DNA of 64,000 nt from assembly GCF_900446255.1 (NCBI RefSeq), contig NZ_UIGI01000002.1, positions 222,934 through 286,933 of the forward strand, in the 5' to 3' direction. Below are positions 1-64,000 of the stretch, piece after piece. Position 1 is the first letter of the stretch; every line of letters starts with the position of its first letter. Made by a program: the position numbers and the translations under genes. This DNA comes from Buttiauxella agrestis. Its GTDB lineage: Bacteria > Pseudomonadota > Gammaproteobacteria > Enterobacterales > Enterobacteriaceae. The notes beneath the pieces were generated by a model. It had not been told where the DNA came from. It ran no database searches and was given only the letters and a program-made list of their open reading frames with translations.

Positions 1-320
1 ACCCCGATGGGCAAAAAGAGCTGCGTCTGAATGGTGTGGCTCTTCCCTGCTCTACCTACGATCGGCTCTCTGAAATCGACCAGGGTGCCATTGTTGATAA
101 TAAACGTCTCGGCAGAACACTTGAGTTTATCCGGCTGGTACAGAGCAACCGCGATGACACTCGCTCACAGTCCGTTCCTGCAGGTGATGGCCCTTCCCGA
201 CGACGTCCCAGAGCGGCCGGTAAAAAGACCCAGCGTGCGCTGAACCAGGATGACATGCTTGAAGCCCTGAAGCAGCTTCAGTCGCGTTCTGAGCAAATCT
301 TTGGCAAAAAGCCTGGCTGA
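1..320 (+). mobile_element. C-terminal part of an ISNCY (IS1202-like) transposase, cut by the window edge
   Basis: An open frame runs in from the left edge (from base 3) and stops at 318-320. It contains the segment VDNKRLG preceded by a short beta-type stretch and followed by a basic tail ending in FGKKPG. The AIVDNKRLG pattern and a basic Lys/Arg-rich tail are what I recall of the post-catalytic C-terminal domain of ISNCY/IS1202-type transposases. The catalytic DDE part would lie upstream of the window, so it cannot be checked here. The family assignment is from memory of the motif and is moderate. Confidence 0.5.
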
Positions 321-363
321 TTCAACCGTTATTGATGAGTGCGACGACAACTTAATGACGTGC

Positions 364-999
364 TTACCAGTGAATCGTATCTGGCCAGACCCAGTCCGTA
401 TTATTCATGGTATTCAGCATTTTTGTATCCGGCTTTTCACGGGCATATTGACTCCAGAGTGAATCAAAGGAGCAAAGGATCTTATCCAGTTTTTCTTTTC
501 TCTTTGCAGGTGGCTGACTGAGGAAATAACAACACCGGCTGTCAATATTGTCCTCAAGCCATTCAAAGTCAGAGTCAGCTGCGCTGCTGGCCAGTTTTAT
601 CATCACTTCTGCCCGGTTACCCGGCAGAAACGCCTGTAAAGCGGACTCCAGAAGATGCTCGAATGCATACATAATGGATAACTGTTTTTTATCTGTCTGG
701 ATGTAACTCATTGAACGTCTGAGGATTGCAGACTGAAGCAAGACCAGTGGCCATAACAGTTCCACGCCATAAAGCTGATAGGAATCCCCTTCTTCATACT
801 GATACTGCTCAGTACGGCGACAACCTTCCCGGGCTTTGCGGATGTCATAGGCCAGGGCGAGCATAAAGCCATCTTTAATCTTTATCAGAGGACTTTCGTC
901 CACAGCGAAATGGATAAACTGGTGTAATTCATCCAGTGCTGCCGTATCTCCCCATAAAATAATACCGGCATTATTGGGTGTTAATTCAAATCGGAACAT
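364..999 (-). CDS. Hypothetical protein, possibly DUF6904-like
   Basis: About 211 residues if translation begins at the ATG at 999 (MFRFELTPNNAG); a GTG at 1014 or ATG at 1008 would add a few residues. A GGA sits 5 bases before the 999 ATG. The N-terminal pattern FELTPNNAGIILWGD with later helices rich in Leu (residues about 80-125) resembles the uncharacterised DUF6904 family, which I recall only loosely. There is no signal peptide and no membrane segment. It is isolated between IS fragments and faces the transposase remnant on its left. Function unknown; it looks intact. Confidence 0.6.
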   Translation of the reverse strand: MFRFELTPNNAGIILWGDTAALDELHQFIHFAVDESPLIKIKDGFMLALAYDIRKAREGCRRTEQYQYEEGDSYQLYGVELLWPLVLLQSAILRRSMSYIQTDKKQLSIMYAFEHLLESALQAFLPGNRAEVMIKLASSAADSDFEWLEDNIDSRCCYFLSQPPAKRKEKLDKILCSFDSLWSQYAREKPDTKMLNTMNNTDWVWPDTIHW

Positions 1000-1234
1000 A
1001 ACGTCCATCTTCACATTATTTCAGTATGAAAAAAGACTATCAGTAATGATTTCATTCAGCATCCGGTATTAAACAAAACACCGAGATTAATTGAAAAGAA
1101 ACAGGATTAATGGTCATTTCAATTGAGCCAGATAACGGTCAGTTTAATTGAGGTTTGACAAAGGTTGTAGTAGCAAAGTTGTAATGTCCGCTCTGGGGGT
1201 GCGGACGATTTCCTGGACTCACAGGAGATTGTTT

Positions 1235-1705
1235 ATGTTTTCGTACGCAGATAAGTTGCGGGCTGTTGAGCTCTACTTTAAATACGGGAAAAAAGCTTCA
1301 CGGGTTGTCCAGGAACTCGGATATCCTTCCACCAGGCAGCTCAGACGCTGGGCTCGTATAATCCAGGCCGGTGGTGTGCTACCTGAGTCTGTTCCGAGAA
1401 AACCCCGCTACACCAGTGAACAAAAACGGGCTGCTGTGGAGCACTACCTTAATCATGGCTGCTGCCAGGCTTTCACCCGCAGAAGCCTGGGGTATCCCAG
1501 TGACTGGTTGCTGAATCGCTGGCTGGACGAGCTTCACCCGGGCAAACGGCGGCTCATCTCCGTTGTACAAAATCATCATGCTCCCTTTGATACAGAGGTA
1601 AAACGTCAGGCAGTCAGAGAGCTTTGTACCCGGTCCGAGTCTGCCCGTGAGGTCGCTGTAAGTGCAGAGCCTCGAGAAGCAAAGTCCGATATTTCACAGC
1701 GATAA
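1235..1705 (+). pseudogene. IS3-family transposase N-terminal (helix-turn-helix) fragment
   Basis: The ATG at 1235 has a GGAG seven bases upstream. The product shows two tandem helix-turn-helix units, about residues 8-50 (KLRAVELYFKYGKKASRVV and a following RQLRRW) and 60-110 (EQKRAAVEHYLNHG then WLLNRWLDE). This is the DNA-binding N-terminus of OrfA-type proteins of the IS3 family. The frame runs out after about 157 residues without any catalytic DDE domain, and inverted sequence typical of an IS terminus follows at 1703-1785. It is therefore a fragment. The IS3-like remnant at 34.0-34.5 kb carries the same terminal sequence in the opposite orientation. Confidence 0.7.
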
Positions 1706-1718
1706 TGTCCATTATAAA

Positions 1719-1785
1719 AAATGAAGGACATTATTTTCTCCGAACCGGAGGGAGACCAACAGACGGTCTACATGTGCCGCTTACA
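1719..1785. repeat. 66-bp IS-end sequence shared, inverted, with 33998-34063
   Basis: The stretch from the ATGAAGGACATTATTTTCTC region to the GTGCCGCTTAC region reappears as its reverse complement at about 33998-34063 with a single mismatch seen by eye. Both copies sit beside IS3-like transposase fragments. An ATAATGTCC/GGACATTAT inverted pair at about 1703-1735 suggests abutting IS termini. The two copies are 32 kb apart in inverted orientation. Confidence 0.75.
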
Positions 1786-1928
1786 CCCATGCTACTGAAT
1801 GGGTAGCGCCTATATTAGCGTTCCATTTCAGTGTGATTAATGAATAAATCCATAATCAAACAACCTCCCCTCCTGAAGATAATAACTATTAGTGCTTATA
1901 ACACAATGCCAGAAATATTAACAATTTA

Positions 1929-2696
1929 TTATACAAATTCGCAAGGAACGCCAGGGTTTAGAGACATAAGAGTATCTTGTAATTTAATCCACTTTTTATT
2001 GTGTTCATCATTATCAAGATGATAACTTGGAATATTTCTAGGGCAAATCATTATTCCAATGACTTTAACCTTTTGTGTTTGAGGTAGTCCTTTGTAAATA
2101 TTAACCCCTGATTTCCCGATGATAAGAATTTCATTATGTGTCCTTTGAGTTGTTGAACATAAAATCTCCGTTGGTGAGGTTATTTGATTGTACCCTCCTT
2201 CCACCCGAGGCAAACGGTCACCATTTGATTTTAGTTTTCGTTCTCCACTGCTGATGTGCTCAAACAATGCAGCTGAATTTATTACTTTTCCCACCGGGCT
2301 TGCATTTTCACGACCAGCATGATTTGGGAAATATACATCTTTGGAAAATGTGCCAATTATATTCTGACAGGGGACATATAGGACAAAAGCTATCTCATAA
2401 AACATTTGAGTATCTCTCGTGAAACTACTTCTAACTCCGTTTGGTGGTACTTTTGGTATCTTATTTAAGTCAATGAGCGATGTAGAAATAACATCCCATG
2501 TATTTAGTACATCTTCAGCACGTTGCCTGAACAAGGGGCCATCAAAGCGTGAAGAGGCGGGGATTGTATGGACCAGATGAACACGATGTGGTAAATTTTC
2601 ACTACGCCATTTGTCAAGCATATGCTTTATGTTTTCTTCACTTTGTGTAAGAAACATATGATCGTTAGATTTTGGCGATTTTTTACTATTTTTCAT
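1929..2696 (-). CDS. Unknown protein; effector-like, possible ADP-ribosyltransferase-type fold
   Basis: 255 residues, ATG at 2696 preceded by AAAGGA ten bases upstream. I do not recognise the family. The N-terminus is Lys/Ser/Asn-rich and polar (MKNSKKSPKSNDHM), without a Sec signal or membrane span. Features that stand out are HRVHLVHTIPASSRF (about residues 36-50), FYEIAFVLYVP (about 99-110) and THNEILIIGKSGVNIY (about 190-206). A His/Arg strand early, an aromatic middle strand and a late NEIL strand is the kind of layout seen in bacterial ADP-ribosyltransferase toxins and effectors, but no diagnostic triad is certain. The gene is AT-rich and bracketed by IS debris, consistent with acquisition by transfer. 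No neighbour suggests a chaperone or immunity protein. Confidence 0.65.
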   Translation of the reverse strand: MKNSKKSPKSNDHMFLTQSEENIKHMLDKWRSENLPHRVHLVHTIPASSRFDGPLFRQRAEDVLNTWDVISTSLIDLNKIPKVPPNGVRSSFTRDTQMFYEIAFVLYVPCQNIIGTFSKDVYFPNHAGRENASPVGKVINSAALFEHISSGERKLKSNGDRLPRVEGGYNQITSPTEILCSTTQRTHNEILIIGKSGVNIYKGLPQTQKVKVIGIMICPRNIPSYHLDNDEHNKKWIKLQDTLMSLNPGVPCEFV

Positions 2697-3038
2697 TAAT
2701 GCACATTCCTTTAAAAAATTAAATTAATAATTAAATTGAATTACAGAAAAAACATAAACCAAAGAGCAATGGTAATACAAGATTAATTATAAATATCTTT
2801 GTAATTACACTAACTAAAAACATAAATTAAATCTATCACAATGATTGCAACTAGATTTTATTTGTTAAGGTCAGCCATGCGAAAATACGTTACATACTAT
2901 TCACTGATATTATCAGTGATAGAATAAACATATTAAATTCATATCAATTACCTTGGCTTCAGTCCATAAGCATAGGTGTGGTACTTTAGCTTCAACTGTT
3001 ATGTAGGATTTCTTTAATTTTTTATCATTTTCAGCTAT
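2697..3038. other. AT-rich intergenic region without a gene
   Basis: No convincing reading frame or RNA gene. The region holds the Shine-Dalgarno and promoter sequence of the leftward gene ending at 1929 and, farther right, leads into the dyad operator-like site at 3039-3071 in front of the truncated regulator. Confidence 0.5.
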
Positions 3039-3071
3039 TGTCTACTAATGGTCAACATCCATTTGTAGACA
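3039..3071. promoter_or_regulatory. 33-bp dyad: two facing copies of the GTCC-N6-GGAC-type motif
   Basis: The left arm TGTCTACTAATGG and the right arm CCATTTGTAGACA are inverted repeats matching at 12 of 13 positions, separated by 7 bases. Each arm contains one copy of the 14-bp motif found elsewhere in the window (3040-3053, and 3057-3070 read on the minus strand). It lies about 105-135 bp before the start codon of the truncated regulator at 3175. It is probably an operator; the protein that binds it is not known. Confidence 0.6.
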
Positions 3072-3174
3072 TGGCATTTCACACAAATTTCTCCTATTAT
3101 ATTAATTGATATTGATCAGTGCGTTTTTAATAGAGACTCCCAGTCTATCAGCTAACAATAACAGCTCTTTAAAG

Positions 3175-3281
3175 ATGAAAAAGAAACTTGATGAGAGTTT
3201 TTTTATCTTTGGCGCAAAACCGTTCGAATCGCTTAAGCAGTTAATTGAAGTTTGTCGCCCATATGGTAAATGTGTTGATAG
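3175..3281 (+). pseudogene. N-terminal fragment of a YaiV/IprA-like winged-helix regulator
   Basis: Starting at ATG 3175, about 36 codons are homologous to the beginning of the intact regulator at 28931-29575: both carry KPFES followed by a helix and a ...EVCRPYGK / ...DVCSPHGT segment. The frame is then cut by the terminus of an IS3-type element (GATCCTACCCACG) at about 3282. All of the cyclic-nucleotide-binding-like and DNA-binding parts are lost, so it is non-functional. It is a second, dead paralogue of the same regulator in the window. Confidence 0.75.
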
Positions 3282-3457
3282 GATCCTACCCACGTAATGT
3301 GGACACGGCCCTAAGCGAGGTTCTGGTTTTCAAATTGTTCGGGACTGAGACCGCCACAGGTACTGTGGCGGCGCCACCGATTGTAATCACACTCGATATA
3401 ATTAAACACCGTCGTCCGCATGATTTCCCGGCTGATAAATCGTTGCCCGTGGATATC
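3282..3457 (-). mobile_element. Remnant (3' end) of an IS3-family element
   Basis: This stretch is nearly identical to the left ends of the IS3 copies at 9671 and 29891: it begins GATCCTACCCACGTAATGTG and encodes, on the minus strand, the end of OrfB (NYIECDYN..., CGG...SEQFE...). Homology stops near GTGGATA at about 3457, where the rest of the element is missing. It is the third and shortest copy of this element in the window. Confidence 0.8.
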
Positions 3458-3523
3458 CAAGTCTAGTAGCATCACATCTCTCCATTAATCATCATTACAG
3501 GGCCTGATATTACCATTTGCATG

Positions 3524-3531
3524 CCTTCATC
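3524..3531. repeat. 8-bp target-site duplication of IS66 copy 1 (left)
   Basis: CCTTCATC directly before the IS66 end GTAAGCG and again at 5975-5982 directly after the other end CGCTTAC. IS66-family elements make 8-bp duplications, so the insertion has not been rearranged since. Confidence 0.92.
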
Positions 3532-3568
3532 GTAAGCGTATGCCGAGAACCGTATTGACGAAGATAAG

Positions 3569-5108
3569 TTATTCAGCGGGCAGGACTGCGCGCCATGGCA
3601 ACAGTTCACCAACCCGGTTTACCGGCCAGTCAGCTATAACATCAAGCACATGGTGAAGGTAACGTTCCGGATCGATTCCGTTCAGTTTGCACGTCCCTAT
3701 CAGGCTGTACAGCAACGCTCCGCGCTCACCACCATGGTCAGAGCCGAAGAACAGGTAGTTTTTACGACCCAGACTGACCATCCGCAGAGCATTCTCCGCG
3801 ATGTTGTTATCCGCTTCAGCCCAGCCGTCGTCTGCGTAGTACGTCAACGCTTGCCACTGGTTCAGTGCATAGGTGAACGCCTTTGCCAGTTCTGAGTGTC
3901 GGGACAGGGTTTTCACCTTTTCACGCAGCCAGTTTTCCAGTGATTTAAGAAGCGCTTTCGTTTTCAACTGGCGTTCGGCAAGCCGCTGTTCTGCTGGCAT
4001 TCCCCTGATATCCGCTTCGATGGCATACAACTCGCCGATCCGTTTCAGTGCTTCATCTGTGAGCGCTGAGGGAGTGCGAACGTGAACATCATGGATTTTA
4101 CGCCGGGCATGGGCCCAGCAGGCTGCTTCCTTTATATGACCTTCCCGGTAGAGTTCATTGAAGCCTGCATAGGCATCCGCCTGCAGCACACCGCTGAAGC
4201 CGGCAAGATGGGCCTGCGGGTGGATGCCTTTTCTGTCCGGGCTGTACACGAACCACACCGCCGGGGCCAGCGAAGAACCCGCGTTACGGTCGTCGCGAAC
4301 GTACGTCCATAAGCGCCCGGTCTTCGTTTTTTTGTTGCCCGGCAGCAGGACCGGGACCGGCGTATCATCAGCATGAAGTTTGCCATCGGTCAGTACATAG
4401 TGCTGAAGGGCTTCGTCCAGTGGTGACAGCAGGCGACAACACGCATCCACCCAACCCGACAGTACAGAACGGCTCAACATCACACCCTGGCGGGCATAGA
4501 TCTCCGACTGGTGATACAACGGTGTGTGTTCCGCATACTTTGACGCCAGTACACGGGCCAGCAGTCCCGGTCCGGCGATACCCCGCTCGATGGGCCGTGA
4601 AGGCGCCGGAGCCTGAACGATACGGTCGCACTTCGTGCAGGCGTGTTTTTCGCGCACTGTGCGGATAACCCGGAAGGCGCTGCGCATCAGCTCCAGTTGT
4701 TCGGCTGTATCCTCACCAAGGTAGCTCAGCGCCCCCCCCACAGTCCTGGCAACAGGGCTCTGCCGGTAGCAGGCGCTTTTCATCACGGGGGAGTGATTCC
4801 GGGAAGGGTTTACGTGTGCGGGTCTGGCGCAGAGGGCGCTGTACCGCCGGGTCATCCACCCGGCCGGTAAGGGTATCGCTTTCCTGCTGAAGCCGGTTCA
4901 GGTCGGCTTCCATCTGTGCGATACGGCGGGATATTTTTTCGGAGCGGCTACCGAAGTTCATCCGGCGGAGCTTATCCAGCTGTGCCTGCAGCTTGTCGAT
5001 TTCGCGTTCACGGTCCGCCAGCTTTTCGAGCAGGACACGGTTCAGCGCTTCCTGTTCGGCAAGAAGACGTTTCAGTTCATCGATGTCATCGGGAAGCGGG
5101 CTGTTCAT
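3569..5108 (-). pseudogene. tnpC: IS66 transposase TnpC, frameshifted
   Basis: The first part (5108 to about 4715) encodes the Leu-zipper-like coiled coil (LKRLLAEQEALNRVLLEKLAD) and the start of the zinc-binding region (CCQDCGG). The second part (to 3569) encodes the rest of the zinc region (CTKCD), the DDE catalytic domain ([23 protein letters not shown]) and the C-terminal IS66 domain (NNIAENALR...LLPWRAVLPAE). The two are in different frames and meet at the homopolymer of eight C (eight G in the coding strand) at 4732-4739. Restoring one frame there gives a normal TnpC of about 510 residues. Either a mutation or slippage at the tract is possible. Confidence 0.9.
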
Positions 5109-5156
5109 CCGGGGTATTTTACCAGGCTCATTCGCCCACGACCAGGATAAAGAGGT

Positions 5157-5504
5157 TTACAGCATAGTCAGGGATGTCAGCAGTCTTTTAGGCTGCCGCC
5201 AGTCGATGCCCTCGAGGAGCATCGCCAGCTGTGCCGGGGTGAGGAAGACTTTGCCGTCGCGGGCCGATGGCCAGGCGAAGCGCCCGCGCTCCAGCCGTTT
5301 CGTCAACAGGCATAGCCCGTCGCCAGTTGACCAGAGGAGTTTCACCTGACTGCCACTTCGGCCGCGGAAGATAAAAACGTGACCCGACATCGGATCGTCT
5401 TTCAGCGCGGTCTGCACCTTTGCGGCCAGCCCGTTGAAGCCGTTTCTCATGTCGGTGATGCCGGCGACCAGCCAGATTTTCGTGCCTGACGGTAGCGGGA
5501 TCAC
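5157..5504 (-). CDS. tnpB: IS66 accessory protein TnpB
   Basis: 115 residues with the family hallmarks GTKIWLVAGITDMRNGFNGL near the N-terminus, HVFIFRGRSGSQVKLLWST in the middle and RFAWP near the C-terminus. It starts with GTG at 5504 and overlaps the tnpA stop codon (GTGA), implying translational coupling. TnpB is required, with an unclear role, for transposition of IS66-type elements. It is intact. Confidence 0.92.
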   Translation of the reverse strand: MIPLPSGTKIWLVAGITDMRNGFNGLAAKVQTALKDDPMSGHVFIFRGRSGSQVKLLWSTGDGLCLLTKRLERGRFAWPSARDGKVFLTPAQLAMLLEGIDWRQPKRLLTSLTML

Positions 5505-5893
5505 TGTTTTAGCTCCCGTATCAACATTGTCAGCAGGCTTTCGCTGATGGCACCGTTCAGGCGGAGCGTCCCGTGCCGGAAGGTTATTTCACAGGTGACG
5601 CTGAGTGTTTCAGGTTCATGCGCTTCCTATGGAGGCTGAACAACGGGAGCAGTATCAGCATTGAGTGTTACAGGGATCAGCACTGGCATGTTGGTATCAG
5701 AGTGTTGAGGCGCGCGAAGCTTTCCCTCACGCCAGTATTGACGCCATTTGAACAACAGATTGTCGTTAATTCCCTGCTCACGAGCGAGTTGTGCGACTGA
5801 TACACCGGGTTTGTATGAGAGTTCGACCATTTTGATTTTGAACTCAACGGGATAGTTGGGGTGTTTTTTACGAACAGAAGTTAATGAATTCAT
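5501..5893 (-). pseudogene. tnpA: IS66 TnpA with in-frame amber stop
   Basis: The helix-turn-helix N-terminus (YPVEFKIKMVELSYKPG, VAQLAREQGINDNLLFKWR) is normal for IS66 TnpA. A TAG at 5627-5629 interrupts the frame after QPP; beyond it the frame continues uninterrupted with the expected C-terminus (EITFRHGTLRLNG, LLTMLIRELKQ) to a TGA at 5501-5503. A single base change, therefore, has shortened the protein from 130 to 88 residues while keeping the DNA-binding part. Confidence 0.88.
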
Positions 5894-5974
5894 GGATAGC
5901 GTCCACCATATTTGGTGTCCACTATGTTGTCAGAAATGTCAGGTTCTGCCAGACGGTGCTGGAACGACGCTTAC

Positions 5975-6660
5975 CCTTCATCCCTCTAATCCCCCTAACA
6001 CTAAAACCCCGTGCTCGTCCCGGCCCCCTGCAAATACCTCACCTACCCCAACTTACACAATGTGCCCTGGACAAGCCGCCCCGCGTATTTCGGGGACACA
6101 GGGGGGAAATAAAAGAAAACAAAAGGTTACGTCTGTCATACCGGCTCCGATCGGTAAATCAGGCGAAGCCTGACAGCTCGTAATGGCTTAGCAGGGTCTA
6201 TAGGGATGAAGGCATGCAATTCAATATTCATTCTCGCTCCTCACTGACCTTGTTTCCGGCTGCGGCCGTTTTAATTTCATCGCCCGATCACCAGTTCTGC
6301 GGATAGCATGGCCAGCTCAGCCACATGTCATAAACCCGGGTTTCAGAACCGACCATCGCGTAGATGCCCTTACCCGGGTACCGGGCTGGCCGGAAGAGGA
6401 GCTGGACGAGTTGCTGCGCCGCTGCCGGGGTTCGCCTTCGGCGGCGAAGGAGCCTGACAGAAAGCGACCGATATCCGCACTAAGGACTTGCATCCCTGAC
6501 AACGTTAATAGCGACAACCTGCGTCCCACGTAGCTTTAGAGCCACAATACAACTGACTCAGTTCCTGCGACCAGCCTCATCGGACCTGTCAATATGAGTT
6601 CACCGGAACGTTACCCATCCGCAGGACATAGATATGTTATATCGCAAGATACCCAGCAAA
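5975..6660. other. IS-flanking region without a recognisable gene
   Basis: The stretch begins with the right copy of the IS66 target duplication (5975-5982). A C-rich run follows to about 6060, then mixed sequence. A GC-rich patch at about 6330-6460 could encode PGWPEEELDELL in one frame, loosely like an IS66 TnpC C-terminus, but it is too short and isolated to call. No tRNA-like structure was seen. Confidence 0.4.
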
Positions 6661-6672
6661 AAGCAGCAAGGA

Positions 6673-7611
6673 TTATTTTAGTTCCGGAGGAATATTTTCT
6701 TTAAGAAGATTGATTAAGCGCAGGAAATTTTCATTACTTAGAGCACTTTTGTTGTAACTCATATAGAAGTTGATGGGTTCAATGGGGATCTCATATTTTA
6801 GAGATTTGAGGTTAAAGCATTCACCAAATTTCTTGAAAAAGCTTTCGCTTACAAAACTGACACACTCGGTCGTTTCGGTCACAGCAGCATTAACTTCAAC
6901 GGAACTGCTGCTGAAAAAAATGTGACGCCCACTTTCATAGTCCTGAACAATATCTTGAGCATGTTTGAGTCCTTGGGTATTAATATTGATATAAGTAAAC
7001 TTCTCCCGGCGGATGTCTTCTTGAGTTAACTCCTTGTCAAGGCGCGGGTGATCCTTATTACAAACAACAACGATATTTTCCCGCATGTAAAGGACCGTTA
7101 CGGTAGAATTACCATAATGAGGTTTCGTATCAAAAATCAGATCCGCTTTACGATAGTTTAGAATGTCTTCCGACTCATTCAGTGAGACATTTGCGCTGAT
7201 ATGAGTCAATTCATAAGGTAATTTCAATTTATGAATTAATGCGCATATTTTAGGTAGAACGATCTGTGCAGTATACGGTAATGAGTAAACGGTGAATTTA
7301 TTTCTAGTGTTAATATTCGATGTGTTAACCAGGCTATTAACAAGCCAACCAAGCTCATTACTGATTTTTTCATGTAAATGAATAGCAACCGTAGTAGGAA
7401 CTAGCCCCTGTCCCTTACGTATGAAAAGTGGATCGGAAAAATAAGTGCGCAGTTTATTAAGAGACTGACTAATCGATGAAGGGCTAGATTCTAGTTTATC
7501 TGCAGCGATGGATACACTACTGTAGATAAAAATAGTCTCAAAGATGAACAGTAAATTAAAATCGAAAGAATTTATCTTTTCGAAATTGTTAATAATAGAA
7601 TCATAAATCAT
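6673..7611 (-). CDS. LysR-family transcriptional regulator, LeuO/YbeF-like
   Basis: About 312 residues from the ATG at 7611, which has GGGAA nine bases upstream; an in-frame TTG at 7662 would add 17 residues. The N-terminal winged helix (FDFNLLFIFETIF, SIAADKLESSPSSISQSLNKLR, DPLFIRKGQGLVPT) is typical of the LeuO/YbeF branch, where the DNLF/DPLF-x-RxGxG motif ends the wing. The rest is the periplasmic-binding-like effector domain (LIFDTKPHYGN, IVVVCNKDHPRL). LeuO-type proteins are H-NS antagonists that control fimbriae and other silenced loci. A degenerate relative of its N-terminus lies at 31882-32217. A weak copy of the dyad motif lies at 7746-7759, about 135 bp upstream. Confidence 0.88.
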   Translation of the reverse strand: MIYDSIINNFEKINSFDFNLLFIFETIFIYSSVSIAADKLESSPSSISQSLNKLRTYFSDPLFIRKGQGLVPTTVAIHLHEKISNELGWLVNSLVNTSNINTRNKFTVYSLPYTAQIVLPKICALIHKLKLPYELTHISANVSLNESEDILNYRKADLIFDTKPHYGNSTVTVLYMRENIVVVCNKDHPRLDKELTQEDIRREKFTYININTQGLKHAQDIVQDYESGRHIFFSSSSVEVNAAVTETTECVSFVSESFFKKFGECFNLKSLKYEIPIEPINFYMSYNKSALSNENFLRLINLLKENIPPELK

Positions 7612-7745
7612 TTCTGCGTTTCCCGCCGTTTGGTTTTTGGTCGTCAGGACATAACTGGCCAATTATTCTAAATCGTTAGGTTGTTTAGGTTTCATACTCA
7701 TAGCATATCATCGCTTTCTCCCGATGACAGGGGCAATGTTACGTC

Positions 7746-7759
7746 GTCAACTAATGGTG
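7746..7759. promoter_or_regulatory. Weak copy of the 14-bp dyad motif upstream of the LysR gene
   Basis: GTCAACTAATGGTG keeps GTC, the central AAT and GG of the motif and matches the site at 3040 at 12 of 14 positions, but lacks the final AC. It is about 135 bp upstream of the LysR start codon, the same distance range as at the other sites. It is listed as weak. Confidence 0.3.
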
Positions 7760-7829
7760 CATAGTAAGCATCCGGTGAACTCATCTTCACAGACATTTTC
7801 AGTCGGTTAGCATTGCCGGCATCAGTTAA

Positions 7830-8437
7830 CCGTATCTACCGGAGTCAATCGATGCCAAAAAACGCTGGTCCATTGAAGAGAAAAAACAGCACGTCGAAAA
7901 CTGGCGTGCCAGCGGCCTTACCCGTCAGCAATTTTACGAACTGCACGCCATTTCTTTTAATTCCATGCGCGAATGGCCGCAGGATGTCGCGAAAGCTGAA
8001 CGCAGGGAAAATGAGTCAGGACTGCTTCCCGTGCACATCTCCACTCAATCTCCTGCTGCAAACACACCGCAGGTGGTGAACGAACCTGTCATGCTGTTTT
8101 TGCCCGGGGACACTCGCATGAGCTGCCACTCCACTCAGCTCACTGATGTCTTCAGGGTGCTCAAACATGCTAACGCCTGAAAATGTCTTTCTCGCCGTGA
8201 AACCCGTGGATATGCGACGTGGCATCGATACACTGACGCAGTATGTTCAGGATGAGCTCAAATCATCGTGGCACGAAGGTGCCGCCTTCATCTTCACCAA
8301 CAAAGCCCGCTCCCGATGCAAAGTGCTGCGCTGGGATAAGCACGGGGTCTGGTTGTGTGTCCGTCGTCTGCACAAAGGTCACTTCCGCTGGCCACGGGCA
8401 AACGACACTTACGGTTTTGCAATCAAAGTCTCTTTGA
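7830..8437 (+). mobile_element. IS66-family remnant: tnpA and truncated tnpB
   Basis: A frame from 7830 to 8180 encodes a TnpA-like protein (KKRWSIEEKKQHVENWRASG, QQFYELHAISFNSMREW). It is followed by tnpB from ATG 8167 (PENVFLAVKPVDMRRGID, FIFTNKARSRCKVLRWDKHG, RRLHKGHFRWP), overlapping tnpA by 14 bp. TnpB homology stops near 8437, after about 90 residues, and no tnpC follows. This is a different IS66 subgroup from copies 1 and 2. The element is dead. Confidence 0.85.
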
Positions 8438-8615
8438 ACACGATTCATAGTTACTCTTATCAAAATTGAATTAAAGGTATGCGTTGTGAAGATAAAATGA
8501 TAAAGCTAAAAAAGTGATAATCATTCCCTTTTGGCGAAGCTATTTCGTATTAAAACCGCTACAAGGCATAACTGAGTCTTTATTCATTATAATCTTTTAT
8601 ATCCCTTCGATGCGC

Positions 8616-8685
8616 GTCCACTATTGGACTATCACTGATAATGATTTATTAGTTACACTACTTCAATAGAAGTCCAATAATGGAT
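8616..8685. promoter_or_regulatory. Pair of 14-bp dyad motifs with no gene left downstream
   Basis: GTCCACTATTGGAC at 8616-8629 (perfect GTCC/GGAC arms) and GTCCAATAATGGAT at 8672-8685 lie 56 bp apart, start to start; TCC(A)CTATTGGACT and AGTCCAATAATGGA also form an inverted pair. This resembles the upstream region of an adhesin or regulator gene, but the sequence to the right holds only a hexamer repeat and then the IS1, so the gene it served is probably gone. Confidence 0.55.
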
Positions 8686-8717
8686 TTTCATTGACGGTTT
8701 CATCATTGCTGGCATGT

Positions 8718-8747
8718 GTTAAAGTTAAAGTTAAAGTTAAAGTTAAG
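8718..8747. repeat. Hexanucleotide tandem repeat (GTTAAA)4 plus a partial unit
   Basis: GTTAAA repeats four times without error, followed by GTTAAG. No frame crosses it convincingly on either strand, so it would act, if at all, on promoter spacing rather than on a coding frame. Confidence 0.9.
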
Positions 8748-8972
8748 TTGTGTATATCCCCTGGGAAACGACAGGTTGCTATTCGTATGGTTCTGGAAAA
8801 TCAGGGCAAGTACAACTAGTGGCAGTTGCTGAGAAAGGTTCACCATTTTATGCAAACCGTCAGTCCATTCCCGGGAGGTAAACATGTTCAGGCAAAAGTG
8901 TAGCGGTATTAGGTGCAGCTATTTAAATAGTTTAATCACGTTGCTTTTAACCATCCAAATCAATTTCATCAT
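8748..8972. other. Non-coding stretch before the IS1
   Basis: Nothing recognisable except AGGTGCAGCTATTTA at about 8911-8925, which resembles a lone IS630 terminus (compare AGGCGCAGCTATTTA at the ends of both IS630 copies). Confidence 0.35.
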
Positions 8973-8980
8973 ATGAAATC
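8973..8980. repeat. 8-bp target-site duplication of IS1 (left); right copy 10837-10844
   Basis: ATGAAATC occurs at 8973-8980 and again at 10837-10844, immediately outside the IS1 ends. IS1-family elements make 8-9 bp duplications. This proves that the 1.86-kb stretch between is one IS1 insertion later enlarged by an IS3. Confidence 0.9.
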
Positions 8981-10836
8981 GGTGATGCCTCCGATTAGTT
9001 GAACATGTATTTTTCAATAAAAGCGCCGATGACCTTTTCGTGGAGTTCGAAAGAGCGCGAAAAACAAATTGTCTTGCGAGCCACCCGTTTGATTCGGGTA
9101 CGCAGCGTCAGGTTGTTTCGTTCAATGCGCTGAGTAAAGATTTTGCTAGTCAGATGCTTATCCTTCGGAACTTCTCTGCCATAACTGCCCCAGTCATCGC
9201 TGGTAAACATACCGACAGTAAAGGGAGCCAGTAACGCCAGTAGCTCCCGGCAGGTTTCATCGGTTCGCGGGCCAAATGTATAAGCCAGAACGCCGCCATT
9301 TTTCGTGTTATAGCCATACCATAACCAGTGTTGCCGGGCTTTACTGCCGACAAAGCTCCATTGTTCATCCAGTTCGCAGATGAGCGCTATATCGGCATGA
9401 GCAACCGGAGAGGTGGTTACCCGACGCGGCGAGAGTTTTTTAAAGCCAGGATGACCGTATTGATACCAATTTTCAGCGTCCTGGCGGTATCACGGACACC
9501 GGAACCATTAAAGGCCATATCGACGATTTTGTTCTGTACGCCGGGCTTACGGGCTTCATAGATAAAAGAAAGCTGAAAACGCGACGACATGATTTGCAGA
9601 GAAATCTCTGATGCCCTGACGGGGTGCGCCCGTAGCGGCAGACCTCATCAGACTTGCAGTGAGGGCAATGTGATCCTACCCACGTAATGTACTAAGCGAG
9701 ATTCAGATTTTCAAATTGTTCCGGGCTGAGTCCGCCACAGGCACTGTGGCGACGCCACCGATTGTAATCACACTCGATATAATTAAACACCGTAGTCCGC
9801 ATCATTTCCCGGCTGATAAAGCGTTCACCGTGGATACATTCGACTTTCAGTGAGTGGAAGAAGCTTTCTGCACAGGCATTATCGTAACAACAACCCTTTG
9901 CACTCATGCTACCGCGCAGGTTATGCCGCTTCAGTAGCGCCTGATAATCCGCTGAGCAGTACTGCCCACCACGGTCGGTGTGAACGATGACATTTTCCGG
10001 GCGCTTACGTCGCCAAAACGCCATCTGTAGCGCATCGCAGGCCAGCTGTGCCGACATCGACCAGCCGATAACAGCACGTGACCACAGATCGATGACGACA
10101 GCCAGATATAGCCAGCCTTCATCAGTACGTAAGTAGGTGATGTCACCCGACCATTTCTGGTTTGGACCGCTGGCGTAAAAATCCTGCTTCAGCAGGTTCT
10201 CCGACACCGGCAGGTCATGCTCGCGGTAACTGACCGGGCTGAACTTCCGTGAAGCTTTCGCCCGAAGCCCCTGACGACGCAGGCTGGCTGCCACGGTTTT
10301 CACGCTGAAGCGGTAACCCTGAGCATGCAGTTCATCGGTCAGGCGCGGTGCGCCGTAGCGCTGTTTTGCCCGGTGAAAAGCCTCGTGCACGGCGCTGTCA
10401 CAACTCAGACGGAACTGCTGGCGTGAGTTTAGCCTCGCACCCCCGCTCCTCGTCCCGTTCCGCCAGCTGGCGTTTGAGACGAGCATTTTCAGCAGCGAGT
10501 TCATTTTCACGCTCAGAGGATGAGAGCTGTTGCTGCTGTTTACTGCGCCAGTTATAAAGTTGCGATTCATACAGGCTGAGTTCACGGGCAGCGGCAGCAA
10601 CACCGATGCGTTCAGCGAGTTTCAGGGCTTCACTGCGAAATTCAGGGGGAATGCTGTTTACGGGGCTTTTTGCTGGTTGATACTGTTTTTGTCATGTGAG
10701 TCACATCGGTTGAGAGTTTACTCACTTAGTCTCGTGTCCACTATTCGCGGGTAGGATCAATGAACAATAACGCTGGCCACAGGAATACCTTAAAAGGCCA
10801 TATTATACACCAGATAAACTAATTGGAGGCATTACC
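8981..10836 (-). mobile_element. IS1-family element split by an IS3 insertion
   Basis: The ends GGTGATGCCTCCGATTAGTT (8981) and AACTAATTGGAGGCATTACC (10836) are inverted repeats flanked by the 8-bp duplication ATGAAATC. Removing the inner IS3 (9671-10759) and one copy of its 3-bp duplication leaves about 764 bp, the normal IS1 length. InsA (HCPHC...VCRYGRTPSGHQRF...) is interrupted within the codon region for VHC. The distal InsB' part (TSDDWGSYGREVPKDKHLTSK) ends at 8995. The transposase is inactivated by the insertion. Confidence 0.92.
9671..10759 (-). mobile_element. IS3-family element, internally deleted, inserted in IS1
   Basis: The ends TGATCCTACCCACG and CGCGGGTAGGATCA are inverted repeats, and a 3-bp duplication ATG flanks them (9668-9670 and 10760-10762), as usual for IS3. 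The element is 1089 bp against 1223 bp for the copy at 29891. About 130 bp have been lost at the orfA/orfB junction, fusing the remains of OrfA to OrfB. The frame 9692-10603 contains the integrase core ([47 protein letters not shown]) but lacks the normal OrfB N-terminus. Confidence 0.92.
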
Positions 10837-10969
10837 ATGAAATCATAATATTGCATACAAATACGCAAGCAGACAAAGCACTCACCCTTCTGCATTCTCA
10901 GCTAATCGCATATAAGGGAAAGACAAAGGCATTGCTTTATTTCCTTCTCTGTTCAACAACTCGATTGTT

Positions 10970-11023
10970 ACGATATCAAAAAAATATCGTCAGATTCTGA
11001 TAACTTCATGAAATTATCAGAAT
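10970..11023. repeat. Two adjacent perfect inverted repeats upstream of the major pilin
   Basis: ACGATAT (10970-10976) pairs with ATATCGT (10984-10990) across 7 bases. Directly after, ATTCTGATAA (10994-11003) pairs with TTATCAGAAT (11014-11023) across 10 bases. Both are perfect. They may be operators or the terminator region of a lost upstream gene; no T-tract follows either. Confidence 0.7.
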
Positions 11024-11164
11024 GCCATGTTCTAAAATCCGCCTAGAATTCCTTAACATTTCCATATAAAGCACATCCCAAACTCATTTCGATCGTCATT
11101 GAATAACAACGTGATTCTATCGGAACCCACAATTAAAAGCACAGCCATATTTACACTTAAAATA

Positions 11165-11178
11165 GTCCTTTAATGGAC
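11165..11178. promoter_or_regulatory. 14-bp dyad motif GTCCTTTAATGGAC upstream of fimbrial operon 1
   Basis: Perfect GTCC/GGAC arms around six A/T bases, 98 bp before the start codon of the major pilin gene. It belongs to the set of similar sites at 3039, 8616, 8672, 28572, 29725, 31223 and 34578. Confidence 0.6.
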
Positions 11179-11276
11179 ATAAATATTTCTATGTTTTATT
11201 AAAAATATATAGATACTAAGCACGTTTTTAACGTTTAAAGACATTTTCAAAATAATTTACTTTAAAGGATTATCTT

Positions 11277-11831
11277 ATGTTCGGAACTTGGAAAACTAGT
11301 GTTTTGGGTGCTGCGGTATTGGTTGCAATGTCAGGTTCAGCAATGGCGGCAGGAACCGCATCAGTACAGGGTGGTAATGTTCACTTCACCGGTACAGTTA
11401 TTGATGCTGCATGTTCAGTCGCTATGGGTGATGCGGGGAGCAATGTAGAAGTGGATATGGGCCAGGTTCGTTCAGCCAAATTCACAGCTGTAGATATGGT
11501 TGCCAACCAGAAAGTCCCATTCACTATTACCCTGGCTGACTGCGATACCACTGTTTCTGCTAATGCGCAGGTGACGTTTAATGGCAATGGCGTAGCAGGC
11601 AAGACTAGCGTGCTGGCTAACGGTGCAGGCCCTGGTTCTGCAGCAGGCGTGGGCATCCAGATTTATGACAACACCGGTGCCACCCTGAACCTGGGCGTCG
11701 CGTCTGCCAAAACCGCTTTAATCAATGGCAATAACACTCTGCATTTCAGTGCTGACTACATCTCTACTGCCGCTGCCGTTGTTTCAGGTTCAGTTGACGC
11801 CACTGCAACCTTCACCATGACATATTCCTGA
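11277..11831 (+). CDS. Fimbrial major subunit (type 1-like pilin)
   Basis: 184 residues with a Sec signal peptide cleaved after GSAMA (about residue 24). The mature pilin has the conserved disulfide cysteines in VIDAACSVAMG and TLADCDTT. It ends with the alternating beta strand TFTMTYS, whose penultimate Tyr is the usual chaperone and donor-strand contact. It is the first gene of operon 1 and is followed by a strong hairpin (11851-11872), which fits the high expression expected of the shaft subunit. AAAGGA stands seven bases before the ATG. The sequence is intact. Confidence 0.93.
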   Translation: MFGTWKTSVLGAAVLVAMSGSAMAAGTASVQGGNVHFTGTVIDAACSVAMGDAGSNVEVDMGQVRSAKFTAVDMVANQKVPFTITLADCDTTVSANAQVTFNGNGVAGKTSVLANGAGPGSAAGVGIQIYDNTGATLNLGVASAKTALINGNNTLHFSADYISTAAAVVSGSVDATATFTMTYS

Positions 11832-11850
11832 TCCCTGTTGGGTTTCAGCC

Positions 11851-11872
11851 GCTCGCCTGATTTCAGGCGAGC
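11851..11872. terminator. Hairpin after the major pilin gene (attenuator or mRNA stabiliser)
   Basis: GCTCGCCTGA and TCAGGCGAGC form a perfect 10-bp GC-rich stem with a 2-base loop, 20 bases after the pilin stop codon. No T-run follows, so it is more likely a 3' stabilising or partial-termination structure that keeps the downstream genes at lower level. Confidence 0.75.
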
Positions 11873-11898
11873 ATTACTGAACCTGTATCGCTACGGAA

Positions 11899-12468
11899 AT
11901 GAATAAAATGACTATGAGCAACCGCCTCCCACCTGCGTTTTTTTTACTGCTGTGTAGCGGTTTAACGTTGATGTTTTCTCCGGCTAACGCCGCAACTGTG
12001 GTAACGGTGGCGGGTGGGCAGGCACATTTCCGGGGGGCCGTGATGGACTCAGCCTGCGTGGTCGCACTCGGTGATACCAACGCAGAAGTGCAGATGGGAC
12101 AAGTGCGGAGAGCAGAGCTGTCGAGCGTCGGGCAATGGGCCGACCCGGTAGCATTTACTCTGACGCTGACAGACTGCGACACCTCCGTAAGCCAGGCTGC
12201 GGGTATTGCTTTTCAGGGCAATGCCGACCCGCAAGATCCGATGGTATTAGGGATGGATAATGGCCCCGGCTCCGCTGTGGGCGTGGGTCTTGGCATCTAC
12301 GATGAAAAATCCAACCTGGTGGTGCCCAACAGCGCACCCCGCTCTTTCTCAACGCTTATCGACGGCCTGAATGTACTGCATTTTATGGCGAAATATCGCG
12401 CCACTCGCGAAACCGTGGTTTCCGGTGATGCCAGCGTAACGGCCAGTTTCATCGTGCTGTATCAGTAA
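11899..12468 (+). CDS. Fimbrial subunit, major-pilin paralogue
   Basis: 189 residues, with a signal peptide ending near SPANA (about residue 31). It resembles the preceding major subunit along its length: VTVAGGQAHFRGAVMDSACVVALGD versus the corresponding VIDAACSVAMG segment, MGQVRRAELSS, LTDCDTSVS, and GPGSAVGVGLGIYD. Two disulfide cysteines are present and it ends FIVLYQ. It is probably a minor shaft or adaptor subunit that arose by duplication. A start at the next ATG (11908, MTMSN) is possible; the ATG at 11899 is used here. Confidence 0.9.
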   Translation: MNKMTMSNRLPPAFFLLLCSGLTLMFSPANAATVVTVAGGQAHFRGAVMDSACVVALGDTNAEVQMGQVRRAELSSVGQWADPVAFTLTLTDCDTSVSQAAGIAFQGNADPQDPMVLGMDNGPGSAVGVGLGIYDEKSNLVVPNSAPRSFSTLIDGLNVLHFMAKYRATRETVVSGDASVTASFIVLYQ

Positions 12469-12522
12469 ACCCCATTCCCTCACCGCCAGTCATAATGCTT
12501 TCTACGTTTTAACGAGGTTATT

Positions 12523-13227
12523 GTGTTATTCAAAAATTCGCTCAAACGAAATGCCCTGCTTTCGCTGGCTTTTCTGCCTTTATTTATTAGCGCTGCCTCT
12601 TTTGCTGGCGGTGTATCCCTTGGCGGAACGCGTTTAATTTACCCGACTGGAAATAGCCAGGTGTCAATGCCGGTCAATAACAGCGATGATAAAGCTATAT
12701 TTCTGGTGCAGTCCTGGGTGGAAGATGACAATGGCGTGAAAACCGAAGATTTTGTTATCACCCCGCCGTTATTTGTTATTCAACCACAAAAAGAAAACAC
12801 CTTGCGTGTGATGTATGTCGGCAGCAAAGTTTTGCCCACTGACCGCGAAAGTGTTTACTGGCTGAATGTGAAAGCCATTCCGTCTGCCAGCTCAAAAATA
12901 AAGAATAAAAATGTATTGCAGCTAGCGATTCTTAGCCGGATAAAATTATTTGTTCGGCCTGATAACCTGCCGTTGAAATCAGCAGAAGCCCCGCAAAAAT
13001 TGCGCTTTCATCGCAATGGCGAACAACTGACGATTAATAACCCCACGCCTTATTACATCACGCTGGTGCAATTAAAAGCGGGTGACACAAAATTACCTAA
13101 CACCATGGTCGCACCACAAACGAAAGCCTCTGTCTCTATTCCTGGCAACGCCCAGGGGGCAATCACTTATCAGACCGTCAGTGATTTTGGTGCCAACTCC
13201 GAAACACAAAAAAGTGTGATGGAGTAA
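12523..13227 (+). CDS. Periplasmic fimbrial chaperone (PapD/FimC family)
   Basis: 234 residues starting with GTG and a signal peptide ending at SFAGG (about residue 28). The mature protein starts VSLGGTRLIYP, with the conserved Arg that anchors subunit C-termini. It has ITPPLFVIQP, then DRESVYWLNVKAIP, the SRIKLFVRP strand with the second anchor residue (Lys), and NPTPYYITL in domain 2. The F1-G1 loop is short, so it belongs to the FGS class. It caps pilins in the periplasm and delivers them to the usher encoded next. A second chaperone closes the operon at 18016. Confidence 0.94.
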   Translation: MLFKNSLKRNALLSLAFLPLFISAASFAGGVSLGGTRLIYPTGNSQVSMPVNNSDDKAIFLVQSWVEDDNGVKTEDFVITPPLFVIQPQKENTLRVMYVGSKVLPTDRESVYWLNVKAIPSASSKIKNKNVLQLAILSRIKLFVRPDNLPLKSAEAPQKLRFHRNGEQLTINNPTPYYITLVQLKAGDTKLPNTMVAPQTKASVSIPGNAQGAITYQTVSDFGANSETQKSVME

Positions 13228-13233
13228 TCAGCA

Positions 13234-15852
13234 ATGATCCGGAGAATGGATGCAACGCTAAACCCTATCGCACAAAGCATGATGAGTACGAGCAATCATT
13301 CGTGCATCCTGGTACTCCTGACTTTGGCATTTTCACCCTGCGTGATGGCGGATAACTATTTTAATCCGGCTTTTTTATCTGGCGACGCTTCGGCGGTTGC
13401 TGATTTATCACGTTATGAAAAAGGCAACGGTCAGGCACCAGGCAAATATCGCGTAGAGGTTTATCTCAACGACACCTATATCTCAATGGAAGATATCGAG
13501 TTTATTGCGCCCAAAGAGAAAGATGGCAATGTGACTGCCTGCCTGACAAAAAAACGATTAGAGCAATTAGGCCTGGCACTCAACGCCTTCCCGGCATTGG
13601 AAAAACTCTCCGCCGAGAGTTGTGTGCCGTTAGCCGATGCCATTCCTGGCTCACGGGCCGACTTTGATTTTGAAAAGCAGCGCCTGGATATCAGCTTGCC
13701 GCAGGCTTCGCTCAAACAAAGCGCTCGCGGCTATATTCCGCCAGAACAGTGGGATGAAGGAATTAATGCGTTATTAACCAACTATGCATTTACCGGCAGC
13801 AATAGCTGGGGCGACAGCAGCGAAAACAGCTATTACCTGAACTTGCAAAACACGCTCAATGTTGGGCCCTGGCGGTTACATGATTATTCTACCGGCAGCT
13901 ACACGACGAGCGATGATGGCGAAGCGACGCATGAATGGCAGCACGTCAGCACTTATCTGCAACGCACCGTGATCCCCCTCAAAGGTGAATTGACCCTCGG
14001 CGACAGCTACACCCCTTCTGACGTGTTCGACAGCATCGGGTTTCGCGGGGCGCAATTGGCCTCTGATGACAACATGCTGCCCGACAGCCTGCGCGGCTTT
14101 GCACCCACCATTCGTGGAATTGCGAAAAGTAACGCCAAAGTGTCGATTAAACAAAACGGCTACGTCATCTATCAAAGCTATGTGCCGCCGGGGGCGTTTG
14201 AAATTAACGATCTGTTCCCGACCTCATCAAGTGGCGACCTGGACGTGGAAATCACCGAAACGGACGGCAGTAAAAGCAGTTATACCGTGCCCTATTCCGC
14301 CGTGCCGGTATTACAACGCGAAGGCCGGGTGAAATACTCTGTGACCGTGGGCCAGTACCACACCAACAACAGCGATCAGGGTGACGAAAAGCTGGCCCAG
14401 GGTACGCTCATATGGGGGTTGCCGCACGGCATCACTGCCTATGGTGGCATCCAGTATGCAGAAAACTACGCCGCAGAAGCGCTCGGTGCTGGCCTGAATC
14501 TGGGCGAGATCGGCGCGCTTTCGATGGATATTACTCAGGCCAACAGCACTCTGCCGGATGACAGCACCCACAGCGGGCAGTCACTGCGTTTCCTGTACGC
14601 CAAGTCGATGAACTCCACCGGCACTAACTTCCAATTGCTCGGCTACCGTTATTCTACCCAGGGCTTTTATACTCTGGATGAGACCACCTATAACCGGATG
14701 GATGGCTACACGTATAACGATGACGGCAGCGAAAAAGATTTCACCCCGGACTGGACCGATTACTACAACCTCTATTACAGCAAGCGCGGCAAAATTCAAC
14801 TTAACGTCTCGCAGCAAATCGGCAGCTACGGCTCCGTATTTGTCACCGGCAGCCAGCAAAGTTACTGGAACACCAGTGACACCGATACCCTGATACAAGT
14901 AGGTTACAGCGGCAACTGGCACGACATCAATTTCAACCTGACCTACAGCTATAACCAGGCGCAGGGCGAACCGGACGCCGACAAGCAATTCGCATTGAGC
15001 ATGTCTTTGCCGTTGGGTAAATGGTTGTCTGCGGGCGGTAATAACAGCGACTCGTACAGTTCACCTAATAATGCTTATGCTACCTATAACAACAATACCG
15101 ATTCCCACGGCAAGATGACGCAAAGTGCCGGGATTAGCGGCACGCTGCTTAAAGACAACAACCTGAATTACAGCGTACAGCAGGGTTACGGCAACCACGG
15201 CGACGGAGCCAACGGCTCGGCCTCACTCGATTATCAAGGCACTTACGGCAACAGCAACGTCGGCTACAACTACAGCGGCGGCTATCAGCAGGTGAATTAT
15301 GGTATTAGCGGCGGCATGGTGCTGCACAGAAATGGCCTTACGTTAAGCCAGCCACTTGGCAGCACCAATGTGCTGATCCGTGCGCCAGGTGCTGACGGAG
15401 TGGATGTCGAAAACAACACTGGCGTGAAAACCGACTGGCGTGGTTACGCGGTGATCCCGTATGCCACCACTTATCGTCAAAACCGCATTGCGCTTAATAC
15501 CGATACGCTGGGCGATAAAATTGATTTAGATAACGCCGTCGTTAATGTGGTGCCGACCGAAGGTGCGCTGGTCCGGGCAGATTTCAAAGCCCACGCCGGA
15601 CTACGTGCTCTCATCACCCTAATGCACGGCCAAAAACCGGTGCCCTTTGGTGCCACTGTCGGTCGTGGCGATAGCGAAAGCAACACCATTGTCGGCGATG
15701 GTGGGCAAGTCTATTTAATGGGCGTGCCATTAACCGGTGATTTAACCGTGCAATGGGGCAGCGAGGCCCACGAAAAATGCAAAGTACATTATCAGTTACC
15801 GGAAAGTGAAATGAAAAAACCGATCAGCCAGTTTACGGCGGAGTGCAAATAA
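13234..15852 (+). CDS. Outer-membrane fimbrial usher
   Basis: 872 residues with GGAG nine bases before the ATG. The signal peptide ends near CVMA, followed by the N-terminal domain (DNYFNPAFLSGD, VEVYLND). The 24-strand barrel and plug carry typical usher stretches (FRGAQLASDDNMLPDSLRGF, PTIRGIAKSNAKV, FEINDLFPTSSSGDL). The C-terminal plug-like domains follow (NNTGVKTDWRGYAVIPY, PFGATV). Length is in the usual 800-880 range. It secretes and assembles the pilins. It follows the chaperone by 6 bp and overlaps the adhesin start (TAATG). Confidence 0.95.
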   Translation: MIRRMDATLNPIAQSMMSTSNHSCILVLLTLAFSPCVMADNYFNPAFLSGDASAVADLSRYEKGNGQAPGKYRVEVYLNDTYISMEDIEFIAPKEKDGNVTACLTKKRLEQLGLALNAFPALEKLSAESCVPLADAIPGSRADFDFEKQRLDISLPQASLKQSARGYIPPEQWDEGINALLTNYAFTGSNSWGDSSENSYYLNLQNTLNVGPWRLHDYSTGSYTTSDDGEATHEWQHVSTYLQRTVIPLKGELTLGDSYTPSDVFDSIGFRGAQLASDDNMLPDSLRGFAPTIRGIAKSNAKVSIKQNGYVIYQSYVPPGAFEINDLFPTSSSGDLDVEITETDGSKSSYTVPYSAVPVLQREGRVKYSVTVGQYHTNNSDQGDEKLAQGTLIWGLPHGITAYGGIQYAENYAAEALGAGLNLGEIGALSMDITQANSTLPDDSTHSGQSLRFLYAKSMNSTGTNFQLLGYRYSTQGFYTLDETTYNRMDGYTYNDDGSEKDFTPDWTDYYNLYYSKRGKIQLNVSQQIGSYGSVFVTGSQQSYWNTSDTDTLIQVGYSGNWHDINFNLTYSYNQAQGEPDADKQFALSMSLPLGKWLSAGGNNSDSYSSPNNAYATYNNNTDSHGKMTQSAGISGTLLKDNNLNYSVQQGYGNHGDGANGSASLDYQGTYGNSNVGYNYSGGYQQVNYGISGGMVLHRNGLTLSQPLGSTNVLIRAPGADGVDVENNTGVKTDWRGYAVIPYATTYRQNRIALNTDTLGDKIDLDNAVVNVVPTEGALVRADFKAHAGLRALITLMHGQKPVPFGATVGRGDSESNTIVGDGGQVYLMGVPLTGDLTVQWGSEAHEKCKVHYQLPESEMKKPISQFTAECK

Positions 15853-16958
15853 TGAAATGTCATCTCACCCTTGTAACGCTGCTGCGAAAAGGTCTGCTGA
15901 TCATCGGCTTATTGCTGGGTGTCACGAACATCGCGCATGCCTATACCGGATGGTGCACGCCGGAGGGTAGCGCTCAACAGTACCATTATAATTTCGGCAA
16001 CATAACCATACTCGACGTCAACAAGAACGTGGGGGGCTTTTTATTTCCTCGGGCATACAATTGGGATTTGGGGGGAACGTATATAGCAACATGTGATTGT
16101 GACCCCGTAGCAGAGAATCTTTCGCCAACTTATTATGATAAATTTTATCGCACTATGTCATCCCTGATGCCGGGGCATACCGACGGCGAGTATCAGTTTT
16201 TCAAAATTAGCGATTACCTTGAAGTTGCAAGTGATATATGGGTGGCTGGGGCTGTAAACTCTTATAAACCTACCCCCTGGACTAATGAAAATAATTTATC
16301 CTCGCTCACAAATGGAGGTAAGAACCCGACTAATCCAGGGGCCTGTAAAGGTTCCCCAAGCGGGTATGGCGCTTTTGGTACGGGGTCAAAAGGCAGAATA
16401 AAGATATATATTGCAAAACCGTTTATCGGCTCTACCCTGGTCAACAATATCAAGCTTCTGGATATCTATGGTTCCGTAACGTCTGGGAGTTTTGGTGGCA
16501 CCCCGATGGCTTCTGTTTATATCAACGGCGTCGTCACCGCCCCGCAGAATTGTGAAATCAACGCCGGACAAATCGTGACCGTCGACTTTGGCCAGATGTG
16601 GGCCGGGGATTTCACCACTAAAGGTCAGCGGCCCACTAACGCCCCCCCGCAAACCGTCAAGGTGCCCATCAAGTGCAATAACATACCCGCCTTTGGGAAC
16701 TTAACTCTGCGCATTCAGAGCGAACCTTCTGCGCAGACGCCGGAGGCAATCAAGACCAATAACCCGGACGTAGGCGTGGAAATCCTCGATGACAGCGGGC
16801 ACCTGCTGTTGCCCAACACCGGTCTGGTACCATTCAGTGTCGATGAAAACTCTGAAGCTACGGTGACGTTTAAAGCAGTGCCGGTCAGCACGACAGGAAA
16901 TACTCCTGCCAGCGGACTTTTCCAGGCTCAGGCCTACATTCGCATCGACTTTGCCTGA
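15852..16958 (+). CDS. Two-domain fimbrial tip adhesin
   Basis: 368 residues from ATG 15852, overlapping the usher stop by one base; an in-frame GTG at 15843 is less likely. The signal peptide ends near NIAHA. Residues about 30-215 form an N-terminal domain with several Cys (WCTPEG, CDCDPV, GACKGS) and little similarity to known lectin domains that I can see. Residues about 220-368 are a pilin domain (APQNCEINAGQIVTVDFGQM, VPIKCNN, and the end YIRIDFA). Twice pilin length and position after the usher mark it as the FimH-type tip adhesin. Receptor specificity cannot be read from sequence. Confidence 0.88.
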   Translation: MKCHLTLVTLLRKGLLIIGLLLGVTNIAHAYTGWCTPEGSAQQYHYNFGNITILDVNKNVGGFLFPRAYNWDLGGTYIATCDCDPVAENLSPTYYDKFYRTMSSLMPGHTDGEYQFFKISDYLEVASDIWVAGAVNSYKPTPWTNENNLSSLTNGGKNPTNPGACKGSPSGYGAFGTGSKGRIKIYIAKPFIGSTLVNNIKLLDIYGSVTSGSFGGTPMASVYINGVVTAPQNCEINAGQIVTVDFGQMWAGDFTTKGQRPTNAPPQTVKVPIKCNNIPAFGNLTLRIQSEPSAQTPEAIKTNNPDVGVEILDDSGHLLLPNTGLVPFSVDENSEATVTFKAVPVSTTGNTPASGLFQAQAYIRIDFA

Positions 16959-16968
16959 GGACAATTAA

Positions 16969-17493
16969 GTGAAGAAAACACTTTTGCTGTTATTGCTCGC
17001 AAGCTGCTCAACGCTTGCCGATTTGGGCCACGTGAACCTGATCATGTCTGGCGAAATAATGAAAGAAAGCTGTGACATTGACGCCAACAATCTGACTCAG
17101 AATGTTGAAATCGGTGATTTTGCCGTGGGTACCTTTAACTCTGTCGGCAGCGTCAGTGCTGACAAAAGCTTTAAAATACTATTAAGTAAATGCTCGCCAG
17201 AAATAAAAACTGCGGGAGTCACCTTTACCGGCACCGCGCAGGCGGGCGGTGACTCCAGCCTGCTGGCGTTGTCCGACACCACTGGGACGGGTAATCTTGC
17301 GCAAGGAGTAGCGGTGCAGTTACTCGACAGTAATAAAATCCCGCTGGCGATAAACAGCCTTAACCCGGTTCGCTACCCAATATCCCCGGGTGATAATACC
17401 CTGAACTTTTCCCTGCGCTATAAAGCCGTTTCGCTACCGGTCGTCGCCGGTAATGCTAATGCAGTGCTTTATTTCAATATGGATTATCAATAA
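16969..17493 (+). CDS. Minor fimbrial subunit
   Basis: 174 residues starting with GTG; a short signal peptide ends near STLA. The pilin domain has disulfide cysteines in IMKESCDIDANN and LLSKCSPE and ends YFNMDYQ. It is a tip fibrillum or adaptor subunit by position, between the adhesin and another minor subunit. Its stop codon overlaps the next start (TAATG), so translation is coupled. Confidence 0.9.
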   Translation: MKKTLLLLLLASCSTLADLGHVNLIMSGEIMKESCDIDANNLTQNVEIGDFAVGTFNSVGSVSADKSFKILLSKCSPEIKTAGVTFTGTAQAGGDSSLLALSDTTGTGNLAQGVAVQLLDSNKIPLAINSLNPVRYPISPGDNTLNFSLRYKAVSLPVVAGNANAVLYFNMDYQ

Positions 17494-18014
17494 TGAAACT
17501 CTTTATTTTTCTCGCCGCACTCGGGATAACGTTGTCCCCTTCACTATGGGCGTATGAAGCCGGTCCCGGAACAATTAATATCACCGGAAAAATTCATAGT
17601 GATACTTGTGTGCTGGACAACAATAATTTACAGGTGGATTTGGGAAATATAAACAGCCACGAATTTAGCCAGAAAGATAAGCAGAGTTTTCCTATCCATT
17701 TTGCCCTCAACCTGACTAACTGTGAGAATGCCGTCAGCGGTGTCAGCGTACAATTTGATGGTACACCTGCAAAGGGAAATCCCGCACTGGTCGCGATTGA
17801 TAACGTCACTGGTGCGGCGACTGGCTTAGGCATCAACATAATGGATGACCAGAAAAATACGATTGCTATTAACAGTGAAAGCCATCAGTACCCCATTATT
17901 TCTGGCGGGGGAAGTAATACGCTGAACTTCTACGCCAGCTATATGACCCTTGGCGATGTAATTACCGCAGGGACTGCTTCGGCCAGCGTCACCTTCACCC
18001 TGACGTATCAATAA
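17493..18014 (+). CDS. Minor fimbrial subunit
   Basis: 173 residues with a signal peptide ending near SLWA. Pilin cysteines lie in IHSDTCVLDNNN and LTNCENAVS. The C-terminal strand is TFTLTYQ. It resembles the preceding minor subunit and is probably its duplicate. The next gene, a chaperone, begins 1 bp after its stop codon. Confidence 0.9.
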   Translation: MKLFIFLAALGITLSPSLWAYEAGPGTINITGKIHSDTCVLDNNNLQVDLGNINSHEFSQKDKQSFPIHFALNLTNCENAVSGVSVQFDGTPAKGNPALVAIDNVTGAATGLGINIMDDQKNTIAINSESHQYPIISGGGSNTLNFYASYMTLGDVITAGTASASVTFTLTYQ

Positions 18015-18015
18015 T

Positions 18016-18681
18016 ATGAAAAAGACGCTTATTTTACTGCCGTGGATCCTCATCACCACTCAGGCGCAAGCTGGAGTTGTGGTGGGTGGCACTCGTTTTG
18101 TATTCCCTGAGCACCAAAACACACTGTCGCTTGAGGTAAAAAACACCGGCAGCCTGCCATTTTTGATCAAAACCCAAATCACAGCAGACAGTGGTGCGGT
18201 GCCGTTTATCGCAACCCCACCATTATTTGCTGTGGAAGCCGGGCATGAAAACGCGGTGCGGATAATTCGTACCGACGGCACTTTACCCGACGACCGCGAA
18301 AGCCTGTTTTATATCAGTATTGCGGCAATTCCTTCCGGCAAACCGCAACCTCACTCTTTACAAATTGCGTTGCGTTCGCGCTTTAAACTGTTCTACCGCC
18401 CGGACGCGCTACAGGCCAATGCCAGAACCGCCTACCAACAGATAGCATGGCACCAGAACGAGAACGGATTAGTTATCAACAACTCCACGCCGTATTACAT
18501 TACGCTGAGTCAGTTGCGCATTAACCAGCGTGATATTCCCATTGTGGAAATGCTGGCACCTTTCGGCCAGGAGCAATTTAATGTCTGTGCGCGTGGTGAA
18601 GTGTGCCAGTTGCAATGGCAAACGCTGGATGACACCGCCAATCTGACCCCGCTTCAACAAGCCCATTTCCCTTCACATTAA
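18016..18681 (+). CDS. Second periplasmic fimbrial chaperone
   Basis: 221 residues; the signal peptide ends at AQAG. The mature N-terminus VVVGGTRFVFPEHQN, TPPLFAVEAGHENAVRII, DRESLFYISIAAIP and SRFKLFYRP carry both subunit-anchoring residues, and NSTPYYITLSQL is the conserved domain-2 motif. A Cys pair near the C-terminus (FNVCARGEVCQLQW) is present, as in some adhesin-dedicated chaperones. It ends the operon. A second chaperone in one operon often serves the tip adhesin or minor subunits, which here are encoded immediately before it. Confidence 0.93.
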   Translation: MKKTLILLPWILITTQAQAGVVVGGTRFVFPEHQNTLSLEVKNTGSLPFLIKTQITADSGAVPFIATPPLFAVEAGHENAVRIIRTDGTLPDDRESLFYISIAAIPSGKPQPHSLQIALRSRFKLFYRPDALQANARTAYQQIAWHQNENGLVINNSTPYYITLSQLRINQRDIPIVEMLAPFGQEQFNVCARGEVCQLQWQTLDDTANLTPLQQAHFPSH

Positions 18682-18722
18682 TACCCACCCGGCACCGCAA
18701 ATTGTGATGGTGTATCACCAAA

Positions 18723-18758
18723 AAATATAGAAATCGAATTTCTCCGGTTTCTATATTT
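18723..18758. terminator. Hairpin at the end of fimbrial operon 1
   Basis: AAATATAGAAA and TTTCTATATTT form an 11-bp stem around a 14-base loop, 42 bases after the last stop codon. A-rich on one side and T-rich on the other, it could terminate in either direction. Confidence 0.6.
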
Positions 18759-18792
18759 ATGCTCAACTTTATTTTATACATGACGGGGGCTA

Positions 18793-19936
18793 AATAGCTG
18801 CGTCTATTACCGCTCCACTTTTGTTAACCCGTGTTGACTGCCGGGGAAAGGTGAAGCCGATTTCATAAACTGTCTGACATTTTTCAGTAACTGCCACATT
18901 GTCCGGCAGCGATGATTACGCGTGATTGTTTCATGTAATGCCAGCCATAAAATCTCTATCCTGTTCAACCACGGTGAGTAAACTGGCTGATAAATAACAA
19001 TAAATTTTGGATTCCCCTTCAATCATTTCAGCATCTTTTTGTTCTTGTGGATGATATGGTTATCAACAATTAGCGTGAGCGTTTTTGCACTGCGATATGT
19101 GCTTCTCAACTGACTTAACATCCTGATAAGTAAACCTGAGTCTTTACTTGTGCCATTCACATAATCCACTCTTCCTGTCCCGGCATGCAGCACTCCTGCA
19201 AGGTAATGCTTTTGGTTCTGTCCTGGCGTTGGGATGCGTTTTTGCTGCCCTTTTTTCTGCCAGTCAGCGCCAATTTTTGGATTCAAATCGATATCCACTT
19301 CATCCTCGTAAAATACGGGATGATCGGCACAGTTTTTTTCTAACGCTGCACTCGTCGCTACCAGTTTTTCCTCTTTGTGAGGATCACGAATATGGAGTGT
19401 CGGAGCCGCTCTGTGCCAGACAATCCCAGCCCCCGGTAACCAGCGACGAAGCGAGCCTGGATGTAACGTCGCATTAAATAGTTTATTAATTTCAATCGTT
19501 AATATCTCAGTATTCCATCGAGAACGCAGATAGCCGAAATCTTGTGGTGAACGTTGAACCAGTAAATCGAGCATGCGTAGCATTGCTTCCATAGGCCACT
19601 TTCTTTGACGTCCGGGAGGTAGACTTTTCAGGCCTTCAGCCCCAAATAAAGTGAACCAGTTAATCCAGCGCCCGACGGAAGAACGGGCTGCGCACAGAGT
19701 TTTCGCTACTTGAGTCAAAGATTCGCCACGATGTAGCATCAACATTGCCATGAGGCGTCTGGCGTGGTTTTTATCCGCAGTTTTGTGCACGGCTTTGTGC
19801 ATCTGGCGTCGTTCATTACGAGGTATAGGTGCTATGATCGGCATAACTCAGTCCGGTTTGTGATGTTTGGCGATTGATCAGATCGCTCAAACCGGATTGA
19901 GTTCCCTTTAGTGATCTACTATTAGGCGCAGCTATT
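18793..19936 (-). mobile_element. IS630-family element, copy 1
   Basis: 1144 bp with inverted ends AATAGCTGCG and CGCAGCTATT, flanked by the TA dinucleotide on both sides (18791-18792, 19937-19938), the IS630/Tc1 target. A 10-bp deletion near 19855 separates it from copy 2 at 32822, with which it is otherwise nearly identical. Its right end lies 5 bp from the stop codon of the GH18 gene. Confidence 0.93.
18807..19844 (-). pseudogene. IS630 transposase interrupted by TGA
   Basis: The first 273 codons (19844-19023) give the helix-turn-helix (ESLTQVAKTLCAARSSVGRWI) and most of the DDE domain (VFYEDEVDIDLNPKIGADWQ, LTLIVDNHIIHKNKK). A TGA then replaces what is a Trp codon in relatives as I recall them, and the frame continues with the rest (NPKFIVIYQPVYSPWLNRIEILW) to 18807. 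The last catalytic Glu (NRIE) lies beyond the stop. The same TGA is present in copy 2, so it predates the duplication. Confidence 0.88.
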
Positions 19937-19942
19937 TAGTGT

Positions 19943-20953
19943 TTATCTTCGATTTTTAGTTCCAGGGTGCAATTGAAAATATGCCCGACCGCTGTGTGGT
20001 CTTGCATTTGATTTGGAGATGGCTGTAAGCCCTGAGATGAAAAGCTCGGAATATTCACCTGGTACTTTCTGTTCTGGGTTGCTGCTAGTTTCAAGATCAA
20101 CATAGGTATATCCGGAGGGATTATCTCGATTAAAAGACCAGATACCTATGAACTTGAGGGGGTTGATTTGCGCAAATCGAGTCAGTGTATTGATATCATC
20201 GAGCTTAAACATGCTCCCGTCATCATTAAGACCTATCATCGGAGTGATAGCCACTTTGGCTAATAACTCTGCGGTATTCAATGCTGGGTAGATTGGTGCT
20301 AATTGTCTACTTATGCTGAGTGCTGCATCAACGGCAGCTTTACCCATATCAGTCGCAGTATCAGGGTTATTATAAGGATCACCATAATCCATAGCCATTC
20401 CATTCACACCATACTCAATCCCCTCTTTTTTAGCCAGTTTCAGAATGTCTACACCGCTCTGGTTCAATCCTGTCGGTAAAGTGGGAAGGGTAAAGCTGAT
20501 CGCAACATGCGGTTTACGGATGGCGACATTCTTTAATGCGAGACAAATCTTTGCTGCATCATAGAGACTATTTTCCAGGTCGAAATCTAACCCACTTGCA
20601 CCATAAAGCTCAATTGTGGAGACATAAATTTCCTCCAGCTCTGTTGCATTAAAATGGGTGGAAATATCAGAATTGGAGGCGCCACCAAACGAAATAATTA
20701 CACGTAAGCCAGCACTATTGAGTTCTTGTGCCAGTGGAACCGCCCAATCAAGAGGCATCGCCGAACTGGCGGCCCAGCAAGGGGTTTTTGAAGATTCTTC
20801 AAGTGTCAAAAAACCAAAAACTAATCCATCAACTTTCCATTTGAGTGCTCGTTCATAATAAATTGGATTCGGTCTTCCTTGTGGGTGATTTTCCCAATCA
20901 CTCCATTCAGCATTAATCGTAACATCAATATACGGAGTATATAAATTAGACAT
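19943..20953 (-). CDS. Family 18 glycosyl hydrolase (chitinase-like), no signal peptide
   Basis: 336 residues from the ATG at 20953, chosen because AGGAAA stands five bases upstream; an upstream in-frame start at 21019 would overlap luxI. A single GH18 barrel is seen: VDGLVFGFLTLEES, LRVIISFGGASN (barrel strand 3 motif), the catalytic signature SGLDFDLEN with the acid Glu, VNGMAMDYGDP (strand 6) and FIGIWSFNRDN (strand 8). It lacks a Sec signal and any accessory chitin-binding domain. It is the last gene of a minus-strand group chitinase-luxI-GH18. The IS630 inserted just after its stop codon without disrupting it. Confidence 0.9.
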   Translation of the reverse strand: MSNLYTPYIDVTINAEWSDWENHPQGRPNPIYYERALKWKVDGLVFGFLTLEESSKTPCWAASSAMPLDWAVPLAQELNSAGLRVIISFGGASNSDISTHFNATELEEIYVSTIELYGASGLDFDLENSLYDAAKICLALKNVAIRKPHVAISFTLPTLPTGLNQSGVDILKLAKKEGIEYGVNGMAMDYGDPYNNPDTATDMGKAAVDAALSISRQLAPIYPALNTAELLAKVAITPMIGLNDDGSMFKLDDINTLTRFAQINPLKFIGIWSFNRDNPSGYTYVDLETSSNPEQKVPGEYSELFISGLTAISKSNARPHSGRAYFQLHPGTKNRR

Positions 20954-21011
20954 AATGTTTCCTGGTTGAAATGATATGGTTGATGTATATTTATTCTTTG
21001 ACACCTTCACT

Positions 21012-21677
21012 TCATCCAAAAATGGATTTTTCTGTTTGGCTATTAATATTCATTATTGTTACGACGGTTTTTGCATTACGCATTGATATTTCTGAACCAA
21101 TCCTTTCAATAGAAATACCCTGAATTTTGAGCATTCGTTCAATTATTGTGGTGGTAACAAAAATAAATTGTTCAATTTTTTTATCTTTTGCATATAAAAT
21201 CAAATTTCGGAGTAATTTGATTACCGAAGATGAGAATCCATATCCTTTCACCGACTGTTCTTTCTCGAAGGCAAAACGTGAAAGTTCATAGATGGATGCT
21301 GAACAAGGAATAGGAGATTCACTTTGCCATAAAAAAGGGAAAATCTCACTCAGCATATAAGGTGACGTTGTAGGTAAGATTCGAACACAACCTTTTACAT
21401 TGCTCTCAGTATCGGTAGTGATAATATATTTGGTATCATGGATGTCGAACTTATCTATTTCATGACCGTTTATACTGGAAACATCCCATTGCAAGCGTTC
21501 TTTGAATACTCGATGTCGTAGTTGAAATACTGATAACAATAGATCATGATATTTGCGTTCACCTGAAATACAACCATATGCTGAAGGCTTCGATAGGTCA
21601 GCATAATTTTTATTATGAATATTCATTGCTGGATGTACGGTTTCTACCGGCTGCATGATATTATTTACTGGCACCAT
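21012..21677 (-). CDS. Acyl-homoserine lactone synthase, LuxI family
   Basis: About 221 residues from the ATG at 21677 (weak AAGG upstream); GTG 21728 or later ATGs are alternatives. All the family's key positions are visible: LRHRVFKERLQWDV (Arg, Phe, Trp), HEIDKFDIHDTKYI (Glu/Asp cluster), GCVRILPTTSPYML (Arg), and YELSRF (Glu, Arg). It makes a diffusible N-acyl-homoserine lactone from S-adenosylmethionine and acyl-ACP; chain length cannot be read. Unusually it sits between two GH18 genes on the same strand, 106 bp after the first and 58 bp before the second, while luxR is divergent beyond the large chitinase. Confidence 0.93.
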   Translation of the reverse strand: MVPVNNIMQPVETVHPAMNIHNKNYADLSKPSAYGCISGERKYHDLLLSVFQLRHRVFKERLQWDVSSINGHEIDKFDIHDTKYIITTDTESNVKGCVRILPTTSPYMLSEIFPFLWQSESPIPCSASIYELSRFAFEKEQSVKGYGFSSSVIKLLRNLILYAKDKKIEQFIFVTTTIIERMLKIQGISIERIGSEISMRNAKTVVTIMNINSQTEKSIFG

Positions 21678-21783
21678 TTTTGCCTTTTCATTCACGATTG
21701 ATGAGAGTGCGGTTCTTTCAACCCGCACTCATATTGATGAGTTCTGGCCCGGAATATTTATTTTATAATATCGGGTCAGTCAG

Positions 21784-24096
21784 TTACCGATTACGGCCAG
21801 GATTTCGTCCTCTTGGGGCACAGCAACCGCCTTTCACGTCCGGGCATTGAGGTTGATTTGTTCCAGGTAAACTGCCCAGCAGGAGCCATGGATCGCCACC
21901 GGCACTGTCTTGCGTGCCAGGTTCGGTACCTTGTGTCCACCATTTAGCTGCATAGTTTTTACCTTTCCAACTGACGCGATCTGCTTCGTTATACACAGTA
22001 TTTACATCCCACTGTGGGTAAGCGGAAGCCGTCTGAACAACAATGTCATATGAAACGGTGTCACTGAGACCACCGGCATCCGTAACCATCAATTTGAAAA
22101 CCAAAGGTTGATTGACTAAAACTGTTGGTGCGGTATACGCCAAAACTTTCTCTGTCAATGAGATTGCTGTTACGTTGGCTGGTAGTGTCCAGAAGAAGGT
22201 TAATGGTTGTCCTTCCGGATCGTAAGAATTAGATCCGTTTAGTGTGCCTGTAGCACCGCTGGCAACCGTTTCATTACCTGTTACTACGGCGACCGGTGGT
22301 TGATTAATTCCACCTGCAACCTGGAATGTATAACTATCGGAGCCGGACTTTGTGCCATCTGAGACGGTCAGTGAAACGGTGTAGCTACTTTGGTAACCCG
22401 TAGCAGGCACACGTAACTTAATTATTTGATCCGTCAGATTGCCCGACACGTTTAGCCCTGCCGGAACATTCCACTGCCAAGTTATCGGATCACCGTCTGG
22501 GTCATAGGAATGGCTGCCATCGAAAGTGAGCTCAGCAATCGGTGACACTGGGCTTTTGGGCCCCTGGATTTGTGCTACTGGAGCACGGTCAATTGGGTCG
22601 GGGCTGACATTGACACCTTTAAAGTAAAACGGTGTCATATCAATGACCTGATTAACGATTGGCGCACCGAGCCCTTCACGTGCAGCATTGACCAATAGGC
22701 CATTGTCCTGATCTGCCGTCCAGGTAAAAACGCCGCCTAATCCTTTTTCACGCGCATATTCTGCCTTGGCTTTTACTGTGCGTGGAGTATCCAGAGACAA
22801 AAACAGTTTCGATGATGTATTGTAAAGGTAGTCGGCATCGGCAAGTTCATCGGTATAAAGCTGGAAACCGTTTTTACCTTTTTGAGTTTCAAGGTCCAAG
22901 TAGTTATAGATGATGTCGTACCATTCAGTACTACCAGATTCAAAGGAACCTGTCGTAGTGCCCGACCCTGGTTCATACGTACCAATTAGCGGTGAAGGCT
23001 GAGTGATTACTGCATTGCGGGCGTTACGTGTGTAGCCCGCATAACCAATATTAATGCTACTTTGCGCGACACCGACAGAAATGAGGTAATCCACTGCAGC
23101 ATCAACTCCCCAGGTCGTTTCATTTGTTTTATGCAGGTTAGTGTGATGATTGAGAGAGGCAGCCCAGGGTGTACCAAAGAAGTCGTAGGTCATCAGGTTA
23201 ATTCCGTTTAGACCTGCCGCAAGTAATCCGGGAACGTCTGATTTGGCAAGAATTGTAGGATCTGCTGATGAAGCAATACTAATTTCAGTGTTGCCTAAAC
23301 CTGCATTGGTAAAGGCTGCTCGTAAGTCTTTCATCAAGAGAATGTAATAAACACTGTCATCATCACTGTAAGGATTATTATTCCCCGCAGCACCAGGGTA
23401 CTCCCAGTCGATATCCAACGCAGTGAACATTGGGAAGCGTTTAAACAAGTCAATGATGCTGGCACAGAAGCGGGTTCGTTGCTGTGAATCTCTAGCCATA
23501 TCGTGAAAACCATTGCTCATGGTCCATCCACCGACACTGAAAGAGAGAATTAAATTATGGCCCTGAGCTTTGGCTTTCTTTTGTAAATCACGCAAGCCAC
23601 CCAACACACCCTGTACTTTATCCTGCTGAAAATCATCAGGCATGGGGATATCAACCCAATTCGGAAAACCATTGTTCAAGTAACTTTGCGCATCACCCCA
23701 AACATCCAGAAATGTGACTGAGCCATCCTGCGTATTAATGCCGAAATCTGATGCACCTTTCGCTATTGCCGAAGATTTCTCCCCCTGGTCGCCGATAATT
23801 CCAGCAAAACCTACGATGAGTTTGTCAAATGCAGTTGGTGAAACCAGTGTTAGATCTACGCCACGGCCGCGATCAGAAGCGGGCTCTTGCTTACCTTCTA
23901 AGCGGCTATCGTATTGAGACCAGTCTGTGTAATAACCGAAAACTTTCGGACGTCCTACTGTATTGTATTTATTGTAAACAGGTTTTGCGACACGGGCAGA
24001 AGTGTAGCTAAATTTCTCTGAATCAGTTGCAGAGTCAAAATTATCAAGTTGGTAGGACTCATCTGTAGTTGCATCGGGCTTAGTAATATTGGACAT
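21784..24096 (-). CDS. Multidomain family 18 chitinase with two PKD domains and a chitin-binding module
   Basis: 770 residues from the ATG at 24096 (AAGGA seven bases upstream). Residues about 50-480 form the GH18 domain: KVFGYYTDWSQYD, LILSFSVGGWTMS, the active site ALDIDWEYPG, and NLMTYDFFG. Two PKD-like beta domains follow (SHSYDPDGDPITWQW and NSYDPEGQPLTFFW), then a CBM5/12 chitin-binding module (YPQWDVNTVYNEADRVSWKGKNY as separate Trp-rich pieces, ending DPWLLLG) and a Cys/Arg-rich tail. The first Asp of the DxxDxDxE signature is Thr here. There is no Sec signal peptide, as with chitinases released by non-Sec routes or associated with toxin complexes. A lux-box-like palindrome lies 178 bp upstream. 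Confidence 0.93.
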   Translation of the reverse strand: MSNITKPDATTDESYQLDNFDSATDSEKFSYTSARVAKPVYNKYNTVGRPKVFGYYTDWSQYDSRLEGKQEPASDRGRGVDLTLVSPTAFDKLIVGFAGIIGDQGEKSSAIAKGASDFGINTQDGSVTFLDVWGDAQSYLNNGFPNWVDIPMPDDFQQDKVQGVLGGLRDLQKKAKAQGHNLILSFSVGGWTMSNGFHDMARDSQQRTRFCASIIDLFKRFPMFTALDIDWEYPGAAGNNNPYSDDDSVYYILLMKDLRAAFTNAGLGNTEISIASSADPTILAKSDVPGLLAAGLNGINLMTYDFFGTPWAASLNHHTNLHKTNETTWGVDAAVDYLISVGVAQSSINIGYAGYTRNARNAVITQPSPLIGTYEPGSGTTTGSFESGSTEWYDIIYNYLDLETQKGKNGFQLYTDELADADYLYNTSSKLFLSLDTPRTVKAKAEYAREKGLGGVFTWTADQDNGLLVNAAREGLGAPIVNQVIDMTPFYFKGVNVSPDPIDRAPVAQIQGPKSPVSPIAELTFDGSHSYDPDGDPITWQWNVPAGLNVSGNLTDQIIKLRVPATGYQSSYTVSLTVSDGTKSGSDSYTFQVAGGINQPPVAVVTGNETVASGATGTLNGSNSYDPEGQPLTFFWTLPANVTAISLTEKVLAYTAPTVLVNQPLVFKLMVTDAGGLSDTVSYDIVVQTASAYPQWDVNTVYNEADRVSWKGKNYAAKWWTQGTEPGTQDSAGGDPWLLLGSLPGTNQPQCPDVKGGCCAPRGRNPGRNR

Positions 24097-24273
24097 AAAC
24101 AATCCTTAATAATTGTGAGTGGAAACTATTCTTTATGAATTTATTTCGGAGTCTCTTTTCGCAGAAAGATGTTAACTATCCTGGCTTCTTTGGCTAATTT
24201 TGCAAATAAAGTAAATTCTGCTTTGTGGTTATAAAACAGTGACTTATGAAAAGTAAACTTAACAAGTTAACAA

Positions 24274-24293
24274 ACCTGCCTTTAATAACAGGT
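24274..24293. promoter_or_regulatory. lux-box-like palindrome between chitinase and luxR
   Basis: ACCTGCCTTTAATAACAGGT is a 20-bp sequence whose arms ACCTGC/ACAGGT match the classical lux box arms ACCTGT/ACAGGT at 11 of 12 positions with the same 8-base centre. It is located in the 278-bp divergent region, 178 bp before the chitinase start and 81 bp before luxR. The position suggests that AHL-LuxR activates the chitinase-luxI-GH18 group and may also act on luxR. Confidence 0.75.
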
Positions 24294-24311
24294 AAGACAA
24301 TTCAATAACTA

Positions 24312-24339
24312 TTGACAGTGTTTTCAGCATTCATATACT
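24312..24339 (+). promoter_or_regulatory. Predicted sigma-70 promoter of luxR
   Basis: TTGACA at 24312-24317 and TATACT at 24334-24339, separated by 16 bp, a near-consensus promoter. The start codon of luxR follows 35 bp downstream of the -10 element. The lux box ends 18 bp before the -35 element. Confidence 0.65.
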
Positions 24340-24374
24340 TGGATGTATACAATTAATAACTATGATGTTTATAT

Positions 24375-25088
24375 ATGAATGATAACAATGATTTTCATAC
24401 TAACTTCATCGACCTCAACGAGGTTATTAATGAACACATTCAAGATGATATTTATCGTTGGTTATTTTCAATAAAATTTGATAGCTACGCTTACGTTGTT
24501 TCCCCACGCAATGGTAATGATTTTTTTATATTAAATGGATTTAATTTTCTTTGGAAAAAACACTATACTGAGTATCAGTTTCATAAAATAGATCCTATTT
24601 TAGCTAAAGCCAGAAATTATCAGTGTCCATATATATGGAGTAGTGTTAATTTATCAATAGACAATAGATTTCTTAATTGTGCCAAGAAACATGGTGTGCG
24701 TTTTGGTTATTCGGTATCATTGCCATTGAACGAGGATTACCTTTCAGTATTGAGTATTGTCCGTAATAATGATGCTTTCATCTCTCGAAAGGATTCTGTT
24801 AGCACAATTGGTATGATGTATATTTATTTGCAAAAACTGAATGATTCCTCACAGGCATATATCAATACCATGAACAGCAAACAGCTAATTATACCTAGGC
24901 TGACTAAAAGGGAGCAGGAATGTTTACAATGGGTGGCTGAAGGGAAAACAAACTGGGAGATAAGTAAAATACTTTCGATTTCAGAAAGAACGGTTATTTT
25001 TCACGTTAATAACTGCATGGCTAAACTTGATTCGAAAAACAGAGTGCAGGCCATTACGAAAGCCATGCGCGTGAAAATAATTACATAG
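24375..25088 (+). CDS. LuxR-family quorum-sensing regulator
   Basis: 237 residues. The N-terminal autoinducer-binding domain shows the family's aromatic and acidic pattern (FLWKKHYTEYQFHKIDPIL, CPYIWSSV, GVRFGYSVSLPL: Trp, Tyr, Asp, Trp and Gly in order). The C-terminal GerE-type helix-turn-helix is LTKREQECLQWVAEGKTNWEI...SERTVIFHVNNCMAKL. It is the cognate receptor of the LuxI at 21012, though not adjacent to it. It is intact; an IS6 fragment begins 8 bp after its stop. Confidence 0.93.
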   Translation: MNDNNDFHTNFIDLNEVINEHIQDDIYRWLFSIKFDSYAYVVSPRNGNDFFILNGFNFLWKKHYTEYQFHKIDPILAKARNYQCPYIWSSVNLSIDNRFLNCAKKHGVRFGYSVSLPLNEDYLSVLSIVRNNDAFISRKDSVSTIGMMYIYLQKLNDSSQAYINTMNSKQLIIPRLTKREQECLQWVAEGKTNWEISKILSISERTVIFHVNNCMAKLDSKNRVQAITKAMRVKIIT

Positions 25089-25095
25089 TCTGAAT

Positions 25096-25337
25096 GGATT
25101 TGTCGCATTAGCGCAGGCAAACCAGCAAAAGTCACGCGGATTACTTTTAAGGCAGCCAACAGGTAAAACTGTTCCGCCGGCGACAATCCTTCATCAGCTG
25201 AATGCTGAAATTTACCCTTCCGTATCATGTGGATTAATTCCATATCAGCCAGAATCGTCTGCGCACGTCGGAATGATTTGAATCCCTGCATCGATCGGGT
25301 TCACCGTTTGATATTCCGGTGGTCCTGCTCCAGAGTA
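25096..25337 (-). mobile_element. 3' end of an IS6-family element
   Basis: On the minus strand the frame EQDHRNIKR-stop-TRSMQGFKSFRRAQTIL is followed by ELIHMIRKGKFQHSADEGLSPAEQF, the typical C-terminus of IS6/IS26-type transposases. The end GGATTTGTCGCATTA at 25096 resembles an IS6 terminal repeat. A TGA-type stop interrupts the frame before MQGFKSF. The 5' part is missing: the sequence is cut at about 25337 by an IS1 fragment. Confidence 0.8.
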
Positions 25338-25443
25338 ATGCCTCCAATTAGTTTATCTGGTGTATAATGCCGCCTTTTAAGATATTCCTGTGACCAGCGT
25401 TACTGTTCATTGCCCTCACTGCCACAACTGGTAGCGGGTTTTC
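25338..25443 (+). mobile_element. 5' end fragment of an IS1-family element
   Basis: The terminus TAATGCCTCCAATTAGTTTA and the start of InsA (VTSVTVHCPHCHNW) match the end at 10836 of the IS1 at 8981-10836. Homology stops at about 25443, where IS6-type sequence begins. About 100 bp remain. Confidence 0.82.
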
Positions 25444-25820
25444 CCGTTCTGTCGCATTAAGGCGCTAACAGGTAACATGCTGTTTTTTTATGATGTTGCC
25501 TGACCATGTCTCTGATCCGAAAAGCCTTCAGTCGCCTGCATTACCCTGTCGATATTATTGCCCACAGTGTCCGCTGGTATCTGGCTTACTCACTGAGTTT
25601 GCGGGATCTGGAAGATATGATGGCAGAGCGGGGTATTCTCGTTGACCATTCCACCCTCTATCGCTGGGTTATCCGCCTCGTCCCCTTGCTGGATAAGGCG
25701 TTTCGTCGACGTAAACACCCTGTGGGCCGCCGTTGGCGAATGGACGAAACCTATATAAAAGTTAAAGGCCAGTGGAAATATCTGTACCGGGCTGTAGACA
25801 GCAACGGCCAGACCATTGAT
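25444..25820 (+). mobile_element. 5' part of an IS6-family element with truncated transposase
   Basis: A terminal-repeat-like CGTTCTGTCGCATTAA is followed by a transposase frame from ATG 25506. It has the zinc-ribbon-side and DDE start (DIIAHSVRWYLAYSLSLRDLEDMM, HSTLYRWVIRLVPLLD, WRMDETYIKVKGQWKYLYRAVD). After the codons for TIDF, the sequence switches to a 169-bp segment unrelated to IS6. The catalytic Glu region is therefore missing. Confidence 0.87.
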
Positions 25821-25989
25821 TTCCTGAAACTGCCGAAGGGTGAGCTGGACCGGAATAGTCTGTCCAGACTGGTTTCTCGCCATAATCGCCGTCAAAGAAT
25901 GAGGATATTAGGCGAGTCACCAGAACAAACGCAAATCACAGCTGGCACAGGGCTGCAGATAAATTCCAGCCAGCAGAAAACCCGCTACC
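25821..25989 (+). repeat. 169-bp segment, inverted copy at 40716-40885
   Basis: The two stretches are near-identical in opposite orientation (differences seen: one substitution and a one-base indel near the end). Here it is fused in frame to the IS6 transposase, giving the translated tail LPKGELDRNSLSRLVSRHN. At the other site it follows directly after fimbrial operon 2. Its origin is unknown. The two copies bracket the autotransporter, the IS cluster and operon 2. Confidence 0.88.
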
Positions 25990-26026
25990 AGTTGTATATA
26001 ACAGGGGGGTATGAATACTCGTTGAC

Positions 26027-28485
26027 TTAGAATTTCAGTGAGAAACCGGCGTTAACCATGAACGGTGACTCCATTTTATTCGAGTGATTGTACTGTACAC
26101 TGGCACCTACATTCAGGTTTTTAGTGACCTATGCGTTAATACCCGCATCATATATGCCAGTCACGTCAGACATATTATCTTCCAGTCGGTCGTCATTGAC
26201 CTGTACGATATTGTCGTTCACCAGTTCATATGCCACCGCCAGTTTCAGGTACGGTTTGAGCTCAGCAGAGCGAACGTTAATCCTGGTGCCAAGATTTACC
26301 CCGCTTTCTACTACCAGGGAATTCACACTACTGACATCAGCTTTCATGCCATTGGACAAATTATAGTTATCATGGTCGGTAGTAAAACCGGTCACGGCAA
26401 CGTAAGGGGCGACGAACGAGCGGTCATAAGTGAAGTATTTTCCTGCTTCAAGATGCCCCGAGAGTCCATTCTGGTTGTAGTCCCCATCAGCGGCACCACC
26501 GCTGGTCATTGTGGCATTGACCCCATCTTTGAACTTGTTCACTTTCACGATACTGTCGACGTAGTATCCGCTGTTATTCATCCAGCTTAGATAGCCGCCC
26601 GTTGACAATGAATCAACATTGCCCGATCCATCTTTGTCGAAATCGACGTCGCTATTGGTATCACCCACAATACCGCCGACGGTCAGATGGCTATTGGCGA
26701 AGTCTTTGCTGGCATCTGCACCCAACATTACGCCGTTAAGGTTCATATAAAACCCGGCAGCATTATTATTGACGCTTTGCTTATTGCCGATGTAACGCGC
26801 CCACACATTTAAATCATGCGACGTATCGCGAACCGCATCAACACGGTCGCGGACGGTGTGCATTTCCACATCGTTTATGATGGGTTCTGTGACCGCCATC
26901 GACAAAACGGCAGAAGTCGATGGTGTATACGCTGGCGCAGTTTCAGGTGGTGCTGGCGGTGTAGAGCCCGTGGACAAATCCCAGTTACCGTTACCGTTAC
27001 CGTCTGTAACCAGGTGATATTCATAAGTCCCGGCATCCACGACGCTACCTTTATTGGCGAGCTTAAATTCAGCCGTCCCGCCATTTGCCGTGACAACGCG
27101 CAAGGGGTCATCATTGACCGGGCTGACGCCAGAATCGGTGGCATATACATTGAAATTACCACTGTCAGTCCCGGTGATATTAATCGTGCTGCCTTTCATC
27201 TCACCAATACTGGTATTGATATAAAAGTTACCGCTGCCGCTGAGCGTATCTGTGGTTAACGAGCTGTAATTAGTGGGGTCGAGAAAGACGCTGCCACCCT
27301 GCATATCCAGAGAATTAACTTGGTAATTCAGCGAATTGCTGGCACCGTGTGAACCGTCGAAGTAAACATTACCCGCTACAGTGAAATCTGCCGCTGAAAT
27401 GTCTGCATGTGCCCAGACAAAAGTCGTGGCACCGGCATTAGTTATGACATCACCGGTGATGCTGGGTGTAGTATCTTCTGTCGCTTTGCCGTCTACGGCT
27501 TTAATGTTTAACAGGCCATTATTGGTAATGTTATTGGCGTAACTGTCGTCCTCTATGGTCATCGGTCATCGCCCCGGTTGATGTTATCACCGTGTCATCA
27601 AGACTGGACTGATCTCTGCTGTCAACCATGCCTGCAACGGTCATATTATTGATTGCAGAATAACCAGAAAGTTGGGCATAACCGCCTTGCTCAACCAATA
27701 AGTTGTTAGATGTTGATATATTTTCGGTATTTGTATCGGACGATCGGGCGTACCCGGATGAATACCTTCCGCCAACTTTTACAACGGTGTCATTATCCGT
27801 ACTACCGTGATTATCGATTTCGCCATAAACGATACTGTTATTTGCTACGCCCGCCGTTGGGGCAATATTCTGATCTTCTGGGTGGTAATTGGCCTGAACA
27901 ACGAGAGTGCCACCTTGCTGTACTGTGCTTCCTTGGCTGATACCGCCATTTTGAATATTTTGTGTACCACCAGATTCAATAACGGCATTAAAAGATTGCG
28001 CAGTATTTATCTGACCTGGCTCGTTTTGTGAACCTGTGTTAAGCACTCCGCCTGCGCTGAGGTGGGTATCATAATCGGCACCGAAGCGGTGATTTAACAC
28101 GGATCCATAACCGGTGACGACGCCACCGTTGAGGATGTCCATGGTACCTGTGTTAATGGTGATAGTACTGGCGGTGCCGCTAACGAAAAGATCTGCATCC
28201 TGGCTTTTAAGGGCTGAATTATAAATGAGTCCAAGAGAATCGATAGTCTGAGTGCCTCCCTCATTATTCATTCCACTGGTAACTCCGCCAGCATAAATGT
28301 GCTGTGAACCATCGTTAATAATGGAGTTTGTGATTGTGCCATAAACATTTTTGAGTTTGATTGGGATTATCAATTGTCTCATTATTAACAACATTTTCTG
28401 CGGAAATATCTGGGGTGAAACTTGCCTGGGAGTTTGATGCATTAAGAGTCACCAATATCCCGAAAGAAATAAGTTTGATGTTCAT
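26027..28485 (-). pseudogene. AIDA/Ag43-type autotransporter adhesin, broken in three places
   Basis: From ATG 28485 there is a signal peptide (NIKLISFGILVTLNA...SQA), then a passenger of AIDA-type repeats (IYAGGVTSGMNNEGG, LNGGVVTGYGSV, IESGGTQNIQNGG), a linker rich in Pro (TPPAPPETAPAY) and a beta-barrel domain ending in a terminal Phe (GFSLKF). The frame is broken by loss of one A in an A-run near 28350, by a 7-bp tandem duplication GGTCATC GGTCATC at 27557-27570, and by a TAG at 26129-26131, 33 codons before the true end. An intact version would be about 820 residues. A motif site lies 87 bp upstream. Confidence 0.9.
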
Positions 28486-28571
28486 TGGGAAGTAGCCTTG
28501 TAATATAAATAACAAGTAAAGTATTAAATTGCGTGGCGAAATTATATGTTGATTTTAAGGTAGGAAACAAT

Positions 28572-28585
28572 GTGCAGAAATGGAC
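28572..28585. promoter_or_regulatory. 14-bp dyad-type motif upstream of the autotransporter
   Basis: GTGCAGAAATGGAC departs from the shared consensus only at position 3 (G for C). It lies 87 bp before the autotransporter start codon, in the same distance range as for the fimbrial operons. Confidence 0.45.
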
Positions 28586-28872
28586 GATATTCTCTATTTC
28601 ATTGATTTTAAATTTTTATTTATTTTTGATGAAATCATTTTCCTGATTAGGATGACGGAAAAACATCATTTACGCGAATGAATAATTGTTAGGTATATTT
28701 ATTTTTGATCGAAGGCGACAGGTTTCTTAATGCTTTAATTGTCAGGGGTTAATAGATTTTAGCGGGGGTTGTCAGAGCGACAAAATAGTGGTTAAACATA
28801 TTTAGTATGTTTCATTTTCACTTCTTCCTCAGTTAAAGTGTGTATTATCTATGGAGTGTGAAAAGATTTTAT

Positions 28873-28903
28873 AAAAATATAGCCCTGCTATAAAGTCAGG
28901 GCT
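28873..28903 (-). terminator. Terminator of the YaiV/IprA-like regulator gene
   Basis: AGCCCTG (28881-28887) pairs with CAGGGCT (28897-28903). Read on the minus strand, the stem is followed by ATATTTTTAT, a T-rich tail. It lies 28 bp after the stop codon of the leftward regulator and insulates the autotransporter. Confidence 0.8.
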
Positions 28904-28930
28904 TGAGTGTAAGTGGTTAAAATAAAATTA

Positions 28931-29575
28931 TTAATATTTTGCAGGGAAGTTTTTTATTATTCCTTTTAGTTTGCCATTTTGTATTTCAATATAACCACCA
29001 AGACGTAAGTCTGCCAACATTTTCATCACTCCACTTCTGGCAAGATGAGTTCGGGCAAGAATATAATTGCTGACACTAATCTTCTTTCGGCTTTCAATGG
29101 GTAACAGGGCGAGTTCGTGCAACAAGCCACAGACAATTTCATAAGTTGTACGACTTATCATCAAATCCGCAATATAACTTTGATAGTCAATAATATAACG
29201 ATAATAATCAATCAATTCTCTAACCAAACCGTGTTTCGTGACCAGCTCGATAACGGTATCGCGTGGCAATGTTAACACTTTGCTTCCCTTTAACGCGCAG
29301 AAAGTATTAATCTCCTTACGGTAACCTGAAGCCAGTACACCAATGAATGTTGGACCAGAAACGACAGCGTAAAGCAGTTGGTCTGAGTTGCGGAAAATAT
29401 TCATCACCCCTTCAAGAAGCACTATCACAACCTGTTCACCATTATTGCCTGTCAAACTAACGTGGACCATATCTGAATGCGTATCAACAAATGTGCCGTG
29501 AGGGCTGCATACATCAATAAGACGGCGAATGGACTCGAACGGTTTTTCGCCAGGAGTGAATGCTTTATCTTCCAT
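28931..29575 (-). CDS. YaiV/IprA-like winged-helix regulator
   Basis: 214 residues from the ATG at 29575, preceded by AGGGGAG at 6-base spacing (an upstream ATG at 29593 is in frame). Residues about 20-130 resemble a cyclic-nucleotide-binding-type beta barrel (VVIVLLEGVMNIFRNSDQLLYAVVSGPTF, as separate strands) without evident phosphate-binding Arg. The C-terminal part (KKISVSNYILARTHLARSGVMKMLADLRLGGYIEI, residues about 160-200) is a winged helix of the CRP-like type. Such proteins occur next to fimbrial and autotransporter adhesins in enterics and include IprA/YaiV. A truncated paralogue lies at 3175, and both genes have the dyad motif upstream. Confidence 0.8.
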   Translation of the reverse strand: MEDKAFTPGEKPFESIRRLIDVCSPHGTFVDTHSDMVHVSLTGNNGEQVVIVLLEGVMNIFRNSDQLLYAVVSGPTFIGVLASGYRKEINTFCALKGSKVLTLPRDTVIELVTKHGLVRELIDYYRYIIDYQSYIADLMISRTTYEIVCGLLHELALLPIESRKKISVSNYILARTHLARSGVMKMLADLRLGGYIEIQNGKLKGIIKNFPAKY

Positions 29576-29724
29576 GTTATGCTCCCCTTTCATAATGTTT
29601 AAAATCCATCTACAGAGAAAATATAATTAAAGTAACCGTAGTCACCTGTTAACAATATTCAAATCTACGTTGCCGCTAATGACAGTAGAAAAACGGCTTT
29701 GCCAGAATTGAGATTAGCGTTACT

Positions 29725-29738
29725 GTCCAATCATAGAC
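29725..29738. promoter_or_regulatory. 14-bp dyad-type motif upstream of the YaiV/IprA-like gene
   Basis: GTCCAATCATAGAC, 150 bp before the regulator start at 29575. It differs from the perfect dyad by A for G at position 11, as does the site at 34578. If the regulator binds it, the gene would be autoregulated. Confidence 0.5.
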
Positions 29739-29920
29739 GTTGACAATTAAGTAAAGTTAGATTAAAGCTGCAGATTTTTCAAGTATATATACATCGAAAT
29801 CCCTATCTGCATTACATCTTTATTGGGGTATGGATACCCAACCCTGAATTTATGACACTGGTTTCTGGTTTCCTGCCCAGTAGTGCTATCAGATCCTACC
29901 CACGTAATGTGGACACGGTC

Positions 29921-30760
29921 CTAAGCGAGGTTCTGATTTTCAAACTGTTCCGGGCTGAGTCCGCCACAGGGGCTGTGACATCGCCAGCGATTGTAGTCAC
30001 ACTCAATATAATTAAACACCGTAGTCCGCATTATTTCCCGACTGGCAAAGTATTCTCCGTGGATACATTCCACTTTCAGCGAGTGAAAGAAGCTTTCCAC
30101 AGGCATTGTCGTAACAACAGCCTTTTGCGCTCATACTGCTACGCAGATTATGACGTTTCAGTAAGGCCTGGTAATCCCCTGAACAGTACTGGCTGCCTCT
30201 GTCAGTATGAACAATGACTTTTTCCGGGCGCTTTCGCCGCCAGAGCGCCATCTGTAACGCATCGCAGGCCAGTTGCGCCGTCATGCGTGGCGACATTGAC
30301 CAGCCGATGACGGCTCGGGACCACAGGTCAATGACCACCGCCAGTCATCAGTGCGAAGATAGGTGATATTTCCCACCCATTTCTGATTCGGCTCACAGGC
30401 GTAAAAGTCCTGCTGCAGCAGATTTTCAGACACCGGCAGACCATGCTCACGGTAACTCCCCGGGCTGAACCGGCGCGAGGCCTTAGCGTGCAGCGCCTGA
30501 CGGCGCAAGCTGGCTGCAATGGTTTTGACGTTGTACGCCGGAAGCTCATCAGCAAGACGCGGTGCGCCATATCGCTGTTTTGCGTCACTGAATGCCTTTC
30601 GGACTGCGTTATCGCAGACAAGACGGAACTGCTGACGCGGGGTTATCTGATGACGATGCAGACGCCAGGCATACCAGTCGCTGCGGGCGACACGGAGCAC
30701 CCGACACATGGCTTTGTTGCTGAACTCAGCCTGATATTTTTCGATAAAGACATACTTCAT
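29921..30760 (-). pseudogene. IS3-family OrfB, frameshifted
   Basis: The start [22 protein letters not shown] overlaps the OrfA stop. The integrase core is spread over three frames: [15 protein letters not shown], then [18 protein letters not shown] and [16 protein letters not shown], then [17 protein letters not shown] to the end FENQNLA. Breaks lie near 30335 (codons lost around DDW...) and near 30105 (before the catalytic Glu helix). Confidence 0.88.
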
Positions 30761-31050
30761 TTCAGGCGCTTCGCGAAGTATGTCGCGGCCTTTTGGAGAA
30801 TGGCCAACTCTTCTGCCTGCTCTGTCAGTTGGCGCTTGAGCCCGGCATTTTCGGTCGCAAGTTCCTGCTCACGTTCGGATGCGGACAGGCTCTGCTGTTG
30901 CTTGCTACGCCAGGTATAAAGTTGCGATTCGTAGAGGCCGAGTTCACGCGCGGCTGCGCCAATACGTTGAGCGAGTTTAAGCGCTTCGTCACGAAAGGCG
31001 GGCGTGTGTTGTTTGCGGGGCTTGTTTTTCGTTGCTGATGGTTTAGTCAT
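30757..31050 (-). CDS. IS3-family OrfA
   Basis: 97 residues: helix-turn-helix ([30 protein letters not shown]) and a C-terminal leucine zipper ([22 protein letters not shown]). OrfA is joined to OrfB by programmed frameshifting in IS3 elements to make the transposase. It is complete here. Confidence 0.9.
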
Positions 31051-31222
31051 GAGTCACCTCTGGGTAAGAGTTTACTCACTTAGCGCTGTGTCCACTATTG
31101 TTGGGTAAGATCAATCTGCTCGCTGTGTACACCACACATCGTCAGGAGCATCGTGGCTCAAATTGCTCTCGAACAGAATAAACTAATTTATCAGTATACG
31201 TTGATAATTTAAATAGACGTTT

Positions 31223-31236
31223 GTCCTAAATTGGAC
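31223..31236. promoter_or_regulatory. 14-bp dyad motif GTCCTAAATTGGAC upstream of the dead pilin gene
   Basis: Perfect GTCC/GGAC arms, located roughly 110-140 bp before the remains of a pilin gene. Survival of the site beside a decayed gene suggests this was once the start of a third fimbrial operon. Confidence 0.58.
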
Positions 31237-31360
31237 GTTGCGAGCAATATTTCTGCACACTAGACTGCGTGCAGATTACGGAGTTCAGTGTTATCTGAGT
31301 TAAGTGCACATCCCGATACTTTTCAATATATTACTTAATGGGAGTAGTGAACTATTCCTT

Positions 31361-31871
31361 TTACCCTGCAGGTTATCTCCACCGGTGCTTACTCTGTCGA
31401 TGCTGGCGTGAACGTCAGCGCAAATATTGTGGCTCCGGCATGCTCAGTTTCTGTTGGTTCTGTTAGTCAGAACGTCGAGCTGGGCAAAGGGCGCGCCTTA
31501 TCAAGGCTGGGGATGCAACGGCATGGACCTCGTTTAGCGATGATTTCGAGGCGTGCCCGGAAACGGTGACGACGGTGACCGTGACCGTTACATTAACCGG
31601 GTCACTAGAACCCGACGTGCCGGAGCACTACATCAATACCGGGACCACTACACATGTCGCTATTGAAGTGATGGATGTTGCGAGCACACAAGCAATGAGC
31701 AATGGGAAAACTTTAACCATAGGCATCAATACCGAACATAAAACGTCCCTAGCATTAAAAAGCAGGATGATCACACCAAATGGTAAGGCTACTTCAGGTA
31801 GCGTTATTGGATTAACGCAGCTTTTAAATAAAGGCGCTGCAATTACCTTAGAACGAATTCTCAGCAACTAG
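31361..31871 (+). pseudogene. Fimbrial subunit remnant
   Basis: One frame gives STGAYSVDAGVNVSANIVAPACSVSVGS and QNVELGKG, the N-terminal strands of a pilin with its first Cys. After a frame change near 31500 another frame continues FSDDFEACPETVTTVTVTVTLTGS, then EHYINTGTTTHVAIEV and the end at 31871. The signal peptide and start codon are not evident. It is probably the first gene of a lost operon. Confidence 0.75.
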
Positions 31872-31881
31872 GATTAACGTC

Positions 31882-32217
31882 ATGAAAAGCCTCAGACAGG
31901 AACTGGTGCAGATAAACAAAAACAAACAAGGTTTAAAAAATAAAAAACTGGATTTAAATTTACTGCCTGTATTTGTTAAAATGTTCAATGATTACAGTAT
32001 GATGAAGAAATATGATGTTATAGATATGTCATTTTTTTCCACCTCATGTCCTTTGAATAAATTAAGGGATTATTTTGATGATCCTCTTTTTATCCGAAAA
32101 GGCCGGAGTCTGATTGCGACATCATTCGCGGAAGAGCTTTATGCACTGATCAATAAAGAGTTAACAATACTATTGGTTAATATTCAGAATGTCTCCAGAT
32201 CCTCCGAAATGGAATGA
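31882..32217 (+). pseudogene. LysR-type regulator, N-terminal fragment
   Basis: 111 residues aligning with the N-terminus of the LysR gene at 6673: LDLNLLPVFVKMF for FDFNLLFIFETIF, LNKLRDYFDDPLFIRKGRSLIAT for LNKLRTYFSDPLFIRKGQGLVPT. The recognition helix is degraded (DMSFFSTSCP in place of ESSPSSISQS) and the frame stops just after the DNA-binding region. It is a decayed paralogue from the same family branch. Confidence 0.75.
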
Positions 32218-32273
32218 TGATCTATTTGAATTAAATGTATTAGCTACGAAACTTTTGTTTTTTTGGTTAGGGT

Positions 32274-32606
32274 ATGAAGGTTGTGCTAATAAAAGATAGC
32301 AACTCTTCTTTTAAAGAATGCGTTAAATTAATTATCAACAATTACTTTTACAGCACTAACGATAGGCGTTTAATTACATTTACGGAAAATTTTAATGAAG
32401 AGAGTGTTAAGCATGCTGATGTTATAATATTAAACATCCCTGCAGGTACATACTATCTGTGCTTTCCTTTGTTGAAACTCAGAAAAAAAGATAGTATTTT
32501 AATCATTGTTATTGATGAAATTGTAGAGCATAAGCTTAAGGAGTTACTTCATTGTTTTGAAAAAAAACTACTTTCATTTCTCGTCATTGTAGTGTTAATA
32601 AATTGA
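32274..32606 (+). pseudogene. Possible receiver-like N-terminus of a LuxR/FimW-type regulator
   Basis: 110 residues beginning MKVVLIKDSNSSFKECVKLIINNYF, followed by HADVIILNIPAGTYY and SILIIVIDEI. This alternation of beta strands and helices fits the receiver-like domain of small LuxR-type fimbrial regulators. The expected C-terminal GerE helix-turn-helix is absent, so either the gene is truncated or the call is wrong. It is AT-rich. Confidence 0.45.
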
Positions 32607-32821
32607 CTCACTACTTAGATAAGAAAAGTACCCGCTGGGTTTCCCCCCCTAAGTAAGCCATGCCACTCTTGTAAGCGACGAGTATTAACCCCACTTCAAA
32701 AAGATATATGCCTCGGCCTTTCTCAGTGCTTTTCATAGCATTATATTGCTGCTCATTATGATATTTCATACAAAAAAGTTAGTTTTTACAAAACGCTGAT
32801 TAAAAAAGTTCAAATTATCTA

Positions 32822-33975
32822 AATAGCTGCGCCTATTACCGCTCCACTTTTGTTAACCCGTGTTGACTGCCGGGGAAAGGTGAAGCCGATTTCATAAACT
32901 GTCTGACATTTTTCAGTAACTGCCACATTGTCCGGCAGCGATGATTACGCGTGATTGTTTCATGTAATGCCAGCCATAAAATCTCTATCCTGTTCAACCA
33001 CGGTGAGTAAACTGGCTGATAAATAACAATAAATTTTGGATTCTCCTTCAATCATTTCAGCGTCTTTTTGTTCTTGTGGATGATATGGTTATCAACAATT
33101 AGCGTGAGCGTTTTTGCACTGCGATATGTGCTTCTCAACTGACTTAACATCCTGATAAGTAAACCTGAGTCTTTACTTGTGCCATTCACATAATCCACTC
33201 TTCCTGTCCCGGCATGCAGCACTCCTGCAAGGTAATGCTTTTGGTTCTGTCCTGGCGTTGGGATGCGTTTTTGCTGCCCTTTTTTCTGCCAGTCAGCGCC
33301 AATTTTTGGATTCAAATCGATATCCACTTCATCCTCGTAAAATACGGGATGATCGGCACAGTTTTTTTCTAACGCTGCACTCGTCGCTACCAGTTTTTCC
33401 TCTTTGTGAGGATCACGAATATGGAGTGTCGGAGCCGCTCTGTGCCAGACAATCCCAGCCCCCGGTAACCAGCGACGAAGCGAGCCTGGATGTAACGTCG
33501 CATTAAATAGTTTATTAATTTCAATCGTTAATATCTCAGTACTCCATCGAGAACGCAGATAGCCGAAATCTTGTGGTGAACGTTGAACCAGTAAATCGAG
33601 CATGCGTAGCATTGCTTCCATAGGCTACTTTCTTTGACGTCCGGGAGGCAGACTTTTCAGGCCTTCAGCCCCAAATAAAGTGAACCAGTTAATCCAGCGC
33701 CCGACGGAAGAACGGGCTGCGCAAAGAGTTTTCGCTACGTGAGTCAAAGATTCGCCACGATGTAGCATCAACATTGCCATGAGGCGTCTGGCGTGGTTTT
33801 TATCCGCAGTTTTGTGCACGGCTTTGTGCATATGGCGTCGTTCATTACGAGGTATAGGTGCTATGATCGGCATAACTCAGTCCGGTTAGTGAGGGTTTGT
33901 GATGTTTGGCGATTGATCAGATCGCTCAAACCGGATTGAGTTCCCTTCAGTGATCTACTATTAGGCGCAGCTATT
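32822..33975 (-). mobile_element. IS630-family element, copy 2
   Basis: 1154 bp, ends AATAGCTGCG and CGCAGCTATT, TA on both sides (32820-32821, 33976-33977). It is nearly identical to copy 1 and in the same orientation. The transposase frame 32836-33873 carries the shared TGA (just before 33052) and an extra TAG near 33622-33624 where copy 1 has Trp. The copies bound a 13-kb segment with the chitinase/lux genes and the autotransporter. Confidence 0.93.
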
Positions 33976-33997
33976 TAGACGTGAGTTTCCTACCTGC

Positions 33998-34550
33998 GTA
34001 AGCGGCACATGTAGACCGTCTGTTGGTCTCCATCCGGTTCGGAGAAAATAATGTCCTTCATTTATGATCTGCACCCGCAGTGCGGGTGTATTCTGAGTGA
34101 CGCGCAGTGCGAACTTTTGCCTTTATCGAGCGCCTTGATTTGAGTATAAATTTCAACCAATCACCGATGAGGAAGCGCTATCAGGGACGATTCTGTCACG
34201 ATGATAAAGAGGGCAGTTTTCGCGCATGCGCAAAGATATTGACCATGACTTCTTACCAACAGACGATGATTAGCATTGAAAATGGCACTACTCAGCTTCC
34301 TGCTGCCTTTATTTGCAATGTGTTCGGGATCCATCGCTGTAGCTATCGGTACTGGCTAAGCCGACCGCAGAAACCTGATGCAAAACAAATCGTTATACTG
34401 AGCCTGGTTCGTGAAGTTCATCATACCAGTAATGGCTCTGCGCGGGCCCGGAGCATTGCCGATATGGTCAGCGCAAAAGGTGTTCCGTTGAGTCGCTGGC
34501 GGGCCAGTAAGATAATGAAAGAGCTGAATACAAATAATTTATCTAGCTAA
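33998..34550 (+). mobile_element. IS3-like remnant with truncated OrfB
   Basis: It begins with the 66-bp IS-end sequence shared with 1719-1785. The frame 34245-34550 reads MTSYQQTMISIENG, then FGIHRCSYRYWLSRPQKPD, VREVHHTSNGSARARSIADM and PLSRWRASKIMKELN. This is the N-terminal region of an IS3-family OrfB (HTH_21 type) before the integrase core. It ends at 34550 without the core. Confidence 0.72.
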
Positions 34551-34577
34551 ATGATGGAAATACAATTTCTATTTACC

Positions 34578-34591
34578 GTCCATATTTAGAC
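34578..34591. promoter_or_regulatory. 14-bp dyad-type motif upstream of fimbrial operon 2
   Basis: GTCCATATTTAGAC, 156 bp before the first gene of operon 2. It has the same A at position 11 as the site at 29725. It is the only such site in the 197-bp upstream region. Confidence 0.5.
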
Positions 34592-34747
34592 TCTTGTCAA
34601 TTTTTACATTAGGTTTAATATACACCCCATACTGCATTGCAATAAAGTTCTTAGATATTATTTTTCACACATTAACTGCGACAAATGACGCATTCCCAAA
34701 CCCTGCGACGTTGTTATATATAAACTTAATAAATCCAGAGATTAATA

Positions 34748-35452
34748 ATGAGCAAATTAAATAAGCTTGCATGCCTGTCATTGGTCTGCTGTAGCCCCTT
34801 CCTTGCTTCTCAGGCTGTACACGCCTCCGGCATGAAACTTGAAACCTCTGTTGTTATCGTAAATACAGCAGACGGAGAAGGCGTGATGACGCTTAAAAAT
34901 ACAGATTCAAAACCTGTATTACTTTATTCATCGGTTGAGAACTTACCCGGTGATAAAGAAGAGTCACTGATTGTTACGCCCCCTGTCGTGCGGGTTAATC
35001 CAGGCGACAGCCAGACAGTACGTTTCATGCTTAAAACACCAGGTAAAAATGTCGAGCAATTTAAACGTGCTATTTTCGAAGGCATTCCTGCCACTGATAA
35101 ATCCGCGGATAAACTGCAAATTACCATTCGGCAGAATGTCCCTTTAATCATTCACCCTTCGGCTTTGAAAGATAATCCGGAGCCATGGAAAGATTTAAAA
35201 TGGCAGCAGGTGAATGCGAGCAGCATAAAAGTAACTAACACCGGATCTTACGTTATCCGTATGTCTCCTGAAATTACGTTATTACCGAAAAATATTAAAG
35301 GTTCAATGGGTGGGAACTATATTCTTCCCGGTCAGTCTCGCGATGTCACTCTGCGCGGCACAGTCTCCGGCGCACAAATGGTACAAATCACACCCGCCAA
35401 TAAATATGGCTATTTTGTTAAGCCTTATGAAACAGAATTAAGCAGCCATTAA
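34748..35452 (+). CDS. Fimbrial chaperone (DUF1120-type operon)
   Basis: 234 residues, signal peptide ending near AVHA. The beta-sandwich shows VVIVNTADGEGVMTLKNTD, VTPPVVRVNPGDSQTVRFML and KLQITIRQNVPLIIHP, and domain 2 continues with SSIKVTNTGSYVIRMSPEI. It belongs to the PapD superfamily but diverges from the operon 1 chaperones and resembles YhcA-type chaperones. It is the first gene of operon 2. Confidence 0.9.
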   Translation: MSKLNKLACLSLVCCSPFLASQAVHASGMKLETSVVIVNTADGEGVMTLKNTDSKPVLLYSSVENLPGDKEESLIVTPPVVRVNPGDSQTVRFMLKTPGKNVEQFKRAIFEGIPATDKSADKLQITIRQNVPLIIHPSALKDNPEPWKDLKWQQVNASSIKVTNTGSYVIRMSPEITLLPKNIKGSMGGNYILPGQSRDVTLRGTVSGAQMVQITPANKYGYFVKPYETELSSH

Positions 35453-35487
35453 GAATAAATAATTACTCACACATCAGGATAATTATC

Positions 35488-36225
35488 ATGAACGGAAAAC
35501 TAAGCAGTAAATTAATCATTACGACCATGCTGGCGGGCTCAATGTCTGCTGCCATGGCACAATCTGACGGTCCCAGCGGAGAGCTGACGGTGAAGGGGAC
35601 GTATACACCTCCGGCATGTACCGTCTCGCTTGGGGGAAATGGCACCATTGACTATGGTCATATCTCTTCAGCAAGCCTGGAAGACAGCACGTCGACCAGC
35701 CTTCCAATAAAAACGTTAGCAAATGCGGTGACGGTGACATGTCCTGACAAAGCCGGCATTGAGCTGTCAGTTATAGATAATCGTGCCTCAAGCACTCTGG
35801 CAGGTACAGACGCTAAAACACGAGCAGCATTATTGCCCGGTGGGTTGGGTAGTGACGAGGTGTCGACGGGTGCAACCCCTATATTGCTAGGATTAGGCAG
35901 TGACTCCGTGGGCAAACCGGTCGGAAATTATGTGGCAAACTTCAATAATGCCACCGTTGATGGCAAAGCTGCATACTTTTCAGATATGTCAATGATGGGC
36001 ATGGGCGGGGCCGTAGCTGGTACAACTGGCTATCTGTCTAAGCCTATCGATGACTGGGCGCAATACTACACCCGCGTTGTCGGTGCTGACGGAGCCTCTG
36101 TCTCGGGCAATATCTTTACCATGGATTATTCCGTGCAGGCTGCCATTGCGCCAAAAGAAACATTGGATACATCAAGCGACATTAACCTTGACGGTCTTAT
36201 CACTCTCACTGTTTCTTATATTTAG
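35488..36225 (+). CDS. Fimbrial subunit, DUF1120 family
   Basis: 245 residues; the signal peptide ends at AAMA. Pilin-like cysteines occur in TYTPPACTVSLGG and TVTCPDK. The pattern GTIDYGHISSASL, LSVIDNRASST and the end LITLTVSYI is typical of DUF1120 proteins such as GltF and YhcF. It is larger than a classical pilin (about 160-180). It is probably the main shaft subunit, being the first subunit gene of the operon. Confidence 0.88.
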   Translation: MNGKLSSKLIITTMLAGSMSAAMAQSDGPSGELTVKGTYTPPACTVSLGGNGTIDYGHISSASLEDSTSTSLPIKTLANAVTVTCPDKAGIELSVIDNRASSTLAGTDAKTRAALLPGGLGSDEVSTGATPILLGLGSDSVGKPVGNYVANFNNATVDGKAAYFSDMSMMGMGGAVAGTTGYLSKPIDDWAQYYTRVVGADGASVSGNIFTMDYSVQAAIAPKETLDTSSDINLDGLITLTVSYI

Positions 36226-36236
36226 GGATATCTGTA

Positions 36237-36950
36237 ATGAAAGAAATTAAATATATCGCAATTGGTGTACTGACACTTGCTTGTAGTTTAAGCGCCTATG
36301 CACAAATACCTAACGGAAGCGTTAATCTAAAAGTCATTGGTAAAATCTCGCCAGCCAGTTGTACCATGGTCCTGGGGGCAACGTCCGGTAATCTTGATTT
36401 TGGCCACATTGATTACAATAATGTAGATTCCAATGAGCTATACATTGGTTCTGCTAATTACCCAGCTAAAACCCTTAGCGGTTTAACGGTTAACTGCGAC
36501 AGTCCAACGCTTATTGGTATTTCAACCACGGATAACAGAAAATCATCTGTGTTAAACATGAATATTAGTAATGGGAGATCATATAACCAGGACGGCGAAG
36601 TGATAAATAACATTGAACCGTATTTGGGTTTGGGTACTGACGCTAAAGGCGTTGCCATCGGCGGCTATACTGCAGACTTTATTCACCTGAAGGTCGATGG
36701 TAATACTTCACGCTTTTCAGACTGTATGGCACAAGACTCTGAAACGGCCAAAGTGGCGAGCTATGCCTCTGCCAATGATTGCCCAGCCGGTCAGGTCCGC
36801 AAGGTTCTTGACACCTCGGGGAATATTATTTCCGGTAAAGTATTCACCTGGGATTACATCGTCTCGCCGATGTTAAACACACCAGACAATTTAGACCCGG
36901 CAGGCTGGTCGATGGATGGCTCAGTGACTTTGCAGGTTGTCTATTTGTAA
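36237..36950 (+). CDS. Fimbrial subunit, DUF1120 family
   Basis: 237 residues, signal peptide ending near SAYA. Paralogue of the preceding subunit: GKISPASCTMVLGATSGNLDFGHIDY, VNCDSPTLIGISTTDNRKSS (separate strands), and end SVTLQVVYL. It has an extra Cys pair (FSDCMAQ, NDCPAG) in the second half. It starts 11 bp after the previous stop codon. Confidence 0.88.
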   Translation: MKEIKYIAIGVLTLACSLSAYAQIPNGSVNLKVIGKISPASCTMVLGATSGNLDFGHIDYNNVDSNELYIGSANYPAKTLSGLTVNCDSPTLIGISTTDNRKSSVLNMNISNGRSYNQDGEVINNIEPYLGLGTDAKGVAIGGYTADFIHLKVDGNTSRFSDCMAQDSETAKVASYASANDCPAGQVRKVLDTSGNIISGKVFTWDYIVSPMLNTPDNLDPAGWSMDGSVTLQVVYL

Positions 36951-37025
36951 TATGGCAGTAACGCCTTATTTTTAAACTAAACAAAAGTCATTTTGTTTAT
37001 TATCCCGCACATTAGGAAAGATTAA

Positions 37026-39494
37026 ATGACTTTTAAAAAAATTAGTTTAACAGTTAGTGCATTTTTATTTCTGTCAGAAATTCTTTTCCCTGTAGCCTAT
37101 GCAGATGATGACATCGACTTTGACGTAACTACCCTGCAAGCACGTGGGCTTTCAACTTCATTGAATGATTATTTTCGCTCAGGGACTAAGTTCTCGCCTG
37201 GGGTAAGTAAAGTCACGCCTGTCATTAATGGTACTGAACAAGCCGTACTGGGATTAACCTTTGATGAAAAAGGTGAACTTTGCCTGCATAACGCCGATCT
37301 CTCCAGTCTGCATATAAAGCCAATAAAAAATGAAGAAGACCGGTGTATAGATTTAAAGTCTAAATACCCACAGGCGACAATCAATTTATCGCCGGGCAGT
37401 AACAAAGTAGACTTATTATTACCTCCCGAAGCCGTAGAAGACGCTAACAATCTCGACATTAGCAGTTATCAAACCGGTGGGACTGCGGCACTGTTCAATT
37501 ACGATATGCTGATGATGAGGAACCATACAAAGTCTGATGGTAATGATGACAGCGATATCGACAATGACAATAAATTGAGCACCTTTCAGTCCAACACTGA
37601 GATTGGGTTTAATTTTGATGACTGGATAATACGCAGCCGTCAGAGCTACAGTTCAACAGACGGTGAGCAGACCTTCGATCAGCTTTACACCTATGCACAA
37701 CGTACCCTGCCGCAATACAAAACCATCATGCAGGCAGGTAAAGTCAACATCGCTGGCGGTGTGTTTTCTACTCCGCAGATTTACGGGGTCCAGTTTTCCC
37801 CTGAACAAGCCCTAATAAATAATAAAAGCAGCGGTGCCAGCGTCAATGGTATTGCACAAACTCAGGCTCGTGTGGAAGTCCGTCAGGCGGGCGTAATGAT
37901 TTATTCCACCCAGGTTCCTTCTGGCCCTTTCCAGCTCGACCATTTGTCCACCCTGAATAACACGGCAGATCTACAGGTCAGCGTCATTGAACAAGATGGT
38001 TCAACGCGGACCTTCGTTGTACCGGCCTCGTCGTTCGCACACCATTTTAGCCAGCAGGAAACCAGCTTTTCCGGGGCGATTGGTAAATTGGATGAAAGTG
38101 ACAATAACGATGGCGTGTCAGGCTCAATGGCAACACTGAGCATGACGACTCCGTTCAGCAGCCGTGCCATGTTTAGCGGCGGCGTTTTGCTGGCACAGCA
38201 ATATGAAAGCACCGCGGCGCAACTTAGCACCGGGCTGGAAAGTGGGTTAGCGCTCTCCGGAAAGCTGACCATCGCGAATGACCAGCGCAATCATGTCAAT
38301 GGCGTGCAGTCTAACGTGTCAGCGAGCATGCCGGTGGGCGAGCAACTGACCGTTCAGGCATCTGCGACATTGCAGAACAGCGGCTATCGCGACCTGACCG
38401 ACGGTAAAGACGTCGATCACGAAGATGACCATCCTGGTAAGGATGACGATGACAATTATAACGATCAGTACAATCGCTATAAATCACAGTACAACGCAGG
38501 TATGGCGTACCGTCTGGGTGAATTAGGCTCAATTAATATGGCCTGGTCACGGGCAACCATGTTTGGTGATGACGGGACGACTGACCGCTGGACTGCCGGG
38601 TGGTCAAAAACATTTACCGGAGGCATATCTGTTTCCGTGAACGCTGAACGTGACACTGGCGCGGATGCTGAGTCGCTGGTGTATGCCAATATGAGCATCC
38701 CATTTGGTTCATTCCATATTGGGGCAAATATGTCCCGGGTAGGCGATTCGACCAATCAGGGTATTACCTTAGATCAAACCCTTAATGAGCGCGTAAATTA
38801 TTCCCTGTCGGCCTATAAGAACAGCAATGGTGATACCAACACGTATAATGGCAACCTGCATGCGATAACAAATTCTGCGCAATTAAGTCTGGGTTATTCC
38901 CGCTACGATCAGGATAGTAATACCTATTCTCTGGGCGCAACCGGTGGCGTTGTCGCAACCAAACAGGGGGTATTATTCACCCCTTATCAGGTACAAGACA
39001 CTTTCGCCGTCGTACAAATCCCTGGGGTTAGTAATGGCGAGGTACAGACGCCACAAGGGTCTGTCTGGACGAACAGAAAAGGTTACGCCGTTTCTTCTGG
39101 CATGAATGCATACGGTGAATCAAGACTGGTGCTTGTCACCAAAAGCTTACCTAAAAACGTGGATATCAATAACGGTATCCAGATTGCTCACGTCGCCCGA
39201 GGGTCGGTCACGGATTACACATTCGGCACGGTACTCAGCCGACGAGCATTAATCCGTATCTACACCGCAAATGGCCACCTTGCTAACCGGGGAGATGTGG
39301 TTACAGACAGCCACGATAATTACCTCACGACAGTGGGTGGCGATGGCACAGTATTTTTAATCGACGGACAGCTTGAGCAGCAGCTGGTATTGAAGTCTTC
39401 CGGGCAACCGCGTTGCCACGTGGCATTTACGTTGGCACCTAAACCTGACGCCGACAAACTTTACGAGACATATGATGCACAATGTAAATTGTAA
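37026..39494 (+). CDS. Outer-membrane fimbrial usher (DUF1120-type operon)
   Basis: 822 residues; the signal peptide ends at AYA. N-terminal domain (FDVTTLQARGLSTSLNDYF), barrel and plug (FSTPQIYGVQFSPEQALI, GIAQTQARVEVRQAGVMIYS, GPFQLDHLSTL), and C-terminal domains (TNRKGYAVSSGMNAYGESRL, GDGTVFLIDG). An acidic insert around residues 455-485 (DGKDVDHEDDHPGKDDDDN) is unusual for ushers and probably forms an exposed loop. It overlaps the next gene by 23 bp. Confidence 0.93.
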   Translation: MTFKKISLTVSAFLFLSEILFPVAYADDDIDFDVTTLQARGLSTSLNDYFRSGTKFSPGVSKVTPVINGTEQAVLGLTFDEKGELCLHNADLSSLHIKPIKNEEDRCIDLKSKYPQATINLSPGSNKVDLLLPPEAVEDANNLDISSYQTGGTAALFNYDMLMMRNHTKSDGNDDSDIDNDNKLSTFQSNTEIGFNFDDWIIRSRQSYSSTDGEQTFDQLYTYAQRTLPQYKTIMQAGKVNIAGGVFSTPQIYGVQFSPEQALINNKSSGASVNGIAQTQARVEVRQAGVMIYSTQVPSGPFQLDHLSTLNNTADLQVSVIEQDGSTRTFVVPASSFAHHFSQQETSFSGAIGKLDESDNNDGVSGSMATLSMTTPFSSRAMFSGGVLLAQQYESTAAQLSTGLESGLALSGKLTIANDQRNHVNGVQSNVSASMPVGEQLTVQASATLQNSGYRDLTDGKDVDHEDDHPGKDDDDNYNDQYNRYKSQYNAGMAYRLGELGSINMAWSRATMFGDDGTTDRWTAGWSKTFTGGISVSVNAERDTGADAESLVYANMSIPFGSFHIGANMSRVGDSTNQGITLDQTLNERVNYSLSAYKNSNGDTNTYNGNLHAITNSAQLSLGYSRYDQDSNTYSLGATGGVVATKQGVLFTPYQVQDTFAVVQIPGVSNGEVQTPQGSVWTNRKGYAVSSGMNAYGESRLVLVTKSLPKNVDINNGIQIAHVARGSVTDYTFGTVLSRRALIRIYTANGHLANRGDVVTDSHDNYLTTVGGDGTVFLIDGQLEQQLVLKSSGQPRCHVAFTLAPKPDADKLYETYDAQCKL

Positions 39495-40038
39495 GAGGCT
39501 CCGTACGTTACTGTTGAGCTGCAGCCTGGCGGCAATCACCGCTTCAGCCCACGCGGCACAGTGCGATTTGAATGTCAGTCAGATTATGACGGATTTCGGT
39601 ACCTTTAACCGGGGAACCCTGACTGTCGCCGCTAACAATCAGCCTCAGAATATCATCGGTAAAAAAGTCTCTACCGTGACTGTGACCTGCCCGGAACCCA
39701 CGCGTGTCGCACTGTTTTACCATGCACCTGCGAGTGCGAGCGGCAAAGGTTTTTCACTGGGGAGCATGGCTCACCTGATCCTGGTAGGCAGCGATGCTCA
39801 GGCGGATGGTCACAGCATCAATTTTGCCTATCAGCAAGAAGGTGGTGGCGCGTCATCCGGTAACGGACGCAAACTGCCGCTGTCGGCCAATCGCGGTATC
39901 ACCCCTGCTGATGGCATTCTCGTCACACACTTAACGTTTCAGCTTACCGCAGTGGCCGCATTGAACGATGCCGATCAGCATATCAGTGGGCAAGAGGTTT
40001 TGAATAACAACGGCAGCCTGGAGTTAGTCAGTGAATAA
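39472..40038 (+). CDS. Small fimbrial subunit of operon 2
   Basis: 188 residues with a signal peptide ending at AHAA. QCDLNVSQIMTDFGTFNRG near the N-terminus and TVTCPEPTRVAL supply the pilin-type cysteines. It corresponds in position to YhcE-type products in E. coli, after the usher. It overlaps the usher by 23 bp and the next gene by 8 bp, indicating coupled translation. Confidence 0.85.
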   Translation: MMHNVNCKRLRTLLLSCSLAAITASAHAAQCDLNVSQIMTDFGTFNRGTLTVAANNQPQNIIGKKVSTVTVTCPEPTRVALFYHAPASASGKGFSLGSMAHLILVGSDAQADGHSINFAYQQEGGGASSGNGRKLPLSANRGITPADGILVTHLTFQLTAVAALNDADQHISGQEVLNNNGSLELVSE

Positions 40039-40705
40039 TCAATCGAAGGTTTTTTGGTTCATTTCGTTAAGCATGGCGAGTTTTTGCGCCATGGCATCGT
40101 CTCAGGTGCAACTTTCGTTTACCGCCACCGCAGAGCCACCGCCTTGTCATATTCTGGCGACTCCCGACACACTCGATTTTGGTAATATTAACCGGAATAC
40201 GTTGGCGGCAAAAACACCCACTCAAATTCCGGCCAGGTCGTTCCCCGGTGGAATTAGCATTCAGTGTGAGGCGCCTACCAGCATAGGCTTTAACGCGGTT
40301 GATAACAGTAGTGGTAGCGTGCTGAACAAAGGCAGTCTGAAATGGGATACCCCCGCTGTGACCGTCAGCCCCAGCGACACGGACCAGCGTTTCGGTCTTG
40401 GATATACGGAGACGAATACACCCATCGGCGTCTGGAACGTCGCTTTCCATTCTGCGCAGGTGGACGGTAAACAAGCTCAGGTTGGCATCGTTAATAATGG
40501 CCTGTTGGACCCCAACGATACCGCCCCAACAATGCGTAATGACGGTAAAAAGGTGGCCTGGGTTCAAAATAATGTCATCGCCGTTGGGGAGATTTTTAGT
40601 ATTCAAGCTGATGCGGCTTTAACCATTGCACCTCTTGACGAATTATCGTCCAGCAGTGAAATAGATTTCGCAGGCTCAGCGACGCTGGAAATTGTTTATT
40701 TATAA
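40031..40705 (+). CDS. Fimbrial subunit or tip protein, DUF1120 family
   Basis: 224 residues, starting with GTG inside the preceding gene; signal peptide ending at AMA. EPPPCHILATPDTLDFGNINRN and SIQCEAPTSIGFNAVDN give the pilin cysteines, and it ends SATLEIVYL like the other DUF1120 subunits. Being last in the operon, it is the best candidate for the tip component. It is intact; the 170-bp repeat begins 11 bp after its stop codon. Confidence 0.87.
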   Translation: MNNQSKVFWFISLSMASFCAMASSQVQLSFTATAEPPPCHILATPDTLDFGNINRNTLAAKTPTQIPARSFPGGISIQCEAPTSIGFNAVDNSSGSVLNKGSLKWDTPAVTVSPSDTDQRFGLGYTETNTPIGVWNVAFHSAQVDGKQAQVGIVNNGLLDPNDTAPTMRNDGKKVAWVQNNVIAVGEIFSIQADAALTIAPLDELSSSSEIDFAGSATLEIVYL

Positions 40706-40715
40706 TTAAAAAACG

Positions 40716-40885
40716 GGTAGCGGGTTTTCCTGCTGGCTGGAATTTATCTGCAGCCCTGTGCCTGCTGTGATTTGCGTTTGTTCTGGTGACTCGCCTAATA
40801 TCCTCATTCTTTGACGGCGATTATGGCGAGAAACCAGTCTGGACAGACTATTCCGGTCCAGCTCACCCTTCGGCAGTTTCAGGAA
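40716..40885 (-). repeat. Inverted copy of the 169-bp segment at 25821-25989
   Basis: Read on the minus strand it is near-identical to 25821-25989. Here it stands alone, without IS6 sequence on either side, so this may be the source or a separate insertion of the same unit. Confidence 0.88.
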
Positions 40886-41463
40886 TTTATCTTTCCCTAC
40901 CTGGTGGCTCCACGACGAGGCCCCCGCCAAAGATCAGTTGCTTTAAGATATTTAACTATAACCTGACGATGCTTTACCTTGGCTGTCAGATGATTGCCAG
41001 CCCTAGGCTGTGCAGCACATTACTCCACCCCAAAACCCTCTACCAGTTGCTAGACATCGGACTCAAAGGCCAGCAGATCAGCTGGTTTATTCCGACTAGC
41101 GCACGACTGGGTTCATTGAACCAAAGGTTGTCAGGGCTAAGCGTCAATGTCGTATCATGATTTCGGCTAAAATTTCGATTTATTCAATAAAGCCATTCTA
41201 TTGTGCTTTTACCCATTCCAAAGCTCGAGTTCGTGTAATTCATTTCGATAAGAGGGAAGATAATTCAGTAGCTGTAAATATACCTTTTGAATATCAATTG
41301 ATCGCATGAATGCCAAGTAATCACAATGCCTAATAAATTTTTATATATTATTGACTTCATCACATTTTTGATATTGTTTCATTTAAAATGAGGTGATGTA
41401 TATTATAGTCATCAAGATTTAGATTTTTTAAATTCAACAATATTCTGTTTTATCATGGAGTAA
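40886..41463. other. Intergenic region without a supported gene
   Basis: A frame to 41160 is open only because the repeat opens it and shows no family. The right part from 41160 is AT-rich and contains the promoter region of the small gene at 41470. Confidence 0.4.
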
Positions 41464-41469
41464 ATGGCT

Positions 41470-41877
41470 ATGCCTTATAGTGACGATGGTCAGGGGATTG
41501 TTCGTAGAGGGCTTCTCGAGCAGCAAATAATTCAGGAGAATAAATTTTCAATTTATTCTCAAGCCGTCTACTGTGTTAACCAAATGCTGAGGTCTGCAAA
41601 TGTAGGTATCTCTGAGCAGGCGTATCGAAGTATTTCACACAATTTAAATGCCGTTGCGAATGGGCATCTTTACGAAACTTCGGCATCGCTTTCGGAATCC
41701 AAGGTTTTCGCTCGCGACACTTTTGATGCACTAAAAGTTGGTGATTTCAAATCGGCAGCCATCACGGCAAGTGGTGTGGCAGTAAACATGATTGGAGGTC
41801 CATTGTTTTTCGGTAACTACGACCGAAACAAATTAACTGCCATTGAACGTCATCTCTATGATAGTTTTCATTTATAG
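41470..41877 (+). CDS. Hypothetical small protein
   Basis: 135 residues from ATG 41470 (GGAG ten bases upstream); an ATG at 41464 adds two residues. It is mostly helical by eye (LLEQQIIQENKFSIYSQAVYCVNQML). A Gly/Ala-rich hydrophobic stretch (SAAITASGVAVNMIGGPLFFG, residues about 95-118) could be a membrane-inserting segment. No known family is recognised. It stands between fimbrial operon 2 and the T6SS, with its own AT-rich upstream region. Confidence 0.6.
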   Translation: MPYSDDGQGIVRRGLLEQQIIQENKFSIYSQAVYCVNQMLRSANVGISEQAYRSISHNLNAVANGHLYETSASLSESKVFARDTFDALKVGDFKSAAITASGVAVNMIGGPLFFGNYDRNKLTAIERHLYDSFHL

Positions 41878-42017
41878 TGTTTCGCAGGAAAAGGTAGCTA
41901 CACGACCAATTAAATATATTGAAAACTGATTTGGGAATCAAACCATCGGGGCAATATTTCTATTGTCCCGATTTTGTATCACTTGCTTTCTAGTATCTTC
42001 ATCCCAGTGTTATGATT

Positions 42018-42632
42018 TCATTCTATTATTGTCCAGGACTCTAATATATAATCTTTTAGCACTGGGTAAATAAGTGAAATATTTCCGACCCAACATGGAC
42101 CTCGAAATGAGTCGTGAAGGAATGAGGATTCAGCAAAATGATTCGTCCATCGGGAATTTAACTTCCCGTTATTGGCCCCAAAAGAACTACACGTAGTATT
42201 CATCCGGTTGGGGTTTCCGATAACGCGCGGACGAAATCCCATTTTTAAATAAAAACCTTCGCTTCCCTCAAGCGGAGTGAGCATTGCCGTTCTTAAGTTA
42301 TTCTCCCTTCCGAAATTTATCGCAGAAAAAACCAACAATTGCCCTAGGCCTGAATGTATATTAGGTTTTTTAATTGTTGGGTTGTTTGTGTTGCCATTAA
42401 CATATATTGCTGAAATGTATAGAAAATCTGATTCACCCTCTTCGCTTTGGGCGGAGCAACGACCACTTGCAAGCTCCACATTGTTTTCAGTGATCAATGA
42501 GAAATTCATGGCATGTCTGTCATCTTCAGGAGGCTGTTCCCTTTCTTCATACAACCTGATTATTAAAGGATTGTTATTGCGTGGATTTTTTTCAAAAAAA
42601 CGCATCATTTGATGAGGTTTCCTTTGGTTCAA
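42018..42632 (-). CDS. GNAT-fold acetyltransferase-like protein
   Basis: 204 residues (a start at the second Met, MMRFFEKN, is possible). FLYISAIYVNGNTNNP followed by HSGLGQLLVFSAINFGRENNLRTAML and GSEGFYLKMGFRPR forms GNAT motifs B/A: a strand, the helix after the pyrophosphate-binding loop (GLGQLL, a degenerate Q/RxxGxG/A) and the terminal GFYLKMGF. It is acidic-polar at the start. Substrate is unknown. The isolated position and AT-rich codons suggest transfer; an effector role is possible but not supported. Confidence 0.65.
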   Translation of the reverse strand: MNQRKPHQMMRFFEKNPRNNNPLIIRLYEEREQPPEDDRHAMNFSLITENNVELASGRCSAQSEEGESDFLYISAIYVNGNTNNPTIKKPNIHSGLGQLLVFSAINFGRENNLRTAMLTPLEGSEGFYLKMGFRPRVIGNPNRMNTTCSSFGANNGKLNSRWTNHFAESSFLHDSFRGPCWVGNISLIYPVLKDYILESWTIIE

Positions 42633-43617
42633 TATAGACGTCGGTTTTTAAAATACATTATACTCATAATCTATAAATTAACAGATTATTTTATTGTTTA
42701 TTCCTGATGTTATGCAATACCCAGGCGTTTATGGCGTAGTGCACCAACTTGCTCTGCAAGTTCCATTTTATGTTATGTGTAAAATTTCTCCATGATGTGT
42801 ATCCTGACTAATCAGTATTAAATCTACAAACAGCTTTAGTGATGTCGCTTTTTTCGGTTGGAGTGAGAAACTTCTCGTGAAATGCCAAGTTTTAAAGAGT
42901 ACATGATTTTGTTCGCTTCTGTTATAAATTTCACACGTATAACAGCGAGATAAGTAATGCCGGGCGGGTTCGTTATTCTTAATGGTTAATTATTTATATT
43001 TTATAAGATAATATTTTAAGAAAACAATATTACTGCAAAAACACACCTGATTATCGACCCTGTAGGTTATAAAAATGTATGTTTATAAATAATTGTGTTT
43101 ATTTTTTTGTGTTTATTGCGCGCTTTTTCTTTAATTAATAATTCATATGAATGCGTTGCGTCATCATTCATTTGCATGAGGAATGATTCGTCAGGGTTAA
43201 ACTATATCTCATGATATCACCACGTCTTTCCTTTGAATTTTTCTTGTAGTATTCTTACTCACATTAGCAACGGCATAAATAACTTGATTAATTATATTTA
43301 ATAATGGAAATCATTATCAAAACAATAAAATCATTTGATAGGATAATTCATTTTTTGAAAACAAAATAAACACACTAATCAAAATTAGACCGTACAATCC
43401 CCACGGATATAGAGCATTCCTTTAACACAGATAGCAAAATAAGGGAAGTGGGTGACAATTTTTGCCTTGGGGAATACCCCATCCATTATGGTGTCAATGC
43501 TGACACCAGAAGGCGATAGTTCCTGGAGGAAAGTAATTTTCTACGGGCTCTACTAGGCTACTTATAGCCTAACCATGGAATGATTTTCTTAATTTTATTA
43601 TTAGTTAGGTTGAATAT
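42633..43617. promoter_or_regulatory. 985-bp AT-rich region upstream of the T6SS cluster
   Basis: No gene is supported. Just before tssB there are three inverted repeats: GGGG-AATA-CCCC (43469-43480), TGGTGTCA-ATGC-TGACACCA (43489-43508) and AGGCTA-CTTA-TAGCCT (43555-43570). The region is long for a promoter and probably carries the regulatory sites of the T6SS operon; its low GC fits H-NS silencing. Confidence 0.5.
43489..43508. repeat. Perfect 8-bp inverted repeat upstream of tssB
   Basis: TGGTGTCA and TGACACCA around ATGC, 110 bp before the tssB start codon. No T-run follows, so it is more likely an operator than a terminator. Confidence 0.7.
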
Positions 43618-44106
43618 ATGAGTAACACTCAGCATAAATTAGACAAAGCAAGGCCACCCCGTGTACAAATTACGTATGACATCGAAATAGGTGATGCGCA
43701 AACCGTCAAAGAATTACCGTTAGTGATAGGTGTCATGGGGGATTTCACCAGCAGCGAAGATGCTTTTCGCGAGCGTAAGTTTCTTAATATTGATAAAGAT
43801 AATTTCGTTGAAATTATGTCATCAATGCAGCCGGATGCCCAATTTTTAGTCAAAAGCACTTTGCCGGAACAAAGTGGAAATCTTGCCGTCTCTCTCACTT
43901 TCAATAGCATGGAAGATTTTTCTCCTGACAACATTGCCCGTCAGGTTGACCCTTTGCGCAAACTCATTGAGTTACGTGAACAGTTGTGTGATTTACGTAA
44001 CCGGGCAGCCAGTAATGAGCGCCTGAAAGAACAGCTTTCAGAGTTGCTTCAGCAGCAGAGTCAGGCTTTATCCTCCCCAAATATAGTGAAGGGAGATGAA
44101 GAATGA
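43618..44106 (+). CDS. tssB: T6SS contractile sheath small subunit TssB
   Basis: 162 residues with the family signature ELPLVIGVMGDFTSSEDAF. It pairs with TssC to form the contractile sheath around the Hcp tube in the cytoplasm. C-terminal coiled helices (DPLRKLIELREQLCDLRNRA) are typical. It is the first gene of the cluster and overlaps tssC by 4 bp (ATGA). Confidence 0.96.
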   Translation: MSNTQHKLDKARPPRVQITYDIEIGDAQTVKELPLVIGVMGDFTSSEDAFRERKFLNIDKDNFVEIMSSMQPDAQFLVKSTLPEQSGNLAVSLTFNSMEDFSPDNIARQVDPLRKLIELREQLCDLRNRAASNERLKEQLSELLQQQSQALSSPNIVKGDEE

Positions 44107-45584
44107 GCACTGAACAGGTATTAAATACCGCATTGCCACAGGTCGCCAGCCAAGATTTTCTGGATCAGATTATCGATAGTACCAAGGCTATCCGTCGTGA
44201 GTCCGACCGTGGACGAATGAAGAATCAACTGAATAACTTTCTCACCGAAGTGACCTCGGGTGCTGTCGTGGTATCGAGCGATCTGATCGGGAGCATCGAA
44301 GCTCGTATTTCAGCCATTGATGAACTGCTCTCCACCCAAATAAGCTTGATCATGCATGCACCGGAATTTCAGAAGAAAGAGTCTTCCTGGAGAGGTCTGC
44401 ATAAACTGGTCCAGGCCAGCGTCACTGAAAATACCCAGGTCCGCCTGCTGCAATGCACTAAGCAAGATTTAATTAAAGATTTCAAATCCGCATCCGACTT
44501 TGATCAGTCAATGCTGTTTAAATGTGTTTACGAAAGTGAGTATGGCACTTTTGGTGGGGTACCGTTCTCCGCCTTCGTGGGTGACTTTCAATTCGATAAT
44601 ACTCCGCAGGATATTGAACTTCTTGAGCAAATATCTCACGTTGCCGCTGCTGCCCATGCCCCGTTTCTGAGTGCCATCGCGCCCGGTATGCTGTCGATGA
44701 ATGATTTTTCAGAGATGCCGCGCCCACGTGACCTGGCAAAAATGTTTGACACCACCGACTACACCCGCTGGCGCTCATTCCGTCAGACTGACGATAGCCG
44801 CTACATTGGTTTGACCCTGCCACAAGTTCTGGGACGTATGCCTTATGGCGCAAAAACCGTCCCGGTAGATACCTTTGGTTTCGAAGAAAACATTCACGAA
44901 AATGACATTGGCTCAGACTATCTGTGGATCAACTCCGCTTTTGAGCTCGCTGGCCGGATAGTCGATTCTTTTGAAGAGTACGGTTGGTGCGCATCTATTC
45001 GCGGAGTGGAAGGCGGTGGTCTGGTCAATGCTTTACCTGCCTATAACTACGTATCGGAAAGCGGTGAACGCGTGATGCAATGTCCAACTCAGATAGCCAT
45101 TTCCGATCGCCGTGAAAAAGAGCTGTCTGACCTCGGATTTATTCCTTTAGTCCATTGCAAAGGCACAGATTACGCCGCATTTTTTGCCGTTCAGTCTGTG
45201 AACCGACCTCGCCAATACAATTCAGATCAGGCTAATGCAAATGCGCGACTTTCCAGCCAGTTGCAGTACGTCCTCGCCACCTCACGTTTCGCTCACTATC
45301 TGAAATCCATTGTGCGCGATAAAGTCGGCAGCTTTATGTCTCGCAGCGAGTGTCAGGAGTATTTGCAGAAATGGATTATGCAATACGTCGTCGCTTCAGA
45401 TAACGCAGGGCCGGAAACTAAGGCGCGCTATCCGCTGCGTGAAGCAAGTGTTGAGGTTGTTGAAGTTCCTGGTTTTCCTGGAACCTTCCGAGCTATTGCC
45501 TATTTAAAACCCCACTTCCAGCTGGAAGGATTAACAATGTCGTTGCGCTTAGTTGCAGACTTACCTGCCGCAACGGCTTCATAA
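44103..45584 (+). CDS. tssC: T6SS contractile sheath large subunit TssC
   Basis: 493 residues, normal length. It contains the conserved DDSRYIGLTLPQVLGRMPYG and the sheath-stabilising C-terminal part (RPRQYNSDQANANARLSSQLQYVLATSRFAHYLKSI as adjacent helices). With TssB it forms the sheath whose contraction drives the needle; its partner's N-terminus is normally recognised by the ATPase TssH, which is broken here. Confidence 0.96.
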   Translation: MSTEQVLNTALPQVASQDFLDQIIDSTKAIRRESDRGRMKNQLNNFLTEVTSGAVVVSSDLIGSIEARISAIDELLSTQISLIMHAPEFQKKESSWRGLHKLVQASVTENTQVRLLQCTKQDLIKDFKSASDFDQSMLFKCVYESEYGTFGGVPFSAFVGDFQFDNTPQDIELLEQISHVAAAAHAPFLSAIAPGMLSMNDFSEMPRPRDLAKMFDTTDYTRWRSFRQTDDSRYIGLTLPQVLGRMPYGAKTVPVDTFGFEENIHENDIGSDYLWINSAFELAGRIVDSFEEYGWCASIRGVEGGGLVNALPAYNYVSESGERVMQCPTQIAISDRREKELSDLGFIPLVHCKGTDYAAFFAVQSVNRPRQYNSDQANANARLSSQLQYVLATSRFAHYLKSIVRDKVGSFMSRSECQEYLQKWIMQYVVASDNAGPETKARYPLREASVEVVEVPGFPGTFRAIAYLKPHFQLEGLTMSLRLVADLPAATAS

Positions 45585-45611
45585 CAGCTATTAACAAAAG
45601 GAAATATTACC

Positions 45612-46094
45612 ATGTCCAAGTTGCAAGACTGTCAGTTCATTCAAATCAACATCGACGGTAAAATAGTCGATGGTTCTTCTGAAGAGAAATCATACAGTAA
45701 GTGGATGGAGGGTTATTCACCCGCAGGTTTATCTACTTATGCAGGTGCTGACGGCGCTTATTTTGAAAGTTGTCACGCATCTATTCTGGTCACCAAAGAA
45801 ACCAGCAATCTTTATGAGCAATACTTAAAACGCGGTTACAAAAAAATCATTATCACCATTGTTCATCGTGGTTCTGATCATTTAGACCAGAATTATGAAA
45901 TTCAGCGTACCGTCTACAACGATTGCAAAATCAACAGCCTCAGTATTGCCATGCAGGATAAGTTGTTCATGAACATCTCCTTCACCTATGAAGGCATGGT
46001 TGAACTAACCTTAAACGTGCCAAATGCAACAGATGAAGCGCTGGATAAGATTGGACCAATCAAATACGACATTCCTAAAAAAGCCCTCGTATAA
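45612..46094 (+). CDS. hcp: T6SS tube protein Hcp (TssD)
   Basis: 160 residues: CQFIQINIDGKIVDGSS, the strand DGAYFESCHASILVTKETSN and YKKIIITIVHRGSD. This is the Hcp ring fold that stacks to form the inner tube. No C-terminal effector extension is present. A hairpin at 46113-46132 follows, which would reduce expression of later genes relative to hcp. Confidence 0.93.
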   Translation: MSKLQDCQFIQINIDGKIVDGSSEEKSYSKWMEGYSPAGLSTYAGADGAYFESCHASILVTKETSNLYEQYLKRGYKKIIITIVHRGSDHLDQNYEIQRTVYNDCKINSLSIAMQDKLFMNISFTYEGMVELTLNVPNATDEALDKIGPIKYDIPKKALV

Positions 46095-46112
46095 CTAGAT
46101 TGTCAAAACATA

Positions 46113-46132
46113 AGCAGTGCGTGAGCACTGCT
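46113..46132 (+). terminator. Hairpin after hcp (probable attenuator)
   Basis: AGCAGTGC-GTGA-GCACTGCT, an 8-bp perfect stem followed by TTA only. It lies 18 bp after the hcp stop codon. With a short T-run, read-through into tssE is expected. Confidence 0.7.
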
Positions 46133-46158
46133 TTACCCACATAGAATGAGATCTTCCC

Positions 46159-46575
46159 ATGTCTTCATTATTGCTTCGCCTGAGTGATAACCATCCGCGC
46201 ATTGAAACAGATAGTTACCGGACTGAAGACAAAAGCATCTGGTTACTCGATGAGCTCAAGATGCTTTTGTCTTCACGTTCACGTTTTGCCCATATTGAGG
46301 ATATTCCTCTGGTCAATGCCTCCATTCTAAATTATGGCATTGATGAGTCCGTCTCGCAGATCAGTGAGCTGGGTGAACGAAAACAGGTCATTGAAACACG
46401 GATTAAAAAGGCATTACAGCGTTTCGAACCTCGTTTAACCGAAGTAGATATTATCACCAAAATGGATAACCCTGCTCATGTCATATTCGAAATAAATGGC
46501 CTCTGTAATTTGATACCAGTGAAAATTGAACTGGTATGGGATGACTGTATGGGTAGGTTTTACTTCAATGAATAG
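46159..46575 (+). CDS. tssE: T6SS baseplate protein TssE
   Basis: 138 residues with the gp25-like lysozyme-fold pattern (SVSQISELGERKQVIETRIKKALQRFEPRLTEVDI). It forms the baseplate wedge with TssF and TssG. It overlaps the TssF start by 8 bp. Confidence 0.92.
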   Translation: MSSLLLRLSDNHPRIETDSYRTEDKSIWLLDELKMLLSSRSRFAHIEDIPLVNASILNYGIDESVSQISELGERKQVIETRIKKALQRFEPRLTEVDIITKMDNPAHVIFEINGLCNLIPVKIELVWDDCMGRFYFNE

Positions 46576-48364
46576 GCTACTGCCGTATTACCAGAAGGAG
46601 CTAGCCTTTCTGAAACAGCATGGGAAGGCCTTTGCCAACCGCTTCCCGAAAATTGCCAGACGCCTCGGTATGATCAACGGCGAGTCTGAAGATCCGCATG
46701 TGGAAAGAATCATCGAATCTTTCGCCTTGCTCACTTCGCGTATTCATCAGCGTTTAGACGATGACATGCCTGAAGTCACAGAAGCATTGCTTACCACGCT
46801 CGCTCCGCAGTTTTTGCGCGCTATACCTTCAACCTGTATTGTGACGATTGAGCCAGACCGGCAGACAAGCGGTATCACTGACAAAAATACCATCGCGGCA
46901 GGAACTCCGTTATTTTCACGCCATATCGACGAAGGAGTTTGCCAGTTTCAGACCGTTTATCCGGTTGAACTATTACCATTGTCAGTGAAGCATGCTCTCC
47001 TCCAGTTTGAGAAAGACGACCTTAACTGGCATTTGTACCTTGATTTTCAGGTATGGTCAGGTGCTACGGTGACCGGTGAAACGCTCCGCGTTTTTTTACA
47101 CGGCCCAAGTAATGCGGTAAATATTCTCTATACCCTGCTGTGCTCGGCAATAAATACGCTGACTCTGCGCAATGATGATACGGTTTATTCGCTCAAAAGT
47201 GAGGCGGTAAGACCGGTGGGTTTTCAGCAGCAAGAGAGCTTGATTAAGCAGGATCCGCGCATCTTGCCGATTCATGTCCTGTTGCAGGATTATTTTTTCT
47301 TCCCCCAAAAATTCCATTTTCTGGATATCCAACTGCCGGCAGCATTCAGTGGTACATCAAACAGCACATTTCGACTGGAAGCCGTGTTTAACCGTTCGCA
47401 CCTCAATCATTCACTCGAAAAGCTGGCGGAGATTATCGATGCCGATTTTTTCCGGCTCCACTGCTCACCGGCCATTAACCTATTCACGCAGCGCGCAGAA
47501 CCCATAACCCTGACTGAAAGCACGGCAGAATACCCAATTATCCCGGATATTCGTTATCAGCATCAGGTGGATGTATGGGCCATTAACCATGTTTTTGTCC
47601 AGAGCAGACAAGACAATGATATCGCTGTACATCCCGTTCAACCCCTCTTTGGTATTGATCACTCTCGCCTGGAAGGAAACACGGGGATTTACTGGCAAAG
47701 CTTCCAACGTGAAACGCTGACTGACAAGGGACCGGACAGCAAAACTTTTATTGCTTTCGCCAACCGTAATATGGAACCAGGCACGCCAAAGGCCGATATC
47801 ATTACCATCAGCCTGACCTGCACCAATCACACCATCCCGAACCAAATGAAAAATGGTCATCCTGAAGGGGATTTTGATTCAGACCTGCCTCTTGCTGGGT
47901 TAAAAATCAGTGCATTAAGTCGTCCGACACGGCCCGTGACACCTGCTGCCAAAAGTGCTTTGCGCTGGCGATTAATTTCCCAGTTATCCCTCAACCATAT
48001 GCTATTAAGCGGCAACCAAGGGGTGGATGTTCTGCGGGAAACATTGATGCTGTACAACTTTCACAATCAACCTGCTATCACCCGCATCATCAATATGATC
48101 CTGCAGCTTGAGGTTGAGTCCATCACAGCCAGATTAGTCGCCCATGATCCTTGTACCACGGCACGTGGCATTGCACTGACCCTAACCTTCAGCCATGAAG
48201 CGTTGAACGAACCTGAATATTACCTGCTGTGCTGTTTCCTGGAACACTTCCTTGGTCTGTATGCACCGGTCAATAGCTTCACACGTGTGACAACCCTTAT
48301 TGAGCACGAAGAACATACGCGCCATAACTGGCCGATCCGCGCAGGAAAACTGTCATGGATTTAA
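46568..48364 (+). CDS. tssF: T6SS baseplate protein TssF
   Basis: 598 residues from the ATG at 46568. The N-terminus LPYYQKELAFLKQHGKAFANRFPKIARRLGM and DPHVERIIESFALLTSRIHQRLDD are hallmark TssF sequences. Length is normal. Starts at 46526 in the same frame would lie inside tssE and are less likely. Confidence 0.94.
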   Translation: MNRLLPYYQKELAFLKQHGKAFANRFPKIARRLGMINGESEDPHVERIIESFALLTSRIHQRLDDDMPEVTEALLTTLAPQFLRAIPSTCIVTIEPDRQTSGITDKNTIAAGTPLFSRHIDEGVCQFQTVYPVELLPLSVKHALLQFEKDDLNWHLYLDFQVWSGATVTGETLRVFLHGPSNAVNILYTLLCSAINTLTLRNDDTVYSLKSEAVRPVGFQQQESLIKQDPRILPIHVLLQDYFFFPQKFHFLDIQLPAAFSGTSNSTFRLEAVFNRSHLNHSLEKLAEIIDADFFRLHCSPAINLFTQRAEPITLTESTAEYPIIPDIRYQHQVDVWAINHVFVQSRQDNDIAVHPVQPLFGIDHSRLEGNTGIYWQSFQRETLTDKGPDSKTFIAFANRNMEPGTPKADIITISLTCTNHTIPNQMKNGHPEGDFDSDLPLAGLKISALSRPTRPVTPAAKSALRWRLISQLSLNHMLLSGNQGVDVLRETLMLYNFHNQPAITRIINMILQLEVESITARLVAHDPCTTARGIALTLTFSHEALNEPEYYLLCCFLEHFLGLYAPVNSFTRVTTLIEHEEHTRHNWPIRAGKLSWI

Positions 48365-49308
48365 CGCGCATCACCAGCCGGTTCAACTTTTATCAACAGC
48401 TCAGAACCCTGCTGCGCAAGCTTCGTGATGGTAAAACGCCTGAGCCTGAGGTGCTCAATAGCAAACTAAAGCTTATCTCTTCACTGTCGATGGAAACACC
48501 GCAGGGTCAAATTGCAAGTATTCGGCAGGACACATCAGAAGATCCGCTTAGCATCACGCTGTGGCAAAACGGATTGACGGGCGCTATGGGCGCGTTACCC
48601 AACGCCTACAGCGAGTGGATGATCGAGCGGCACTATCGCTATGGCGACCACGGTGCAAAGGATTTTTTGGATATATTTGGGCACCGACTCTATTGCCTGG
48701 ATTACCTTGCCTGGCAAAAAAATCATCTTTATGCCCATGCAGAGTCAGACCAGCCACCACCATTGAAGCAGGCGACGCTGGCGCTCAGCGGCTTACTTAC
48801 TTCCCCCTCAATGTTTGGTGGAGAAACCTATGCACACCTGTTTGCGGCCCCGGTTCGTTCACTCGTCAATCTGGAGGTGTGGCTTAGTCATTATTACGGC
48901 GTCCCCGCGCGCATTAATCCTTTTACCGGTTGCTGGAAAATCATTGATGACACCGAAATCTGTCGACTGGGTCAGCCCGTGCAGACGCTGGAAACCGCGC
49001 CGATGATAGGCCGCGCCCGGTGGGAGGTACAGTCACACTTTGACGTCACCTTTGGACCTATGGAGCAGGTTATGTCTCACCACTTTATCCCTCAGGGAAA
49101 GTTCTATCAGGGCCTCTGGTCACGTATCCGTGAATATGTCGGCCCAGGATTGGATTTCACCGTCCACCTCAATGTCAGCAATCGCAATCAGTCACTGGTG
49201 CCGTTGGGGACAGGACAATTAGGGTTGAATATGTGTATTGGCTATAACGATCCGACACAGATGCACCAAATCTGTCTGCCGATGTACACCCCAGACCAAG
49301 GAAGATAA
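48355..49308 (+). CDS. tssG: T6SS baseplate protein TssG
   Basis: 317 residues, overlapping tssF by 10 bp. Typical features are FNFYQQLRTLLRK at the start, GLTGAMGALPNAYSEWM, and FLDIFGHRLYCLDYLAWQK. It completes the TssE-F-G wedge complex. It is followed 2 bp later by vgrG. Confidence 0.93.
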   Translation: MDLTRITSRFNFYQQLRTLLRKLRDGKTPEPEVLNSKLKLISSLSMETPQGQIASIRQDTSEDPLSITLWQNGLTGAMGALPNAYSEWMIERHYRYGDHGAKDFLDIFGHRLYCLDYLAWQKNHLYAHAESDQPPPLKQATLALSGLLTSPSMFGGETYAHLFAAPVRSLVNLEVWLSHYYGVPARINPFTGCWKIIDDTEICRLGQPVQTLETAPMIGRARWEVQSHFDVTFGPMEQVMSHHFIPQGKFYQGLWSRIREYVGPGLDFTVHLNVSNRNQSLVPLGTGQLGLNMCIGYNDPTQMHQICLPMYTPDQGR

Positions 49309-49310
49309 AC

Positions 49311-51257
49311 ATGTCACATGTCTCTCAAAAAAATCACTTCTTGCACTGGAACGGTTCAGTGGCAGGCGACTTATTACTGATGTCGCTAAACGGCAGCGAA
49401 TCCGTTTCTATGCCTTATTGCTATCAACTGCGTTCGTTGACCGAGTTGAAAGAAAAAGAGATCGCAGCGCTGCACGGTAAAGCGTTTTCTTGCCAGATTG
49501 GCGATGGGTTACACAACAGCCCTCAGCGCTACCTGCATGGTATTGCCACCCATATTCAGCGTGACCGAGATGCGAATGGAAACGCAGTATGTACACTCCG
49601 GCTGGAGCCTGCTTTTGCCTTACTGCGTATGGGTCGTTCGATGCGTGTTTGGCAAAACATCAGCGTGCCAGATCTGGTCAAAAAACTGCTTGGCGAACGC
49701 CGTATCAACCAGCTTGATATCCAACTGCATAACACCTATCAGAAACGCGAGTATTGTATGCAATATCGCGAATCTGACTTTGACTTTATCAGCCGCCTGC
49801 TGGAAGAAGAAGGCATCTACTACTTCTTTAAGCACCAGGAAAATCAACACATCATGGTGCTGACAGATGCTCCAGCCGGCCATCCGATGGCTAACGATTC
49901 CAACCTGATCTGGCATCACCAGGGCAAGAATTTGACACCAGGCAACATTGACAGCTGGTCCTCTTGCTCGGGTCTTATTCCCGGAGAAGCCGTATTCACC
50001 GGTTACAACACTCAGCAGGCGGCTGCCGTCACTAGCCAGTACACATCCAGGAAAGAAAATAATAGCCTCGATCAGGTGAGCTTTACCGACATCACTCCGT
50101 CAGAAGAGCGCGCGATGCTGACGAGCAAAGCCAAAATTACCATGGATGCCTGGGAAGCTAACACTATAGGGTATGAGGCTAACGTTAATGCCTACTGGCT
50201 AAGCTGTGGCGAAGTTTTCAATCTGAAAGAACACCCGACGGATAGCGATAGTTATCGTATACAAACCCTCTTCCTCGATGCCAGCAATAATGTAGAAGGC
50301 GGTATAGGTGATTACCACTGCGAAATCAAATTACTACGAAACAATGTTACCTGGCGCCCCATTGCTACGCTCAATCCACCCAATATCGGAGGTGTGCTGA
50401 TAGCCAAAGTGGTTGGCCCCTCTTCCGAAGAAATCCATACCGACGAACAAGGCCGCATCAAGATTCAGTTCCCATGGGATAAAGAAAACAAAAATGATGG
50501 CACCAGCTCTTGTTGGGTACGTGTCTCCCAGCCGTGGACCGGCAGCCAATTTGGCGGTCAGTTTATTCCCCGTATTGGAAGCGAAGTGTTGGTCAGCTTT
50601 ATTCAGGGCAACCCCGACTTTCCTATGGTCATCGGTTCCGTTTACAACGGACAAAACAAATTACCATTCTCCCTACCTGGTGAAAAAACCGAATCCGGAT
50701 TCGCCTCTCGCAGTACCAATAATGGAGGCATGGACGAAGGCCATCGCCTGAGTTTTAACGACAAGAAAGGTGAAGAGAAGCTGACCATTACCGCCCAAAA
50801 AGACCTTCTACTGACAGTGAATAACGACGCTATAAGCGACATTAAACACGAAGTGAAAAGCAAAATTGGCGCAAATCGGGATACCGAGATCGCCAAGGGT
50901 AACGACACTCTGGTTCTCAAACAGGGCAACCTGCAGGTCACGCTGGACAAAGGCAATATTGAGCACAAGGTCACGGGGAACATTAGCACTAGTCTGAGCA
51001 ACGGTAATTACACCCTCACGGCTACCGGCGGCAGTGGAAAAATCAAAACAGACAAAACCTGTGTTATTGAATCCACCCAATCCATCGAGCTGAAAGTGGG
51101 TTCTAACAAAATATCCCTTTCACCAAGCGGCATTACCATCAGCGGTACGATGATAAAAATTGAAGGTTCTGGCACCGCTGAACTGAAAGGGGCAATGACC
51201 ACGGTGCAGGGAAGTGGCATGACGCAGATTAAAGGCGGCATTATCAATATCGGCTAA
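49311..51257 (+). CDS. vgrG: T6SS spike protein VgrG (TssI)
   Basis: 648 residues. The gp27-like part includes SMPYCYQLRSLTELKEKEI and REYCMQYRESDFDFISRLLEEEGIYYFFKH (separate strands). The gp5-like OB fold is IHTDEQGRIKIQFPWD and WVRVSQPWTG. A beta-helix needle of repeated Lys/Gly strands follows (KQGNLQVTLDKGNIEHKVTG), ending at LKGAMTTVQGSG...INIG. There is no C-terminal effector domain, so cargo must bind via PAAR or adaptors. Confidence 0.95.
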   Translation: MSHVSQKNHFLHWNGSVAGDLLLMSLNGSESVSMPYCYQLRSLTELKEKEIAALHGKAFSCQIGDGLHNSPQRYLHGIATHIQRDRDANGNAVCTLRLEPAFALLRMGRSMRVWQNISVPDLVKKLLGERRINQLDIQLHNTYQKREYCMQYRESDFDFISRLLEEEGIYYFFKHQENQHIMVLTDAPAGHPMANDSNLIWHHQGKNLTPGNIDSWSSCSGLIPGEAVFTGYNTQQAAAVTSQYTSRKENNSLDQVSFTDITPSEERAMLTSKAKITMDAWEANTIGYEANVNAYWLSCGEVFNLKEHPTDSDSYRIQTLFLDASNNVEGGIGDYHCEIKLLRNNVTWRPIATLNPPNIGGVLIAKVVGPSSEEIHTDEQGRIKIQFPWDKENKNDGTSSCWVRVSQPWTGSQFGGQFIPRIGSEVLVSFIQGNPDFPMVIGSVYNGQNKLPFSLPGEKTESGFASRSTNNGGMDEGHRLSFNDKKGEEKLTITAQKDLLLTVNNDAISDIKHEVKSKIGANRDTEIAKGNDTLVLKQGNLQVTLDKGNIEHKVTGNISTSLSNGNYTLTATGGSGKIKTDKTCVIESTQSIELKVGSNKISLSPSGITISGTMIKIEGSGTAELKGAMTTVQGSGMTQIKGGIINIG

Positions 51258-51266
51258 GGAGCAGTC

Positions 51267-51743
51267 ATGTCTAATTTCACGTATCACCAGGCTACATCGG
51301 GGTGGCAGCATAATGCACTCCAGCTTGCCACCACAGGACAATGGGAAGAGGCGCTGACGCTCTGGAGTGAGCAAGCCACGCCCGACAAGCTGAACCTTTG
51401 GTTACTTAAACGCCTTGACGGGGTAAAAAATGACTCCAACACGCAGCTACTCGGTGAGATGCGGCGTTGGATTACCGAACCCGAGGAGAAACTGCGTTGG
51501 AAAATTTTTCATCACGCAGAAAAAATGGGGTTCGATACGCCAGTGGGCGCACTCGCTCTCTCTCTGTTTTGGTCACAAGGCAGCATGAGCCCTGAAGGGT
51601 TAGAGCCAGTCTATCCCGAACCGCATCTCAGTGGGTTGATGCGCCGCTGTGTGTTGTTAATGCTGGCAACTCTTAACAATGACTCTCCCGCCAAAGGCAC
51701 GACAGCTCTGTTGGCGCAATGGGCTCATCAGGAGAACTTATAA
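51267..51743 (+). CDS. T6SS-associated protein, DUF6931-like
   Basis: 158 residues, helical (WQHNALQLATTGQWEEALTLWSEQATPDKL). It contains hydrophobic PVGALALSLFWSQGSMSPEG. It occurs between vgrG and a PAAR gene, as the DUF6931 family does as I recall it, and its stop overlaps the PAAR start (TAATG). The context suggests an adaptor for the VgrG-PAAR spike. No toxin motif is seen. Confidence 0.7.
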   Translation: MSNFTYHQATSGWQHNALQLATTGQWEEALTLWSEQATPDKLNLWLLKRLDGVKNDSNTQLLGEMRRWITEPEEKLRWKIFHHAEKMGFDTPVGALALSLFWSQGSMSPEGLEPVYPEPHLSGLMRRCVLLMLATLNNDSPAKGTTALLAQWAHQENL

Positions 51744-52042
51744 TGGCACAGCCCGCAGCACGTGTTTCAGATATGCACGTTTGTCCAATGGTGACCCCGG
51801 GGCTACCGCCCATTCCACATGTGGGCGGCCCTATCCTGCCCCCGGGTGTCCCTACTGTACTAATAGGCGGTATGCCTGCTGCCACAGTGGGTTCAATGGC
51901 AGTCTGCGTTGGCCCACCGGACAGTATTGTCATGGGCAGCGTAAAAGTCTTAATAGGCAATAAACCGGCAGCACGTATGGGTGATAGCTGTGCCCACGGC
52001 GGCACCATCGTCGCAGGCTTTCCTAAAGTACTTATTGGATAA
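51743..52042 (+). CDS. T6SS PAAR-domain spike tip protein
   Basis: 99 residues. PAAR repeats (PAARVSD, GGMPAATVGS, NKPAARMGDS) with His/Cys zinc ligands (MHVCPM, CVGPPD, CAHGG). It is the sharpened tip that sits on VgrG. It consists of the PAAR fold alone, with no toxin extension. Confidence 0.92.
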   Translation: MAQPAARVSDMHVCPMVTPGLPPIPHVGGPILPPGVPTVLIGGMPAATVGSMAVCVGPPDSIVMGSVKVLIGNKPAARMGDSCAHGGTIVAGFPKVLIG

Positions 52043-52045
52043 AAC

Positions 52046-53116
52046 ATGTCAGATATTCAGCAACAAATAGCCTCTCTGTTGGTACCCATTAACCCGGAAC
52101 ATCCGGCCGGCATCAATATTGAATATGAACAAATCTATGACGATATCCGTGAGGCGCGTGAAAGTGACCCGGATTATTTCCCGCAGGACGAATGGACTAT
52201 TGCCGAACCACGCCAGGCAGACTGGCATAAGGTACGCACCCTGAGTGAAACCGCGCTAACACAACAAAGTAAGGATTTGCAGGTAGCTTGTTGGCTGGCC
52301 GAAGCCCTGACTCATTTACAAGGTCTTACCGGAACAAGCAACGGTTTCCACTTCTTGTGTGAGTTTATGACGCGTTTCTGGTTACTGTGCTGGCCTGCGC
52401 TGGACGAAGAGGGAGCAACCTACCGCTATAGCAAACTCAGCCGTCTCGATCGGGACATCAGTCAAGCACTTTACACTTCTTCTCTACTCAGACAGCCGGA
52501 ATCTTCGCTGGCCCATTGGCGTAAGGTATTAGCATTCGAGCATAAAATTTCTACCAGGCCGGATTCGCGTAACGAGTTAATTGCCAAAGATGGTGATCTA
52601 ACCATGGAAAGTTTTGACCGACTTGCCGCCGCGTTTTCTTCAATTGAGATCAGCAAACAGGCCGACACACTCGAAAGACTTCAGGAGCAACTAGACCGGC
52701 TGGAGGCTACCTACTTCTCACTGAGTCAGAGAGAGCCACACGCCCTGTTCGCACAGACGCGTCAAACAGTGAGCGAAATAGCTGATTTTCTACAACGACT
52801 TGCTGCACGAGCCATTCCGGTCGACAACGATTTGATGAGACTCAATTTTGCAGACAACCCGGCAGAAGCGGACAACATTGAGGCTTACGATATCCCGGTC
52901 AGAAATAAGGAGTTGTCACGAGATTTAGCTATCAGCCAGATGCTGGCTATTGCCCAGTTTTTCCGCCAGACCGAACCCTCAAGTCCCGTGCCATTTTTGA
53001 TGGATAGGGCCGCACGCTGGGCAAACATGACACTCACTGACTGGCTGGAAGAAATGCTGACCGATAGTGGCAGCCTGCGTGAAATCAACAATGTACTCAA
53101 AGGGCAACAACAGTAA
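52046..53116 (+). CDS. tssA: T6SS cap/baseplate protein TssA
   Basis: 356 residues with the ImpA_N domain at the start (EHPAGINIEYEQIYDDIREARESDPDYFPQDEW as adjacent pieces, DWHKVRTLSETAL, WLAEALTHLQG). The C-terminal helix region is RDLAISQMLAIAQFFRQTEPSSPVPFLMDRA. It primes tube and sheath assembly. It overlaps tssJ by one base. Confidence 0.93.
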   Translation: MSDIQQQIASLLVPINPEHPAGINIEYEQIYDDIREARESDPDYFPQDEWTIAEPRQADWHKVRTLSETALTQQSKDLQVACWLAEALTHLQGLTGTSNGFHFLCEFMTRFWLLCWPALDEEGATYRYSKLSRLDRDISQALYTSSLLRQPESSLAHWRKVLAFEHKISTRPDSRNELIAKDGDLTMESFDRLAAAFSSIEISKQADTLERLQEQLDRLEATYFSLSQREPHALFAQTRQTVSEIADFLQRLAARAIPVDNDLMRLNFADNPAEADNIEAYDIPVRNKELSRDLAISQMLAIAQFFRQTEPSSPVPFLMDRAARWANMTLTDWLEEMLTDSGSLREINNVLKGQQQ

Positions 53117-53796
53117 TGAAAGGCATCAAGATTTCTTCACTGCTGTTTGCCATGAGCATGACGCTGGGCGGTTGTTCATCCGATACACCTTCCCAACAGC
53201 AGGCAATCGATCAAGTAGCCTCGCCGTTTAGCCAAGGAGCGATCACGCTCAACCTGACCGCCGAGCCTGGCCTGAACGCTTGGAATGAGATCGCTAATAG
53301 CTGCACTGTACTGATCATTCAGGCACAGAACGCCAGCACGCTTAATAAACTCATGTCCAGCCCTGTTCAGCTAAAAAGCCTGTTTAGCGGAGCCGGTACT
53401 GAAGACGGCATCTTAAAAGTCGACCGCTATCCCGCTATGCCGGGACAGCAAACCACGCTGCACATCGACCGCAGCGAAAATACCCGTCAGATAGCTATTG
53501 TCGCAGGGTACTACCCATTCCCCCAAAAACAGCACATGGCGCAAATAGCGATCCCTGTCGTTACGCGTAGCGAAGGATGGATAGGGAAGGAATGGTTCGC
53601 TGAGTTGGCACCGTTGACGCTCGACATCACGCTCGGCAGCCAAAGTATCACCCAGATAAAAGGGGCGCAGCTCGAACCGGTCGTTATGGTGCAAACGGAA
53701 CTTGCTGCAAGTCCGGAAAAGTCAGCGGCTCCACAAACGGATCTAAGTCTCTCGTCAATAAAACAAAACATCTCGTCAATGGTGAAAGAGAAATAG
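53116..53796 (+). CDS. tssJ: T6SS outer-membrane lipoprotein TssJ
   Basis: 226 residues. The lipobox LGGC puts the acylated Cys at residue 20, followed by Ser (outer-membrane sorting). The domain shows AITLNLTAEPGLNAW, SPVQLKSLFSG and a YPAMPGQQTTLHIDR stretch. The C-terminus (residues about 195-226) is a longer, Ser-rich tail than usual. TssJ anchors the TssM-TssL membrane complex to the outer membrane. Confidence 0.92.
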   Translation: MKGIKISSLLFAMSMTLGGCSSDTPSQQQAIDQVASPFSQGAITLNLTAEPGLNAWNEIANSCTVLIIQAQNASTLNKLMSSPVQLKSLFSGAGTEDGILKVDRYPAMPGQQTTLHIDRSENTRQIAIVAGYYPFPQKQHMAQIAIPVVTRSEGWIGKEWFAELAPLTLDITLGSQSITQIKGAQLEPVVMVQTELAASPEKSAAPQTDLSLSSIKQNISSMVKEK

Positions 53797-53797
53797 C

Positions 53798-55174
53798 ATG
53801 TACTCGGAACAACAACAGATTTTTTGGTACTCAGGGCTTTACCTGCAGCCCCAGCATTTTCAGTCGGTAGACTTGCATCATAGCTACATGTTGGCACAAC
53901 AGCGCCGACTGGCGCAGCCCTGGAATCTCGGCGTGATACAGTGTGATATCCATTATGAAACCCTGGTCGATTTTTCTTTAAAAATCGACCATCTGCGCAT
54001 GATTCTGCCTTCTGGTTATTATCTTGAATATCCGGGGAATTGCCTGATCGAAACTTACCAATTCCGTGACAGCTGGAAGCAGCGAGAAAAACCCTTCACG
54101 CTATGGTTGGCGCTGCGCCGTTTCGACCCGGAGCATTCAAACGTCAGCAATGGCACCAGCAGTCGCTGGGTCAATTACACCGAAGAAAGTGTGATGAAGG
54201 ACGTTTATCACAACGGTCCAGAAAGTGCGGTACCTCGCATTGCCTACAATGTTCGTATTCTGAGTGAAGAGGAGAAAGAAACAGCGGTCGATTGCGAATT
54301 CGTGCCTCTTGTGCAACTGCGTTACGACAATGATCGCGTGATCCCAGACCCTCTTTTCAGCCCTCCAGCCATAACGCTGGCAGGTTCGCCTTCACTGAAA
54401 AAAATGCTCGATGGCTTGTACGCTGAACTCAGTAACCGTGCTCATAAATTTGAAGAATACAAACGTCCGGAGCATATGACTCAGGAGAGCAAAAGCGGCG
54501 GAGATATGACCCAGTTACTGACTATGCGCTCTTTAAACCGCACGCTGCCGCTACTTAATCACTACTGTAAAACACCGACTATGCACCCATGGGCTATCTA
54601 CGGTTTACTGGTGCAACTGGTGGGGGAACTCTCCTCCTTTAACGATATGTGTTCGTTTACCGGTGAATGGTTGGACGGTAGCTCACCACTACTGTCTTAC
54701 GATCACTATCGTTTGATTGACTGCTTCACAAGCGTGAAAAGTAATTTGATTGCTCTACTTAACGGCCTGGAGCTGGAAGATAACACTTGGATCACTCTGG
54801 AATCTGACGAGCAGGGGATCTATCACGGTGACCTGCATCATATGCAAACTCAACAGGCCAGCACCATTTTGCTGTTGCTGCGCTCGGATAAACTCGACGC
54901 GTGGCGAATTCATGCACCGGACAGCACCGAATTTAAAATTGCCACGAGTGCAGCCATCAGCAGCCTGATCCAGCATGCATTACCGGGTCTGGTTTCTCGG
55001 TGGGAGACCCCCTCTCCGCGCGGTGTACCTAACCGAAAAGACTCCTTTTACTTTGCGATGAATCAACACGAAGAGTTGTGGAAAACCATCGAAAAGCAGA
55101 AAAACATAGCTTTCTACTGGGCCGATGCTCCCGATGACCTCCAGGTGAAACTGGTATTTATGGTGCCCTCATGA
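53798..55174 (+). CDS. tssK: T6SS baseplate-membrane connector TssK
   Basis: 458 residues, normal length. The N-terminal shell-like start FWYSGLYLQPQHFQSVDLHHSYMLAQQ (adjacent pieces) is the family signature. PLVQLRYDND and LTMRSLNRTLPLLNHY follow. It links the baseplate wedge to the TssL/TssM membrane complex. It starts 1 bp after tssJ and overlaps tssL by 4 bp (ATGA). Confidence 0.95.
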   Translation: MYSEQQQIFWYSGLYLQPQHFQSVDLHHSYMLAQQRRLAQPWNLGVIQCDIHYETLVDFSLKIDHLRMILPSGYYLEYPGNCLIETYQFRDSWKQREKPFTLWLALRRFDPEHSNVSNGTSSRWVNYTEESVMKDVYHNGPESAVPRIAYNVRILSEEEKETAVDCEFVPLVQLRYDNDRVIPDPLFSPPAITLAGSPSLKKMLDGLYAELSNRAHKFEEYKRPEHMTQESKSGGDMTQLLTMRSLNRTLPLLNHYCKTPTMHPWAIYGLLVQLVGELSSFNDMCSFTGEWLDGSSPLLSYDHYRLIDCFTSVKSNLIALLNGLELEDNTWITLESDEQGIYHGDLHHMQTQQASTILLLLRSDKLDAWRIHAPDSTEFKIATSAAISSLIQHALPGLVSRWETPSPRGVPNRKDSFYFAMNQHEELWKTIEKQKNIAFYWADAPDDLQVKLVFMVPS

Positions 55175-55791
55175 TGCGACTCCTCGATTGTTACCTGCCG
55201 ATATTCAAACTGGCCGCAGAGTTCACCGTTCATCCGGAACAGTCTGCAGATTATGACGATTTTCGCCAACAATGCGTGACCAGCCTGGAACAGGCGGTGC
55301 AGGCAGCTGAGCATCAGGACATTTCTGACCACGAAAGAGACATGGCGTTTCTTGCCATCGTCGTCTGGCTGGATGAAACCGTTCTGTGTTCGTCCACTCC
55401 ACACCGCCAGCGCTGGCGTACTGAGCTGCTGCAACGCGATTATTTTCAGACATCCGTCGGTGGCGAACTCTTTTTTACTTATCTGAATCAGTTAAAAGAA
55501 GAGCATCAGCAAGCACGGTTGGTGTTTCTGTTCTGTCTCCAAAGCGGCTTTCACGGCAAATACAGCACACAGCAGGACAGTTCTGCATTAGCTCAACTTA
55601 TTGAGCAACAGCGCCAGCTCTGTTTGCCAGAAAACTGGCAAACATGGCCAAACAATGCAGAAATTACGCCGGTTTACATCAAAAAACGCTTACTCAATGT
55701 ATCGGTAAAAAGCCGTTTATGCCTGGCGCTCCTGGGCATAGGGTCACTCTACGGATCGCTTCTACTTCTTCAGTCTTTTTATTTTTTATAA
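55171..55791 (+). CDS. tssL: T6SS inner-membrane protein TssL (DotU family)
   Basis: 206 residues: cytoplasmic DotU domain (FLAIVVWLDETVLCSS, ELLQRDYFQTSVGGELFFTYLNQL) and one C-terminal membrane span (LALLGIGSLYGSLLLLQSF). No OmpA-like peptidoglycan-binding extension is present, so anchoring to the wall must come from elsewhere. Confidence 0.94.
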   Translation: MMRLLDCYLPIFKLAAEFTVHPEQSADYDDFRQQCVTSLEQAVQAAEHQDISDHERDMAFLAIVVWLDETVLCSSTPHRQRWRTELLQRDYFQTSVGGELFFTYLNQLKEEHQQARLVFLFCLQSGFHGKYSTQQDSSALAQLIEQQRQLCLPENWQTWPNNAEITPVYIKKRLLNVSVKSRLCLALLGIGSLYGSLLLLQSFYFL

Positions 55792-55797
55792 AACATT

Positions 55798-58700
55798 ATG
55801 CTAAAAAAATTATTCGTTTTTGCTGGATGGTTGCTTCTACTCTGTCTGGTGCTGCTGTTTTCTTTCTTCATCGGATTGTCGCTGGGCTGGAACACCCTCA
55901 CTATTTTTAGTGTTTGGCTGGGGATCCTGGTGACGGGAGTCCTGATGCGGGCCACGTTATTATGGTTAATGGGGTTCGTTAAAGAAAAAAAAGTTAAGCA
56001 TTTCTTCCAGAAATTCCGTCTTTCTCGCCGTGAATACGTGCTGTTCGAACACTGGAAGTCCGGGGCAGCGGTAGTGAAACGCCTTCAGCGTAAGCGACCG
56101 GCTATCCCCTGGTATATTCTGCTAGGCGATCGCTGCGGCAAGACCTCGCTACTGGCAGGATCGGGGCTGCCTATGTATTCAAATGATGTGGATGATCGGG
56201 AGGTGGTGCCGACGCACACGCTGCGTTGGTGGTTCTTCCGTAACCTGTGTTTTCTCGATCTCTCCAGTAATTTTTTGAATAGTGCGACGACTTCTCACCG
56301 CGCATGGAGCAAACTCGTGGGTTGGATCGCGCGTGCGCCCGCCCCATCAGGCGTTGTGATTGCACTCTCCGTGATGGATCTCCTCAATGAAGATATTAGT
56401 GCGTTGCATGATAAAGCACGCAAGATTCGCGTTCAGCTCGAACCGTTGACGCACAAGCTTAAACGCCGGCTTCCGCTTTATTTGATGATCACACAGTGCG
56501 ACCAATATCCAATGTTTAGTCTGTGGATGCAGCAGCTTTCGTCCGCACAGCACAAGCAGGCACTTGGCTATTACTGGTTTACCCCACCTGACGTTGATGG
56601 GAAAGATGCCTCCACATTATTACCACTGTTTGCAGCACTGAAAAACGGGCTGGATCTGGCTCGTGTTAGCATGGGTAGCACGCCTATGGCGATCCACCCT
56701 GCACTACTGGAATTTCCGGAGGCTTTTACTCGCCTGCAAAACCCGCTGCGAACATTTCTGGCATCACTTTGTGAACCCAACGCTTACTTTACGCCAGCAT
56801 CTCTCGGCGGTGTGTGGTTTTCTGCATGCGAAAAGCAAGAAACAAACAAAAGCCGTCGCACTTCTTATTTTGTCCATGATCTACTCACGCGTCATTTGCC
56901 AGCATTCAGCACCTCGCGTGAAATTGTTTGGCAGCGAAATAAGAAAGTGCGAGCTGCCCTGGGTTACCTGCTACTGCTGGGTTGTGTCGCAGCATTGGGT
57001 TACAGTGCGGTGAATAGTATGGCATTGATGCAGCACGACGCCATCAGGCTTCCCCCGGTGCAACTGGCGGAACTGCTGGTGGAAAATGAAAGCCGTTGTC
57101 ACTCCCCTATCACTTATCTGCCCTTTTCTCTGATATTGGACCGTCAGCATCGGCAGGTTGAACAGCAACTGGCTAAGGAACTTCCACTACGCCCGCTCAG
57201 TACTGGATTAGTGCTTACTGCGTATCAACAGCAGTTCAACGTTGCCCCGGCACAAGTGCAACGTCGGATGGTACTCGACCTTGCGCAAACTATCCTTTCC
57301 CACCAAAGCATGAGAGATGGCGCTACACTCGAGGAGCTAGGTCAGCAACCGACCACGCCGGACATATTACGTTTAACGGGTACCGCACCTACTGCGACTC
57401 CACTCGTACAGTTGGCACTGGACCGCCACATGATGCAACAACCAGCAGGTGCAGACCAGTTAGTGGCCTTACGCCGCCTGCTCGCGACCCTCATCAGGAG
57501 CAACCCTGACCTGACTTGGCTGGTTGCGCCAGTTGATTCACTTCCCCCATTCCGGATCAGCGATGACTGGCCGCAAGCGGCAGTAACAACTTCCTTGTCT
57601 GGCATATGGACTCATCAGGGAGAAATACAACTCAACAAATGGGTCATCCTGTTTAACCAGGCGCTAGCCAGCCCACAGCCTGAACCGACACTTCAACATT
57701 TTATGCAAACTCTGCCGGCTCAACGACAGGATGCCTGGCGTCAGTTTTTACTGAGCGTGTCCCCTTCGTTACAGGCAGTGGAGCCCCACACTTTGCCCCA
57801 AAATCAGCTTATCGCACTAAGCCTTGGGCAAAGCCCGTCCATGAAATTTGCTCAATACATTTTGTCTGAACTAGACAATATTCAGGTAGATGATGGCCAG
57901 CCATGGCTTAATGAACTTCGTCATATCAACAAATTACGACTGCTGGCTGCTGAAAATCCGACCCTGCAGAAAGTCAATTTCGTCGATGCAAAACTGCGCA
58001 CTATGTTCGGAAAGTGGTTAACGGGTGCAAATACACAGACTATCAGCCATGCCTATAGCTCACAAATTGATGCATGGCGTAAATGGCAGAGTGCACGGAC
58101 CCTGTCAGTCAATGAAGCACTAAATCAAGCCGCATTGAGTCCATCGCTGACAGCCGGGCTATTTGAACCGGCGCCAGATGCGAAACCCAGAAATCCACTG
58201 ATCACACTTTTCGCCAGTTACGACCAACTGCGCAAAACTCTGGAACCCCAAAGCCAGCAGCTCGGCGTGGATGCTGTCTGGGCATTGTATCAAAGTGATG
58301 CCAATAACCTACTCGCTCACGCTCTGGCCCGCTCCGGCTGCTGGTTGAATGCGCAGTGGCAAAGCAAAGTGATGTGGCCAATGCGCAAAAATGCAGCGAC
58401 ACAGGATTATGACACTCAACAATTGCTTACCTGGCAGTATCTCGCCGATTTTATGCGCGGCCCGGCCAAAGGGCTGCTAGTCGTTAATGATCAAGGACCC
58501 CAGGCCGGTGAATTCCACGGCCAGTCGCTCCCCCTGACGCCAAAGTTCCTGAGTATTGCCAGAAACATTCTCACCCCTGAAGACGTTCTGGACGTTCCTG
58601 CTCGTCAAAACACTCAGGGTGAAGATCGGCTCGCCACGCTTAACGACGCGATAGAAAAACTCACCCAAAAACAAAAAACGCTGGAGGAGCATCCCTATAC

Positions 58701-59226
58701 CGTCAGCATCGTCAGCCAACCCGCCACTGTCCCGGAAGGTGCGCGACTGATCCCAACCGGTGTGCGTCTAACGCTGGTCTGTCAGAGTGGTAGCACTGTG
58801 CTCGACAGCATGAATTTTGCCGAAACACAGACATTCATCTGGCACCCCGGGCAGTGCACGAGTGTAAAGCTGGAAGTGAAGTTCCCCGGGTTTAATGCCA
58901 GCTACACCTATGAAGGTGACAGCGCATGGCCTGACTTCCTCGACGAGTTTTCCCACGGGGATGCCTTACTCGATGTTCAGGATTTTGAAGAAAACGCGGC
59001 TCCTCTCGTGCAACTGAATATTAAGCACGTTCTGGTGCGCTTTCAGATCAAAACCTCACAGCCCCTGCAAGACGCATGGCTTGCCTGGCAGAGTCAGAAT
59101 GATCAACTCATCCAGCTCAGTGAACAGCAACAATTGCTGGTAGAGCAGACTCAAACTCAGCAGCCAGCCTCTGCGTTGCGGGGGAAGCTTTCAACACTGC
59201 CGGAAAACACGGCGGAATGTCGGTAA
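55798..59226 (+). CDS. tssM: T6SS inner-membrane protein TssM (IcmF family)
   Basis: 1142 residues. Two N-terminal membrane spans lie within residues 1-60 and a third near residue 385 (GYLLLLGCVAALGYSAVNSM). Between them, the cytoplasmic NTPase-like domain has PWYILLGDRCGKTSLL. That P-loop reads G-DRC-GKT, one residue shorter than GxxxxGKT. The large periplasmic domain with the C-terminal beta region (FIWHPGQCTSVKLEV) follows. It forms the trans-envelope channel with TssJ and TssL. It is intact. Confidence 0.94.
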   Translation: MLKKLFVFAGWLLLLCLVLLFSFFIGLSLGWNTLTIFSVWLGILVTGVLMRATLLWLMGFVKEKKVKHFFQKFRLSRREYVLFEHWKSGAAVVKRLQRKRPAIPWYILLGDRCGKTSLLAGSGLPMYSNDVDDREVVPTHTLRWWFFRNLCFLDLSSNFLNSATTSHRAWSKLVGWIARAPAPSGVVIALSVMDLLNEDISALHDKARKIRVQLEPLTHKLKRRLPLYLMITQCDQYPMFSLWMQQLSSAQHKQALGYYWFTPPDVDGKDASTLLPLFAALKNGLDLARVSMGSTPMAIHPALLEFPEAFTRLQNPLRTFLASLCEPNAYFTPASLGGVWFSACEKQETNKSRRTSYFVHDLLTRHLPAFSTSREIVWQRNKKVRAALGYLLLLGCVAALGYSAVNSMALMQHDAIRLPPVQLAELLVENESRCHSPITYLPFSLILDRQHRQVEQQLAKELPLRPLSTGLVLTAYQQQFNVAPAQVQRRMVLDLAQTILSHQSMRDGATLEELGQQPTTPDILRLTGTAPTATPLVQLALDRHMMQQPAGADQLVALRRLLATLIRSNPDLTWLVAPVDSLPPFRISDDWPQAAVTTSLSGIWTHQGEIQLNKWVILFNQALASPQPEPTLQHFMQTLPAQRQDAWRQFLLSVSPSLQAVEPHTLPQNQLIALSLGQSPSMKFAQYILSELDNIQVDDGQPWLNELRHINKLRLLAAENPTLQKVNFVDAKLRTMFGKWLTGANTQTISHAYSSQIDAWRKWQSARTLSVNEALNQAALSPSLTAGLFEPAPDAKPRNPLITLFASYDQLRKTLEPQSQQLGVDAVWALYQSDANNLLAHALARSGCWLNAQWQSKVMWPMRKNAATQDYDTQQLLTWQYLADFMRGPAKGLLVVNDQGPQAGEFHGQSLPLTPKFLSIARNILTPEDVLDVPARQNTQGEDRLATLNDAIEKLTQKQKTLEEHPYTVSIVSQPATVPEGARLIPTGVRLTLVCQSGSTVLDSMNFAETQTFIWHPGQCTSVKLEVKFPGFNASYTYEGDSAWPDFLDEFSHGDALLDVQDFEENAAPLVQLNIKHVLVRFQIKTSQPLQDAWLAWQSQNDQLIQLSEQQQLLVEQTQTQQPASALRGKLSTLPENTAECR

Positions 59227-59245
59227 TTTATTGAAGGAGAAAGAT

Positions 59246-61760
59246 ATGAGCCATTATTTAAAACAAATTGTTCAAAAACTCACTACAGAGAGCCGAGCTA
59301 ATCTGGATGCTGCTATTAGCATGGCGATTTCGCGTACCCATCATGAAGTAGATATTGAGCACTTATTGTTGTCGGTGATCACTCAGAACAGTAGTCTGAT
59401 GGAGACCCTCTGTTTAAGTGCCGGGCTTGCACCTGATGCCCTTTTAGGTGCCACCCAGCAAACGCTGAACACTTTACGCAGCGGCAACAGCCGCGCCCCT
59501 GTATTTTCCGCAGGCCTGGTCGACTGGCTGGAGAAGGCCTGGCTTCACGCCAGCATTCACTGGGAGCAGGTGTCTCTTACCCCCTCGGTGCTACTGGCAT
59601 CTATATTGGACGAAAATGCCTTCCCCGATTTAGCTCCCAGTGTCCGTGAAGCACTGACCTGCGACCGAAGTAAAGCTGATCAGATTTTGCTGAATGTCGG
59701 CAAAACGGCGCTTGATGCCACCCTACCCGGTGCAGAACAAGCAGGTACGGCACTCAGTAAATTTACCCGTAACCTGAGCGCTCAGGCTCGTACGGGTGAG
59801 CTTGATCCGGTGCTGGGACGAGAGCCTGAAATCCGCCAGATGATCGACATTCTGTTACGCCGCCGCCAGAACAACCCGATTCTTACCGGTGAACCAGGTG
59901 TAGGAAAAACGGCTTTGGTTGAAGGCCTGGCTCTGCGAATTGCGGCTGGTACAGTACCGGACATTTTAAAGCCAATGGAAGTACTGACTCTGGATTTAGG
60001 CCTGCTTCAGTCGGGAGCCAGTGTGAAAGGTGAGTTTGAAAATCGCCTTCAGGGAATAATGAAAGAGATAGCCTGCGCCCCACGACCGATCATTTTATTT
60101 ATTGACGAAGCCCATACGCTGATTGGTGCTGGCGGCCAGGCAGGGCAAAACGATGCAGCCAATCTGCTCAAACCTGCCCTTGCTCGCGGGGAACTGCGCG
60201 TGGTAGCCGCAACAACCTGGATGGAGTATAAAAAATATTTCGAAAAAGATGCTGCCCTGACCCGTCGATTCCAGCTGGTAAAAGTGACGGAACCCGGTAT
60301 CGAAAGTGCCACCGCTATGTTACGTGCCATTGCACCAGCAATGTCACGCCACCATGGTGTACAGATCCTGGAAAGCGCTATCCATGCTGCCGTAACTCTC
60401 TCGAGCCGATATATCTCAGGGCGACAACTGCCAGACAAATCGGTCAGTCTACTCGATACCGCTTGTGCCCGCGTCGCGGTTTCCCAGTCTCATAAACCCA
60501 AAGAAATTGAGGATATCGATGCCCTGCTAAGCAATCTGTATACCGAACGAGACTCGCTGATTAAGGAGGGGCTACATGATAAACGTCTGGAACAACTGCT
60601 GCAGCGGGAAAGCGAACTCATCAGTGACCTCGCCAGCCTTCAGCCCCAGTGGGAGAAGCAAAAAAACCTGGTACAGGCAACTGCGGCAAAGCAATGATGC
60701 CAAATTAACAGCTCAATGGCGCAGTGAGCTCACGCAACTTCATCAGACCAGAGCACTGGTATTTGACTGCGTGGATGCAACCTGCATCGCTGATGTTGTG
60801 TCTTCCTGGACCGGGGTGCCACTCGGGCGCATGGTTGAAAATGAACAGCAACAGCTGAGCGAACTGCTTCAACGTCTTGAACAACGGGTGGTCGGTCAGC
60901 GTCACGCGCTCTCCACAATTGCGACACAAATTCGCATCAACCGAGCCAATATGAGCGATCCACTAAAACCTACCGGGGTATACATGCTGGCGGGCCCTTC
61001 GGGAGTCGGAAAAACTGAGACGGCCTTGGTTCTGGCTGGGCTACTTTATGGCGGCGAACAAAGTCTGGTGACGATCAACATGTCAGAATATCAGGAAGCG
61101 CACAGCGTCTCTGGTCTGAAAGGTTCTCCCCCGGGCTATGTGGGTTACGGTCAGGGCGGCGTGCTGACTGAAGCAGTAAAACGTAACCCCTACAGCTGGT
61201 CCTGCTTGACCGAAGTAGAAAAAGCGCATCCTGACGTCATGGAGTTGTTTATCAGGTATTCGACAAAGGCGTGATTGAAGATGCGGAAGGCCAGCTCATT
61301 AATTTCCGCAACACGCTCATTATCATGACCTCCAACCTCGCCAGTACAAAAATCACCACTGCCTGCGCGGCCGGGAGAAACCTCGCCGAAGCTCTAAAGA
61401 GTTGATTAGCCCGGAATTTGAGCAGGTTTCCGCCCGGCGTTAATGGGTCGTATCACATTGATTCCCTATCTGCCTTTACAGCCAGAAACGCTGGCGAAAA
61501 TCATCAGGATCAAACTTGATCGTATTTGTCAGCGCTACCACAGTGCAAGCCTGGGGGAGGTACAAGTCAGCTACTGCGAAAACGTAATCACCTGGATAGC
61601 TGCACTGTGCCAAATGAATCAGAGCGGCGCCCGCGATATCGACCAGGTGTTAACCCGGCATATGTGCCGTTGCTGGCAGACAATCTGTTACAGGATGAGA
61701 ACAGTCTCAAGGGAAACCTGAAATTGAGTATCAGTAAAGATACAGGGATGAGTTGGAAGC
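59246..61760 (+). pseudogene. tssH: T6SS disassembly ATPase TssH (ClpV), multiply frameshifted
   Basis: From ATG 59246 there is the Clp N domain (RTHHEVDIEHLLLSVI), AAA1 with GEPGVGKTALVEGLAL and [15 protein letters not shown], and the middle region. The frame breaks near 60680, resumes in another frame with GPSGVGKTETALVL and AHSVSGLKGSPPGYVGYG, and breaks again near 61250 (one T lost in GTTTATCAGG) and near 61380-61440 and 61665. The end (NLLQDENSLKGNLKLSIS) is recognisable. The second Walker B reads CLTEVEKAHPD with Thr for Asp. The ATPase is non-functional. Confidence 0.92.
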
Positions 61761-61762
61761 AC

Positions 61763-62831
61763 ATGACAAAAATTAATTACGCCGTCAAGCCTGGCGAGCT
61801 GAAAATTAATTGCCATGACCCTCGTTATCGCAATGAATTTCTGCTGCTTAGTAACAACGTCCACAGTTGGAAAAATCACGTTCACGACGATCATGGTGGC
61901 TGACACAGGAAAAGCAATGCCTGGAGCTCTTTCAGCGATTTGGTTATGACTTGCAAAGCGGAGTGTGGTTTTGCCTGATAAGTTGCCAGCGTCACGGTTG
62001 GGCCGGTATTGCCCAATTCCACGCTGTTGCTGGCCGATGCTTTTAACAAGCAACAGCGCCAAGTGTTGGCCCCCAATAGCTGCAATAGATCTGCGTCAAC
62101 AGATTATCGAATGGTACTGTACCCATGCTGCTCCCTGCATTTATGGCTTGCCACTGCAGTATGCCGAAACGACCATACTGCAGCAACTTGAAGGAGCTGT
62201 GTCGATGCTGCTTACAGCACAAGTGATGATCCCGCAGTCGCGCAGCCAGGTGTCACTTCGTAGCCTGCTGATTATTTGCAAGCTAGCAGACAATCACTAC
62301 AAAACGGGTTTTGGTTCCAAAAGCGACAGTCATCAATGCTCCTCCCATAACTGAGGCTCTCCAGTCAGTTTCTGTAGAGCCTCCGTTACCAGGTAAACGC
62401 CCGTTGAAAGCGTTACTTCTGGGGGGAATACAGGTATTGCCTTTACGCTTACTGTCGTTAGTGCTGTGCACTGGCTGGAAAAAACATCTGTAGCTATCAG
62501 CTTAACAAAATATGGCCAGGCAATTTTATATCAAAAAGCAGGCTCAACGCGCTTGCCGAGCAAACTGCGAGCCTACCCACCATAAACAGTTGGCATGGTA
62601 AATAAGCCAATTAAACAATCTTGAGCAACGCTTGCTGGAGGCTGAACAAAAACGCAAACCTTATATGACTATTTCTGAGCTGAAAACGGAGATTATAAGA
62701 TGCGGCAGACCTTGCAGCAAGGGGGGCGCCAGTTCAGGGCGCAGTTAGATGATTTGCAAGTAAAGCTCAATAACCAGCAACCTGTTAGCCCTGGGGAGAT
62801 TAACGCCATCTCACAACACCTACAGCGCTAA
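61763..62831 (+). pseudogene. VasL/ImpA-like T6SS accessory gene, degenerate
   Basis: Successive pieces in different frames resemble VasL-type T6SS proteins: MTKINYAVKPGELKINCHDPRYRNEF, then ECLELFQRFGYDLQSGVWFCLIS-type sequence (CLELFQRFGYDLQSGVW), LRQQIIEWYCTHAAPCIYGLP, a hydrophobic LKALLLGGIQVLPLRL, and near the end TLQQGGRQFRAQLDDLQ. Such genes follow tssH in related clusters. At least four frame changes and several stop codons are present. Confidence 0.68.
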
Positions 62832-63047
62832 ATAGTCGTTTAATTCAGTTGACGAACAGACCGTAGTTCAATTTTTATTTAGGGTGGGAATATAATATGT
62901 GTAATAAATACCAAAGAGAATTGTAAGTATAACAAAATCGTTTAAACAGATATCAAAATCACTTAATCGGGCCGATAGTCGCAGTCCGTTCAAGTATTCA
63001 AAGTGTTGATTGTATTGTAAGATAAAATTTTTAATAGAGCGTATCGA
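62832..63047. other. Short region between the vasL remnant and IS1 remnant
   Basis: AT-rich; no gene supported. Confidence 0.4.
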
Positions 63048-63254
63048 ATGGCAAGCGTTGACGTGAAGTGCCCATTTTGGTGAACAGACTGAATTGTTAA
63101 AAAACATGGTCTGGGAAAAGCCGGCCATCAGCGTTAACGGTGCCAGATGTGCAGCCGAACTTTTCAGCTCGATTATTCTTATCGCGCCTGCCACCCGGGC
63201 ATGAAAGAGCAGATCGTTGACCTTGCTATGAACAACTCAGGTATCCGTGATAGC
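63048..63254 (+). mobile_element. IS1-family remnant (different subtype), cut by IS66
   Basis: From ATG 63048 the InsA sequence is readable across small indels: MASVDVKCPF, then IVKKHGLGKAG, then CSRTFQLDYSYRACHPGMKEQIVDLAM and NNSGIRDT. The IS66 end GTAAGCG follows at 63255. It differs from the IS1 type at 8981 and 25338. It was already frameshifted or has decayed since. Confidence 0.82.
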
Positions 63255-64000
63255 GTAAGCGTATGCCGAGAACCGTATTGACGAAGATAAGTTATTCAGC
63301 GGGCAGGACTGCGCGCCATGGCAACAGTTCACCAACCCGGTTTACCGGCCAGTCAGCTATAATATCAAGCACATGGTGAAGGTAACGTTCCGGATCGATT
63401 CCGTTCAGTTTGCACGTCCCTATCAGGTTGTACAGCAACGCTCCGCGCTCGCCACCATGGTCAGAGCCGAAGAACAGGTAGTTTTTACGACCCAGACTGA
63501 TCATCCGCAGAGCATTCTCCGCGATGTTGTTATCCGCTTCAGCCCAGCCGTCGTCTGCGTACGTCAACGCTTGCCACTGGTTCAGTGTATAGGTGAACGC
63601 CTTTGCCAGCTCTGAGTGTCGGGACAGGGTTTTCACCTTTTCACGCAGCCAGTTTTCCAGTGATTTAAGAAGCGCTTTCGTTTTCAACTGGCGTTCGGCA
63701 AGCCTGTTTCTGCTGGCATTCCCCTGATATCCGCTTCGATGGCATACAACTCGCCGATCCGTTTCAGTGCTTCATCTGTGAGCGCTGAGGGAGTGCGGAC
63801 GTGAACATCATGGATTTTACGCCGGGCATGGGCCCAGCAGGCTGCTTCCTTTATATGACCTTCCCGGTAGAGTTCGTTGAAGCCTGCATAGGCATCCGCC
63901 TGCAGCACACCGCTGAAGCCAGCAAGATGGGTCTGCGGGTGGATGCCTTTTCTGTCCGGGCTGTACGCGAACCACACCGCCGGGGCCAGCGAAGAACCCG
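63255..64000 (-). mobile_element. IS66-family element copy 2, running off the window
   Basis: It is nearly identical to 3532-4280 of copy 1 and in the same orientation. The tnpC C-terminus (63687-63292) and the preceding part (63977-63684) are out of frame with each other because of a change near 63705 (AGCCTGTTTCTG against AGCCGCTGTTCTG); a 3-bp difference lies near 63559. The 8 bases before it are GTGATAGC. The rest of the element lies beyond the window. Confidence 0.92.

Follow-up and report, generated by a model that had tools for sequence, protein, structure and literature searches.

Within the CRP/FNR superfamily, the FNR site is TTGAT-N4-ATCAA, two 5-bp half-sites flanking a 4-bp gap (5-4-5), and FNR itself is marked by N-terminal cysteines for an iron-sulphur cluster, while the sites of classical CRP/FNR activators are centred at -41.5 or -61.5. 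The LysR box is T-N11-A within an odd-length dyad. PapB/PapX and FimZ are fimbria-linked regulators that belong to protein families other than HTH_46. The closest named relative is IprA (YaiV) of Escherichia and Salmonella, described by the equivalog model NF008810, whose gene adjoins the autotransporter gene ehaB/yaiT. A passage of PMC12502779 cites IprA as influencing fim in S. Typhimurium, and PMC3688515 and PMC3946193 name YaiV; the passages of PMC11408624 and PMC12502779 do not state where IprA/YaiV binds, and a published operator for these HTH_46/IprA regulators was not found among the literature matches listed.

The window, which is the whole 64-kb stretch analysed, carries an intact gene for a protein of this kind, P0001. 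It scores 82.5 bits against the winged-helix family PF15977 (HTH_46; cut-off 29.3) and is therefore a member, the match covering its C-terminal domain. A profile built from 57 P0001 relatives matches CRP (1i6x) with E 1.4e-5 over positions 24-195 of 211, most of its length, so that by sequence the family shows the CRP-order layout of a nucleotide-binding-type N-terminal domain followed by a C-terminal HTH. C29 is the only cysteine in the first 90 residues, and the FNR-like N-terminal cysteine cluster is lacking. The putative recognition helix carries a conserved arginine-serine. P0001 aligns over its full length with IprA and likewise lies beside an autotransporter, yet it reaches 68.9 bits over 17-220 against NF008810, far below the curated cut-off of 359, and is not an equivalog. 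A PHROGs search with P0001 returned no match, and a first search of genome contigs found no relatives; of 119 genomes sampled across the family, 39 have PF15977 proteins, 36 of them above cut-off.

The adhesin genes and regulator genes around P0001 are accompanied by a 14-bp dyad, GTCCA-N4-TGGAC in strict and GTCYA-N4-TRGAC in relaxed form. It shares the 14-bp length, 5-bp arms and 4-bp gap of the FNR operator and differs in its half-site letters. The features, with mismatches counted against the strict consensus, are as follows.

3040..3053, plus strand: dyad GTCTACTAATGGTC, opening a close pair that lies ahead of the truncated HTH_46 gene; 2 mismatches
3057..3070, minus strand: dyad GTCTACAAATGGAT (minus-strand reading), second of the close pair; 2 mismatches
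3175..3285, plus strand: N-terminal fragment of a second HTH_46-like regulator, then insertion-sequence-like DNA
8616..8629, plus strand: dyad GTCCACTATTGGAC, 0 mismatches; downstream gene not found
8672..8685, plus strand: dyad GTCCAATAATGGAT, 56 bp from the 8616 dyad; 1 mismatch
11165..11178, plus strand: dyad GTCCTTTAATGGAC, 98 bp upstream of the first pilin ORF in a fimbrial operon
11277..18681, plus strand: first chaperone-usher fimbrial operon, from ORFs and Pfam matches (the Pfam assignments cover its ORFs up to the last three)
11277-11831 and 11899-12468, plus strand: pilins of the first operon (PF00419)
12523-13227, plus strand: its chaperone (PF00345)
13234-15852, plus strand: its usher
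15843-16958, plus strand: its tip-like protein (PF00419)
26129..28442, minus strand: autotransporter adhesin, two overlapping ORFs in different frames, possibly frameshifted
26129-27562, minus strand: autotransporter ORF with pertactin and beta domain
27531-28442, minus strand: autotransporter ORF with a sub-threshold AIDA stalk match
28572..28585, minus strand: dyad GTCCATTTCTGCAC (minus-strand reading), 1 mismatch, 129 bp before the autotransporter ORF
28931..29593, minus strand: P0001, candidate binder: an intact HTH_46 regulator resembling IprA, placed by sequence in the CRP/FNR superfamily
29725..29738, minus strand: dyad GTCTATGATTGGAC (minus-strand reading), 131 bp before P0001, predicted autoregulatory site
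31223..31236, plus strand: dyad GTCCTAAATTGGAC, preceding a broken gene
31345..31871, plus strand: broken gene, no single open frame, pieces unrecognised by Pfam
34578..34591, plus strand: dyad GTCCATATTTAGAC, 156 bp upstream of the second fimbrial operon, which is headed by its chaperone gene
34748..40705, plus strand: second chaperone-usher operon (domain tests on part of its ORFs)
34748-35452, plus strand: its chaperone (PF00345)
36237-36950, plus strand: its DUF1120 protein
37026-39494, plus strand: its usher

When the short fragment at 3175..3285 is compared with 89 HTH_46 proteins, the one it matches best is P0001, at 12 of 19 residues (E 6e-7). No plus-strand ORF of at least 80 aa follows the 8616 and 8672 dyads before 11277. 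The broken gene behind 31223, which the earlier note had called a dead pilin, does not bear out that name: neither of its two pieces has a Pfam match above cut-off, the strongest being PF00114 at E 0.24. The adhesin island contains several genes or remnants of insertion sequences, and LysR-type ORFs are present in the window.

All ten positions quoted in the earlier note, eight as good sites and two as weak, carry the pattern. The perfect GTCC/GGAC arms reported at 8616, 11165 and 31223 are there, and the fourth GTCC-N6-GGAC in the 64 kb, at 44201, lies within an ORF of the T6SS region; 44201 and 61859, both in ORFs of that region, look like chance and were rejected as operators. The two sites noted as weaker part company, since 28572 equals 8672 at one mismatch, whereas 7746 has three, is missing from the lists at up to one mismatch, and was dropped.

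The occurrence of the dyad in the window is not due to chance. GTCCA-N4-TGGAC at up to one mismatch occurs nine times, against a mean of 1.17, a 95th percentile of 3 and a maximum of 5 in 100 order-2 Markov sequences; at exactly two mismatches there is no excess in the window (18 observed, 18.9 expected). Within positions 1-43000 all seven matches at up to one mismatch fall outside ORFs of at least 100 aa, and the 59 other half-site permutations each give at most two matches outside ORFs (median 0), a comparison that is partly circular because the motif was chosen from these very sites.

Independent genomes reproduce the association. Specifically, in Rahnella L001, the best P0001 match among 33 plasmid records, a dyad lies 89 bp upstream of that replicon's own HTH_46 ORF (104 bp upstream of the annotated start), and mismatch-free dyads also precede two autotransporter-like genes, the next gene and a further autotransporter; a LysR gene next to these dyads was not found. 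A second Rahnella locus (L133) has dyads at the same three places. A blind dyad search over 90 HTH_46 upstream regions from other records (91 less one redundant, the window excluded) ranks GTCTA-N4 first of 13,312, with 14 observed against 1.2 expected. Counting the window gene, 16 of 89 HTH_46 genes have the dyad upstream, and its presence is clustered on the HTH_46 tree (3 of 91 ORFs, shorter than 150 aa, removed beforehand), requiring 7 changes against a shuffled mean of 15, with none of 500 shuffles as low.

Across 20 genomes, 7 of which entered the sample because a site had been noticed there, 29 of 96 canonical sites (15 loci) lie at most 600 bp from one of the 77 HTH_46 genes, against 0.14 expected. 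In the 13 genomes chosen without regard to the site, 13 of 51 sites do so at five loci (0.06 expected), two of the five coming from G014; G010, G014 and G016 each have a one-mismatch match in their own fimbrial-usher locus too. Moreover, six loci, in six genomes, have three dyads separating a tandem HTH_46 pair from a fimbrial operon (L310 and L312 being near copies of each other). Where an HTH_46 gene neighbours an inverse autotransporter, a dyad lies between the two in four of the six loci found. The dyads persist as islands within otherwise diverged spacers, and the neighbour common to the dyad loci of Rahnella, Lelliottia, Leclercia, Enterobacter, Klebsiella, Franconibacter and Kluyvera is HTH_46.

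Fimbrial loci were collected by a scan with the fimbrial usher because the 10-row P0001 alignment was too diverse. Among the 57 usher loci, a dyad with up to one mismatch precedes the fimbrial operon in five (L009, L019, L027, L031 and L054) and in none of the other 52. In four Kluyvera usher loci it lies farther along, preceding an ORF whose length fits HTH_46, an identity confirmed in two; the remaining matches sit inside ORFs or about 900 bp ahead of the next ORF (L016), and GTCCAGCTCTGGAC in L006 and L007 was rejected, as it sits within the chaperone gene.

Together, these observations indicate that GTCYA-N4-TRGAC is probably the operator of PF15977 regulators of the CRP/FNR superfamily, here P0001 and its truncated second copy. 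A putative shared operator linking adhesins with YaiV/IprA-like (HTH_46) genes is well supported by the sequence comparisons; P0001 appears the best candidate binder, and we infer the promoter positions and a single regulon in this strain, in which one protein may bind all window sites. For adhesins and HTH_46 genes, joined by the dyad in independent genomes, the shared operator proposed in the earlier note is thus supported; inclusion of the LysR gene is not, 7746 being a poor match and the dyad even-length (14 bp, T-N10-A rather than T-N11-A). In the proposed mechanism, an HTH_46 dimer would recognise both 5-bp arms in the way that FNR recognises its 5-4-5 site. It would bind ahead of its own gene and about 40-60 bp ahead of the transcription starts of adhesin genes, which would confer self-control and co-ordinate fimbriae with autotransporters. 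Predicted -10 elements are most frequent 32-36 bp downstream of the dyad, placing its centre near -53.5, and near -59.5 at ehaB, relative to predicted rather than mapped starts, compared with the classical -41.5 and -61.5; we lean towards activation. As with PapB/PapX and FimZ, the regulator gene adjoins the fimbrial operon; unlike them, the regulator is of the HTH_46 family, and one dyad is found also at autotransporters and inverse autotransporters.

It is unlikely, though the likeliest of the alternatives, that a different regulator (an island LysR protein, LeuO or a further global factor) uses the dyad as its operator, with the HTH_46 genes only among its targets. Five genomes have a dyad at leuO, three at an EAL gene and two near tssB, with no HTH_46 gene found beside it, so another protein could read the dyad, and LysR-type ORFs are at hand in the window; against this stand HTH_46 as the common neighbour across seven genera and, for LysR, the L001 dyads without a bordering LysR gene and an even-length dyad that misfits T-N11-A. 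In the one E. coli genome examined the dyad was not found at leuO. Canonical sites away from HTH_46 genes comprise 56 listed in 55 loci (strict sites alone for G002, G012, G016, G019, G020 and part of G005), of which 31 are treated as chance because they lie in ORFs.

Chance combined with by-eye selection within AT-rich intergenic spacers is a very improbable explanation, although several controls lean its way. The excess at two mismatches is absent in the window, and genome-wide the pattern is no commoner than its reversed control. In a wider draw of 60 regions, taken nearly in E-value order with some places skipped and with hand-picked L299 and L300 removed, the dyad occurs at 2 of 58 HTH_46 neighbourhoods, a figure not higher than that reached by two of the 119 other permutations. 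Of 5,807 dyads ranked upstream of the 65 HTH_46 ORFs of this draw, GTCTA-N4 is 770th and GTCCA-N4 1125th; the weighted motif takes 14th place among 120 permutations. Weighing against the HTH_46 reading itself, the 20 nearest P0001 matches (E <=1e-25; 15 of 392 genomes) include 8 with the dyad at a weighted score of at most 1, compared with up to 8 (a near-synonym) and 7 for permuted controls, whose median is 2. The dyad is absent from the two nearest of all (L301, L302; 50% identity). A nearest-neighbour test (2/6 vs 1/61) was not counted as support because L299, one of the two, was hand-picked. Chance is nevertheless opposed by a window count above all 100 simulations and all 59 permutations, by independent recurrence at comparable promoters, and by the conserved islands in other genera. 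The dyad is restricted to certain HTH_46 clades rather than general to HTH_46; the frequency check suggested in the earlier note favours the motif in the window and around HTH_46 genes in the 20 genomes, but not at HTH_46 genes at large. Likewise very improbable is that the dyads are relics without function, carried around by insertion sequences or by the duplication of adhesin cassettes: insertion-sequence remains in the island and dyads without an intact gene behind them would fit, but spacer letters and flanks vary among the window sites, and elsewhere dyads are kept while the surrounding spacers diverged.

Returning to HTH_46 proteins as the readers of the dyad, they may tentatively be seen as widespread CRP-like adhesin-cassette regulators, several of whose clades share an FNR-like operator code that wires unlinked adhesins into one regulon. 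If so, they travel beside chaperone-usher fimbriae, autotransporters and inverse autotransporters, promoters of leuO, an EAL c-di-GMP phosphodiesterase-like gene and T6SS join the regulon in some genomes, and the wiring arises when islands meet in one genome. The candidate operator would make little-studied HTH_46 proteins testable regulators with predictable targets, and offers a mechanism by which horizontally acquired adhesin clusters could come under one control upon landing in the same genome.

The E. coli ehaB-iprA pair is an accessible test case for the operator. Upstream of the iprA-clade gene, nothing better than two weighted mismatches occurs at 12 loci, and a GGTGT-N5 dyad from the blind search was set aside, since in 9 of 10 cases it falls where an ehaB-like coding sequence ends, ahead of an iprA-like gene. 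The promoter region of ehaB has the GTCC-N6-GGAC dyad, as the variant GTCCACATTCGGAC or GTCCGCAATCGGAC in all four alleles examined, and the form GTCYR-N4-YGGAC is found in seven of ten aligned loci, the other three having mismatches.

The dyad extends to five-base arms, GTCCA-N4-TGGAC, and the pattern is present as described at the ten positions where the earlier note had read it by eye; with three mismatches, 7746 is dropped as a site. Nine window sites match with at most one mismatch, compared with a mean of 1.17 and a maximum of 5 in 100 simulated sequences, while at exactly two mismatches the window holds no excess over simulation. The nine sites are as follows.

8616, 8672, 11165, 28572, 29725, 31223, 34578: dyads with at most one mismatch
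44201, 61859: dyads with at most one mismatch, each inside an ORF in the type VI secretion region

On the coding-sequence check proposed in the earlier note, all seven matches in bases 1-43000 lie outside ORFs of at least 100 codons, which occupy 77% of that stretch, and each of the other 59 half-site permutations has at most two matches there outside ORFs; since the motif was picked from window sites, this describes an unusual placement rather than an independent test. At the first fimbrial operon a dyad lies 98 bp ahead of the pilin, and at the second 156 bp ahead of the chaperone; others lie 129 bp before the autotransporter and 131 bp before the intact regulator P0001. Additional dyads precede what is left of the N-terminus of a second regulator and a broken gene taken earlier for a dead pilin, a label that is not confirmed, Pfam recognising none of its pieces. 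Matches to insertion sequences and proteins suggest an Enterobacterales source, and other features of the window are listed below.

28931-29593, minus strand: P0001, HTH_46 (PF15977) regulator
3290-10770 and 29890-33870: dense insertion-sequence DNA, with further IS66-, IS1- and IS3-like remains recognised by eye only
3569-4855: IS66 transposase (Pfam)
9692-10603: IS3-type integrase core (Pfam)
31882-32217: apparently truncated ORF that resembles LysR-type (CitR/YbeF/LeuO-like) regulators over their N-terminal part, below all cut-offs
43618-61274: type VI secretion cluster, with TssF above its cut-off and a TssM-like match below its cut-off

An association with HTH_46 genes emerges from the 400 bp upstream of 90 HTH_46 ORFs, window left out, in which every 5-base half-site was tested at 13 spacings (13,312 dyads). 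GTCTA-N4 ranks first, with 14 occurrences against 1.2 expected, and GTCCA-N4 is seventh, with 9 against 0.75, effect sizes that are inflated because expectations use base composition only, the sequences include kin and seven of the 20 genomes were picked after the site had been seen. In the other 13 genomes, 13 of 51 canonical sites (GTCYA-N4-TRGAC), from five loci, lie within 600 bp of one of 40 HTH_46 genes, against 0.06 expected; three of these genomes (G010, G014, G016) also had a one-mismatch match in an usher locus, and without them three loci remain. An usher, chaperone, pilin or autotransporter homologue lies within 6 kb of 53 of 91 HTH_46 ORFs, comprising 15 of the 17 that have a canonical dyad no more than 600 bp away and 38 of the 74 that do not (Fisher p 0.006).

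The likeliest mechanism is one in which a dimer of an HTH_46 protein would bind the 5-4-5 dyad, as an FNR dimer does its own, upstream of adhesin promoters and of its own promoter. We consider this reading probable, with confidence lowered by the three comparison genomes with a prior match and by two near-copy loci among the inverse-autotransporter loci described below. P0001 scores 82.5 bits against PF15977 (cut-off 29.3) and 68.9 bits against the IprA equivalog, far under its cut-off of 359, and a profile from 57 P0001 relatives hits CRP across 24-195 of 211 (E 1.4e-5). Alternatively, some other protein that also controls HTH_46 genes may read the dyad. A LysR reader is weakened by the even length of the dyad and by the lack of LysR neighbours at the dyads of the Rahnella plasmid locus. 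Literature searches listed no paper naming PF15977 or HTH_46, and an IprA or YaiV binding site appears in none of the matches listed; binding by HTH_46 would join a known protein superfamily to what appears to be an undescribed operator.

Among 33 plasmid records, Rahnella sikkimica provides the best P0001 match. Here autotransporter-like genes come after the HTH_46 gene, and dyads stand before the regulator (GTCTAGTTTTGGAC), the next gene (GTCCAAAAGTGGAC) and an autotransporter (GTCCAAAAATGGAC); a second Rahnella genome carries dyads at the same three places. Within the first scan of plasmid records, covering eight loci, L003 and L004 have no dyad at one mismatch, and a match in L006/L007 was rejected as lying inside a gene. 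A draw of P0001 relatives from 392 genomes includes six loci (L308, L310, L312, L317, L318 and L319) in which the regulator is followed by an inverse autotransporter, with PF11924 tested in each. The intervening gap holds a dyad at weighted score of at most 1 in four of them, two of which are nearly identical loci, whereas the remaining two have weaker ATCCA-N4-TGGAT forms.

The 20 nearest P0001 matches include eight with a dyad, permuted controls reaching 8 (a near-synonym) and 7 with a median of 2, and the two closest relatives found (L301, L302; 50% identity), divergent from acnB, carry none. In a wider draw of 58 HTH_46 regions, 27 have an adhesin-type homologue within 3 kb; a canonical non-ORF dyad occurs in two, a count equalled by the two top-scoring patterns among the other 119 permutations, and GTCTA-N4 (3 against 0.8 expected) and GTCCA-N4 (2 against 0.4) rank far below the top. 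Both canonical non-ORF dyads lie upstream of the HTH_46 gene, as the model predicts, and one faces a pilin. Given the weak wider-draw result and the dyad-free closest relatives, the operator seems to belong to certain HTH_46 clades, the window's included, and other HTH_46 proteins probably read some other site.

Away from HTH_46 genes, 25 of 56 canonical sites are intergenic. Five genomes (L194, L196, L197, L207, L210) carry GTCTA-N4-TGGAC in the leuA-leuO gap, about 430-450 bp upstream of leuO, with families tested in L194, L197 and L207 and the others identified by ORF length and alignment; the dyad is absent at leuO in the one E. coli genome examined. The same dyad precedes a MASE1-EAL (c-di-GMP phosphodiesterase-like) gene by 64-79 bp at three loci (L193:4066, L198:4017, L213:4049), and the leuO and EAL dyads both form conserved islands. 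Further dyads precede tssB (VipA) in type VI secretion clusters of two genomes (L202:4050, 102 bp; L209:3993, 380 bp). Others lie ahead of GbpA (L212) and of fimbrial genes (L203, L214), and several are upstream of genes without an adhesion link, hexR/zwf and an Hsp20 gene among them.

Conservation is also evident in six genomes of four genera, where the spacer between two tandem HTH_46 genes and the fimbrial operon that they face retains three dyads and has otherwise diverged. Over 72 oriented sequences, nine from the window and relatives counted repeatedly, -10-like matches peak 32-36 bp past the dyad, with 16 at 34 bp and 0-8 at distances outside 32-37 bp. The dyad centre is predicted near -53.5, and the bound dimer may activate transcription. 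Upstream of ehaB, beside iprA, GTCYR-N4-YGGAC stands in seven of ten aligned loci (L166 and L135 left out), followed by a conserved promoter-like pair, and has mismatches in three; the arms are constant across four E. coli alleles that vary inside (GTCCACATTCGGAC, GTCCGCAATCGGAC). In an E. coli MG1655-type locus (L237:5011-9178), an IS3 element splits the ehaB/yaiT-like autotransporter beside iprA and leaves the promoter dyad intact. In L129 and L135, the iprA-like gene is preceded, at 118 and 154 bp respectively, by the related palindromes GACCAAGATTGGTC and GACCAGGACTGGTC, possibly a variant site of the iprA-like clade.
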